From Nymphaea colorata (Eukaryota > Streptophyta > Magnoliopsida > Nymphaeales > Nymphaeaceae), in assembly GCF_008831285.2 (NCBI RefSeq), contig NC_045140.1, forward strand, positions 17,854,370 to 17,918,369: DNA of 64,000 nucleotides. The letters are read 5' to 3'. Below are positions 1-64,000 of the stretch, one piece after another. The notes beneath the pieces were generated by a model. The model was not told where the DNA came from, did no database searches, and saw nothing but the letters and a program-made list of their open reading frames with translations. Position 1 is the first letter of the stretch, and every line of letters starts with the position of its first letter. A program made the translations under genes and the position numbers.

Positions 1-2230
1 CTTAATTGAATTTCCAGAGGAAAATTAAAAGTTAAACATAATACACTTAACTTTTGGTTTAAGTTTAAGTTGTTTAGTTAAGGTGAAATTGACAAGAAAA
101 ATAAAAAACCCTCAAGCTCATTATGATGGATTGACCTCTTTATCACTCTATCGCATAACATTAATACGTAATAAATATAATCGATTTAGTTAAATTTATC
201 GTCGAACCCATTCTTTGACCCACTAGTGGAGCCACAAATGCCCATACCAGCCGACAAAATTTTATAATTTTAGATATTAATTTTGTATACATTTAATGTG
301 TATTTAAATGCCTAACATTAAAATGCCAGATATTTAATTTGTAGCTAAAAGTTTTGTTTTCCATAAATTAGGCATGTGTGAATATTTGGTATTTTAATTA
401 AAATACATTCAAACACTATAACAGTTTGTCGGTGTCATACTAAATTTATAAAACAATAATGAACTATTTATATTGCCAAACGACCTCAAAAATATAAAAT
501 TGTTTTAGTTTAGTATCTCTCGCTTTATGAATTTTGGCTCGTCCGCTGCCTTAATTGGCTTTTAATCTCCCGACTAAGCTGAATTAAGCTTGCTTAAAAT
601 AAATTTATCAAAATTTAAAAAGATGTAATGATAAAATTATGTTAATACCATACCAAATGCGATTGATCATTTGGAAGATAATTATTTAAAGAGGAAGATA
701 TACATGGCACTAGTGGTGTAGCTACATGTGGACTGGTGTGGGCAACTGACCACACCAGCTTTTTAATTTTTTAAAAAATTTTTACATTGACAAATTTCAT
801 ATTTACTTTTAACAAATATAAACTCCTCTCCAAATATAAATGCTTTTAAATAGGTACACCGCATGCATGACGCATGATGATAAGGAGGTGGGGTAGGTGA
901 CAATTTCAAGTAACAACCACTGTCTATTAAAAAGCATGATGATATGATAGAATCTTGGAAGTATTACGATGTGACTTTGGAGGTTTTACGCTAAAGGCAG
1001 TTGTCCTCAAGTAAATATTAATAAAAACATAATTTTTTGGTTTTTTGTGATTCCTCTCTATACTTTTATTTATCAAAATTTTTAATTTTAGCAACATTAG
1101 GCGTAAGAGTTGATGACATTAGGATGTCAGTCGATGGAATATCCAATCAAATTGCTTTAAAAAAAAAAAAAACCACATGTGGAAAAAGATTTGATATCCA
1201 ATTAAGAAATCTAGTTGAATTCATATTTAAGAAATGGACATGTGACTCAAATTTAACTTACGTCTCAAAGGAATGTCCGATTGGATTCAGAATCAGTTCT
1301 GAATAAATATCTTATTCAACATCTATACATGCAGGAAGTTTATTCTTAATCATGATGCGGTTTGGATTTGGATGTGCATTTAAAAGTTGAAGCCACTTGT
1401 GAAGTCTAAAAGTCGGATGTGGATGGCATTCAGATTGTGGATTTGAAGATCAGGTAAAAAATTTTCTTTTTGCTTATGCGAATTTGAATATATAAACGTT
1501 CCATGAATCGAATGTGGTAAATTATAAACCCAATTTAAATTTATCCATTGACATCCCTATGCGCAACCATAGTTTTGTGGATTTGGAGATGTATATTACG
1601 ATCTGATTCTTGTGTTTCTCAAAGGAAAGATTTTGGGGTTCTTGATCGAAACAAAAAAAATTCAAAATTTTAAGATATAAGATCTTCATATTCAAGATCT
1701 AACTTAAATAAAAGTATTTGCAAAATTAAAGGCAAAAGTAAATAAGAACTTGTCGGGGGAGGCTACTTTTTTAAATTATTATTTGAATACCTTTTTTCTC
1801 GTTTTTGGTAAGAAAAGCAGGAAGCCGAGTTGTTTGGGACTCGTAGGTGCTGCTTGTTTGCTTCCTATGTGGGCCAATGGAGAAGGCGAGTCTCTTCAAT
1901 CTATTTGCTTGCCTCTTATTTTTTCCCCCATTTTTGTTTGTTGTCTGAACACAAGTTGAACCGTCATTTTTAATCGTTTCGTTCTTCTATTTACGGATGT
2001 TTGGGTTTTCAGTGTTTTAAATTCGACTTAAGTTGGCGAATTTGGATGAGGAAATTTTTTGTTTACGATTGTAACGCGACAAGCAAGTTATTCAAAACTA
2101 GATAGATTAGTAGGATGGCACCCACATTCGACCATTCAAGTAAAATTTGAAGGGCGGTCGTGACGGATGTGACAGAATCTCACTGATCAGCAGCCATACT
2201 CTTCCTGAATTTAATGTGGTAATTGGTGGG

Positions 2231-2264
<34 letters not shown>

Positions 2265-2864
2265 GTGGAGTGAACAAAAGAGTGCAGATCCAGAATTCTA
2301 TCTTGAAGGAGAACTGCTATGAAATGAAAAAGAAAGAATCAGTCAGGTAGACTAGGTTTTCCTGGATTGCTCCTCCTGTTCTGCTTTCTCTTCGTAATTG
2401 GCCGTTCCTAGCTCCCGCAACCTCGTTCAGTTGTCATTTTTCCTTTGGAGATACTTCTATATTTTGTTTTGTTGCTTAAGATTTCTCGGTGTCCGCCTGC
2501 GTGGTTCTGACTCTATTTCTCTAATTTATCGCTTCATGCTTACAGAAAAGTGTACTGATGCGAGCGGTTCGTTAAGACCATTGATTATCAGCAGATGATT
2601 TGGTTGTAGTACTTCTTTCCTTTTTGGCTTTGCGGAAGTACTTACAGATCATTGTGATGGGGAAGCGGTTAAAGGATATTAGTATTTAAGAAAGAGCTAA
2701 AATTAGTTGGAGGGGAATTCCATTACTCCTTTGGATGTGGCTTATAGGGTGGTTTAGCTCCCTATCCTAATTACTGATTCCTCGTTCTTGGGTTATAGCG
2801 TCAAAGCTGTAAACAAGCACCTTAGTTCTTGCATCAGTCACTGCCATCATCAGTCAACAACATC
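1..2864. other. AT-rich upstream intergenic DNA and 5' leader of the sugar transporter gene
   Basis: I see no supportable gene here. The DNA is AT-rich with short A/T runs, including an A run near 1159-1172. The segment from about 2230 to 2864 becomes less AT-rich, contains a (CT)14 tract and probably holds the promoter and 5' untranslated leader of the transporter gene that starts at 2865. Short open frames at 1037-1306 and 1750-1959 have no recognisable domain and no splice context, so I do not call them genes. Confidence 0.6.
2235..2262. repeat. (CT)14 microsatellite
   Basis: An uninterrupted CT dinucleotide run lies about 600 bases before the transporter start codon. Pyrimidine tracts of this kind are common in plant promoters and 5' leaders. 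A regulatory role is inference only. Confidence 0.9.
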
Positions 2865-5800
2865 ATGAGCTCTAGGAATGGTGTTGAGGATGGTGGGAGT
2901 AGCAGTGATCTAAAGAAGCCATTCCTACATACTGGGAGCTGGTATAGATTGAGCTCTACGCGGTTCAACATGACGGAAGGCCTTAGCTCCTCTGCCATCT
3001 TCAGGGATCGATCCATTTCCGTCATCCTGTGCACAATGATTGTGGCCTTGGGCCCAATTCAATATGGCTTAACGGTGGGTGCCAATCAATAGAAAACCTT
3101 TTTCATCTATACCGGCAACCTTTCATCTGTAATAAGGATCATTTTTTCTTCTGTATTCAGTCGGGATTCACGTCGCCTACTGAATCTGCAATCGTTAAAG
3201 ATCTTGGCTTGACAACCTCGGAGGTAAAAGGAGGAACTCCATTCTTCCATCTATGGTTTACATTTTCCATTTTGAAGTGAAATATCTCACTTGACTGTTG
3301 GAAGGTAGTTCTCCTTGTTTGGCTCGCTTTCGAACGTTGGTGCCATGATTGGGGCTATGACAAGTGGTCAAATTGCAGAGTATGTTGGGCGTAAAGGGGT
3401 AAGAGATTGTCGGTCTTGTTTTACGCGTTATGATTGCTGCCAGGAGTTTGTGCTGATTGTGTTCATGTTTTGGTAGTTTGTATCTGATGCTTACTTTTTT
3501 TCCTGTCTCTTCATAGTCGCTCATGATCGCCTCAGTTCCTAACATAATTGGATGGCTGGTCATATCCTTTGCCACTGTTAGTCTCTATCAATTGGATTCA
3601 ATGATGGATTATTCTCCATGTCAAATCCATTTGATGATGCTTCCCCGATACATCTGCAGGATTCGTCATTCTTGTATATGGGTAGACTGCTGGAGGGATT
3701 TGGAGTAGGAGTCATATCATACTCTGTATGAACTTTTCAGCCTCTTTCTTAAGATGCATAATCAAAATTATGTTGTCATGCTTGTTTCTATACTCCACGC
3801 AGGTACCTGTATACGTAGCTGAGATATCTCCACAGGATATGCGGGGTGCCCTTGGATCTGTCTATCAGGTAATATTGCTATTAAAATTTTGAATTGTTGG
3901 AGGCCAATATTTTAAACTTATGGGTTTGAGCATTGTTGTGCAGTTAGGTATCACTAGCGGCATCCTGATCGCTTATCTTCTGGGTTTGTTTTTACGGTGG
4001 AGAACACTTGCAGTGCTAGGTGAGGTTTCCAGGTTCTTGATTCCTGAGTGTCTTTTCCCATTGAACAACGAAATATTTCTTTTAGTTGATGTTGAGCTCC
4101 ATTGTTTCTCTTGCAAACTTTTGTTCCAGACTAATTGGAAAAAGTTTGTGATATAAAATATTGACTTCCAAAACAATAAAAACGCAGTAAGACGAGCAGC
4201 TTTTGAAACTGGAATCTTCTCGTGAAATTATTCTTTGAAGTATCAAATGTATCATTTTAAATTTCTATTATATCTTTGTCTGCCCTCTCATGACTATCAA
4301 GACTGCCGAAACACTTCAGCAACCTGAACGTGTGAGATGGTTGACAGGAATCTTGCCCTGTACATTATTGATTCCTGGTTTATTCTTCATCCCCGAATCT
4401 CCTAGATGGTTGGTGAGTTTACGTCTTCACTCAATTGTCAATGTTTTCTTTCTACCGGTTATTGACCTGCTGCCCTGCAGGAAGCGGGATTCCTTTCAAA
4501 CCAGGACCATGTAGGAATGTCATTTTGTTGGTGCCCTTTGGTACAGGAGTTGTAACTGTTTCATATGAAAATGGGGATCAACATTAATTATGTTTAAGCC
4601 CTCAAACACGTTCCTACAGTGCTGAATTTTTTCCAGCATCTGTAAGAAAGAATGACTCCTTTCATATGAGAAGAGGCCTTTTTTGTATGAAGGTAGTTCA
4701 AAATAACCCATGCTTTTACATAGATTCTGATGCATTTTCGTTTATATTCCCAGGCAAAAAAGGGCTTCATGGAAGATTTTGAGCTTTCCTTGCAAGTTTT
4801 GCGTGGATTTGAGACTGATATTTCCATGGAAGTTAATGATATAAAGGTGCTCTGATAGTCTAGCAATGCAATCCAACTTTTTTCTTGATTTTTCCATCCT
4901 TGTTAAACGCAGAATTTGATTTGTTAACTTCTTGGATACTAGATCTTTGTTTTTAACTTTTTATGGGTCCGCATACAGGCTAATCTGTTGCGATTTATTT
5001 TTATTCTTAAATGTTAGTATTTTTCACTTTATTACTTTGAGCAGAGAACTGTAGGTACATCAAGCAGAACAGCCACTATTAGATTTGCTGAACTCAGGCG
5101 GAGAAAATATTCTAAGCCACTGATGGTAGTTACCTTATATAACATATCACAATATCCATTTTCTCCTCCATTTCTGAGACATGATTGTGTTCTAGATGAT
5201 TCTCATCTAGTTATGAAATTGCAGATTGGTACTGGATTGTTGATGTTACAACAGTTATGTGGAATAAATGGCATCCTTTTCTACTCCACAAGCATATTTG
5301 AAACTGCTGGTGAGCTGTAATATATGAACCTTTTACCCTAGCTGGAAAAGACACGTTCCTTGTCCTCTGAGCTTGTAGACATCTTTTGGATAAAATTTTC
5401 CAAATAGTGAGACTTTTGCTTCTCCACCTCTGTTGTAATTGCAATACTTGTATGCGAGCAAATGTGCTTGTGGTTGGGGATGCACAAATTATGCATAATG
5501 ATTGTGTTGCACATCTTAATGCTTGTTGGGCATAAGGTGATACAAAAAAGGACCCAATTCTTGCGATTTGTGCCTTACCTTCTGTAAAATTTATTTTACG
5601 TGCATAGAAGAGGACTCATACACACAAGCTCTTGTAATTGAGTTCTTGTCTATGTAAGTATCTTTTCAAAAACTCAAATCCTACTAACATGTAAATGGCT
5701 AGTTACAAACTTGCTATGTGCATGTATCTTGAGAATGCATAATTAATGTGATTGCATAGGCTACTGAGTAATTGTAATCGTTTTCTGTAGGAATTTCATC

Positions 5801-6978
5801 TAGCAGTGTTGCAACTATTGGAGTTGGAGCTATCCAGGTTAAATTTTCTAGCATTGTTGAGAACCTCAGTTGATTTGAAAGTAAAAGTTTGAGGTAATCT
5901 GCAGTTAAGATCTTTTTGTCTCGTCTATGATAATTCTTTTAGTTTCTTTCTCTAGGTCATTATGGCGGTTGTCGTATTGTGGTTAGTGGACAGAACAGGC
6001 CGCAGAGTGCTGCTAATAGTGAGTTCTTTATGAACTTATTCACAACTAGTCTTCTGCCTAACATTCTAACACATGTTTCTTGTATAGATATCTACTGTCG
6101 GGATGACAGGAAGCCTGCTACTTGTGTCAGTTGCATTTTATGTGAAGGTCTGCATGCATTTGATTTAATAAAATGCAATTTTGCATTATCTTATATCTTA
6201 GAATAAAGGTTGCTGTTTTCCTTTTATTTTTTTGAACTAGGGATATATTGCAGAAAGTTCAAGATATTATAGTGCAATGAGCATTCTGTCTTTGGTTGGT
6301 CTCATGGTGAGTGTTCAGCTTTTATATTTTAACAGGTGGTCTTTTCTGATCTTCTTATTTTTCACTTGAATGATGGGGGTGTCATTTTGTATATTTCATT
6401 TTTTCAGGCATTTGTTGTTTTCTTCTGCCTTGCCATGGGGCCAATTCCATGGTTAATAATGTCTGAGGTACCACTTTATCAAACGTTTGGCTTCAAGTAA
6501 TTTTAGTGTGCTATGTAAAAAACCTTTATCTTTGTCCAAAGAGATCTTGTTTTATTGAAAATGGGAAGAAGAGATGAGTGCCAAAGGCACATAGAACAGA
6601 TGGATATTAAACATATGGTGCCCAAGGAGGGGGATGTTCCATGCTAAGCAAGGATCACTTCATGAACCCAGATAAACCATCAACTCAATGAATTAAAACT
6701 TCAACAAAAACTGATTACTTTCATGAATTATTCACATTTCAGACATATCATTGTATTTCTGATTGTGTTCAGAATGTTGCGATTATGTCAGACATAAGAT
6801 TGTATTTCTGGTTGCCTCTCCAATTCCGCATGTCTTTCATTTCTTTGTCTGTTTGTCTTCAGATTATGCCAATCAATATTAGGGGACTTGCTGGAAGCAT
6901 TGCAACAATGGCCAACTGGCTTATGGCATGGATAGTTACAATGACTGCAGACCTACTCCTAAGTTGGAATGCTGGAGG

Positions 6979-7017
<39 letters not shown>

Positions 7018-7185
7018 TACATCAGAAGTGCTTTTACTTATTCCTAACCTGAACTGTATTTGCTCACTGCAGTGACCTTTACTGCTTACATGGTTATCAG
7101 TGCCTTGAATGTTCTGTTTGTGATATTTTTGGTGCCGGAGACAAAGGGACGAAGTCTGGAAGAAATAGAGTCTTCATTCAGATAA
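2865..7185 (+). CDS. ERDL6: ERD6-like sugar transporter (MFS), 18 exons, 492 aa
   Basis: This encodes a 12-helix major facilitator sugar porter. ERDL6-type members sit in the tonoplast and export glucose from the vacuole by proton-coupled transport; that is family knowledge. Coding exons: 2865-3074, 3161-3223, 3309-3398, 3517-3576, 3660-3725, 3803-3868, 3944-4019, 4348-4412, 4754-4846, 5045-5125, 5225-5309, 5791-5837, 5956-6018, 6088-6147, 6241-6306, 6408-6467, 6863-6977, 7073-7185. All junctions are GT-AG, phases agree, and the total is 1479 nt. Visible motifs are the dileucine-like acidic N-terminus ending in [15 protein letters not shown] in the loop 2/3 region, PESPRWL after helix 6, [13 protein letters not shown] in helix 7, and [12 protein letters not shown] at the C-terminus. 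The length matches the family (about 487 aa). The first ATG in frame is at 2865; codons before it are not ATG. I chose ERDL6 by remembered similarity; ERDL4 is an equally close paralogue. Confidence 0.93.
6979..7016. repeat. Compound (TC)10(AC)9 microsatellite at an intron 5' end
   Basis: The tract begins one base into intron 17 of the transporter, so the GT of the donor is itself part of the repeat (GTCTCT). Length changes here could affect recognition of this splice donor. The tract is seen directly; the effect is inference. Confidence 0.85.
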
Positions 7186-8678
7186 CAGTGTGATTGGAGG
7201 AATATTATTTTCTTTTGGATGGCTTACCTATTTTTTCAGTTTCCACATAATTGAAGCTGCCAGCTTCAATCCGTATTTGTGGCTTTATCTTCATCTTTGA
7301 AATCAATCCATGCCATTTCCTCTTTTATGAGCTTTTTCAATAATCTTCTTGGTTTCTGTTTATTCACTTTATTGTGAACACTGCTGTAATCTGTGCAAAT
7401 AGATCCACAGCTTGTGTATTTTCTCATTATGTGTCATTATTTCATGGTATATCAATGTTATCAGCATCCTTACCAAAGGTGTTTTACTCTGGGAAGTGAT
7501 GCAGAGTATCTAGAATCTGCATGCATTTGTCGTACAAATTCAGTAACGTACTGGTCTGTGTTTGCTTTTTGTAATCTTTGCTTTCTGTTTGTTGTGAGCT
7601 CTCTGCTGTAATCTATGCAAATGAGTCCACAGCTTGTGCGCTTTCTCGAACCATGTCCTTATTTGGTGGTACGTCAATGTTTTCAGTATCCGTATAAAAG
7701 GTTAAGAAGGAGATCCAGCTGGAATTTGGTCAGATCTATAAGGTCAGACATTGGATAGATGTGGACATCGTTCATAAAATTTCAATGCTCAAGCGCTGAA
7801 TTCCAATTGAGTGACACAAAATTTCATTATAGAATTATGTAGACTGCATTGTTTGATCTGGTTATGTATTCTTTGTTGGATCCCTTAATGGTTAATTTCT
7901 CGTGTCGTTGGTCAGTTGGAACCAGGTGCAAACCTATTTAAACTTTAAAGTACCAGACTGTGAGAAGCCATTGTGCAGATTCACCTTGGCACTGTTTTTC
8001 TCCTCCCAGTAAGATGGACCTAAGTTCAGGCAAGTCTAGACAAAATTTGTGTATATTTGCTGGAAATGGGGAATAAAATTTGTGGGACTTCAAACTATAT
8101 TCTCTTGGAAACAGAACCAAACAAAATACGGGAATCAAATCAACGTGTTTTTTGAAAGCTGAAAACTCCTTCAATGCCGGACCATTTGTAAATTGGCATT
8201 TGATGCTGGTCCATCTAGCCTGTTGATGCTGATTTTTTCTAGGCAACTCCCAGTGAAGCTGAACTTTATCAAATTTTTAACACATGGCCTTCTTCAATTC
8301 AATGCACACGCAAGTAGCTAGGATCACTTTATTAAGATTTATCCAATCATTGACTCGAAGCTGAATCCAGTTACTTTGTTTCGGTGAAAAAAACAGCATA
8401 TGATCCAAGTACTTAAAAGTAATTCGATTTTGTAGGCATCTAATATCAGAACATTGAACCATGTCCAAACTCAATCTGAAATATGACATCAACGCGGACC
8501 TGAATATATACAAATATTAGAAGTTAAGTTACTCGAACTCGTATTCAAGTCAACATGAATCACTTAAAAACAGTGTCCATCTAGGTAAATCCGCTTAACA
8601 AAAACCTTGCGCTGCTGAAAGAATCGTCGTATATCTTACAGTACTAGTCTATGTCATTGGTCAGACCCCTCTTTCAGA
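7186..8678. other. 3' UTR of the transporter and convergent intergenic DNA
   Basis: The transporter (+) and the F-box/LRR gene (-) converge here. The first 200-300 bases are probably the transporter 3' UTR. The rest holds no recognised gene. It contains a duplicated block of about 100 bases, listed separately. The open frame at 7938-8246 (-) has no recognisable feature. Confidence 0.6.
7380..7702. repeat. Diverged direct repeat of about 100 bp, 223 bp apart
   Basis: Block 7380-7480 (beginning ACTGCTGTAATCTGTGCAAA) recurs at 7603-7702 (beginning CTCTGCTGTAATCTATGCAA). The order of matching segments is the same, through CCACAGCTTGTG, a TC-rich middle and ATCAATGTT or GTCAATGTT, ending at AAAGG. 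Scattered substitutions show it is an older duplication of the transporter 3' flank. Confidence 0.75.
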
Positions 8679-10200
8679 TTAAAGAAGCTCCAACCAACAG
8701 GAATCCAGATTTTCATGTATCACAGTCTTGCGTAGTGAGTACTTTTGTTGCAGAAATAATGCCATCTTCATGTAGAAGTCCACTGTGTTTTTGTTTCCTC
8801 GTCCAATGGAAACACGTACGGAACTTAGTAGAGGTGCTCTGCGAAGAAGACATTCGAGCAACTCTAATTCGCATGTTGCGCCAAAGAATGGAGAGATCTT
8901 AACTCTTTGAAGGTGGGGAAGCTTTAATTCGTCCTTGGTGTTGCTCTGATTACCAACGATGAAGGAGCAGAATTGCTCGCCTGAAAGTGGGAAATGATCA
9001 AGGACGTGAGTGTATCTGGTGCACCATTTATGCTGTTAAAATTAGAAAAATTTGGAAGCTTTTCGGAAACTTACTGTTGTCAATTATGAGGCTCCGGAGT
9101 AGAGGGCAACGATCCAGCAGAGTAGCAACATCTAGCTGGTGTTCTTTCTTTATCGACGTCTGAAGCTTAAGCTTCCCCAATTTGTAAAACTTGCCGTTCC
9201 AACTACCTAAATCCTTTACACGAAAATGAAAGTAGTCAGTTGAGAACACTTGAAAGAATCAACTAGCTAGCTAGAACATGAGAAGTTGACGTTGCAACCA
9301 TGAACAACAATGGAGGGAAAGCAAATGGACAATGGAACATACTGTAAAGATGCAGGGACAAGCTTGGAGGGAGCTTATGGAAGGACAACTTCGGAATAGT
9401 TTGCACGGATCTATTTCTTTCTGAAATCGACAGCAAGGGAACTCCAAGAGCTGTAAATTTGGTGCTTCGATCTCCAACCCTGCTATATCGTAACAGTCTT
9501 TAATGGTCAACTTGATAAGTCTTGGTGCAGAGATCTTGAGCTCCATTATCGCGTAGCAGTTCTCCAAAGTCAAGCTCTCAAGCATTGGGCAAGCCCCAAC
9601 CATGCTAGAAACGAGAACCCCTGGCAGTACCATGTGCCCGAGGTTCAGACTTCTCATGGAACAGCAGAGGCCTTCTCCATCTTGCGGCAGAGACTCAAAG
9701 TAACAACCCTTCAATTCCATCACCTCCAGATATGAGCAATCAGAAGGCCGAAACTGCAGCCTGTAAGGAGACAACCGAAGGAAACGGTGAGAGCCACGAT
9801 CTTCATAAGGTTCAATCGGCTGCAGGTCAAGGTGAATCTTCCTGGCTTTTTTAACTTGACAAACATGACGAAGCCATGTCTTGACAAGCCCATTGTATTT
9901 CCCTACCTCTATGGATAAGCGTAGGGTGAAACTACGCAGCTCTGCCTTATGGGCCATAATCAATCTGTCGATGACCGCCATGAGATGCAGCCTGCCAAGC
10001 GATTCCCCAACGACTGCTCTTCTACTGTAGTAGATATCGTGAAGCTGAGGGTCTTCCTCGTCCAAGATCAGATCAGGCATGTGCTGCCTCTTAGCCCACC
10101 ATCCTCTTGACACGAAGGAAGTGCCGTTGTTAACTGCTGGACGATCAAACCCATCTGCTAAAATGTTGATCATCTTCTCTGCAACCTTCATATTCCCCAT
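8679..10200 (-). CDS. F-box/LRR (FBD-type) protein with degenerate F-box, 3 exons, 432 aa
   Basis: Exons on the minus strand: 10200-9343, 9213-9075, 8980-8679. Donors are GTATGT and GTAAGT, acceptors end in AAAG and TTCAG, phases agree, total 1299 nt. The N-terminus (about residues 8-45) has the spacing of an F-box leading to W-x-KRQHMPDLILDEED, which matches the usual RWR-W...PDLDFDE segment after an F-box, but the F-box itself is poorly conserved. Residues about 95-330 are a plant-type leucine-rich region with repeats such as CPMLESLTLENCYAI and LDRCPLLRSLII. The last exon resembles an FBD tail (LPHLQRVKIS...LECLLRRAPLLSSVRVSIG). Family members are substrate receptors of SCF ubiquitin ligases. 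The start at 10200 follows an AG that could be the acceptor of a 5' UTR intron. Whether it still binds SKP1 is doubtful. Confidence 0.8.
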
Positions 10201-10376
10201 GCTCTGAACAGCAACACAAGAAAGTAATGTAAAGGAAACAGCTAATGGCAACGAAACGCATGCATGAAGTAAAAGTTTTGCGAGAAAGGAACGAGGCAAT
10301 GATAACGAAACTCATGCATGAAGCAAAAGTATTGCCAGTTGCCACAGTGCAAAAAAGAAACATTGAGGGAGGGGGT

Positions 10377-10380
<4 letters not shown>

Positions 10381-10427
<47 letters not shown>
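10381..10427. repeat. (AG)23 microsatellite in the F-box gene 5' region
   Basis: The perfect AG run reads as (CT)n in the sense of the minus-strand gene, about 180 bases upstream of its start codon. It probably lies in the 5' leader or a leader intron. Confidence 0.9.
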
Positions 10428-10428
<1 letters not shown>

Positions 10429-12109
10429 GGGGAGAGAGGTGACCTAGCAACATGGAGTTCTTGCGTTAGATAGCAAGGAGAAGGTCATGGTGTAGTGATT
10501 ATTTTCCTAAACTTTGTCTTTTAGTTTTCTGACAATTAATCCAAGAAACTTCAAAGCAGGAGATCAAGCTTTCCTTATTGGGTCATTACAGATTGTCATA
10601 AAAATCAGGGTGTCCTTCTATTGATTCATCTGCCTAGGTTCAATGCCAAAATTTTACGTGACATTTACATGAGCACAGAGAAAGACAGATTTATGTGACA
10701 TTGGCATAAGTAAAATCTATACATGAGAAATGTATTCAGTCGCTTTTATAAAGTCTACTTAAGCATGCCATCTTCGTGAAGCCTTCAAAATATTATGAAT
10801 TTATGAAAACAATGATAATTTTAAATGTGCACATAAGTATTTTAAAGTTTTGAAATCCTAGATCTGAGTGTTTTTGTTTCAAAAACTCATCTTAAATGCC
10901 CAAGAAACATGATTTGATTGTCAATCTATATTTTTCTTATGCATGGATATCTCCACACAATTATTTTTTCAAAAGATCACTTAAAAGGAAGGGGGGTGTT
11001 TGAAACTGATGACTTTTATAATCAAGTGCATACTCTATGTAGAAAAAAATAAATATAACAGCAAAGTTTTCATGTTTCAACATTTCATGTAAACATAATA
11101 AGTTAATATAGTTAAATTTAAGGAAACAGTTTTTACTTAAACGTAGACGTAACATTAATATTTCAAGTTCTAATTTTTATGAAACGAACCATATGAATGA
11201 TACGTACGTCGTCAATTTTGGTCTATAAGGGTACCCACAAATAGAATTGTGAATAAGTTTTTATTTGCCTAAACACTGTATCTTTCCAATTTTTGACACA
11301 TGGATCCTATATTGGCTTTGAAAATATAATATAGGAATTCATTTTGGGAAAAGACCAGCTTGAATGCATGCATAGTAATAGAATGTCTGTTGAAAGTCTA
11401 TAAACATACTGAGAAATTTACGTTACATTTTGTTTGATAGAATGCTCCCGCTATATATATGCGCTGATTCTCTAGCCACAACATTGTGACATTGAGCTAC
11501 GATTCCGTTTTCTTGTGACGTAAAAGAACTCCAAACTTACCAAAACAATAAAGTAACAACATTCTGAATAATATCATAAAAAAAAAACCTTAGGAATCAG
11601 GATGTTGTATTCTAAGTAATCAAACAACAGACACATGAATTTCCCGTGATAAATTATTTTCAGATTCTTATCACCCTGAATCAATTTTTTTCTACAAAAA
11701 ATATACCCTGAGCAACTAACTAACTCCTTCGACCAAATTAAGCTGCTCTTACAAACAAGAAAACTGGAATATTCATTTATACCACGGTACTTTTGCAGAA
11801 CTTTATTTAAGTCATCTGTAACCAAATCCCTCTCCTTCCCCATGCAGATCTATTAATGCGTTCTTGATGGCTGAGTTTAGGAAGTAAGAGACAGTTAGAA
11901 AACACCAGCAAATATGAAGAAGTTTTGGCAAAGCGTAAACACTGAATGTATCTGCCATTAAGAGCTTAAAAAAAATCTCCTAATAACCATGTTTTCTAGA
12001 TCTTGTTAATGCAAAAAACTCGATTGAAGAACATCAAATCTAAAATTTCTCCTCAACAGGCACCTGCTTAGTTTTTAAGAACGGCTTCCAGAAAAGTGGT
12101 TACCACCAG

Positions 12110-12390
12110 GCTAACCAAGAACGTAATGCAAAGAAAACAGCCAAAAGCAACGAAACATTTCGCATGTATGATTGAAGAGAGGGAGGGAGGTGAGGTACCA
12201 TGATGAAGTTCCTGCCAGATGCTGTAGTTCTTGGCGCAGTGCGGTGAAGAAGAAGACAGCACCTGAAGAGTTTAAATACTAATCAGAGAGAAAAGGATAA
12301 GTCAGATTGCTTTACTACTTTTATCTTTATCTTGAGATCAAGGTTTCCTTATTCGGCTCTTACGGATTAGCAGACTTATATTGATCCAGA
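12110..12390 (-). pseudogene. Decayed duplicate of the F-box gene 5' flank
   Basis: Segments match 10220-10610 in order. GTAATGCAAAGAAAACAGCC with GCAACGAAAC mirrors GTAATGTAAAGGAAACAGCT with GCAACGAAAC. TGAAGTTCCTGCCAGAT mirrors TGGAGTTCTTGCGTTAGAT, and GATCAAGGTTTCCTTATTCGG mirrors GATCAAGCTTTCCTTATTGGG. No LRR exon follows downstream on the minus strand, so this is a duplicated promoter/leader fragment or the stump of a lost paralogue. A 64-codon open frame at 12068-12262 has no domain. Confidence 0.55.
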
Positions 12391-12596
12391 TAAACAATAA
12401 GATTGCTCGTCTAGTAACTCCGTAATTTCACTGCCAGTGAGAGGTTGTCCTTCCTTCTCTCTATCTCTCTGAAATATTTATCCAATGCTGGTTCGTTGTG
12501 GATAGAGCTGAACATGATCGGAGCTTGGGCAGCTCAATTTTATCCGTTGGAGTCTTAGCTTCAAGCCCGATAATGTGATATTTTTTTGCGTCAGGT

Positions 12597-12850
12597 TTTT
12601 TTTTTTTTTTTTTTTTTAAATAAATACAGTGAAGAAAACTAGCTCGAATGGAGAGACTAGGCCATTTCGCTTTAGTCATCATTAGGATTTGAACCAGTGA
12701 CCAGCTGCCTATTGGCTTGCGCCGCTATTGGCTTCAGACATCACTACTTTTTGAACCAGCGCCAAGCTGCCTATTGGCTTACACCCCTTCAAGGCCGTTC
12801 CATTGTTGGTTTTAGACAAAATTAGGATTTGAACCAGTGACTAATTTGGT
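12597..12850 (-). mobile_element. SINE-like element with repeated tRNA B-box motifs and poly(A) tail
   Basis: Read on the minus strand, GGTTCAAATCC, a perfect RNA polymerase III B-box match (GWTCRANNC), occurs twice (near 12831 and 12688), with a degenerate third copy between them. The units share GTAAGCCAATAGGCAGCT or a close variant. After the last unit the minus strand runs through about 60 bases into A(20) at about 12617-12598. A B-box head, short body and poly(A) end is the architecture of a tRNA-derived SINE. I could not find a convincing A-box or target-site duplication, so a tandemly rearranged SINE or another dispersed repeat remains possible. Confidence 0.45.
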
Positions 12851-13863
12851 CAATTTGGTCGAACAACTTAAAAAGTTTAGATATAAATACTTCCAACAAA
12901 TAGACTTGTAGATAAGCTTTGATTCAACAATACACAGACGAATTCCTGCATATTCTGTTATTCCAAATGTAGCATATGGAAAGGAATAATATTAGTGAGA
13001 TCAGATCATCGAAGTTTCTCATCTAGTGTTGACTCTCGTAGCAGATCGTAAGCTAAACGGCTTTCTTGATTTTATGGCCATCTTTACATCCGATCCAGGA
13101 GATTTGAGAATATCCGAAGAAGCGGGGATACGAAGCATCTTCACGGTTTTACAACACAAACGGTGAATCTGAAATCTCCTGTTTTGTTTGAATGGTGAAT
13201 TAATCTCTCAATCGCAGATGTAGATCCGATCTGACTCTGTCAAACATGGCCTACAATTGCAGTTCTAGTTCTGCTGACGTTAACTTCACAACGCATAATA
13301 AATAAACCTGTGCCCAATCTCAGTTCACGAGCACACCTCACAACTCAAAGTCTTAAAAAGTTTATTTTTAAAATACGTGTACAGATTTTCTTTAACCTTC
13401 TTAAATAACAATATATTTTGAAGAGTTTGACAGATGGACATGATATTTGTTTTTAAATAATTATAAGAATTTATTTTACTTAGTAAAAAAGACAAGCTTA
13501 ATATAATACAAATTAAAGCATAACCAAGACATCATCTCGAGTCGTTGAAAGCAGCCTTAAATCGGGGAACGCAGAAGACTTTTACCTACACTCAAAACAG
13601 TGACATTAGTCTCTCATTCACTCGAAATATTACAAGGTCAACGTATGCATATCTAGATCCAGTTTCATATAGATATTATGAGATATGAACGCTGGGATCT
13701 TTATCAGCTTGCTCCTTTGGATCTTTACGTGACGCGGTATGAGGATTGTGAAGGCTCCCAGAAGTTGCTTTTGGTCCAGCCAAGCTAGTCGGCAGCTGAC
13801 CTTTTATTTTAGTTTTGCCTTCACCGTTCAACCAAATGGGAAGCGAATCTAAACTTTGGAGCA

Positions 13864-14232
13864 TTTGTTTAATCTAAATCACATCATTGAATGCAATTGC
13901 CTTTGGCATTAAGACTAAGGACGGCATCCTGTTTGATCTTGGAAAAATGGAACAGAATAAATCTTAATTAACCATCTGTTCTTGTATTTGTTTAATCTAA
14001 ATCACATCATTGAATGCAATGACCTTTGGCATTAAGATGAAGGACAGCATCCTGTTTGATCTTGGAAAAATGGAACAGAATACATCTTAATTGACCATCT
14101 GTTTTTGTATTTGTTTAATCTAAATCACATCTTTGAATGCAATTTCCTTTGGCATTAAGATGTAGGACTGCATCCTGTTTGATCTTGGAAAAATGGAACA
14201 CAATAAATCCTAATTAACCATCTGTTTTTGTC
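13864..14232. repeat. Minisatellite: three tandem 123-bp units
   Basis: Units start at 13864, 13987 and 14110, each with TTTGTTTAATCTAAATCACA, and run through CTTTGGCATTAAGA, GCATCCTGTTTGATCTTGG and ACCATCTGT. The units differ by a handful of substitutions, so the array is young. It ends about 400 bases upstream of the SAG101 start codon. Confidence 0.92.
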
Positions 14233-14642
14233 GAGTAGATTGACCTTGAGCACTGTTGATGCAGTGGTAACTGATGAAGGCGATGAAAGTCCAAGCAGTA
14301 AACGGGAAAGTGACGGAGAGCTTGTAACTTTTCAGGAACTCGGGAGGAAGAAGCATCACATTCCCTGTAGTCAACGTTGGGTAATGGCGACTCCCCTGCC
14401 TCAATCTTCCTAACCCCACCAGAAGAATTAACGTCCCTTAGCTCTCTCCCTGTTCCTCTCTCAAGTTTTTCGACTCCACCACAAGGCTTTCTCCTCTGTC
14501 TCTCCCGACATGACTGCAACAAATTCTTCCGCTCCCCAGCTGTAACCTCTCTCTCTCTGCCTCTTTCTCTCTTTGATGCGAATTTCTGTATCTGGGTGTT
14601 AATATCATTACATACAACTGCAGGTTCAGTGGCGGAAACGAA

Positions 14643-17600
14643 ATGGCCAACTTGATTCTGTCGACCGGCGTTTTGCAGAAGGGGTGGAGCTGCGTGACGG
14701 AGCTGCAGCAGCAGCGGCAGCCCTTCTCCGTCAAACCCTTCCGCAGGTTCACTATCGTCGCCTTCAGCAGCAGCGCCGCCCCCACTATGGACGAGGCGCA
14801 AGGCTGGCTGGATCCCTCTCTCGAGCTGCTGGATAAGAGCAGCAGCAGTCCGCTGGCCTTCCTCGCCACCAAGGACAACACCAGGATCTCCATCCACCGC
14901 CCATCCCACTCTGCCTTCCTCCACCTCCTCCTCAACCCCGCTCTCACGGATCAGGTTCATCCTTCACCCCTTTCAATTCTTCTTTGTCTTGCTCCTCCTC
15001 TTCCCCGTTTCGTGCATTTACCTTCATTTCTGGAGTTTGAAAGAGTGAGGGGAACGAACATGGAATTGGAAAATTATGCACATTAGTACGGGGATTGATC
15101 GCAATTTCTTCTTTCGGTTTTCGGTTCCCCAGTTTTATTTTATCATTTTCGTTTTTCTGATATGGGTTTCATCCTCGACGCTTGTTTGTTTGATCACCAT
15201 AAATGTTTAATACGATCAGATTGTCGCTCGTCCTTACCAATTTCATCAATACGAAAGGATTAGTAAGAATTTTAATGAAAAAGTTGCGATGCAGGGATTT
15301 GGAATTGTTGTACCTTGATCATTTCAATCGCCAATAAATTTACCGCTCATGTATTCACTTTTTCGTTTTCAATGCAACGGTAATGCGGTTACTGTGAAGA
15401 ATAGGTAAGTGATATGTTTTATAGAGATATTTATAGGAGATAATTTGGAACATAAAATCCCAGAAGTCGCTTTTTAAATCTACTCAGAAAGATCTGAAGA
15501 CTTTGTATATGAAATTTGTAACCGCACGCGGGAATATAAACGTTGGAAATTTCCAAGAACCCTTCGTTTTATTAGAATAATTGAAAATTTTAGTCCGTGG
15601 ATGCCAAAGGATTTGTTCTCTGGTAGCTGTTAATTTTTTCCAGGCGCGCCTTCATAGTGAAGCTATCCTTTTCCCTTTCGTTTCTTTACTAACCCTCTCC
15701 TTTATTCAAAGCCTCTTATGCTTTATTGGGCTGCGCCTCCTGGTTAGAAAAGAATCTTGCGGTAGGTGATGGACCTTTCAGAAGGACATCAAGATTCTGC
15801 GCTTGGCAAGTTGACATTATATATATATAAACGTACCCAATGAAGGATCTGAGATGCTTGAACAAGCAATCTTTTAAGTGGAGAGGGAACATAGTGTTAT
15901 AGATCTAAAAATTAACATATATAATCACAATGCATGCATATTATAAGCATATGTTTCAAGAATGCAATCTTCTTCTTATCAAATGCCTTCTTAAAGTCTT
16001 ACCGAACAATGCCAATTTCGATAGTGGTGGAATTGCCCCCTCAAGATGCATCGAGTTGCTGTTGAAGTTTGGATCCAACAAATAGTTCCTCGAGGTTATT
16101 ACCAAGCCTTCCTACTAAACGTATAATCAAATCTTTAACTCTTTCTTGATGCGGTTATATTCAAGAACTATATGAACACAACAAAATTCAGATGTCCCGA
16201 TCTATCCAGCCAAATTCATTTGCTTCTGGTAGGGCATCTAATGCTCAAATCTGTTGCAGCTCAAGGAACTACAGCTCAAGAAACCAGGTGACCAGAAGAA
16301 ACAAACCCAGCTCATACTGGTGGGTCGCTCCCTAGGGGGCTCAGTTGCCGCCTTGTTCGCTCTATGGCTCCTCAAGAAGCGGAGTGAAAGCAAAGATGCC
16401 CTCATAACCCCTATATGCATTACTTATGGATCCCCTTTCATTGGAGACGCCGGGCTGCAGAGAGCCATCAGCAAGGTTGAGAAACTGAAGTCCCACTTCT
16501 GGCACGTCGTTGGAAACGACGACATTGTCGCCCGTGCATTCGTCGTCCCAAGGCTAGCATCTCAGGTGGTTCCAGATGCACCTGCAGAGTTCAAGCCTTT
16601 TGGCACCTATTTTCTCTGCTCCAAAGTCGGTTGCACATGCGTGGATCATCCCGATTCAGTTCTTGATCTGCTGCAAATCAGGGATGTGGACCCTGCAGAC
16701 CTGCATGTCCAGGCGTATGACTATGGTGCCGTGCTTCAGCAACTCAAGGAGAAGATCAGGAACAAAAGCAGTGCTCAACCGCGAGGCAACTCCTCAATCC
16801 AAATAGGATTATCTCTGCAGCTAGAAGCACTTGGAATAATGGCTCATCAGCACAAGGTACCCAAAACTTAAAATTTTTGAGTTATATAATGGATTAAAGA
16901 GATTGAGTAGTTTGCTCAGCTTAGCTGATGGTTGAGAAGCGAACCAACATATTGACCGTCGACCTATTTGCCGCCAGTAATTTGTAATGTAGAACCCATA
17001 TTTCATATGTTTTACGGAGATCGTTTTGATGTAAAGCTTGGTCCTCCAATGACAGGTGTTCTAATGTGAAACAGGATTTGCTGATTGAAATGGAATGCAG
17101 AGAGAGGGTTGTGGATATTAGAAGAAAAGGTGCTCAAAATCCCTCCAAGAAGTTCAATGACGCGAAGAAGCAGATGGCATTGCTGGAGTGGTACATGAAG
17201 AGGTGTGAGGAAGGGGAAATGGACTACTATGACTGCTTCAAAGAGAGAAACGCAGAGAGGGACTATGATGTCATCAATTTCAAGAACGTCCTCAACAGGT
17301 ACTGGAAGGAGACGGTAGAGGAGGCCGAAAACAACCCGCAAACTAGCGACGTCCCGCTCCGAGACAGGTTTCTCTTCTCAGGCACGACGTACAGGCGCAT
17401 GGTCGAGCCGCTCGACATTGCTGATTACTACAGGAAGCCCAGGAACAGGGACTACGTGAACAAGAAAAGGGCTCCCCACTACGAAACGCTGGAGAGATGG
17501 CACGAGGCTTCAGTGAAATCGAAGAAGGAAGAGCCGAAGGAGAAGAAAGCTAAGATCATGACAGAGGACTCGTGCTTCTGGGCACATGTGGAGGAGGCTG

Positions 17601-17848
17601 CGTTGACGGTGAAGGAGTTGAAGGGGAGGCGAGAACAAGGTGATATGGAACTGGATGGTCTCAGGAATAAGCTGAAAAACTTCGAAGGCTATGTCTGGAA
17701 GTTGATCGGCAACCATGCGTTGTCCACTACAGTCTTCTTCGAACGCAGCACTTTCATGAAATGGTGGAAACAGTACGAGAGCGAGCTGCAGCATAGCTCA
17801 GAATTCACTAGTTACATGAAGAGTGGGGACTATCGCTGCTACAAATGA
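14643..17848 (+). CDS. SAG101: SAG101-like lipase-like immune regulator, 3 exons, 560 aa
   Basis: Exons 14643-14954, 16260-16856 and 17075-17848 join in phase 0 with GT-AG junctions (1683 nt). SAG101 pairs with EDS1 through an N-terminal alpha/beta-hydrolase-like domain and a C-terminal EP domain, and relays signals from TIR-type immune receptors in nucleus and cytosol (family knowledge). The hydrolase domain shows LVGRSLGGSVAAL at about residues 125-137, a Gly-x-Ser-x-Gly elbow with Ser128; ITYGSPFIGDAGL follows; D192 lies in GNDDIV and H234 in CTCVDHPDSVLDLL. The EP domain begins in exon 3 and carries ALLEWYMKRCEEG, DRFLFSGTTYRRMVEPLDIA, DYYRK, CFWAHVEEA and FEGYVWKLI, matching SAG101 more closely than PAD4 or EDS1. 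Arabidopsis SAG101, as I recall it, has Ala at the elbow, so the intact Ser is notable. The first intron is 1.3 kb. The start is the first ATG of the open frame; M50 is a second possible start. Confidence 0.93.
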
Positions 17849-18629
17849 GAACCGAGCAAAAACTTGGCTGAAATAATGTGCGGGCATGCACACACAACGT
17901 GAGGGGGGTTTGATATCTACTTGTTTCTTTTCACTGACCTGTACTTTCAATGTAGTATGAATCCTACGCTCTTGTTTTTCCTTTTCTGAGCAAGGCTTCT
18001 GTTCTCAAGTTATTGAGTAAAGAAATTCAGTTTGAGTCTTCCACCTATTCAGAATTGTCAAGAATGTTATTACCATCTTTTCGTTGTGATATGATATGGT
18101 CTTTTCCAATTCCAAATTATTCTGATAAGCTTTTTGGTGGCAGACTAGAGAGAGAGAGAGAGAGAGAGAGAAGCTTTTCGTAGAAAAAGATTTGGTCAAT
18201 GCATTTCATGCATGGATTGAATTTGATACACAAGATATTATGTTCTGAAGGACCTCATATGACACTACGAAGCAAAGAACACAGTTCTCCGTATGAAGCA
18301 ACTCAGTTGTGGGCTCTTCCTCCGTGAATGAAAAAAAAACATCATAGTTGTACAGGTTAGACTTCGCGGAAGCTATGCCATGGTTCCAGCATTCTGCACA
18401 ACAGTGAAAATAAGCTGAACTGATTTTCCATCAGTGCATCAAAGCTGAATGCCAGGTTCATTCCTTTACCCGATTTCTACGCTTGTGATAGAGAAAGAAT
18501 CGCCATAACTTTTAAATTTATAGCAACCATAAGCCACAATAGCCTGCAGAGCTAAGCTGAATGCCAGGTTCATTCCTTTACCCGATTTCTACGCTTGTGA
18601 TAGAGAAAGAATCGCCATAACTTTTAAAT
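17849..18629. other. Convergent 3' flanks of SAG101 and MNS5
   Basis: This stretch holds the 3' UTRs of the two converging genes, an (AG)12 run at 18147-18170, and most of a perfect 112-bp tandem duplication. I see no further gene. Confidence 0.7.
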
Positions 18630-18665
18630 TTATAGCAACCATAAGCCACAATAGCCTGCAGAGCT
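18442..18665. repeat. Perfect 112-bp tandem duplication over the MNS5 stop codon
   Basis: 18442-18553 and 18554-18665 are identical base for base as far as I can compare. The second unit contains the last 36 coding bases and stop codon of the minus-strand MNS5 gene (CDS end at 18630). The first unit therefore repeats the gene's own final 11 codons and stop within its 3' UTR. No divergence means a very recent event or an assembly artefact. Confidence 0.92.
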
Positions 18666-21600
18666 ACAGGTTCTCTTTCTGCAGGTAATGGAATCAATAC
18701 CACAATCATTGTTGCTTTCGCACCTGTGGTCATGTCGAAAGTCAAGAACATGGCAAACACTCTCCACTGGCACCTCATTCTTCCCTGGCGAAACCAGATT
18801 TGTTGGACAAAGCTTCTGTGACATTGCACTCAAACATGCTCCTTGATTCGTACACTACAGCAGAAAGCAACTAAGATTAAAATCGAAAGGTATTTCCTTT
18901 TATGCTATTCCACCTGGAAAACTGTCAGACACTACTGCTGTTACTACTAGTAGAAAGAGCTACTAATAAACACTGCAAGCTGTGTAACACGTTGCCTCTG
19001 ACTTCAGAAATGGATCGTGAATCCGTTGTTTTTTGACAAAAACCATATTAAAGATGTGCATATTTTGACCACGAAATGGTTGCCATGTCTGTAAGAGGTT
19101 AAGAAAGAACAGCTTTTCAAGGATTCAAACCATCTAAGATCCTAAAGACACTTGTATGTAAAAGTCTTTTGAATAACATGACTCTCCACTAGCTACATAA
19201 TGGCAGGGAGCGTATACATTATATATTGGGAAACTCTGCCAAGTTGCCAACACATCGACTAGTTCAGAGCTCTATCGACTAGTTCAGAGCTCTGTTTTAA
19301 GAGGTCAACTCAAAGCTACTTATATTTATAAACAGAGAAAAAGCTTGTCTAAGAATAAAAAATTTATCATGCTTGCTTGTGCAAAGGACAAAGCAATGCG
19401 GTGGTAAATGGGCTGATCTTGCCTAGTTCAAACTCAGGGTTTTTAGTCTTGGTAGAATTTGATCCCATGCCATTGTTTGTCATGGGTGCCAATTGTCCAT
19501 GAAGACAGAAAGTTGAAAAGAAAGAATTGCACCAAATATCTCACAATAAATCCATATTAAAAGTAAGAAAAAACATGCTAGACAGAACACCACCTGTTCA
19601 AACTAATCAACAAGCTAATTCCTCGAGTAGAATTTCAGGCAATAGTACAAACTATAAATTTATGAGATTTTTGTTAACAAGTCAACCACTAAAAAATTAC
19701 TAAAATTAATAGATATATCATGCATGAAGCAAACTGCAATTTTAGAAAGATACTTCACCTTAGGAGGAGCCAGCTCAGTTGGCAAGTAAATCTCAGGAAG
19801 CCACTCATGCCAAGCACTTCGTACAGGTAGAGGGTGACCCTCAGTAGTAAATATGTAATTTCGGTCAGTCAAGAACGAGTCATCGAAAAGAAGATACAGG
19901 TATTTGCACCTAGAAAAGAGAGGAGTTCATTAATCTGTAACTTTGTATGTCAAATGGAAAACCTGTAGCATGGAAACCAGGGAGAACGGGTATGCACAGT
20001 GATGCAGAGGAGACAGCTGTCAACACCATGGAGGATGCACTCTTAAAATCATGGCATTGGGAAAAGAAGAAAAAAGGAGAAACATGTTGCATGCTGATGT
20101 TATTAGCTTACATTTCAGCAAGGAAAAAGCTATGCTGATGATCTTCCAGTTGCATAGAAGTCACATCCTTAACACTTGCATATCCTCCATCAACTTTTGT
20201 GTAACTATTAAGCGATCTAAGCATTGTTTCGCCAACTTCTATATACCATGGATCTGCTCATAGTGAAAGAACACAGAAGATTGTGGGTCTTCATGAGATG
20301 TCTCTGAAGCAGACAAAGTATAAACTGTGGCTCAACGAGAAGCCAGTAATAAGAATTCTAAACACTGATAATGAACTCAGAAGTTGTACAGTCGTACCAT
20401 CAATGAGTTAAGTTACAATAATGCAAACCAACCATGGAAAGAAACTCTTGAGAATGGAAGCCAAGAACAGACCTTTGGTAGCTTGGTAAAGGTAAAATGT
20501 GGACTCTGCCAGCTCTGGGCGCAGGGGGTAGTATTTCTCCGTAGGATGCAACATGTCCCGGTCCAGCAGGTACCTGTAAGTAACCAATTCTTAAGAAAAA
20601 GATGGATGTGCCCTTGGAGACTACAGATTGGTGGTTTCCAAACAAGAAATAAGTAAACTATCCACTACAAATGCGTATTTGTATTTTATTTTTATGAGAC
20701 ACAAATTAAAACTCCTATTAGAGAACTCAGCCATTGAATATGCTACAGTTTATTTCCCGGCATTAATCTAAAGTACATGCTTTCGAATATAGCAAGAGTA
20801 AGACCCCTTCAGAAATTAATAGAAAAAATGCCTCACCCTTTGTTGTACATGTTCTCATTAGTCCTATCAAGCTCAATTCTTGCATACATAAGAATATTTG
20901 ACATGGCCAAACTGCATTCCTCATGAAATTTCACATATGCACACATGCAGTCATGCACAGCCAGAAGGTTGAAACAGATAGAAAGATACACATGGCATGC
21001 ACAGACACACAAGCACAACGGATGCAGCCACGGACACCTGCACATGCATGCACACACAATTGCCTCATTGTCGTTGTATTTGAGCCCAATGTGTGTATCA
21101 GTATGCTAGAAAAAAGCAATTCTCCATTTCAAACATAATCCCAGTCGCAGGATTCTTCGCATTAGGACGTCCATGTGTCCATGCACGTGCACGTGCACGC
21201 TTTCATAAAATGGCTTCATTTGTGCCTGATATTGGAGCCTCCATGTCCATATATATGCAACAGAATAATGCTTCCTCCATTCGAAACACAACCCAGCAAT
21301 ATCACAAATTCCTAAAATGTCCAAATTACAGTGCACTGAAATATTATAACAGCACCTATCCTAATATATCTCTGTCTTCTTAAAGCACAATTAAGAACCT
21401 GAGTTTTTGTGTACCTTTCTGGGAGTACCCCAAACTTCTCCCACACATGAAAAAACTCACGATGTGTCGAATTTGCAGCTGCAACATCGCCAATAAGAAC
21501 CTGTTTACGATAAAGCAGAAGAAGGTCATGAGTGAGGCTTCAGTCAGCAAATTACTAATCAAACAGATCAAGTTCATTTTACTAGCCTGAACGCCAGGCC

Positions 21601-23252
21601 AAAAAGCTTGAAGGCTTGTCAGTTGCCAATAAGTTGCCTTTCCTGTCCTCATATCAGCTTCATGATACCTGAACACAAGTGCCATAGTTTAATATGCGGA
21701 AGTGGATGTTTCACAGATGGAAAAGGGTGAAAAAACCACTCAACGAGAAGCAGAAATAATATGAGTAGCCCGTACCAACTATCAACTACCAGCAGATACA
21801 CACCGATCCCAGAAATTTATCATAAGATTTCTAAACAACAGACTTTATATAACACTTTAGTTATGTTTTAAACAGAACATAATAGTGGATATATCAGGAA
21901 ACTCAAACTGGACCGGGTCCATATCCAGACCCGGTTCCCAATACACACTATTCTAACACTTTTATGTATTTTTCTATTTCTTTTTACACCTTTATTATTA
22001 TTTAAGAGGGGAACTAGCTGTTGGGCCTCTCTCCAACGGCTAGAATTCTAGCCGTTGGAAATGGCCCAACAGCCATTTCCCCTCCTCCTCTCTTCTTCCC
22101 TTGTATTATAAATAAGGGACTGTTGTCCCTTTTAGGTTATGGCTTGTTAAGCCACATCTTGTAGTATTTTGCCTTGTTTGGCTGAAGATCAATATATTTT
22201 CCTTATCCTCTTGTTAGAGGATTCTTGTGTATTGCCTTGTTGAGTTAGTGAGAGATTCAAGAGTGATATTCTTGAAGTATTTGCCTACCTTGGGCCTGAT
22301 TTACAGTGACAACACCTTTATCATGATGTTGTAATAGATGAACACATTGTGACAAACATCAAAGCCCAGATTACTGATCATAGTCAAACTTGTGGAAAAT
22401 GGAACTAATTGAAGAGAAGTCAAACCTAAAGAGACAATAATTTTATATGTTGATAGATGCACTTGGCCTCATATTAGAAACCTCAAGAGTAAGATTAGTA
22501 CATTGTATACATATTTTAAACAACAGCCTTGTTTATCCTCATACTCTTTACTTTTTAAGAAACCTTAACCGCATGCATCAAAAAAGAAAAAAGGAACCAG
22601 ATTGGATACTAAAGACATAGATGACTAAAAAGAAAAAAAAAATCAACAAAAAATGTTCTCAGCTTGAGGTCCTCATGCATAAGAACAGAATCAAGATGAG
22701 AGGGTGCACCAGCACTTTCTCCAGGCTATTCAACAATATGTTAGCCCTGTATATATGCTTAGGCCTCCAAGGCTCCTTATGCACAAGATTATGAAGATGG
22801 AAACAGCACCAGGGGCATCCAGACTCCTTATGTAGTGCAGAAAGCATGCTTGCTCTAATCATGTGATTTTATGAACACAATAAGTATTTTGAGAAAATGA
22901 TACTCTTTAAGTTAATTTTTTAACCCTTTCCTTTTTTGTCTCAAGTACACCAACTAACGACAGTTAGGCTTCAATAGGAATGGTGCTATTAATGCTTTTG
23001 ACTGATTATTACTTGAGTGGGATATCAGTCTATATATGTGTGTGGGGTTTCAGGTGCTGCTGTGGGATGTGTGTGTATCTATATATAGTAAAAATAGTCT
23101 CAGATTGTAACATAAGGCTTTGTGGGTATTTATCAGAAAAAGTTACTTTTTGCCTCAGCAAAGTTGTTTCATGTTATATTTCGAAAGCATCATGGTTTTC
23201 TCTTAAAAAAATGGGTTATATTGTTCTGGCAATAAAAATTGTGGTATCTTCA

Positions 23253-23347
<95 letters not shown>

Positions 23348-23527
23348 AATAGGCCTAGGGAATTGGATTCTGACAATTACTGTTTTGGACAACTAAAACA
23401 ACCCTGTCTATCTGTAAGCCTCCAGCTAATAAGCTTAATTTCTCACTGTCTGCACTCTGAGCAAATTAGGGAAGCCCAGCTTCCAGAGAAAACTGTATAT
23501 TCTCATTCTCATTAGGGTTTAATCCCC

Positions 23528-23571
<44 letters not shown>

Positions 23572-26500
23572 AAGTATACCGAATGGATAGGGTTTATACA
23601 AACTTATGAGTTAAGACTAATCTACCCTACCTGGCTGTGTTCACCCAACATTAACAGTAAGCAGGTATGAGTATTAGAAAACAGAACATGTAAGTAAGAA
23701 GACCTGGGATGTAACTGAGTCAGGTCTGATGTCTAACACTCTCTCTCTCATAAGTGTTCTTTGTTGAGCATTTAATGAGGGAGTTAAGAGAGTTGGTTGA
23801 CTTGTGCTTATATTTGCTTTAGAGCAGATGTGTGTGTATGTGTGTGTGTGTGTATGGGATACAAAAATTTTCCATAAAGAACAAAATTAATAACTAACAA
23901 GCTATGATTTTGTGGATGATTCAACAGGCAAGAAAGCAAATTGTCAGTTGCCACACCTGTTAGGAACGTGACTCTCTCGCACTCTCTCTTAACGCACCAA
24001 GAGAAGAGACAAACAGAAGAAGAGAAAGGGGAAGAAGACAAAGATTTACGTGGTTTGGAGACAATGTTCTCCGACGTGCATGGCTGCCACACAGAAGAAT
24101 ACAGAATACAAGAGGAAATTGCCCCTCATAAACATGGATTAGGACAAAACCCACAAAGTGGAAACATGGATCCGCATAAATTGGGGAAGTATATCAAGTA
24201 TGGATCAGGCTCCACACTCCAACAACACCTGCACCTAAGTCGTGCTGCCTCAGGTGTGACAGCTGTTTTAAAGAGTTCGTATGACTTAGATTGTTGTCTA
24301 AAGGTTTTAAATTTTTAATTGCTAATTTTAGGAGTCATGTTCCAGTGTCATGTAGAGACAGGTAAGTAATTCTTGTAACATAACAACATGAATTCCATGC
24401 ATGGAAAACAGAAAAGCAAACCATAAAAAGGAAATAAGGGAACAAAAACGAAAGTTATCACTCTATAGGAACAAATTGTCAGACAGAACTTCACCAAGGT
24501 CCATGACGGAAGTACTTCTGAGCAGCAACATAAGCAGAAAGGAACATGTCCCAGAGCTCCTCTCTCCCGAAAAGAATGTGAGCTTTAAGAAGATACTCAT
24601 AGAAAGAATCAACACCTGCAAAATATTGTTAATGCTTAAGAAAGTAAGAAGAATGCTAAACTATTTTAGCCATGGAAGGTATTATGGCAATAGATGAAAA
24701 ATAATCAACCTGCAAAATTTTCAGAAGAAATAGTACAAGGCACTGAATATGAGTAGAAATTTGGCAATGGGTTAAAAGGATGAAGTTTCAGAATGAAACA
24801 AGCTACCAAATGAAACAAGTTTGTGTGGTTATTGGCATAAAAGAATAATGAAGTCAACCATGAACCAAGAATTAAAAGAAAAGGAGAAGTCAGCAGATAC
24901 TTGTACCAGCCCCAATTCCAGTTGAATATTCAATCCATTCTCCAGTCAGTACATCTAATGTAGTTCCTACAAGATTCAAAGAGCTCCTCATGCTCCACAA
25001 TTTACGAAGAGCACGTAATGCAGCTGCCCCATATCTAGAGTCACCCGTTAATCTTGACAACGTACCCATTTCAAGGATGAGAGATCCTAAAATGTCCAAA
25101 TTAAGCAAAAAAAAAGAGTAAGATGAATAAATGCTTCTCAAGTTGTAACAAGATGGAATTTGCTTCTCACCACAGCCAGAGGTACTTGTTTCTGTTGTTT
25201 CATTCTCCATAACTCCATGCTGCCAATAGGAGAACTGCAGATCAGCTAAAAGCACTAGCAGTGGCTCACAGTAATGTGGACAAAAATTCAAACTATATAG
25301 GAAAATTATTGTTATGTATCTAGAAGCAAACAATATAATAATTTAAATCAAAGTATACAGTTAAAGAGCCAGCACAAGTCTAACAAAGGGCTTACCTGAT
25401 GCAAGAGAAAGAGTAAAATTTTTTTCTAAGTATATAATGTACCAGAAGGTCCAGAACTAACCAATTGTAACAGAAATTGAAAATGAAGCAGTCTAAAGAG
25501 ATCATAAAAACGGTATACATATGATGCAGAAGAATATATATTTCGTGTTCAAAAATTTTGGATTCTGGAGCTGATGATCATTGATCAAAGTTGAGAATGT
25601 GCACAAAGCACAGGCAATTCCTCACATACAAAATTTTTTCATGGTATCTCATGTAATTGTTAATCAATGGCCTCTTTGGTTAAGAAACATAAAACACATC
25701 GATCATACTCAATTAATACTTTTTTCTCCCTCATGAATTCAAACTTTAAGTTACATGCACAAGTAAAGCCATTCAAAGTGGAAAGCCAATGCAATTATAT
25801 CACATACCTTCAGATTAATCCATGCATATGGAAGCCCAGTAGGAGTATCGAATGCCGGCAGCAAACGCTCCCCTAAATCAACAGCCAGATGTAACAATTG
25901 GTTATTGTAATTTCTTTGGACCAACTTATCCATGTAATCAGTTGCAAGAATGTGGGCAGAGACAAGTCCACCAAGAACTCGTATGTTGCACTGCAGAAAT
26001 CTCATTGGGTAAGATAAATTTCATCATCAATAAAAAGTAATCTCAGTGAAGTACCTATTTACATTGAATCAGCACATATGTCACCAACTACTATACAAGA
26101 GCATGGAGATAATAACTGCCTTAATCTCTCACATCTATCTAGATTTGATTACAACATAGCAAGAAGAGAACCAGTATACACACCTCAAATAAACTTATGC
26201 GAGCATCAACATCAAAATCAATGTGCTTGCCAAGCCATAGAATAGCTCTCTCAAATTCTGTGTAATTGCCCAATACAACAAGACTGCACCAGCATTCAGA
26301 GAGCAAAACAGAATAAACATTCATGATTATGCTCTTCCAAATCCAATTGGAAAAACCACAAGCAGTTCTTCGTGGACATTAAGACTGCTCAAAGTAACTT
26401 AAATACTGATTCAGCTACTCAGAATCATCAAAACCAAATGATAGTGTTTTCCTACAATGTCAAATACAGAGACGTCCCAAGCTTTTTGACACAAAAAGTA

Positions 26501-28954
26501 TGTCAGTGTCCAAAGTTGAATATTAAAAAAGTTCATTCCCAACAATGAACACTTAACAGAGAAGCAATTTAAATGTTCAATTAACTGGAAAAGGTCAATC
26601 TAAACCATCTTGAGCAGCAGAAACAAGAAATGAAAAAGGAGTGGCAAAAGAAACCTCCGGGCCTCAACTGATCGCTTAATTATCCAGATATGAATATGAG
26701 CAACAAGATTAAGCAGTATGCATACCTCGATAATGACTCTATAAGAGTCAATGCTGATCCACCATAATTCTCAGGCAGATGCTCAAGCTAATGACAAAAA
26801 AAATAATTTAACCATCATGAGAAGCAATGCTTTTCCTCTGCAGTTTTTAATTAATGAAATTAAAATACTTTTGAGGAAAGCAGTTAAACCTTCAAATTTC
26901 CAAGCTCACTAAGAGAGTCTGTAAAGCTTTTCGTGAGAGGCTTCAATTCATCATGCTATAGAACAATAAGCAACAAATTATACAGAATACCATGCAAAAA
27001 TTAAAGCACAAAAATAAAGTCATTCAAGGAAGCACTTACTATAATATATGAGGAAATATAAACTAACCGGAAATGCATGAATCAAATAATTGTCATACGC
27101 ATGATAAAACCTGCAAGTAAGAATCATGTTAGATGATAGACCACATTTCAATTTCAGAAACAATGAGAACAAATCCAAGTAACTCTCGATAGCTGTGAGC
27201 TACAGGAACTCATAAATATATGGTATGTTTTCATTTCCCAGTTAGATCCAGATTCACAAGAAAGCTGTTCAATTCTCAACAATAACTGCGACTATCAAAT
27301 GTGAATATTTAGCATACTAATTTCTTCATGTCTAAGATTTTTTTAACCAATATTAAACATAGTCAACAAATAGACATTTGCATGCTTTCTTCAACATAGA
27401 GTAGTTGTGGTGGAGAGTATAACTGGAGGCACAGATATGATCTTAATCTAAAGACTAACAACTTCTAATAACCTACAAATTCATTTTCATAAATACATGA
27501 ACCAAAAGCCATGACTCCACAACAGTTTGATAAAACGTGCTGAGACATTTTAATAAAAAACAGCCCTATAGTAGCTTGGCAAATCATCGACATATGTTGG
27601 AAGTCAGAAAATGACTATTATCTTAAAGTAAATAAACTCATACTGCTACCATAAGATTCTTATGGTAAGTGAGGAAATTTTATTTTGAACCAAAAACAAG
27701 GTCATCAATATCCATGTTATAAAAATTTCCTAAAGATAACCTTGATTTAGAAATGTAATTAACTAGCAAGTTGAGATGTAGACATCAAAAGAAAGGCTAG
27801 CCAAAATGCAGCTAAATCCAATACATTATTCCCAAGCTTGAAAGCTGGACGCCCTGACAAAGGTCAGTCATTCCTTCAGAGTTGAAGCATAGACCAGATG
27901 GACATTACTGTAGATTATATTCACCAGGAAGAAACGTTCAGTGTTCCTCGTGCATTTGGAAATGAACTCAAGCAAAATATGGATCAGTTTATTCTTCTTC
28001 ATTCTCATTATACAGGACAGCTGAATGCACAGAAGGAAATTGGAATCACATAAAATGGCAAGACATTTGCTAGAAAGTCTAGAATCCCGATAATAAGACC
28101 TTTAATTTGACCAAGTATGGAGCCATAAATGCTCCTTCATAATGACCTCACAATACGTGATCAATGTTGAGTTGTGTGAGCAAGACAAACCAAAAGCTAG
28201 AACTCGAGGAAGCCAAGGACCACTATCTAAAAGCGGAGGAATGCGCCTATGACCAAAGTCTGGTTGAAGCTCAAGTAGGTAGGTCTACTGCATGCCAAAG
28301 CTTTGCCATCTTAATTGCTTCTCCTAATCGTCACCTACACTAAGAACGCCTTACTCGCTTTGAATGGTGTCATCAGAGGACTAGATAACTTTCCTTCTCT
28401 TCTTCCAATTGATTCATACTCGAATATCTTAAGCCATTTTGTACCGTAAGGCACATCAATCCGGCTCATGCTTAATATAAAAGGCAGGATTCAGAAATAA
28501 GGGGAACGAAATCTTCACAAATAGAAGTTTTAAATTCATGAAGCAACATGGCAGAAACTCAAACGAGTAATTCCTTAGAAAAGAAGCACGGGATACTGAT
28601 AATCATTAAATTAACCGAACATGCTGATCTGAGAACTACAGATCGTTAAGAGTCCAACAGGGCACAAGAGGTCAAAAAAATAGAAAGGATCACAAAATCA
28701 TATACCAACAGATAAAGGTACAAGCTACCGCCATAAGAAAAATACAAGAAACCCTGTAAATTGACTCGTCAACAGAAAAAAATCTAAAAAAAAGAAAAAA
28801 CTCACATCTGTCTGACCTCCTCCCTCAATCGCATCTTCTTGGCAAGACCATGGCGGCTGGCTTGGGCGACGGATGCCCCAGCAAGCGAGGCCAGGATCAC
28901 AAGCCAAACGACGACCCATCTTCTGAATCTACAAGAAAATGGTGGTGATGACAT
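18630..28954 (-). CDS. MNS5: EDEM1-like GH47 alpha-mannosidase (MNS5 type), 15 exons, 579 aa
   Basis: EDEM-type mannosidases trim mannose from misfolded glycoproteins in the ER and commit them to ERAD. Exons (minus): 28954-28806, 27110-27068, 26955-26890, 26787-26726, 26283-26184, 25990-25808, 25219-25171, 25086-24907, 24615-24495, 21668-21587, 21500-21415, 20573-20473, 20253-20112, 19909-19759, 18854-18630; 1740 nt with consistent phases. All introns are GT-AG except intron 10 (21586-21501), which starts GC. The N-terminus has a basic RFRRW segment and a hydrophobic stretch (residues 13-30), a signal peptide or anchor. GH47 landmarks: [20 protein letters not shown] (51-70), [35 protein letters not shown]280 in DSFYEYL, E394 in [11 protein letters not shown], and TTEGHPLP (T477, the Ca-binding Thr position). 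ETCKYLYLL of the family reads EMCKYLYLL here. The C-terminal exon is Cys-rich ([16 protein letters not shown]). Arabidopsis MNS5 is 574 aa as recalled. Intron 9 (2.8 kb) carries TE-like DNA. Confidence 0.92.
21880..22312 (+). mobile_element. LTR-like retrotransposon fragment (possible solo LTR) in MNS5 intron 9
   Basis: The block has a promoter-like TATTATAAATAA (22104-22115), an AGATCAATATATTTTCCTT stretch, and downstream GAGATTCAAGAGTGATATTC and CTTGAAGTATTTGCC. This layout is typical of plant copia LTRs with a TATA box and an R/U5 region. It also contains two hairpins: an 8-bp stem near 21912-21937 and the long palindrome at 22008-22082. I could not fix the TG...CA ends, primer-binding site or target duplication, so limits are approximate. 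Orientation follows the TATA box. Confidence 0.5.
22008..22082. repeat. Nested 75-bp near-palindrome with a perfect 26-bp core
   Basis: The core 22033-22058 is a perfect palindrome centred on GAATTC (CCAACGGCTA on the left, TAGCCGTTGG on the right). Outside it, GCTGTTGGGCC (22017-22027) pairs perfectly with GGCCCAACAGC (22063-22073), separated from the core by TCTCT and AAAT. The pairing continues imperfectly to GGGGA/TCCCC. It would form a long hairpin as RNA. Confidence 0.9.
23265..23342. repeat. Compound (AT)14(GT)25 microsatellite in MNS5 intron 9
   Basis: A perfect AT run (23265-23292) passes directly into a GT run (23293-23342). Alternating purine-pyrimidine DNA of this length can adopt Z-form. 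A separate (TA)n tract lies at 23531-23567, and a shorter GT-rich tract at about 23828-23854. Confidence 0.92.
23531..23567. repeat. (TA)n microsatellite in MNS5 intron 9
   Basis: A perfect TA run of about 37 bases lies in the same large intron as the compound AT/GT repeat. Confidence 0.9.
23950..24270. mobile_element. Possible second retroelement fragment in MNS5 intron 9
   Basis: ATTTACGTGGTTTGGAGACA followed by TTCTCCGACGTGCATGG resembles the conserved GATTTACGTGGTTCGG...ACGTCCA segment seen in many plant LTRs, preceded by a purine-rich tract. An open frame of 125 codons (23941-24318) across it has no recognised domain. Ends are not defined. This rests on a remembered motif only. Confidence 0.3.
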
Positions 28955-31900
28955 TTCCGAATCACGCTAGCAAAGAATTCTCATTGCGCTCGTCTCGGAG
29001 ATGTGTATGAAGCAGATAAGGAAGAAAGAAAGTCGCGCTGTCATTCTTAATCGTCTGAAATTTGGATCCAAGTTCGATTGGCTTTTTCCGATTCGTGTCA
29101 GATTTTCAGATATCGATTCGGACGAGTGTGTTCATTGGCCCCTGCCCGGTGCTTGGACATGTCCAGTGCCCCGGTCAGCATCCTCCAGTGATTGGACCCG
29201 ACGATGGAGAACAGGAGAAGTAACTCTCCGCTTCGGAACTTGAATGGATCTCACTTTGTATCATGATCCGCAACTTGTAGAAGGCCAACAGATCCATCTT
29301 GGATCAAGGATCTGTCTAAAATCTAAATCTGTAAAAGTGCGAGAATGCATCCTCTTCCTCGAGAACATAACATGGAAAGCGGTCCACATAATTTTTTTAT
29401 TAATAAGAATGATTTCGTAAATTGTCTATCCAATTTAATGGTTGTCTTAAAACTTTTATATAAAATTGAGTGCTAATTATTTGTTAATCTTTAAAAAAGT
29501 TGAGTGGTGATTGGTATTTTCTATAAAATTTATTCAATGTGTTTTCATTTGGTTACTACTGTAACTTTCATTAAAGATAGGAAAAAAAAAGCACCGGATC
29601 AGCATTTTGCTGTTGTAAACAATAAAAAGGATTGTAGATGTTCAGTCATCAAACGCCGTAAGCATGAAATCTGACACCAAAGAAAATATTTTTTTAATCT
29701 TTCCGTAAATAATCATCAAATTTATTGCCGCTTTTTTGCTTCCCTGGAAAGAAATAAACTGCATTAATGGGACGTCCGCTCAACCTTGTAAGGGGACGGG
29801 AAACGGGAGCGAGATGCATAAATAGTAATAAATAATAATAATAAAGAGCCTAGAGGTGGGCTCGACTAATGAAACTTTGAGATTGAGCTCACCTCGACTT
29901 AAAATTGGATTATTTGAACGAGTTGACTCGATTCGTTAAGCAAATGACTCGACTTCATGAGCCAATCTTTAACTAGTCTCGTTATTTACCCTAGCAACAC
30001 CCTCAATTACTGTAAAGTAAATACCCTTAAAACACTGTTTTCTTTTTTTAAGAGTGAAACCAGAAGTATTTCATCCAATTGAAGTTTTCCAAGGTTTCAC
30101 CTTTTCATGCATTGCTCTCAAGACCGAGCGGAGAGCAAGAGAAGAAAGGGTCGAGCGGGTGAAATTTCACCCACTTGCTTTAACGTAAAACGATTGAAAT
30201 TTTACCCTGTTTGATACGTCGTGAGACGGGCAGGTAAAATTTTACACGTCCGTACAGATTTCACCCTCCCCGTAAAATTTAACCCAACCATCAAACATGC
30301 ACTTAAAATTTGGTTGGGTTTGATGACCATAAATATCAGATCTAACCAAGGACTTGTTGAAAGATCCACCGCATTAACGAACCCTACATTTGAAATCGGT
30401 GAATTTCAGGTCCAAGGGTGGGGCGTCCAACCTCTCCTGCTTATCTCACTCGGGAGAGGTTGTGGCAGTAGGGTTGGGTATCGGGTCGAGTACTTGGTAT
30501 TTATCATGTCCAGATTCTGACCCAAAAAACCCACCCGAATCGAACCTAGTTTACTTGAAGAAACCACATGCAGCGTAAGTAGTTTTTTAATGAAATATAT
30601 TTTATTATTAAAAAATATATTAAAATTTTTTATTTTATATTTTAAAATTAATTTTTTTTATTTTAAACAGGTGAAACCGAACTAAGCCCGAACTGACGGC
30701 CGCGCCTATTCACAGGCCTAGCAACGTCAAAGAGGAAGCTTCTACAAGATGCATGGATCAGCCTGGAATCTAATAGCCGGAAATTAGGATACTATGCTTA
30801 CATTGAGTGCCTTAAAGTGATATTGATGTATTTTTTTCTTTTTACAAGAGCTTAAAACAGGACTGATAACTTACCATACCTTTCCCATCAGTTATAATAA
30901 CCATCTGGAGATCATCATATTTTTTCTTTCATTCCACACTATATGGTCACCAAGCACAGGATATGTAAGTTCAACCAGCAATTATTGCACCTCAGTTTTA
31001 CCTCACCAGCTGTGCCATTGCCCCAAGGACAAAGATATGTGAGATGTAATTAAGTTGTTTCAAGAAGTTTGAAGGATCAAACAATGCTCCAATAAGAGGT
31101 TAGATAAAAACTGAAAAAAGAAAGTTGACAAGTGGTTGATATTCAGAAAATGGAGTAGATACTAATCTATCTCCAGCTCACACTAGATCTAAGGTTTAAT
31201 TTTGTGTTATCACTGAATTAGTAATCAAGACGGTGGTTGAATTATTAAGAGAGTTTTCTTTAAAAGTTAATGTCTTTGAGCTTCCTGCGTCCTTTCTCAG
31301 TGGGTGGATGACATAAATTTGGATGGTAGTTAGATGAACAAGACAAGCCATTAATCAAAACCCATGAAGCAACCAAATGATGCAGAGGAAACGACGCATG
31401 ATTCAAGGCAAGGAAGGCAACCAAGAAAAGCCATTGAAACAAAGTTGCCATGAAATGTTTGAGGCCATGTACATCGGACAAAATATTGGAATTTATGTTA
31501 TTAGTTATTTGGAAATGCTGTTTAATTTAAAGCGTGACAGCATATTGAAAATCGGGCGTTGTTTCTGTTTGCAAAGGAAATTTTGCTGATTTAATTGTGT
31601 TCTAATATGCTTTTACATTTTCCTGTCTTCTGTTCACGTTCGGATTTGGAACTCCAATTAAACATTTTCTGATACACCCAAAGAATAAAAAAAGACTGTT
31701 TATTTTAAATTTTAATGTGTTGCTTTTCCATGCCATAAATATCAATGAAGTCGTGTTGCAATTTGCATGTTGGTATCTTCGATATAAAGTTTATTAGGAT
31801 CGTAAGCTTTCAAATTTCAAGAGAAACGAGTCTACTGATTTTATCAGAGGACTTGAATATTTTGTTTGAAAGATTCACACGTTACGGGAAGAATTTACGA

Positions 31901-34352
31901 TTCATCATTTTTAGTGCTTTCTCTTGCCAATCATGCAATCATAGGATTCTTCTGAGGAACTTAATTTAACTTAGACAATAAGAAATTAATACCAAACTTA
32001 AAAGATCCCACCATGAGCACGCGAACCGATCAACAGTTGGTAAACGAATCACAGATCCCACCGTGAGCATGTGATTATCGGTCCCCCGGTGTTGCGCAGT
32101 TCAGTGTAGACCGTCGGATCTCTCTAGCAGACAACAGAAGCAGAAAAGAAATGCATTTTCTTTTACAATTCAATCTGTCATGCGTCACTGATCACTGAAG
32201 AGAATCTGAACAGTTATATGCTTCGAAGTTTGTTTCTCAGCGTGGCTGGAAACCAAAGTACACTGTCGACACATGATGCCACCGTGAATTTTGGACGCGT
32301 TTAACTCCAGCTGCTCTGCAACTCCGCGTTATCTACACCTCTCTCTCTCTTTCTTCATTGGTAAGATGAGTTCATATCTGAGAAAGCTTACCTGCTTCAA
32401 GTTTTTGTTTCTGTTTTTTCTTTTGGTTTTCTGTAAATCGTCCAAGCTGCAACAGTTTAATTAATGACCGTGCCCTGCCATCGTTGCCATTTCTGTAGCA
32501 ATGGAGTTTTTGTACCTTTTTTTTTTTTTTTTTTAACTTTTTGTTCATTGGAAGAATGAGAGAAATTGGCAGGAAGGCCAAAGGATTGGTGCGGTAAGAA
32601 GGGGATATTGAGCGGTCACGATTCAAATTTTTGGGCATTTCTTCTTCTGTAAGACCAAGTTAGAGTTACGAGATTTAATGGCTGCCCATGAGGGTTTGGG
32701 ATTGAATTTCTCCGTTTCATTATCAAGGAAAAAAACAGAAGCAGAAAATGAACATTAGGAAACTTGTGGAAGTGTGTGACAAGATCCAACCATGAAGCCA
32801 TTAATGAATAACATATAGACAAAGTATAGGAAGCGAATTCAAGGGCTTCACTTTCATCTCGGAATCTTACACCAATGTAGTTCGAACCAGTCCCAAATTT
32901 TTTACTGCTTCCTCTTTGGCATCTAATGGCTGTGAAGCCCTCGGCAGGAAACGTCGTAAGCAAAGGAGACCCGCTTTCTCCGGCCTCATATCATATGTTG
33001 TCCTGCTGAAGTTTTTGAAATAAAAACCATCTCCTTAGAAACTTTAAGAAAAACCTCCATGCATCTCTTTTGAAATTTTCATAGAAACAATAATGGGCCC
33101 ATCGTTGGTGGAACTTTTAGGTTCTGTTTTTAAACTTTTTGGCTTAAGAAAGGTAATTGGAGCGACCATTAAGTGGAATCTGCTTGGCTGAGCAAACTTG
33201 TGCCTCCAAGTTTCAAAAGAATAAAGTCTTAAGAATTGAACATTTCGTGCATGTATTTTTGCTATCAAGTCAGAAACTGTGAATATTGCTGCTTAGACAT
33301 CAGATATTGTTGGTTGAAAGCGATGCAAACTAAACTAAAAAATCTTTAACAGAGACAAGTGAGAGCTTCATAATATGACGTTAAACACACTTTTCAATAT
33401 TATCAGATGAATGATTTGTGAAATAGTGGACTTGCGTAGAACCAGGGCCTAAACCCCCCTCGATGATGAGATGGGCACTCTTAAACCCTAAATCTAAAGA
33501 TTAAACAAAGTGTTGATGGTGTGAAGATGAGACTAGTGGGCCAGGGGAGGCAGCCATTGATGAGTTCCAGCAATCCATTAATTACAGAACATGGGGAAAA
33601 GGAGGGCACGCGCGGGACCCTGGCCTCAGTTGGCAGCATCGTGAGCAATCTTAGCGCAAGCCAAATGAAGAATCGAAAATAAGATTTAAATAAAGATTTG
33701 AATGAAAGAGGGTTTTAAGACAGAGACAAAGGCAAAGATGAGAACAAGCGAGGGCTGTAGGATGGCAAGGGCACAAGCCATGTGCCCCACCACAATTGGG
33801 ATGGGGAAAGTACTCGAGAAGAAAACACTCTCAGCTTGGTAGCAGTCGACCTGGAGCGTTTCACGGACCAAATCCTACGATCCTCTCACCTTTTCTTTTT
33901 CCTTTCTCTCTCTAGAAACCCCATTGGGCCTTTCTGTCTTCCTCCCTGCTCTGTTTCCTCGCTCTCTTTCACCATTTTCTTACACGTCCTTCTGAAGATA
34001 GTGTCGTCTGACTCGTCTCTCTCTAAGGTTCCTTTTCTCTATTTTTACCAGTTTCACATCTATCTAAGAGAGAGTACTTTCTTTCTTCCCTCCCAACTGT
34101 GTTTCTCTCTCGACCATTTTTTATAGAGGTCTCTCTCTCTCATTCTCTCTCTTCTAGTAGTACTGCAGTTTCTCTTTCTACTGCATTGTGTTTCTACTAC
34201 ATTCGCGTCTCTTGTACGAAGGGGAGAGAGAGAGAGGCTCCACTGGCAGTAGGCTAGCAGGACTACAACTGAGAACCCAAAAAGAGAGGGAAAAAGTTGG
34301 CTCTCTTCCCTCTCAAGAAGAGAAGAAGAAGAAGAAAAAGAAAAAAGAGGCC
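28955..34352. other. Gene-poor interval upstream of MNS5 and of the peroxidase
   Basis: MNS5 (-) and the peroxidase (+) diverge from here, so both promoters lie at its ends. I found no exon-like block with a recognisable product. Notable items are a GTAAAATTTTAC-like motif repeated around 30180-30275, an AT-rich run at 30590-30665, a T run at about 32517-32534, and a telo-box-like TTAAACCCTAAA at 33481-33492. The last 250 bases are a TC-rich leader of the peroxidase. Short open frames at 30221, 32616 (-) and 33782 show no domain. Confidence 0.6.
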
Positions 34353-36707
34353 ATGGATGTGCCCTCCCTCCTCCTGCTCTTCCTCCTCTCACTCTCCTCC
34401 CTCTCTGCTGACGGCATGCTCACAAGCAACTACTACCAGAAGAGCTGCCCACGCGTAGAGGAGATCATCCGGAATGTTGTCATTCAGAAGCAGATCACCA
34501 ATCCCACCACCGCCGGAGGCACCCTTCGCCTCTTCTTCCACGATTGCTTCGTCCAGGGCTGCGACGCGTCCATCCTCATCACATCCACCCCTTTCAACAA
34601 GGCCGAGCGCGACGCGGACATCAACCTCTCTCTCCCCGGAGATGGCTTCGACGCCATCGTCCGGTCCAAGATGGAGCTGGAGCTTACTTGCCCCGGCGTC
34701 GTCTCTTGCGCTGATATTCTCACCATTGCCACCCGCGATCTTGTCAGATTGGTAATGAAACGGATTCCCTAGTACCATAGCAGTAGCTGAGTGAGATCAT
34801 GAGCTAGACTATTCTCTTTTCCCTCGTTGCGAGCACTTGGTTAAATAGCAGCCCATGCATTTTCGGAATAGTTAGATGCATGATGTCTTTCTTCAGTTCC
34901 CCCATTTTTCTGCCTGTTGGCAGAATCTGCAAGCCTCTATCTAGCCCCAGGTTACAGATCACAACAGAGGAAGAAAAGATACTCTTGTTACCATAACCAG
35001 ATACGGAATCTGACGGTTGGTAGGCTACCATCTGTTGTAAGTGGGACAAATTTTCCACATTTTAGATTTTCTACTGTTGATTCTTAGAGTATGATAATTA
35101 TGAGATTTTTTTATTGGCATCTGCTCAACTTCACTTCAGAACAAGCAAAAGAGAAAACGAGGATGCATGTAGATCTTTAATCGTGTTTAGATTAAAAAAA
35201 AAAAGGTTCGTTTTGAGATGGGGGAACATGAGGAACCCACGTTTTGCTTTTCAACTTCGTCAAAGTTTGATGTTTATGAAAATGAGGCTTTTGTTCTTCT
35301 TCGTGCGTGGCACTTTAGGTGACCATCCTGCAACTTTATCGGAAGTCCTTTTCCTAAATGAAAAAGAACTGTTAGATAATGCAGATACTTGTGATTTGAT
35401 ATGCTGGTTTGTTGGACCGTAGTTTCGAGAAACCGCTTTCTGGTGTGAGCTCTCAATTTTTGAAATGAGGGAGTTGAAATTGTATGTCAAGTATTCTACG
35501 CGACGGGCTTCAAAGGATAGCGAATTCTGTCAGTGGAAAATAAAAGGAATGGTCGAATCTTTTTCCATTGCTCTGCCGTTTGATTTTTGAAAAAAGAAAA
35601 GTTCTTGTTTTCATGCAAGATCACATTGTACACAACCATACAAATATTTTCCTGTTAGGTTTTACTCAGGAGCTCGAGATTAGGCATTGATGGGGTTGAA
35701 GATGAAAATGGAGGTGAAAAATGGGAGGATGAAGGTGTCGACTTCTCACGAGTATAACTGAAACCGGGGGGGTGGGGGCGGTGGTTTGAAGATGAAAATG
35801 GAGGTGAAAAATGGGAGGATGAAGGTGTCGACTATATTCTGACGAGTATAACTGAAACGGGGAGATAGTGGCTTATATTTTCTCCTCATCCTTACTGCAT
35901 CCTCTAATGCTGGAAGCCCGAGGAATTGAATTTTCGGGAATTCCAACATCTAATTCCCCATTTTCTGCATCTCTGCCTCATGTCTAGTTCCTAAACGGCA
36001 TCTCAAATTTAAAAATTGTGTTATTATCTGTTCTTTGAAATTGTAAATGTCAGGTGATCCTTTTTAATTCCTACTGGAAAGGTTTTCCGCTTGTTGTCAT
36101 TCTCTTCCTCATGGTACTCGTGTTGCAGGTTGGAGGGCCTTACTACACGGTAAAGCTAGGCAGGAAGGATGGCCTTATTTCTCAAGCTTCTCGGGTACCT
36201 GGCAATCTGCCTCTTCCAACAATGCCGGTTACAGAGCTGGCGTCTCTCTTTTCGTCGAAGGGATTTTCCATTGGAGAAATGACAGCGCTTGTTGGTGCCC
36301 ACACCATTGGCTTTTCCCATTGCAAAGAATTTGCCAAGAGGTTGTACAACTTCAGCCATGGCTCAACTGTTGATCCCTCAATGAACCCACAGTATGCCCA
36401 AGGACTACAGAAGGCATGCGCAAATTACATCAAGAATCCTACTATATCTGCGTTTAACGATATAATGACCCCCAACAAGTTCGACAATGAGTTCTACCAA
36501 AACCTTCCTAAGGGCCTCGGCTTGCTGGCTTCTGATCAGGCGCTCTACTCGGACCCTCGAACCAGAGGCTTCGTGCGTTTATTCGCTTCAAATCAAACCG
36601 CGTTCTTCGATGCCTTTGTTAAAGCAATTGATAAACTGAGCATGGTGGAGGTAAAGGTTGGGAGGCAGGGAGAAATCCGAAGAAGATGCGATGAATTCAA
36701 TTCATGA
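34353..36707 (+). CDS. Class III secretory peroxidase (PRX31/41-like), 2 exons, 325 aa
   Basis: This is a secreted heme peroxidase that oxidises phenolics with hydrogen peroxide at the cell wall. Exons 34353-34751 and 36129-36707 join in phase 0 (978 nt). MDVPSLLLLFLLSLSSLSADG is a signal peptide. TLRLFFHDCFVQGCDAS (57-73) holds distal Arg59 and His63 and the Ca-site Asp64. ALVGAHTIGFSHC (187-198) holds proximal His191. NDIMTPNKFDNEFYQNL and LYSDPRTR match the PRX31/41/63 group, as does the ending GRQGEIRRRCDEFNS. The frame is open upstream of 34353, but the ATG with CCATGG context and signal peptide directly after it decides the start. The 1.38 kb intron contains a two-copy tandem repeat. 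A tandem duplication starting at codon 96 gives a truncated second copy at 47838. Confidence 0.95.
35701..35868. repeat. Two-copy tandem repeat (period 88) in the peroxidase intron
   Basis: GATGAAAATGGAGGTGAAAA followed by GTCGACT and CGAGTATAACTGAAAC starts at 35701 and again at 35789. Unit 2 of the segmental duplication has the same pair at about 48909 and 48990, so the small repeat predates the large duplication. The two loci differ in repeat length. Confidence 0.85.
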
Positions 36708-39700
36708 ACATGCTATGGGCATGACGAAAACAGGAGATATGGACGCTGGCTTGCGATGGTACTAACTTTTTCAAAGGAAGACTTAGTTAGTAGATCTGTT
36801 TCTGTATGGATTGCCTTCTTCTCTCCATCTAATGGCCATCAGTGGTGGCTTAAGCCTGTGATAGAGTGCATTGTTGCCTCTCCATTCTTTTCTGAAGTCA
36901 TTTTGGGTTCTGTTAGCTGCTCATTCGATTCATCTACTGTATGTTCTTGATGGGTGTTTTCTGGGTCCTTAGTGTTATATTTAAGAACTTTGATGGTGTA
37001 GATCGGGGCTCAAATATGTAATAAAAGCATGGCGATTCACACATTGCTGCTTCTGATCTGTTACTTCAAATTCTGTTGGTTCTGTTTCTGGTGGCTTCCC
37101 TCTCTCTCTCTCCCTTTCAATTCAGCTGCTGTGGCTTCTATTAAGAGTGTCGGTGGCGGTGCTGCAGTGAGTACTTTGTGATGCTTCTTGCTTATGTGAA
37201 ACCCGTTCACGTCTCCTCGCATGTTATCAGCCAGAAGGTCTTTTGTTTCTTATCTCGCATGTTATCAGCCACAAGGTCTTTTGTTTCTTATCTCGCTGTA
37301 GTAGCACTTTTCCTTTTTCACTGTACCTGTTTTGCCTTCTTGTCGTAACCCACTTTTTTTCGTCACCATTCCTCAAAGGCTCAAACTCCCCATGAATTTG
37401 CGGCAGTCGACCTGTTTCGCGGTACCTCTTCTCTTCGAGACAGAGAAACTATAAGTCAGCGAAGGAGTTCCCCGTGAAACCATGGTTTTTGTTTGTATTC
37501 AGAATGGGCTGGAAATTGAATTATTCACCTACCAAGATCCTCGTCTTTTTTCCTGAGCTGTGGATCTGCCGCAGCCAACTTAACTGGTTGAGTATAATTT
37601 TGCAGGAAAACAAATCCACCATGTGGAGTAACTTTTACATGCAAAACCATTTATTCAGGTTCTGACATTCTAATAGCTGTTTCAAATTTTTGTCAGTCTT
37701 TAGAGAAAAATAGTTGGAAACTCATATGTTTTTAAACTCTGATGATTTTTAAGAAAAGCAAACTTCTAGACTAAGAGCTCGAAAAACATTGCTAATAAAA
37801 AAAATCAGAAAATGATATTTATGACAATGTAGAAGAATTTGAGATTAAGGTTCGATTAATGTCTACCATTTTTAGCCAGGTAAAGTTGGCGGGACTTTTG
37901 CAGTACAAGGGACTGCAATGAGAATGGACCCCATGATTTGCTTGAAGCTTATGCTTGAACCAGGGCCATCAACATAATTAATACAGTAACCCAACTTTGT
38001 TGCTTCTACTTTAAGCTTGAGTTTAGTGGGGAGCTTCATCAAGTTCATGGAATGACTGTTACTGCACAGGCAGTAGTAACTCACTTCAAGTCTGTCGCAG
38101 TATGAAGTCTGCAAGGGTATGGACTGTGTTGGGAAGCTTCAATGAGGATCTTCTCGAGATCTTGCCTCTGGATGGGGGATGTCAGATTTAACCAAAGGTT
38201 TGGGAGAATGCAGTATCATGGGTGGGTCTATTGGGGAAGTCACCTGTCGTCCTCTGGGAGATTCAGTGGAGGACTTAGGGATCATGGCTTCACTGGATGG
38301 TGAGAAGCGCCGAATTCATATTCTGGTATCGAGCTACAAGATGATGCTGGTGACATTACAATGGACGAAAGTTGCATGTTTCACCAGAGGTTATGGCTGT
38401 TCAAATATGATCTACAACTTCGTTCTTTATAGTCATGGATGTTACAAACTCATCCTTGTTAGAGAGGGTTAACGTGAATGATGCACAATTTTCTATCAAG
38501 GGAATTGTGCAAGTAGATTCTAGTGCTGCTTCGGAACTTGAGTAAAGAACTTAATACCGGTCAACTAAAATGTCACACATTTACTGTTTGTAATTTAGAA
38601 AATTAGCACCTATGGAATCAAACTGGTAACCAGACTTTCACCAGCCCATCAATTTGAGAGCGCAATGCCTCTGCTGGCAGGTGGAGAGAAGTCAAGATGG
38701 TGAAGCTCCCAATTCAGATCATTCCACAAACTGATGCCTTTAGAGGACTTCAAGGGCCCAGGGATGGTAACCAATTCTTTGTGTCGGGAGTTCAGGAAGA
38801 AAGGGATGAGGATCACGGAGTGGCCGAGGAAGTGAACCCTCAAGCTAAAGGAAGGATATTGTAGATGAGATGGTTCAGGATAATCGTTTGGAGAGTGTGA
38901 TGTTTTGTGCAATGGAAATAGTTATGATATCTAAGCCGAATTCCCTGTTGGAGGAGACAACATGTGAAAGAACTGAACCCTTTCTTAGTAGGCCCTGAGT
39001 TCCATCGGGGTTTGCTTTTCTTGTGCAGGATGAGTGGCGGGGGGCTAAGTGGGGCGGGGGAGTGCTGTCAAAGAAGGTAATGTCTGAAAATGGCCACAGG
39101 GCATGGCCTACCTACGGAAGGAAGATGCTTTGGTTCTTAGTTGCCAACCCTGAGAAAGATTTCAGTTGAGAACATGCACCTACAAGGGAGTGAGGTCGTC
39201 TGTGAAAGATGTTGTTTAATATTGCATCAAACTGGGAGATCCTGGACTAGATTTGATTGAAAGACAACTACGAAGTGAGCAACTTGTGATCCTTTCGAGA
39301 TGGATTGACTTTTGTAGGATTGTTCTTCATTTTTATCTATTGAATCGAGTTCTTGGGTGCGTATGTTTTGCTTTCTCTAATCAGTTAGGGGTTTTCATAT
39401 TGTTTTCGTTGAAGGGATGACTTCTTCGGCATCCCTGTGGGGCTTTATACTCCTTTTTTTTTGTGTACTCTGATCACAAAATGCGTATGCTACCTATTCA
39501 ACTAAACTTTTTATGTCTTTGGCAAGCAATTTTGTTGTTTGGATCTTTCTGATTCGTTTCATGGTGCCTGTTCAACAGGTTTCAAATTTCCGTAAACTGA
39601 CATTAGCCACTAAAAAACGCAAACGGTGTTTGTGTCAGCAGAAGAAAAACTTTGATGCTATGATGATTTTGTGAATAATTTTCTTGAAGCAATTTACTGC

Positions 39701-40391
39701 AAAGTTACTGTTGAAAAGCAAAAAAGAAAGAAAAATATTGTAAATCAAATGATATGAGCTTTACTGAGTCGAGCTTTCGGCTCTTTATACATGCATTTCT
39801 ATTAACTCACTGCTGACAATGAAGAAAAAAGAAATCACAAGCCTCAATCTTTGTTGGTGCGTACAGAGCAAAATTAAGCTCTTCTTTTCAATTCATTCAC
39901 TCTTTCGCAATGTGACAAAAAAGAGCTCTGTCATGCTGATGAATGTCGCACAAGACTCACTTTTACACCTCGAACCAAAAGTCCTGTAGGAGCAGAGTTC
40001 CTCTCCTTTCTTAAATACCCAAGTGAAGAGAAAGACAGGTAAGGACATCACGTCTAAAACACAAGGCGACGTGCACAAGAAAACCAGGGAACCACAGTTG
40101 CTGATTGAACATAACGCCATTTTGTGAATGAAGAAATGATACTCGTACCTCCAAGGTTGGTCAGAAAATGCAAACCGCTCTATTCTTTTTGGGCCATTAA
40201 AGATTAGATCCCCAAAATTGTAAAGCGGAAAAGGCACATCTCAACTTGTTAAAAAGCAAATTATAAAGACAGCCATATATTATAACAGCATGTACCCAAT
40301 TTGCCAAATTAAACAAACAAAAAAGAAGAAGAAACGAACACCCTTTTATGTATAGCAAGAGAGAGGAAGAAAGTCGGAAGTCAAAAAAAGC
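36708..40391. other. Peroxidase 3' flank to U-box 3' flank, unit 1
   Basis: The genes converge here. The first 350 bases look like peroxidase 3' UTR. From about 38160 to 39195 there are decayed coding-like stretches, for example an open frame at 38179-38472, whose unit 2 counterpart adjoins a LINE ORF1-like block. The segment 39199-39578 has no match in unit 2, which has a different 300-bp segment there (51874-52176). Nothing here is an intact gene. Confidence 0.65.
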
Positions 40392-42188
40392 TCAAAACTC
40401 CGTGGAGTTGGGCCCGAGTATGAGACGCTTGTGGCGCGCACGAGCTTGAGCAGCTTGCTCCGTGAGGTCGAAGCCGTCATCCTCGGCGGCGTCGGCATCT
40501 CTGCTAGCCGATGATGCCGCCGCGCCTTTCATCAGCAGCAGCAACTTCCCCGCCCGTTCTCTTGCCCGGTCGCTCCCTCGCTCGGCCACCACCGTCAGCA
40601 CCTCCAGCGCGCCGGCCTCCCGTGCCAAGCCCTTGAAGCGCCAGGTATCTCGCGCCAGCAGGCAGAGCGCCGCGACGCTGTGCTCCCGAATCGCTGCCAA
40701 GTGCCTCTCGTCCTCCGTCCCTTGCCAGCTCTCGGCGATTAAGGCTACGAGCGCTGCGACTGCGTTGGCGTCAAGCATTGCGGCCCGGCCTTCCGTGCCG
40801 GCTGCCAAGTTGCAGAGGATGAGCACGGCTCGAGTCGCCAGGCTCGGTTCGTCGCCGCGAGCGAGCGCCATGAGCTTCGGCAGCGCGCCTGCGCGCATCA
40901 GCTTGGCGCGGTTGCCCCTCGCGAACGACAGGTGGTACAGCGCCATTGCAGCGTCCAGCCTGGCGCGGCCGTCCAGGGTGGAGCTGAGCAGGTGGAGCAG
41001 CGGCTGGACCGCGCCCAGCACGCCCAGCGCCGTCCTGTTCTCGTCCTCCAGAGCCAGGCTGAAGATGGCTCCGACGGCGTGCCCCTGTGCTTCCACGTGT
41101 CCTCCTTTGAGCACGTCGATCAATGGCGGGACGGTTCCCGAGCGTACGATCTTGACCTTGTTGACCTTCTCCAGAGACAGGTTGACGAAGGCGGCCACGG
41201 CGTTGACTTGAAGTCCGGCGTACCGCGACGCCATTAACGCCGCCAGGCAAGCGAGCAGCTCGCGCGTGCACATTCTCAGACGCGCGTCCCGGTCCTCGCG
41301 TGTCAGGTTTCGAAGCTCGACGGCGGCCTCCTCCTGGTCTGAGACGATTCCGGACCTCATCTTCGCGATCAGCTCATCCGACTCGCCAGAAGTACCGCAC
41401 GAGATTGAAACAGAGCCGAATGACTCCGACAGGCATGCAGGCCTCGTGGCCAGTTCGAGCGGACGGGCCGATGAGGTGAAGCCCGAGTCTGACGAGTCGA
41501 ATCGATCGAACCGGCGGTTCACCTCCGTTGCTGCGTAGGAGAATTCCACGGCCGGGTCGCTCTGGACTCGGCTGAGGATCTGTTCCGAGCCGGATAGACC
41601 TAAAATGGAGTCGTCGGGCGTCAGATTACTTCGGGAAATCGAGTCCGGTGAATCGATGGGAACGAGTTGCAGGTCACTTTCGGAGGCGGTGAGAGAGGCA
41701 CCGTCGATGCTCCTGTACGATTTCGACCCCGAGTCGGAGCAGTCCATTCGGCACTCCATTTCTGAGGTGGAACAGAGATCGGCGGAGGGGTCCGCGACGC
41801 GGGAAGCGTCCTCCGTCGTTGGGGACGTTTCTACGAACTTGTGCGCGAGAGCAGCGGCCGTCTCGGGGTCCGGCGGGTCTGGCAGCGGTAAGCCGGAGTC
41901 GCGGCACCAGTTGGCGATGGCCGTCTTGAGGGCGATATTGGGGATTAGAGTTGGGGTGGAGGTGGTGGTGGTGGCTGTTGACGGGAAGAGTTGTTGTTGG
42001 TGGTGGTTGGGAGGTAAGGCAAGGAGGGCCTCGATGCATCGGCGCTCGAAGGTCTGGCCGGAGGGAACGATGACGGGGTCTGCCATGGGAGCGTTGGAGA
42101 TGGGGCACAGGAACTCGAGCGGTGGCGCTTTCTGGCGTTGCTGACGGAAGTGGAAGGATATCCTCCACCGGTTTTTTCCGCTGCCCAT
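40392..42188 (-). CDS. U-box/ARM-repeat E3 ubiquitin ligase (PUB38-41 group), copy 1, 598 aa
   Basis: This is a plant U-box E3 ligase that transfers ubiquitin from an E2 to substrates bound by its ARM repeats; the target is unknown. The gene is intronless. The U-box occupies about residues 22-100, starting PPLEFLCPISNAPMADPVIV and continuing SGQTFERRCIEALL. A His/Gln- and Thr-rich insert (61-81) precedes LIPNIALKTAIANWC. Residues 110-275 form a Ser/Asp-rich linker. ARM repeats span about 276-555 (e.g. GLQVNAVAAFVNLSLE, EAQGHAVGAIFSLALED, LDAAMALYHLSF). The C-terminus is acidic then basic. MGSGKNRWRISF at the N-terminus matches the PUB38-41 group, which places the start at 42188; the frame stays open upstream without an ATG. 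GC content is far higher than in flanking DNA. A near-identical second gene lies at 52905. Confidence 0.94.
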   Translation of the reverse strand: MGSGKNRWRISFHFRQQRQKAPPLEFLCPISNAPMADPVIVPSGQTFERRCIEALLALPPNHHQQQLFPSTATTTTSTPTLIPNIALKTAIANWCRDSGLPLPDPPDPETAAALAHKFVETSPTTEDASRVADPSADLCSTSEMECRMDCSDSGSKSYRSIDGASLTASESDLQLVPIDSPDSISRSNLTPDDSILGLSGSEQILSRVQSDPAVEFSYAATEVNRRFDRFDSSDSGFTSSARPLELATRPACLSESFGSVSISCGTSGESDELIAKMRSGIVSDQEEAAVELRNLTREDRDARLRMCTRELLACLAALMASRYAGLQVNAVAAFVNLSLEKVNKVKIVRSGTVPPLIDVLKGGHVEAQGHAVGAIFSLALEDENRTALGVLGAVQPLLHLLSSTLDGRARLDAAMALYHLSFARGNRAKLMRAGALPKLMALARGDEPSLATRAVLILCNLAAGTEGRAAMLDANAVAALVALIAESWQGTEDERHLAAIREHSVAALCLLARDTWRFKGLAREAGALEVLTVVAERGSDRARERAGKLLLLMKGAAASSASRDADAAEDDGFDLTEQAAQARARHKRLILGPNSTEF

Positions 42189-42256
42189 TTCCCTCCTCCT
42201 CTCCCTCACTGTGGACAAGATCTCCAGCGATCGATAGAACGAGAACGGCCCTGTGG

Positions 42257-42327
42257 TCTCTCTCTCTCTCTCTCTCTCTTAGGCGGGAGGAAACATCAGG
42301 AGAAGTCTTCCACCAGAGAAAAGCGAC

Positions 42328-42364
<37 letters not shown>
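42257..42364. repeat. Facing (TC)n and (AG)n tracts in the U-box copy 1 leader
   Basis: A TC run (42257-42279) and an AG run (42331-42364) lie 50 bases apart, 70-175 bases upstream of the U-box start codon. They are complementary, so a leader transcript through both could fold on itself. Copy 2 has a longer CT run (54771-54808) but only an interrupted AG remnant. Confidence 0.85.
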
Positions 42365-42368
<4 letters not shown>

Positions 42369-42839
42369 CGGGGCCACTTTCCAAACGCCAATCACTATTT
42401 TCGATCTTTTAGAGATGCTTCTGTTGAGAAGGAGATAAAAACGGATCAGAAAGATCGACCCCGTGGATGATGATCAAAACTATAAGTCTAACCACGTTAA
42501 ATTTTTGCTTCCTCTTCTTTCTCTCACTGAAGAACAAAGGAGCCAACTACAGAACATGGTGATCTTATCCACCGGCGTTGTTTTCCCGGTGGTTTGGGCT
42601 GTTGAGCACTAGAATCTAGGACATCCAAGAATTTCCAGAACGCATTTTCATATTTTTTTTTGGACCTCCCAACAAGGAGCGATCGATTTTTTTCTTTTTT
42701 TTGGAACGATTGCTCAACAGCAACAAACAGTGTTCAGTTATTTCATTCTCCATTCCTTGTTCAATGGCAACACCAAACTCCTCATATTCAACAACAGTTA
42801 GTCTTAGCTCTCCTCCACTTGGAATGGGTTTTTCAGGTT

Positions 42840-43570
42840 AGTATCCATCAAGTTAGATCAAACAAATTATTTGTTATAGCGTTCTCAAATTACCAATGTA
42901 AGTTAGATCAAACAAATTATTTGTTATAGCGTTCTCAAATTACCAATGTTAGGAAGAGTCAAGGGCCACTTAGGTATGTCAACAGCACCCTTACTATTGC
43001 TCCTAGTATCTTGACGCATATCAAACAATAGTAAATCTCTATTTTGAAGTATGGAAACAAACAGATCAGTTAGCTTTAAGCTGGACTAAGGTTACAGTAT
43101 TCGAACATATTCTGCCACAATTAATTTCATATTCAACTGCACATGAGACTTGGTGTGTTCTAGAACAACAATAATGTTTTTCAATCTAAATTGCAAATCA
43201 TTCAGTTAAAGAAATTTATAAAACGTAAAGAAAGGAGATATGATGATGGCTGATTATTTAAATCATGTCAAATTCTTATGACTTTTTAGTTGCTGTTAAT
43301 CATAAGGTCTCTGACACTGATTTGGTTTTATGTACTTTTAATGGACTATCCACTAAATATAAGGTCTTCATCACTACGGTAACTACATTCAAGACTACCA
43401 GGTTTTCCTGAAATTTTTGACATACTCATTTCTCAAGAAAATCGTTGGCAAATTCTTTCACCTCCTCTTGATATTTCTCAAGAAACAAAAACGGTTGTCA
43501 TGATTGCTCATGGGACTGACAGCCATGGGAATTCTTATGCAAGAGGGAGAGGAGACTAAAACGGTGGTGG
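42840..43570 (+). mobile_element. Ty1/copia gag remnant
   Basis: Broken frames show KLDQTNYLL then a stop then RSQ (42851 on), where copia gag usually has KLDRSNYLLWRSQ, so Trp is mutated to a stop. Later come KGDMMMADYLNHVKF and VNHKVSDTDLVLCTLNGLST, the hallmark gag segment (YLxKIKS...VSDxDLVLxxLNGL), and an Arg/Gly-rich ARGRG tail. Many stops and frameshifts show it is dead. No LTR was recognised. Confidence 0.75.
42850..42949. repeat. Perfect 50-bp tandem duplication inside the gag remnant
   Basis: 42850-42899 and 42900-42949 are identical (start AAGTTAGATCAAACAAATTA). The duplicated unit is the KLDQTNYLL-coding segment with its stop, so the duplication arose after the element was already inactive or inactivated it further. 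Confidence 0.9.
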
Positions 43571-43730
43571 GTTGGGAGGGATCGTTTGCTAACCAACTGA
43601 TGGTCTCTTGAGCAGTATTGGGTGGTAGTGTTCTAGAGTATAAAAAGGTATTTTCACCAAATATAACATGTCTTGAAATAGTGACATGCTCGTTCAAGGG
43701 ATTGTAACACATGTAGCCTTTAAAACATTT
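43500..43730 (-). mobile_element. Ty1/copia integrase C-terminal remnant, opposite orientation
   Basis: On the minus strand the frame reads KGYMCYNPLNEHVTISRHVI then FGENTFLY. This matches the copia pol segment usually written KGYRCYDP...VYISRDVIFDE..FPY, which lies after the integrase core. Direction is opposite to the neighbouring gag remnant, so two insertions, or an inversion, are needed. Confidence 0.65.
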
Positions 43731-44404
43731 TGGGAATTCAAGAAAAACACACTCATGAGACTTTGGAGCAAGTTTTGATTTATTTTGAAGACTTACTAAT
43801 GGATAAGCAGTGCATCTAAAAACTTTAAGATTCTCTAGTTGAAGCTTAGTATCAAGAAATTTCTCATATGAACTTGATGGTATTCAGAAGTTGAGCTTAC
43901 TGAATAAATAAAGCTATCGTAGGTGACAAAATAGTGTTTGATTTTGGAATGAGTTCAGAAGCCTATGGGGCGCAGCACTAAAACTATTTCTTTATGTTTT
44001 TTCAATCTCAAGTTGTCACCCAAAGTTAGTAAATGAGATGTGTTCACTCTCTGACTGAATAGCTCTACAACATGAATTTTCACTCATTCTTAAATATTGC
44101 CTCAACTGCTGATGTATTGATGAAAAGTGTGCTGAAAATCAAATGAAGAACTCGCACAGCGGGATGATCGTTTTTACTGGTTAAAATGAATTTCATGCTG
44201 CACGTATGGATCGAATAACATAATGCATATGCAGCATGGGTGCTTTGGGGCTCTCATTCATACTTTCTCAAGTTTACCCAACAACCAAGAGGGGTGTGTT
44301 TAGTAACAGTAATATTTGTTACTGTCCCATGATCCTACCCCAAAAAATGAGACAAATTCATAACACATTGTAACAAGTATTCCACAAACCCGTTTCATTT
44401 TTTG

Positions 44405-46642
44405 TGAGTTTAGAGCATACAATACTTCATTAGTGAACAAAACAAGAGTATTTCTTCATACTGCCTAACAGATATACCAGACACGCATTTGGTACATTCA
44501 AGAGACTTTTCCTATAATGTTTCAACTTGCACATCGGTATTCAACTATAAAGAACAAGAATTACAACACTTAAGAGGCGATTAATGGTTTGGAATTTTGA
44601 TTCAAAAATGAAACTTTTAGAACCGTAATTCTTCCTCAAACTAGATAAAATCAAAATTCTAGGTTCACTTTCCTAATTCCTGAAACAAAATACCCCTTTC
44701 GTTTAATATATCCATTTTTTTTTTAAATGAGCATTTTGATTCTAAAATTACATTATTCTAGTTATATCAACCGAGCCCTGATGTTCTTTGATTATCGTTT
44801 TCTTTTTCCCTTTCTTTTAAGCTAAATGGGTTTACACTCTCATTAATCGTGCATATAACATATTAGATCCTTTATTGTGTTGAAACTAAAAGGACTTTTT
44901 ACAATGTGGTCTTACCAAGGGATGTCAACCATCTCGGAACAGGTCTAATCGGATCTGGCTTTGAATTCATATTAGGATTGGATTTTTTGAAATCGAGTTT
45001 TGACCCGACTAGATATATCATTGGGTATGTTAGCATATGATTAAATTACATGATAATTTTCTTTTACTGACCCTTTTCCCTGAAAATTTTGCTTTTTCAT
45101 ATGCAAGAAAGTGAAAACTCTCAGCTTAAACTTTACGTTTTGATTTGGGGATGTGGGGGTGGGTGTGATTTCACTGGTCCAATACACCCTAAATATTTTA
45201 TCTGGTCATCGAAAGCCGCCTTAGGGTTGGTCTTAACTTATTTACTTGTTCACTGTACACTTACAAGGTGGATGTGACAGAGTAGTTGTTCATATCTCAT
45301 CTTCTCCGACTGTACCAAATTAATTTGTCGGTGAATCACAGAAGCGACGTACTGTGCGCCGGCCAAATGCACAGTGTTTTTAAAAATTAAGGAGGAGTAC
45401 TACAGTTGATGGGCCTTCTTCTCTTTCAAAGGCTTATCAATGTTGGAAAGAAGAAAGAAGCAATGGCAGCAGTAGCTTTGTTTTTGACCTGTCATATAAC
45501 TTATTTTTGTGGAAGTTCTTTAACCTCTTTCGTTGTTTCATGATCTTGAACGCTTCTTTTATGAGCACCAAACAATTTTAATGGTTGATATGAACTTTTT
45601 TTTTAATGTTTACTAAGAGAAACTGCTTTTTTGTGTAAAACTCTTCTAAAGAGTTGCCTTGTTTTCTGGTAAGCAATCATTGGCTTATAGCTAAGCTGCC
45701 CAGTATAACGAAGTCAGCTAACTCGACAACAATATATGAATGATCATTTACAGAAAACAAATAGGAAACTATCTAATGGGTCTATCGTTTTCTATCCCAA
45801 GGTTGGGGAATCTTTTGGGCAGTGATCTCGAAAAAGGAGGAAACGATGCTTGCTGAGCATCGCTCGAGTTTGTTTAAAAGGTCAAGGGCTGCCAGAAACT
45901 TCCCCATGCTTTTGTCCCCATCATGCCAGACAGAAGGGCCAAGCATCAGAAGGACAAAACGTTTGTCAGAAACGTCGACAAACCTTGACCTGTATTAATC
46001 GTAGGACATATTTTGTTAGCAGATAAGAAGTTTACGTTTTGGATCAGAAATGCAGTAACGCACGGAAGCAGGAAAAGAAAAAAAAAACAGGCGAGAAGAT
46101 GATCTTATTCACTTTGCTTAAAGACTTGTGCAAGAGTCTTGGAGATCCCAACTTACATTGCAAAACTCTCCTCCTCAGGATCCCTCTCTATTGTACTCAC
46201 GAAGGATCGGTAACTGTTAAGAATGCCTCAATTTGGTTTAAAAAAGATCTCCAGCAAACAATCTCCACAGCCCAATTGAACTTCAAAGAAATGTTTCTTT
46301 CTTATCGTATGATAAAGCCACGGTTGCCACTAAAACAAGGTCCACAGACTTTTAAGAAGCTGACTGACTGTATTCTCTTGACGCTTTCAGTTTCTTTTCT
46401 TTTTCATCTTTTCTGTAAACCAATGTGTTCTCCGACATCAAACCTCTGAAGTTTTTTTCTTCTATTTTATATGCATCATCGCAGTTTGCCAGCAAGTAAA
46501 TTACTGGGACAACCCACAGAAATCGAATGTTGACATTTTGCTGATGACGACAATGACAAAAGATTATATACTTGTGCCTTGCATTTGACATTTTGCTGAT
46601 GACGACAATGACTAAAAACCCTATAAAAGAACACTTTTCTGC

Positions 46643-46681
<39 letters not shown>

Positions 46682-47560
46682 GTAAACCCTTATCAACCAT
46701 TCAATTCCACAAAATTTGCATGCACAAGAGAAAAAAAAGCTCGATAAACATAAAGAACCAAACGAGCGACAGAGAGGCATCCAATTTTTAACTTATGTAA
46801 AACTCTTTTTAAAAATAAAGAAGTAAAAACTATAGAAAACAGCCTCACAAAATCTGCTCCATACAAAATAATGAATGATCACACGAGAGCACACAAAATT
46901 TTTACTCTTCAATTCAAACTCAAAAACACTATGGGAGAGAAATAACAAATAAATAAGAAAGTAAAAATGGAAGAATATAATCTAATGAAAAGAAATGACA
47001 ATTTTAAAAACAAAAGCACTCGTTAGTTCTTTTTTTTTTTTTTTTTGGTAAACCAAGAACACATACAACCCAATTAAAAATTAAACCTTTTTCACTCCGT
47101 GACTTTCTTTCTCAGGTTAAGAGGCATCTCTCTCTAAAGGGGCCCTATACCGTGTCTTTCTTCTCTGCTTTTCTTGTTGCCTTTACTCAGAAAATGGATG
47201 CAAGGGTTTGTACCTTTTCTGAATGAGTGCGAGAGCCACCCAGAAGGGCACCCTTTTCCTTGCCCTCGGGACTGTGCCGGGTCTGGATGGACATAATGTA
47301 CCATCAACTTGGTATCATACTTCAACACATATAGCCAACGAGTATAACAACTATGGGAATCGAACTTGTAACACATCATTTTTGTGCCGCCAACCCAACC
47401 AGTTATACTATAGTCTCGAGGTGAAGGACTGTGTTTCTACATTTAACAATAAATAGGGTGGTTGACATCTACCATGAAGTATAGGTCCTGCACATGGAGG
47501 AGACCAGACCCAAAGTACCCTAACAGCTTCATGAATTTACAAGTGCAATTCACAGTCTTC
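44405..47560. other. Non-genic right part of duplication unit 1
   Basis: Matches 59320-61976 in blocks. It holds a frame at about 45740-45858 that corresponds to an 85-codon open frame in unit 2 but is cut by a one-base insertion (GATGCTTGCTGAGC against GATGCTGCTGAGC) giving TGA. It also has a short direct repeat of TTGACATTTTGCTGATGACG (about 46527 and 46586) and a unit-1-only (TA)n run at 46646-46680. Segment 45130-45670 has no counterpart in unit 2. The open frame at 46039-46449 has no recognised domain. Confidence 0.6.
46646..46680. repeat. (AT)n microsatellite, unit 1 only
   Basis: A perfect AT run sits where unit 2 (about 61065) has none, so it expanded after the segmental duplication. 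Confidence 0.88.
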
Positions 47561-47837
47561 AATGTGCATTGAGTTCTGACGGCCCAAGTGCTTCATAGGG
47601 TGAATGGAAAACTTACTTCCATATATACGCTGTTCAACCAGCCCTTTTCCAAAAGAGTGACCTGTCCATTGTTTGATATGTTCATAAAGTTCCCACCTCT
47701 TTGAATTCAGTTAATAAACCATGCTGTACATATGAGAAAACAAGAGAAGGCGTTTTACAAATCTTTTGATGCACCTATTGACAGCACTATGGTTCCTTAT
47801 AATTTCAAGTGTTTTTCGATAATTAGGAATCCTAGGA

Positions 47838-49908
47838 ATGAAGATAGGAGATGGCTTCGACGCCATCGTCCGGTCCAAGATGGAGCTGGAGCTTACCTGC
47901 CCCGGCGTCGTCTCTTGCGCTGACATTCTCACCATTGCCACCCGCGATCTCGTCAGACTAGTAATGAAACGGATTCCCTAGTACCATAGCAGTAGCTGAG
48001 TGAGATCATGAGCTAGACTATTCCCTTTTCCCTCGTCGCGAGCACTTGGTTAAATAGCAGCCCATGCATTTTCGGAATAGTTAGATGCATTATGTCTTTC
48101 CTCAGTTCCCCAATTTTTCTGCCTGTTGGCATAATCCGCAAGCCTCTATCTTGCCCCAGGTTACAGATCACGAACAGAGGAAGGAAAGATACTCTTGTTA
48201 CCATAACCAGATATGGAATCTGACGGTTGGTAGGCTACCATCTGTTGCAAGTGGGACAAATTTTCCACATTTTAGATTTTCTACTGTTGATTCTTAGAGT
48301 ATGATAATTATGAGATTTTTTTATTGGCATATGCTCAACTTCACTTCAGAACAAGCAAAAGAGAAAACGAGGATGCATGTAGATCTTTAATCGTGTTTAG
48401 ATAAAAAAAAAAAGGTTCGTTTTGAGATGGGGGAACATGAGGAACCCACGTTTTGCTTTTCAACTTCGTCAAAGTTTGATGTTTATGAAAATGAGGCTTT
48501 TGTTCTTCTTCGTGCGTGGCACTTTAGGTGACCATTCTGCAACTTTATCGGAAGTCCTATTCCTAAATGAAAAAGAACTGTTAGATAATGCAGATAATTG
48601 TGATTTGATATGCTGGTTTGTTGGACCGTAGTTTCGAGAAACCGCTTTCTGGTTTGAGCTCTCAATTTTTGAAATGAGGGAGTTGAAATTGTATGTCAAG
48701 TATTCTACGCGACGGGCTTCAAAGGATCGCGAATTCTGTCAGCTGGAAAATAAAAGGAATGCTCGAATCTTTTTCCATTGCTCTGCCGTTTGATTTTTGA
48801 AAAAAGAAAAGTTCTTGTTTTCATGCAATATCACATTGTACACAACCATACAAATATTTTCCTGTTGGGTTTTACTCGGGAGCTCGAGATTAGGCATTGA
48901 TGGGGTTGAATATCAAAAGGAGGTGAAAAATGGGAGGATGAAGGTGTCGACTATATTCTGACGAGCACAACTGAAACGGGGGGGTTGAAGTTGAAAATGG
49001 AGGTGAAAAATTGGAGGATGAAGATGTCGACTATATTCTCACGAGTATAACTGAAACGGGGAGATAGTGGCAAATATTTTCTCCTTCTCATCCTTACTGC
49101 ATCCTCTAATGCTGGAAGCCCGAGGAATTGAATTTTCGGGAATTCCAACATCAATTCCCCATTTTCTGCATCTCTGCCTCGTGTCTAGTTCCTAAACAGC
49201 ATCTCAAATTTAAAATTTGCGTTCTTATCTGTTCTTTGAAATTGTAAATGTCAGGTGATCCTTTTTTATTCCTACTGGAAAGGTTTTCCGCTTGTTGTCC
49301 TTCTCTTCCTCATGGTACTCGTGTTGCAGGTTGGAGGGCCTTACTACACGGTAAAGCTAGGCAGGAAGGATGGCCTTATTTCTCAAGCTTCTCGGGTACC
49401 TGGCAATCTGCCTCTTCCAACAATGCCGGTTACAGAGCTGGCGTCTCTCTTTTCGTCGAAGGGATTTTCCATTGGAGAAATGACAGCGCTTGTTGGTGCC
49501 CACACCATTGGCTTTTCCCATTGCAAAGAATTTGTTAAGAGGTTGTACAACTTCAGCCATGGCTCAACTGTTGATCCCTCAATGAACCCACAGTATGCCC
49601 AAGGACTACAGAAGGCATGCGCAAATTACATCAAGAATCCTACTATATCTGCGTTTAACGATATAATGACCCCCAACAAGTTCGACAATGAGTTCTACCA
49701 AAACCTTCCTAAGGGCCTCGGCTTGCTGGCTTCTGATCAGGCGCTCTACTCGGACCCTCGAACCAGAGGATTCGTGCGTTTATTCGCTTCAAATCAAACC
49801 GCGTTCTTCGATGCCTTTGTTAAAGCAATTGATAAACTGAGCATGGTGGAAGTAAAGGTTGGGAGGCAGGGAGAAATCCGAAGAAGATGCGATGAATTCA
49901 ATTCATGA
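47838..49908 (+). pseudogene. 5'-truncated class III peroxidase at the duplication junction
   Basis: Homology to the 34353 peroxidase begins at 47847, inside exon 1 at codon 96. Lost are the signal peptide, distal Arg59 and His63, the Ca-site residues around them and the first Cys residues, so no peroxidase activity is expected. The rest is intact: exon 1 tail to 47960, intron, and exon 2 at 49330-49908, with splice sites and frame kept. Exon 2 shows about four base changes and one amino-acid change (EFAKR to EFVKR). By chance the new upstream DNA supplies an in-frame ATG at 47838 ([11 protein letters not shown]), after a stop, so a 234-residue cytosolic fragment could be made if transcribed. 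I call it a pseudogene; a chimeric transcript is the alternative. Confidence 0.88.
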
Positions 49909-52904
49909 ACATGCTATGGGCATGACGAAAACAGGAGATATGGACGCTGGCTTGCGATGGTACTAACTTTTTCAAAGGAAGATTTAGTTAGTAGATCTGT
50001 TTCTGTATGGATTGCCTTCTTCTCTCCACCTAATGGCCATCAGTGGTGGCGTAAGCCTGTGATAGAGTGACATATACCCTGCCATTGTTGCCTCTCCATT
50101 CTTTTCCGAAGTCATTTTTGGTTCTGCTAGCTGCTCATTCGATTCATCTACTATATGTTCTTGATGGGTGTTTCCTGGGTCCTTAGTGTTATATTTAAGA
50201 ACTTTGATGGTTTAGATCGGGGCTCAAATATGTAATAAAAGCATGGCGGTTCACACATTGCTGCTTCTGATCTGTTACTTCAAATTCTGTTGGTTCTGTT
50301 TCTGGTGGCTCCCATCTCTCTCTTTCTCTTTCTCTTTCTCTTCCTTTCAATTCAGCTGCTGTGGCTTCTATTAAGAGTGTCGGTGGCGGTGCCTGCATTG
50401 AGTACTTTGTGATGCTTCTTGCTTATGTGAAACCCGTTCACGCCTCCTCGCATGTTATCAGCCAGAAGGTCTTTTGTTTCTTATCTGGCTGTAGTAGCAC
50501 TTTTCCTTTTTCACTGTACCTATTTTGCCTTCTTGTCGTAACCTACCTTGTTTTCGTCACCATTCCTCAAAGGCTCAAAGTCCCCATGAATTTGCCTCTG
50601 CATGCGGCATGTCAGATTTAACCAAAGGTTTGGGAGAATGCAGTATCATGGGTGGGTCTATTGGGGATGTCACCTGTCGTCCTGTGGAAGATTCAGTGGT
50701 GGAATTAGGGATCATGGTTTCACTGGATGGTGAAAAGCACCGAATTCATATTCTGGTATCGAGCTTGAAGATGACGCTGGTGACATTACAATGGACGAAA
50801 GTTGCATGTTTCACCAGAGGTTATGGCTGTTCAAGCATGATCTACAACTTCGTTCTTTATAGTCATCGATGTTTTCTCTGCTGTTTACGGTTGCTAGATT
50901 GGTTTATTTCTTAATCGTAACCCTGTCGAAGGGGCGTCGCAGTCCGTGGTTTGGAGAACCCCTGAAGTAATGGGAAGAACCCTAATAGCCAACAGATGGA
51001 AGCCAGGAATACCATTAAGGCTTGTCAATTCCCATAGGGTTCTTGTCTGGATTCAGTTTCCGGACCTCCTTGTGGAGCTGCGGAATCAAGATGTTTTCTC
51101 GAGTGTGGCGGCTGGTTTGGTTCTTTAGTGGGTGTCAATCCTTTCGGAAACGCTCATGAAGGAACGAGAAACTCTAGGCTTGCAGTTGAAACTCCACTTC
51201 ATTTGAAACCTACAAACTCATCCTTGTTACAGAGGGTCAATGTGAACAATTCAGAAACCTTACACCTGTCAGCTACAGTGTCAAGTTTACAATTCAGAAG
51301 ATTAGCACCTACGAAATTGAACTGACAACCGAACTTCACCGGCCCATCAATTCTCTGCTGACAGGTGGAGAGAAGTCAAGATGGTGAAGCTCCCAATCAG
51401 ATCATTCCACAAAGTGATGCCTTTAGAGGAGTTCAAGGGCCGAGGGATGGTAACCAATTCTTTGTAGGGAGTTCAGGAAGAAAGGGATGAGGATCACGGA
51501 GTGGTCGAGGAAGTGAACCCTCGAGCTAAAGGATGGATATTGTGGATGAGATGGTTCAGGATAATCGTTTGGAGAGTGTGAAGTTTTGTGCAATGGAAAT
51601 AGTTATGATATCTAAGCCGAATTCCCTGTTGCAGAAGGCAACATGTGAAAGAACTGAACCCTTTCTTAGTAGGCGCTGAGTTCCCTCGGTGTTTGCTTTT
51701 CTTGTGCAGGACGAGTGACGGGGGGCTAAGTGCTGGAGAACTGTCAAAGAAGGTAATGTCTGAAAATGGCCACAGGGCATGGCATACCTACAGAAGGAAA
51801 ACGCTTTGGTTCTTAGTTGCCAACCCTGAGAAAGATTTCAGTTGAGAATATGCACCTACAAGGGAGTGAGGTCGTTTCTGTTTGCACTGATTGATAATCC
51901 AGCAATCTGCATTGCTTTCCATGGATTGATGAAGATGGCCTTCCATGAAGCGATAAGGCTGCTATCATTGGGCTTGATAGATCCCATGATACTCAAATTC
52001 ATTACTGTAGCTAACATGAATTGGAATGTGCATTTTTTTTTTCTATGTGCTTCATTATTACTTATTGTATTACTCTCTTCTCTGATCTTTCACCTTTTGC
52101 TGATACCAACTATGTCAACTCTTCTCAAAACGGACCCAAGTACCTAGACTAGCAAAACCTAAGCCATCCCTTAACAGGTTTCAAATCTCCGCAAACTGAC
52201 GTCATCCACTAAAAAACGCAAACGGTGTTTGTGTCAGCAGAGGAAAATATTTCATTCTATGATGATTTTGCGAATAATTTTCTTGAAGCAATTTAAACTG
52301 CAAAGTTACTGTTGAAAAGCAAAAAAGAAAGAAAAATATTATAAATCAAATGACATGAGCTTTACCGAGTCGAGCTTTCGGCTCGTTATACATGCATTTC
52401 TATTAACTTACTGCTGACAATGAAGAACAAAGAAATCACAAGCCTCAATCTTTGTTGGTGCGTACAGAGCAAAATTAAGCTCTTCTTTTCAATTCATTCA
52501 CTCTTTCGCAATGTGACAAAAAAGTGAAGAGAAAGACAGGTAAGGACATCACGTCTAAAACACAAGGCGACGTGCACAAGACAACCAGGGAATCGCATTT
52601 GCTGATTAAATATAAGGCCATTGTGATTCTGTGAATGAAGAAATGATACTCTTACCTTCAAGGTTGGTCAGAAAATGCAGACCGCACTCTTTTTTTTGGA
52701 ACACAAAGCTTGCTTTCGTGTAAAGACCATTAATATTAGATTCCCCAAAAATGTAAAGCGGAAAAGGCACAACTCAACTTGCTAAAAGCAAATTATAAAG
52801 ACAGCCATATATTATATAACAGCATGTACCCAATTTGCCGAATTAAACAAAAAAAAAAAGAAACGAACACGCTTTTATGTATAGCAAGATGGAGGAATAA
52901 AGGC
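49909..52904. other. Truncated-peroxidase 3' flank to U-box copy 2 3' flank
   Basis: Counterpart of 36708-40391. It includes the peroxidase 3' UTR sequence, decayed coding-like stretches (50525-50914), the LINE-like block at 50869-51208, and a unit-2-specific segment at 51874-52176. No intact gene is present. Confidence 0.65.
50869..51208 (+). mobile_element. LINE ORF1-like (DUF4283-type) remnant kept only in unit 2
   Basis: The frame at 50946-51128 reads GRTLIANRWKPGIPLRLV, then VLVWIQFPDLLVELRNQDVF. This has the shape of the DUF4283 domain of plant non-LTR retroelement ORF1 (G..LIV.RW.PG...VWV.LP.LP.ELW). The 340-bp block is missing in unit 1, where GATGT joins directly to TACAAACTC (about 38449). 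Flanking sequence shared by both units looks equally decayed, so deletion from unit 1 is more likely than insertion in unit 2. Confidence 0.5.
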
Positions 52905-54701
52905 TCAAAACTCTGTGGAGTTGGGCCCAAGTATGAGACGCTTGTGGCGCGCACGAGCTTGAGCAGCTTGCTCCGTGAGGTCGAAGCCGTCATCCTCGGC
53001 GGCGTCGGCATCTCTGCTAGCCGATGATGCCGCCGCGCCTTTCATCAGCAGCAGCAACTTCCCCGCCCGTTCTCTTGCCCGGTCGCTCCCTCGCTCGGCC
53101 ACCACCGTCAGCACCTCCAGCGCGCCGGCCTCCCGTGCCAAGCCCTTGAAGCGCCAGGTATCTCGCGCCAGCAGGCAGAGCGCCGCGACGCTGTGCTCCC
53201 GAATCGCTGCCAAGTGCCTCTCGTCCCCCGTCCCTTGCCAGCTCTCGGCGATTAAGGCTACGAGCGCTGCGACCGCGTTGGCGTCAAGCATTGCGGCCCG
53301 GCCTTCCGTGCCGGCTGCCAAGTTGCAGAGGATGAGCACGGCTCGAGTCGCCAGGCTCGGTTCGTCGCCGCGAGCGAGCGCCATGAGCTTCGGCAGCGCG
53401 CCTGCGCGCATCAGCTTGGTGCGGTTGCCCCTCGCGAACGACAGGTGGTAAAGCGCCATTGCAGCGTCCAGCCTGGCGCGGCCGTCCAGGGTGGAGCTGA
53501 GCAGGTGGAGCAGCGGCTGGACCGCGCCCAGCACGCCCAGCGCCGTCCTGTTCTCGTCCTCCAGAGCCAGGCTGAAGATGGCTCCGGCGGCGTGCTCTTG
53601 TGCCTCCACGTGTCCTCCTTTGAGCACGTCGATCAATGCCGGGACGGTTCCCGAGCGTACGATCTTGACCTTGTTGACCTTTTCCAGAGACAGGTTGACG
53701 AAGGCGGCCACGGCGTTGACTTGAAGTCCGGCGTACCGCGACGCCATTAACGCCGCCAGGCAAGCGAGCAGCTCGCGCGTGCACATCCTCAGACGCGCGT
53801 CGCGGTCCTCGCGTGTCAGGTTTCGAAGCTCGACGGCGGCCTCCTCCTGGTCTGAGACGATTCCGGACCTCATCTTCGCGATCAGCCCATCCGACTCACC
53901 AGAAGTACCGCACGAGATTGAAACCGAGCCGAATGACTCCGACAGGCATGCAGGCCTCGTGGCCAGTTCGAGCGGACGGGCCGATGAGGTGAAGCCCGAG
54001 TCTGACGAGTCGAATCGATCGAACCGGCGGTTCACCTCCGTTGCTGCGTAGGAGAATTCCACGGCCGGGTCGCTCTGGACTCGGTTGAGGATCTGTTCCG
54101 AGTCGGATAGACCTACAATGGAGTCGTCGGGCGTCAGATTACTTCGGGAAATCGAGTCCGGTGAATCGATGGGGACGAGGTGCAGATCACTTTCGGAGGC
54201 GGTGAGAGAGGCATCGCCGCTGCTTCTGTACGATTTCGACCCCGACTCGGAGCAGTCCATTCGGGACTCCATTTCTGAGGTGGAGCAGAGATCGGCGGAG
54301 GGGTCCGGGACGCGGGAAGCGTCCTCCGTCGTTGGGGATGTTTCTACAAAATTGTGCGCGAGAGCAGCGGCCGTCTCGGGGTCCGGCGGGTCTGGCAGCG
54401 GTAAGCCGGAGTCGCGGCACCAGTTGGCGATGGCCGTCTTGAGGGCGATATTGGGGATTAGAGTTGGGGTGGAGGTGGTGGTGGTGGCTGTTGACGGGAA
54501 GAGTTGTTGTTGGTGGTGGTTGGGAGGTAAGGCAAGGAGGGCCTCGATGCATCGGCGCTCGAAGGTCTGGCCGGAGGGAACGATGACGGGGTCTGCCATG
54601 GGAGCGTTGGAGATGGGGCAGAGGAACTCGAGCGGTGGTGCTTTCTGGCGTTGCTGACGGAAGTGGAAGGATATCCTCCACCGGTTTTTGCCGCTGCCCA
54701 T
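52905..54701 (-). CDS. U-box/ARM-repeat E3 ubiquitin ligase (PUB38-41 group), copy 2, 598 aa
   Basis: Full-length duplicate of the gene at 40392-42188, with the same length, start and domain order: U-box about 22-100, Ser/Asp-rich linker 110-275, ARM repeats 276-555. I count 17 amino-acid differences. Twelve fall between residues 117 and 272 (among them K117N, A132P, C146S, I161S, D162G, G163D) and five in the ARM region (P355A, G369E, V372A, A428T, E492G). The U-box is identical. No stop or frameshift is present, so both copies look functional. The upstream flank is shared with copy 1 for only about 230 bases beyond the ATG, so promoters differ, which could give different expression. Confidence 0.94.
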   Translation of the reverse strand: MGSGKNRWRISFHFRQQRQKAPPLEFLCPISNAPMADPVIVPSGQTFERRCIEALLALPPNHHQQQLFPSTATTTTSTPTLIPNIALKTAIANWCRDSGLPLPDPPDPETAAALAHNFVETSPTTEDASRVPDPSADLCSTSEMESRMDCSESGSKSYRSSGDASLTASESDLHLVPIDSPDSISRSNLTPDDSIVGLSDSEQILNRVQSDPAVEFSYAATEVNRRFDRFDSSDSGFTSSARPLELATRPACLSESFGSVSISCGTSGESDGLIAKMRSGIVSDQEEAAVELRNLTREDRDARLRMCTRELLACLAALMASRYAGLQVNAVAAFVNLSLEKVNKVKIVRSGTVPALIDVLKGGHVEAQEHAAGAIFSLALEDENRTALGVLGAVQPLLHLLSSTLDGRARLDAAMALYHLSFARGNRTKLMRAGALPKLMALARGDEPSLATRAVLILCNLAAGTEGRAAMLDANAVAALVALIAESWQGTGDERHLAAIREHSVAALCLLARDTWRFKGLAREAGALEVLTVVAERGSDRARERAGKLLLLMKGAAASSASRDADAAEDDGFDLTEQAAQARARHKRLILGPNSTEF

Positions 54702-54767
54702 TTCCTTCCTCCTCTCCCTCACTGTGGACAAGATATCCAGCGATCGAATGAACCAGAATGGGCCTGT

Positions 54768-54770
<3 letters not shown>

Positions 54771-54808
<38 letters not shown>
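54771..54808. repeat. (CT)19 microsatellite in U-box copy 2 leader
   Basis: A CT run 70 bases upstream of the copy 2 start codon. It is longer than its copy 1 counterpart (23 bases) and is followed by an eroded AG tract near 54873-54893. Confidence 0.9.
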
Positions 54809-54812
<4 letters not shown>

Positions 54813-55148
54813 TAGGTGGGAGGAGACATCAGAAGAAGCCTTCGGCCAGAGAAGAAGCGAGTCAAGCGACTACAGAGAGATAGGGAGAGAGAAGACGGGG
54901 CCACTTTCCAAACGCCAAATCGATCTTTTAGATGTCCTGCACATGAATGTGTTTCACTTCCACCAATTGTTTATTAGGATATTTCGGGATTGTCATTCCT
55001 TTCATTCTCTCACCGCAGAAATTTAAAAAAAAAAATTAACACTTGCTGAAATCAAATAAAAAACTTTTGACTCATTAAACGCAGTTTTTCAGCACATTGG
55101 ATGATTCCGATTTCGCTTTCAAAATACAACTCTACTGAATTTTAAATT

Positions 55149-55254
55149 CTCAACTGATTTTCTTTACAATTTTTCCTTCTTTTTTCTTATTCAGTCAATG
55201 TCTCAGCTGATTTTCTTTACAATTTTTCCTTCTTTTTTTTTTATGCAGACAATG
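55149..55254. repeat. Two-copy tandem repeat, period 53
   Basis: CTCAACTGATTTTCTTTACA and CTCAGCTGATTTTCTTTACA begin the two units at 55149 and 55202. Both continue AATTTTTCCTTCTTTTTT and end in TCAATG or ACAATG. Confidence 0.85.
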
Positions 55255-57238
55255 GCTTGATTGAAGCTCGGGTTCTCTTTACCATGATGATGAATTTATC
55301 ATGGAACAACGTTCGGATTATTACAGCAGAGAAAATACTGTTCTTTTTCTTTTCTGAATAGAAAGGGTATTTATTATCCTGATTTAAATTTTCCCACTTT
55401 AATTTCGTGGAGATGATGTCATGCGCTTTAAAGAAGAGGATGACGTGAGTTTACAGAGGAGAAGACATCATAATTGATATCAATCAATGCCTTGTACCCT
55501 TACTACCTCCTTTTTTTTGTAATCAGGAATTGCAGGTTTCCCCGCAAGAACAATGTTCAATGTTCCAAGTCTTGGAAGAAAAAGTTTGACGATTCATTTG
55601 GGCCCATGCATTATCTTGACTCACATCAGCTTCTGGACTGGGTCAAATCCAGCTCCTCCATCGGAATCTACGTACCTTTCTCTCACGGATGGAGCCAAGT
55701 AAGACCGGCCTCATATTTTTAAAAAACATGTTCAAATCCTTGTAAGAATTTTTTTAAAAAATATATTGGCTGGGTCCCAAGACAAAAATCCTGGCTGTCA
55801 TGTTATGTGTTTGCATTTGATTCTCGCAACTCTTAGCAGTCAATTGAGGGTCCGTTTGGCAATTGGAACACTCAAAGTGTTCCGTGAATCAATCCTAAAA
55901 ATTGAGTTAGTTATTCTGAAACATGATAGAAATTGTTGGTCTGTCTGGCTGATTAATGGCACTTGAGTAGTTATTTGATAACAACACGATGTGAATGTTT
56001 TATAAATCTGTCTCAAAGATTAGAGACATATTCATGTAGCACTAAAACACGTGTTCTATGAATCTACCTTAATTTTTAAATCAAATTTATAAAACACTCA
56101 CCCACAAAGTGTTTCTACCACCAAACAGAGGTGAGGCGAGGAGACAGGTGTATATCTTTTTGAAAACGGAGACGAAAAGAAAAACTCTTGGAACTTTTGC
56201 ACCTTAAATATGTTTTGCAACCAACACATGCGTAAGAACAACTCTTTGTCTTCTGCAATAAATGATGCTTAAGACAGTCGGACTGTGACTGCTTGTCTCG
56301 TAGCTATGGCGGACTGCATAGAAGCAGTGTCTTGGAATCATAGACGTGGATCCTTGTGCTCCACATAATGCTCACAGACACAGATGAGACTGCACATATA
56401 CGCAAGAAACATGAAAAAGATGAGGCTTTTGTTTGATTAATTGGGGTTTTACTATGACAATGATAGTAAAATTGACTGAACTTCAAAGAGGGGGGAGGTT
56501 GGGCCCCATGATTGGATGCATGCAGATATAAAGGAAAAAGCAGCTCCAGTTGCCATCCACCTTTGATCAGGAATTATTGACCCACAGAACTTGTGAAATT
56601 CCTTGATTCTCTTTGTTTATCAACATTCGAAAGCCAACTTTAACTTTTGCCTCTTCGTTATATATTTCATGGGGCCAATAACATGGGTGGCAAGAAGAAA
56701 GCAGCTCTTTCTTTTCTTTTGGCGGCCTTCTTATTCTGTGTCCTTCTTTGTTTATGATTTTTATATGAGGCAGTCAGAGACTTAAGAGTTAAGGATCCAA
56801 AAGTGGGTCAGTCTCAGCCCTCAAAGCCTTTGTTTGAGTGACACTAGAAATCTAAGGTTTTGTTTTTGCTTGAAGTAGAATATTAAATTGCGTCTTCTAA
56901 GCACTGTTTCATATTGGAACGCACCAGCCTTTTATACCCATTCTTCTCTGTCTTGCGTGTCCTGATCGTTCGATCTCTGTCTGATGCTTGCGTCGATTTC
57001 GCCTAAACAAAACGTGTCCGTTCTGTTCCGTGACATTTCAATGCATTCAAACGACCTCTTAAGGGACAACCTACCATGAGAAACATCATGTCAGTGTCCT
57101 ATGAATCCATCTAGAATATCAAAGTGTTTTTTAATCTATTTTAATATTTTGAGATAGATTTATGAAACACTGTGTAAAATGTGCACTGTTCTAATTATCT
57201 CTTGCTTGAAAAAGCTTCTAAGTTACTTTACCTGGTTA

Positions 57239-57409
57239 TTGAGAAATTTCTTCAGAAACAAGTTATATGTTATTCAAAGAAAGGTCCCAAAGATTTTAAT
57301 TTCTCCAACTTCAAGTTATTTTCCCCGATGTTGAGAAATTTCTTTAGAAACATGCTATGTGATATTTAAATGAAGGTCCCCAAAGATTTTAATTTCTCTA
57401 ACTTCATCG
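57239..57409. repeat. Two-copy tandem repeat, period about 92
   Basis: TTGAGAAATTTCTTCAGAAA (57239) recurs as TTGAGAAATTTCTTTAGAAA (57331). Both run through AAAGGTCC or GAAGGTCC, then CCAAAGATTTTAATTTCTC and AACTTCA. Confidence 0.85.
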
Positions 57410-59319
57410 GTTTTACTAAGGTCAAGCAAAAGTATCCAAAGGCTCACCTCACCAGTTGTATAAGACGATGAAAGGCGAGGTGAGTACGAAAGATTAGTTG
57501 GACGATGACAGGCAACTGGCGGGACCATGCCGTATTCACAAACCACAGCTCTACCAAACGTCTCGCTCACACGTTGCTTCTTGCACAAGCGATCTGAATT
57601 TAATAGCCGAACTAAATTCAAAATTTGATTTCACAATCTGAATTTCATCTGATTTCAGCATTCAAATATAAATCCAAAATTTGAGTAGAATGTGGCCAAT
57701 TTTCAAAATACAAGAGCATTAGATACAAAACATTTATTTAAAATCAAATCCGATGTAAATATGAATCCAAATTCAATCAGATATTTATGTATATCCGAAT
57801 CGTTCTTTCTAAAATCTAAATCCGATCTGATTTTTGATCGGCCATAAACAAGTTTTTCATGTCTAACTTTTTTGGAACGATTCAGATAGATATCTCACAC
57901 GTCTTACTTCTTGATGTAGTATCCAAAGATGCCTTAGGATATACGATATCCGGCGGAGCTACCGTGGTGGACCTTGCTTGACCCCGCCTGTGAAATGAAT
58001 GATTATTACCCTTTTGCCTTCAGCTTTTTGGAAGTAAAAATACACAAGAAAGCGTTTCCTCCATTACCAAATACTGCCAACTTATTACATCCAATCGTTC
58101 TGTATCGGAAGATGCTCCCATTTAATTGCTCGACGCAGAAAGCATCATTCACATCATATTTTATTTATTTCACCCATAAACATACGGTAGTCTAAAAAAT
58201 AAAATAAAACAAGTTGTTCCCTTTTGTCATAGTTGATAATAAGTATGATTATTATTTAACGGCTGAGAACTCTTGAGAAGACATTCTTGAAAAATAAGTA
58301 ACTTCAACAAGTATAATACCAACTTGGAGTGTACGCCATGAGGAGCACCCAGCTAACTTCTTTAATGTGGATATTTACACGTGAGGATGAAAAATTTATA
58401 TACTTTTTTCCCCTTCACTTGAATTCCTGGCTGTCCCCGACAGCATGCAATTTATAATTAATGAGTTCTATTGGGGCCAACAACGTTCCCGATGAGTCAT
58501 AATTTATGCTTAATGATCAAGCTTCACTAAGAAATGACAGTTCCCAATGGCATTCTTATGTCGCTCAAAGCCGAACTTAAAGACTAGACAAATTGATCTT
58601 ATTTATAGATAAACTTTGTCCAATGTTGCTTCCCGATGAGGGCAAAGTCCCTTACTTCTCATCCCATCTTTCTTTTGATGTCTCATGGTGACTTCTCTAT
58701 TATATTTTAACTTGCATATATATATTGTTGTTTTCTTTTTATAGTATAGACAATTGATATTACAAGAGCTCGAAACAAAGACAGACAATTGATGTTATAA
58801 GAGCTCGAGCTCGAAATAAAGACTGGTCACCTACCGATCTGTCATACCAACCTCCTTGAACATCTTTATCCAATATTGATTTACACATAATTGATCAAAT
58901 GATATTTGAAAATGGTTCTTTTGGATGCTCTGAAATTTCTTGCTCTCATTGGACCATTGAGGATCTTGATGCATGGATCTCTTGACTGAACAAATAGGAG
59001 GATCAAACCCACTTTTTTCTTAACTCTTGTTCAGATTCCACAAATTTTGGTATATATTTTCATCTTGCCAAATGTTTTTGTTTTTTTTTTCAATAGGCTA
59101 AAAGCTGTTTATTAGCGTTCAAAAAGAGCAGCTATGTCGCTTTTGGCAAAGGCGAGTTAGACTTGCTTTGAAGTTAGAAAGGCCGAGAAGAATTTGTTTT
59201 CGTTGGCACGGTGGTGTCCGCTGGACGCTAACAGCACGACCTTAACAATAAAAATAAGCATTTGTTAAAGAACGGGCAGTTGAATACGAGTTCGTGCAAA
59301 TTTTATTAACTTTCGAATA

Positions 59320-61976
59320 GTAGAGCGTAGAGTACTTTAATTAATTAGTGAACAAAACAAGAGAATGTTTTTCATATCGAGTAATAGACTTATGAGAGCC
59401 GCATTTGGTATATTCTGGAGACATTTTCTACAATGTTTCAACTTGCACATCGGTTTTCAAGAATAAGAGTTACAACACTTAAGGGGGGTTCATAGTTTGA
59501 AATTTTGATTCAAGAATGAAACTTTTAGAACCTAATTCTTCTTCTTCAAACTAGATGAAATCAAAATTCCAGGTTTAGTTTCTTAATTCCTGAAACAAAA
59601 TACCCCTTTTGTTTAATATCTCCAATTTGTTAAAAAATGTGCATTGGTTCTAAACTTACGTTCTAGTTATATCAAACAAGCCCTAATGTTCTTTGATTAT
59701 TAGTTTTTTTTTTTTTTTCAAGCTAAATGGGTTTACACTCTCATTAACATATTAGATCGTTTATTGTGTTGCAACTAAAGGGACTTTTACAATCTGGTCT
59801 TACCAAGGGATGTCAACCATCTGGGTGCAGGTCTAATCGGATCTGGCTTTCAATTCAAATTAGGATTGGATTTTTTGAAATGGAGTTTCGACCTGACGAT
59901 ATATATAATTGGGTATGATAGCATAGGATTAAATTACATGATAATTTTCTTTTACTGACCCTTTTCCCTGAAGTTTTGCATTTTCATATGCAAGAAGATG
60001 AACACTCTCAAGATAGAAACGTGACAATGACAATGAGATTCGAACTTAGAACCTCTTATAGCTAAGCTGCCAAGCAATCCCTGGCTTCTAGCTAAGCTGC
60101 CAAGCATAACGAAGTCAGCTAACTCGACAACAATATATAACATTGCTAGAGAATGATCATTTACAGAAAACAAATGGAAACTGATCTAATGGGTCTATCG
60201 TTTTCTATCCCAAGGTTGGGGAATCTTTTGGGCGGTGATCTCGAAAAAGGAGAAAACGATGCTGCTGAGCATCGCTCGAGTTTGTTTAACAGGTCAATGG
60301 CTGCCAGAAACTTCCCCATGCTTTTGTCCCCATCATGCCAGACAGAAGGGCCAAGCATCAGAAGGACAAAACCTTTGTCAGAAACGTCGACAAACCTTGA
60401 CCTGTATTAATCGTAGGACATGTTTTGTTACCAGAAAAGAAGTTTAAGTTTTGGATCAGAACTGCAGTAGTGCACGGAAGCAGAAAAAGAAAAAAAAACA
60501 GGCGAGAAGATGATCTTATTCACTTTGCTTAAAGACTTCTGCAAGAGTCTCTGGAGATCCCAACTTACATTGCAAAACTCTCCTCCTTGGGATCCCTCTC
60601 TATTGTACTCACGAAGGATCGGTAACTGTTAAGAATGCCTCAGTTTGGTTTAAGATGGATCTCCAGCAAAACAATCTCCACAGCCCAATTGAACTTCAAA
60701 GAAATGTTTCTTCCTTATCGTATGAGAAAGCCACGGTTGCCACTAAAACAAGGTCCACAGACTTTTAAGAAGCTTACTGACTGCATTCTCTTGACGCTTT
60801 CAGTTTCTTTTCTTTTTTCATCTTTTCTGAAAACCAATATGTTTTCCAATACCAAATCTCTGAAGTTTTTTTTCTTCTATTTTATATGCATCATAGCAGT
60901 TTGCCAGCAAGTAAATTGCTGGGAAACGCCACAGAAATCGAACGTTGACATTTTGCTGATGACGACAATGACTAAAAAGATTATATAGAAGAATACTTTT
61001 GCCTTGCATTTGACATTTTGCTGATGACGACAATGACAAAAAAACTCTATAAAAGAACACTTTTCTGCAACCTTTCAATTCCACAAAATTTGCATCTTCA
61101 AATGCACAAGAGGAAAAAAAAAAAAAAAAACTCGACAAACACAAAGAACCAAACGAGCGACAGAGACGCATTCTATTTTTAACTTATGTAAAACTCTTTT
61201 TAAAATGAAAAAAGTAAAAACTATAGAAAAGAGTCTCACAGAATCTGAATCTGCTCCATACAAAATAATGATTTATCACACAAGAGCACACAAAATTTTT
61301 ACTCTTCAATTCAAACTCAAAAACACTACGGGAGAGAAATAACAAATAAATAAGAACGTAAAAACTGGAAGAATATCATCTAATCATGCAGAAATGACAA
61401 TTTTAAAATCAAAATCACTCGTTAGTTCTCTCCCTTTTTTTTTTTGTAAAACAAAGAGACATTGAGGAGCTGATGAAGATCACATATAATATAACCCAAG
61501 TAAAAATTAAACTTTTTTCACTCTGTGACTTTCTTTTTCTTAGGTTCAGATGATTGCAATAGTGGAGGAGGCATCTCTCTCTAAAGGGGACCTACTCCTT
61601 TTCTTTCTTCTTCGTTTTCCTTTTGCCTTTACTCAGAAAATGGATGCAAGGGTTAATGTCTTTTCTGGGGAGCGCAGAGAAGTTGGCCAGCTAGGAGGGC
61701 CCCCTTTCCCTTGCCCTTGATTTTTTTTAGAGCCCGGCCAAACGGTCTAAAGATTTATATGGGTATGGTCAAACTAAACTCGAATCTAAAAAATACATTA
61801 CGCAACTAAAATTTTCAATTTTTGTAATGTAATTTTTTTTTTTTTTCAGTTAGTTGGGGTGGAGCCAGAGTAACAAACAATAAATAGGGTTGTTGACATT
61901 TACCATGGAGAAGAGGGTCCTCCACATGGAGGGGACCGGACCCAAAGTAACCTAACAGCTTCAGTTCACAGCCTTT
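59320..61976. other. Non-genic right part of duplication unit 2
   Basis: Counterpart of 44405-47560. It retains the paired TTGACATTTTGCTGATGACG repeat (about 60946 and 61015) and the distal segment with TTTACTCAGAAAATGGATGC. Apart from the small open frame listed separately, I see no gene. Homology ends at about 61976. Confidence 0.6.
60153..60410 (+). other. 85-codon open frame, frameshifted in the other unit
   Basis: It starts with a real ATG and reads IPRLGNLLGGDLEKG and later NFPMLLSPSCQTEG. The unit 1 copy is truncated by a one-base insertion. I recognise no family. Either it is the remnant of a final exon of a gene carried within the duplication, or a chance open frame. The Ser/Pro-rich end and lack of upstream exons favour caution. 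Confidence 0.25.
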
Positions 61977-63069
61977 GAGTTTGATAACCTTGCTCTCACA
62001 TCTACTTGATTTGAGACCATCGAGGATCTTGGATTGGAAGGTTTGAGGTCAGGCCCTCTTCCATCGGACGTCAATTCTAAATCTCAAATCCTTATTTTTC
62101 CACTGATCTGAAATCCAGTGTTTGTCTATTTTGTAGACTCCATCTACAAAGGATTTCAAATCAGCCTTGGATTTGAGATCCAAAAGTTGTCAGACGCACC
62201 CTAAAAGATCAGACTCTCGCAAGTGCGCCTCAACGAGCACTTGACCATTACGTAGCAAAAGTAGAGAGTGAAGCCTGAGATATTCATGTGACACTTGAAA
62301 AGTGTTTCATTATTTTAAATTCTAAAGTCATAAATATGATCTACATATAACTAGTTCACCTATGCATGATAAAGCCATACCGTAAAATAATATCAGGATC
62401 TCAGATCCATGGAAAACAAAAGTAAGAACACTGGCAAGTATTAATGAAAAAAAAAATATCATTAGCATTGCTTAATTACCACCCGCGTTTAGACCAGTCG
62501 GGGAGATCAAAGATATAAAAATTCAAAATACTTAAACATTGTCTTAAATTTTCTCATTAAAAGAGTTCTTCAAGTCGCAAAAATTCTATCATTCTTTTGC
62601 TAGAGATCTGTTTTCCTCTTATGCAAGATGCCGTCAGCCAAATTGTTTTCCGACGACCATACGACGTTGAAGATCGCCTTCGTGTGATGAAGGTTTCTTT
62701 TTAATGGGGTAAGAGGTGTCCGGATGGATGGTTAAGCCCCAATGAGGCGCGCTTCCAGAAAAGCACCACCAAACCGTGCGGTTTTCTGAAATTGGTCGAG
62801 CCGTCGTTTTCCTCTTACCAACCTCCCCCGCGGCAAACACGTTTACACCAGCCATTTTCTAGAAATTTCCCGAGCGGGTCGGCCCCGTGGGTAAGATTTC
62901 GAAGAAAGCCGCGTCGCAGAAGCAAACTCAAGGCTCAATTGACTTGTTCCCCAAGAATAAGCTCCCTCTTTTCAACGCATAAATACCATCCCCACGCATC
63001 AATTCATCCCATATTTCTTCTTTCATCAAGATTGGAGATTGTTCCCGAACAGATTGAGAAAACCAGAAG
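61977..63069. other. Intergenic DNA and promoter of the AN1 zinc-finger gene
   Basis: Beyond the end of duplication unit 2 the DNA is unique within the window. The last 350 bases are richer in GC and contain a TATA-like element at 62979-62985. Open frames at 62634-62855 (-) and 62792-63178 overlap the promoter and are not supported as genes. Confidence 0.6.
62979..62985 (+). promoter_or_regulatory. TATA-like box of the AN1 zinc-finger gene
   Basis: ATAAATA lies 85 bases upstream of the start codon at 63070, in a stretch with few other A/T runs. The spacing fits a TATA box with a 50-60 base leader. Confidence 0.5.
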
Positions 63070-63174
63070 ATGGGGGAGAGAGGAAGCGATCTTCTTGATT
63101 TGGGCAGGCACTGCCAGTTCGATGAATGCCATCAACTTGATTTCCTCCCTTTCAAATGTGATGGATGCAAGAAG
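63070..63174 (+). CDS. AN1-type zinc-finger (stress-associated protein, SAP11-13/ZFAND2-like), first exon, partial
   Basis: Only exon 1 (35 codons) is in the window; the donor is AAG|GTAAGC at 63175. It reads DLGRHCQFDECHQLDFLPFK then CDGCKK, the start of an AN1 finger: C15-x4-C20, then C30-x2-C33, with the LDFLPF core between them. The sequence starts the protein directly, as in the group whose AN1 finger is N-terminal (Arabidopsis SAP11-SAP13, animal ZFAND2). These proteins bind ubiquitin-proteasome components and respond to stress. The next exon (expected to continue with a C/H-rich stretch) was not found before 64000, so the first intron exceeds 820 bases. Confidence 0.85.
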
Positions 63175-64000
63175 GTAAGCGCTTCCTGCTTTTGGGTATC
63201 ATTCTTCTCCATGTTGGCTGATGCCATAGAAACCCGTCTATGTTTTGATGTTTTTTGTTGGTCTTAGCATGAAAGGCAATCTGTCTCTGCAAACCAATCC
63301 CGCCCATATTGCTTGGGGGCGAGGCCTTTTACCAAGTTTGCATGGGCCCATGGTTGTCATGTCGTAGATGGATGGTGGGCCTTAAAGTTAAATTTGGGTG
63401 TATTCTTTCATGGTGATTGAAAAGGATCCACTCTTTAGCATTTTGCGGATTGGAGGTCTGTTACTGTTTGAACTCGTGTATATATTTTTTGCCTTAGCCA
63501 AGAAAAATGAAAGTCAATCATGTGATGTGGAATGAATTTAGATATCTTACATGGGAAAACCAATATCCTGCTTTTTTGTTACTCAGAGGAACTTTCAGAG
63601 GTTTTCGTTTTCTTCAATTGGACAAATTCGGAAATCTTTTCACCCAGAACTGCAGGCCCTGTTTTTGGTTCGTAAGCTTTAGAAAGGCTAGCTTGCAAAC
63701 TTATATCGCCACTGTTCTAATGCGGCCTCTTATTGCTATATGTAAATTAATGTTTGTGAACTTCACATCCGTGATAAGTCAAAGTATGTTTTGCCCTTTT
63801 AGTAACATGGCCATGTTATAGTTCATTCTTGAGTCATTTAGAAGATCTATTTATCCCTTGAACCCATATTTCTTTATATGACGGAAGAGAAGGTACCTAA
63901 ATATTCATCCAAGGCTCAAATTGATGAAGAATTTCTTGAGAATCTGACAACTTATGCCACTGAATTTGGTTCACTAAGTGACGGTATAATTATGCTATTT
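63175..64000 (+). other. First intron of the AN1 gene, with an open frame at the window edge
   Basis: No AN1 continuation is visible. From 63878 an ATG-started frame (MTEEKVPKYSSKAQIDEEFL) stays open to the window end, 41 codons. I do not recognise it. It could be an intronic chance frame, a TE fragment, or a separate gene if the AN1 gene is shorter than expected. The open frame at 63507-63821 has no domain. Confidence 0.4.

Follow-up and report, generated by a model that had tools for sequence, protein, structure and literature searches.

Tandem copies are frequent in plants and some of them cut through genes, so the type of event described here is an ordinary one. One published example (PMC6092874) is HvARM1, which arose by partial duplication of HvPUB15, a U-box/ARM ligase. 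For the class III peroxidases of Nymphaea colorata, a survey of 94 genes names tandem duplication as a route of family growth (PMC11788295).

We analysed a window of 64,000 nucleotides on N. colorata chromosome 3. It probably carries a genuine tandem duplication of about 13–14 kb, with subsequent losses and insertions specific to each copy and homogenisation of the peroxidase. The locus resembles HvARM1 in that a duplication truncated one gene, the partial copy is open and a U-box/ARM gene is involved (PMC6092874). On the other hand, here the U-box gene was copied whole and the peroxidase in part, and the locus is known from sequence alone. The peroxidase is a published one from the same genome, NcPOD87; the survey lists only this complete copy, and no row among its 94 corresponds to the truncated, headless neighbour (chr3 17902216–17904277; PMC11788295). 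For the ligase, no survey of water lily U-box genes was found, judged by title.

Results

Self-BLAST of the window revealed two adjacent units in direct orientation with collinear shared blocks. Eight direct A/B pairs were found in constant order, with bit scores of 111–4345, far above chance:

34638–47846, plus strand: unit A, of which the final 315 bp (47532–47846) are partnerless in B
47847–61963, plus strand: unit B
34638–37401/47847–50595, direct: A/B pair, 94.2% identity
38162–38443/50592–50873, direct: A/B pair
38586–39199/51285–51875, direct: A/B pair
39574–39923/52173–52524, direct: A/B pair
40021–42413/52522–54932, direct: A/B pair, 92.6% identity
44411–45123/59328–60010, direct: A/B pair
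45671–47266/60072–61717, direct: A/B pair
47445–47531/61876–61963, direct: A/B pair

These coordinates agree almost to the base with the direct tandem units of 13–14 kb proposed in the first-pass annotation. No further copies were found in the 20 kb downstream of the window. The copied stretch comprises most of the NcPOD87 class III peroxidase gene, downstream DNA and, on the opposite strand, a gene for a U-box/ARM E3 ligase. The genes are as follows:

34353–34751, plus strand: peroxidase A exon 1, codons 1–133 including the distal Arg59/His63 motif (PF00141; NcPOD87 = Nycol.C01180)
36129–36707, plus strand: peroxidase A exon 2 with stop (PF00141; whole protein 325 aa)
47838–47960, plus strand: candidate new first coding exon of peroxidase B, with ATG AAG ATA of A's tail in frame with codons 96–133, donor GT retained
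49330–49908, plus strand: intact exon 2 of peroxidase B, differing from A at 4 bases
40392–42188, minus strand: gene A for the U-box/ARM E3 ligase, 598 aa in one open exon (PF04564, PF00514, PF25598)
52905–54701, minus strand: gene B for the U-box/ARM E3 ligase, open frame of 598 aa (PF04564, PF00514, PF25598)

Copy A is a class III peroxidase, with PF00141 in both exons, R59, H63, H191 and eight cysteines, and its PDB matches span residues 23–325. The roles of these residues (distal Arg and His, proximal His) are those that we assume from HRP numbering. Copy B begins at codon 96, and no match to the peroxidase promoter or to codons 1–95 was found in unit B. PDB matches of B to HRP begin only at residue 75–76 of HRP. 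Because the signal peptide, one disulfide partner and both distal residues (Arg and His) are absent from the headless copy, it cannot be a normal peroxidase. From the in-frame junction ATG onwards its frame stays open, and the splice sites are retained. Other peroxidases were considered as the source of the headless copy and rejected, as the exons of the chromosome 8 gene show just 77–82% DNA identity and the chromosome 9 gene matches over only about 58 bases of DNA (39–46% protein identity).

In both ligase copies an open frame encodes a U-box and, behind it, ARM repeats; each unit has the complete gene that had been claimed for it. In a whole-genome protein search, the full-length U-box gene has two close copies, both on chromosome 3 (100% and 97%). 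Of the 60 matches in all, the next is a gene on chromosome 8 that aligns in two stretches, at 62% and 54%; behind it come two short fragments on chromosome 1 and weaker relatives. The distance between this chromosome 8 gene and the start of NcPOD34 is about 88 kb, with order and orientation as on chromosome 3.

The divergence of the units was compared with that of their homeologs. A/B dS is 0.044–0.051 (0.044 for the U-box genes) versus 0.74–0.93 (NG86) to the homeologs, the latter being close to the published whole-genome duplication peak (about 0.9; PMC7015852). Scaled against that older event, the tandem duplication would be roughly 7–10 Myr old. An earlier judgement that the event was recent was based on exon 2. 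The count behind it is accurate (4 of 579 bases between 36129–36707 and 49330–49908), but this is the most similar part of the units, and the U-box dS as well as the 6.3% divergence of intergenic DNA at 38162–40385 (99 of 1569 sites) speak against it. BLAST identity of 94% on the left and 84% on the right might indicate two ages. This model is mostly rejected: gap costs account in part for the low 84% on the right, and substitutions there amount to 6.8% in 45671–47266 and 5.3% in 45671–47017. Because substitution-only divergence is similar on the left and right, most of the non-coding DNA is compatible with a single age. Two stretches stand out from this fit at 12–13%, namely 44411–45123 (11.8%) and 47018–47531 (13.2%).

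Exon 2 and part of the intron are anomalously similar between the units, which makes later homogenisation likely. Non-coding differences are scarce at 35005–35605 (8/600), and none of 2000 permutations gave a value as low; the intron part at 35636–36028 is not low (19/377). This pattern points to likely gene conversion between the two peroxidases in the region of intron 1 and exon 2; such conversion would keep the headless copy young-looking. Divergence is uneven in both directions, with a hot stretch at 44414–44724 (45/300; 0 of 2000 permutations as high), and mutation-rate variation, rather than conversion, may therefore explain some of the low value in the intron. The high dS of the exon 1 remnant (0.19, five changes) also speaks against conversion.

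Each unit additionally carries DNA that is missing from the other:

37402–38161, no strand: block in A, absent in B, with TTGC at both edges (self-BLAST)
42414–44410, no strand: A-only DNA upstream of U-box A (self-BLAST)
43458–43883, minus strand: retroelement polymerase fragment within the A-only DNA (PF25597)
54933–59327, no strand: DNA found in B only, lying between its U-box gene and the shared blocks to the right (self-BLAST)
54933–55030, minus strand: U-box upstream DNA present in B and in a chromosome 1 palindrome, missing in A (sequence comparison)

The block at 37402–38161 is either a microhomology deletion in B or an insertion in A. The DNA at 54933–55030 is probably ancestral, and ligase A appears to have lost upstream DNA. 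Losses and insertions particular to each copy would have followed the duplication on both sides. Of the earlier statement that non-coding blocks were exchanged or lost on both sides, the losses and gains are real; the sign of exchange between A and B lies not in these blocks but within the intron and exon 2 of the peroxidase. The locus is a clean case: A keeps the full peroxidase and a ligase apparently minus upstream DNA, and B the reverse.

Discussion

The left break is sharp. It lies inside peroxidase exon 1, as had been proposed, with its edge exactly at 34638/47847, corresponding to residue 96 of the 325-aa peroxidase. One event had been suggested to have produced both a new E3 ligase and a beheaded peroxidase. 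Both products are present, but a single origin is unproven because the last 315 bp of A (47532–47846) have no partner in B and a later deletion spanning the junction could have taken the head. Downstream of 61963, neither the rest of the window nor the following 20 kb gave a match to these 315 bp, which are a poor fit to a plain one-step duplication. In a genome search, 47267–47846 matched itself and the known B partner of 47445–47531 and nothing else; on this search the junction DNA was rejected as a multi-copy transposon, although a lack of matches does not prove rarity. Judged from these sequences, 47847 may differ from the original breakpoint.

It is possible, though not likely, that the duplication originally spanned the whole peroxidase gene or began further left, and that a later deletion at the A/B junction removed B's head and promoter start. 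Copy B would then have been complete and constrained for most of its life. Such a deletion accounts for the partnerless 315 bp if these are filler or remnant, and also for the few coding changes in B (polarised by the chromosome 8 homeolog, 2 sites in B, 5 in A and 2 ambiguous). Only 1 of the 9 changes is non-synonymous, with P 0.003–0.009 if B is neutral and A fixed. Yet it requires one more event, no match to the missing head or promoter was found in B, and a 315-bp loss from B's right end gives the identical asymmetry.

An assembly artefact, in which two diverged haplotypes of a single locus were placed end to end, seems unlikely. Heterotype false duplications can cut genes and affected 4–16% of earlier vertebrate assemblies (PMC9516828). 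The N. colorata genome was assembled with Canu 1.3 from PacBio RSII reads, and the available part of its description does not mention haplotype purging (PMC7015852, which gives PRJNA565347 for the public PacBio reads). The low coding change of B is also what is expected of an intact allele. False duplications are, however, mostly separated by gaps (PMC9516828), whereas the window, the preceding 10 kb and the following 20 kb contain no N. U-box B also has amino-acid changes of its own (B: 9 N + 5 S; A: 4 N + 6 S; ambiguous: 13). Synonymous divergence of 4–5% together with multi-kilobase indels is high for alleles and argues for a genuine duplication.

Assuming a genuine duplication, the headless copy could encode a 233-aa protein from the junction ATG, or could be an untranslated relic renewed by conversion. 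The copy shows no visible decay, unlike what is expected of a dead gene. That B is a selected, expressed 233-aa protein lacking secretion and the distal pocket, with a regulatory or decoy role like HvARM1, appears rather improbable. The in-frame junction ATG with intact splice sites, and a single amino-acid change among the 230 codons shared with A (Ala to Val at codon 202 of A's numbering), are consistent with such a role. An in-frame ATG before a stop is nevertheless expected in about 1/4 of cases by chance (estimated from codon counts), conversion with A accounts for the conservation without selection, and two changes in B are unremarkable at the low-intron rate (P 0.11).

The chromosome 1 palindrome (chr1:17535195–17536211), 1 kb in length, derives from the 5′ end of the tandem U-box gene and contains promoter-proximal DNA, 5′ UTR and U-box codons. 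It is a long inverted repeat of the gene with perfect 21-mers to it, and could yield a hairpin RNA matching both U-box copies. The palindrome resembles plant miRNA genes of inverted-duplication origin (PMC3237417), being an inverted duplicate of the 5′ end of a protein-coding gene with a predicted long hairpin; it differs from them in being known from its DNA only and in holding upstream DNA beside coding sequence in its arms. A literature search on N. colorata small RNAs and inverted repeats found nothing relevant. It is very unlikely that the palindrome works as a hairpin locus, with siRNAs against the two U-box copies that put a trans-acting dosage brake on the extra copy, and that the headless peroxidase is at the same time kept as a translated non-enzyme. 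If transcribed, the palindrome would represent a young gene-derived hairpin whose target has been duplicated, in a flowering plant of an early-diverging lineage. Its two arms are mismatched at 53 of 528 columns.

The tandem units and their junction

The window was placed at C3:17854370-17918369 of the 407.8 Mb genome. NcPOD87, the complete peroxidase of the left unit (peroxidase A), is listed in Table 1 of an N. colorata peroxidase survey at chr3 17888113-17891407 with 325 aa (PMC11788295). These coordinates correspond to window positions 33744-37038, and the gene model built here also has 325 aa. For NcPOD34 (chr8) and NcPOD75 (chr9) the positions likewise agree with that table.

Comparison of the window with itself, as proposed in the first-pass annotation, recovered eight main blocks, direct and collinear, shared by 34638-47531 in unit A and 47847-61963 (unit B). 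One extra 36-bp block was found by a more sensitive self-comparison. The predicted breakpoint inside a peroxidase exon was confirmed: the left edge of unit B can be fixed to the base, with homology starting at 47847, which equals 34638 and codon 96 of peroxidase A. The last recognisable A/B pair is 47445-47531/61876-61963. If the duplication were a plain tandem one, the sequence that precedes 47847 and closes unit A should reappear at the end of unit B. For 47532-47846, no partner was found at that end or within the following 20 kb, and searching the genome revealed no further copy. The last 315 bp could have been lost from unit B, 47532-47846 could be filler DNA at the junction, or peroxidase B could have been beheaded by a later deletion across an older A/B junction. 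Since the data do not choose among these histories, the proposed origin of both products in one event is unproven; the complete second ligase and the beheaded peroxidase themselves stand. The duplication with its truncated partner is real, well described and ordinary.

Elsewhere in the window, 16242-17848 (+) carries a class 3 lipase domain (PF01764) followed by an EDS1 EP domain (PF18117) in the next open stretch, which we take to be an immune gene of the EDS1/PAD4/SAG101 type. An open stretch at 24890-25342 (-) contains a glycosyl hydrolase family 47 domain, and two 113-bp copies, 100% identical, lie side by side at 18442-18666.

Divergence and age

The Ks comparison of the two units gave a dS of 0.044 for the U-box genes and 0.051 for the peroxidases. 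Between A and B, 99/1569 aligned sites differ in intergenic 38162-40385 and 69/1292 in 45671-47017. On chromosome 8, a peroxidase and a U-box gene lie about 88 kb apart in the same order and orientation; the dS to this pair is 0.74-0.93 (NG86, both genes), and up to 1.68 with YN00 for the U-box pair. The NG86 values are near the published whole-genome duplication peak at a dS of about 0.9, which is located close to a split dated 147-185 Ma (PMC7015852). Simple dS scaling suggests a rough age of 7-10 Myr for the A/B duplication. The event had been called recent from exon 2, where indeed only 4/579 bases differ (one amino-acid change), but the intergenic and U-box divergence and this age do not bear that out.

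The headless peroxidase

Immediately ahead of codon 96 stand the codons ATG AAG ATA, and their ATG is the first in-frame start met on tracing the frame backwards from the junction; five codons separate it from the first in-frame stop farther back. With the kept splice sites it gives a 233-aa open frame in peroxidase B. Without residues 1-95, this frame has no signal peptide and is missing Arg59, His63 and three cysteines (32, 65 and 70), whereas His191 is retained; by analogy with horseradish peroxidase, we take Arg59 and His63 to be distal and His191 proximal. Because the signal peptide, distal residues and cysteines are missing, a product can hardly be a peroxidase. The junction ATG by itself is not evidence of function.

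Five changes in 114 bases, all silent, were found in the exon 1 remnant (dS 0.19, high). Polarised by the chromosome 8 gene, five of the nine coding differences, all of them silent, arose in A and two in B, and two are not assignable; B's two sit in one codon, Ala to Val. At the intergenic rate, about 22 changes would be expected in B alone over 693 bases. If B drifted freely and A was fully fixed, at most one amino-acid change among nine has P = 0.003-0.009 over the range of transition bias. Intron 1 is also low, with 40/1360 differences versus 99/1569 intergenic (Fisher P 1.7e-5), and 35005-35605 has 8 differences in 600 columns (0/2000 permutations as low). At the rate seen in this stretch, two changes in B would not be unusual (P 0.11). 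The simplest common cause of the low intron and coding divergence is A/B gene conversion, which we prefer because a dead gene's intron has little reason for conservation. Against conversion speak the high dS of the exon 1 remnant and the intron part 35636-36028, which contains an 80-bp repeat and is not low (19/377). Divergence also departs upwards at 44414-44724 (45/300; 0/2000 permutations); rate variation is therefore real, which again counts against conversion. The 80-bp unit is repeated twice in intron 1 of both copies (35692-35862 and 48902-49061), and the part that contains it is more diverged than the remainder of the intron.

The U-box genes and a chromosome 1 palindrome

U-box A and B each have an uninterrupted 598-aa reading frame that encodes U-box and ARM domains. 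Between the two there are 20 silent and 17 amino-acid changes; no amino-acid change falls within residues 1-110. Polarised changes number 4 N + 6 S in A and 9 N + 5 S in B (13 not assignable); U-box B, though open, may be somewhat relaxed.

Self-inverted repeats related to U-box sequence or lying beside such a repeat were found in two adjoining chromosome 1 stretches, L031 and L032:

chr1:17535195-17536211 (G000:C1; L031:9195-10000 + L032:1-211), U-box palindrome, self-inverted repeat of 1 kb
L031:6825-7569, further self-palindrome, 69.6%
L032:3723-4376, further self-palindrome, 89.5%

The U-box palindrome is 91% identical over 1022 columns, its arms differing at 53/528 aligned columns. Each arm aligns with the U-box gene over a stretch that runs from around codon 65 across the 5' UTR and on into upstream DNA. 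For the 1017-nt strand, 458 arm-to-arm pairs are predicted with an MFE of -978 kcal/mol, whereas ten mononucleotide shuffles average -350. Exact 21-base matches start at 130 positions in U-box A, 155 in U-box B and 6 in the chromosome 8 homeolog (2.0-2.1 kb compared each). If transcribed, the palindrome would form a long hairpin that shares numerous exact 21-mers with each of the tandem U-box genes. In a four-way alignment of A, B and both arms, 338 of 403 ungapped columns are invariant; branch counts, with no outgroup, are A 14, B 22, arm1 7, arm2 8, AB-against-arms 10 and other 4. These counts place the separation of the arms close in time to the A/B duplication, in an unrooted order.

Sequencing-adapter chimeras are expected to be near-identical and of read length; in our judgement the arms, at some 90% identity and 500 bp, are unlike this. 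Both further self-palindromes lie beside the U-box palindrome. As all three lie within 7.6 kb and a scan of 17 sequences (224 kb in total) found no palindrome of at least 300 bp in the 15 others, this stretch is palindrome-rich. The palindrome and the undecayed headless peroxidase stand out as the most interesting leads.

Copy-specific sequence

Non-coding blocks had been described as exchanged or lost on both sides; one-sided blocks, read as losses and gains, do occur in A and in B. Unit A alone carries 37402-38161 (760 bp, TTGC on both edges) and 42414-44410 (2.0 kb, with a retroelement polymerase fragment), and unit B alone 54933-59327 (4.4 kb). Upstream, one arm of the chromosome 1 palindrome matches B as far as 55030 and the second arm as far as 55001; with A, the match stops at 42397. 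In the simplest interpretation, B retains and A has lost about 70-98 bp of ancestral U-box upstream sequence, although the palindrome could instead be derived from B. If this DNA is ancestral, the damage would be complementary: A has the complete peroxidase, and B the ligase's ancestral upstream region. At 61720-61862, unit B has a repeat of about 145 bp that is missing at the corresponding place in A; its relatives occur on chromosome 1 and, close to NcPOD34, on chromosome 8.
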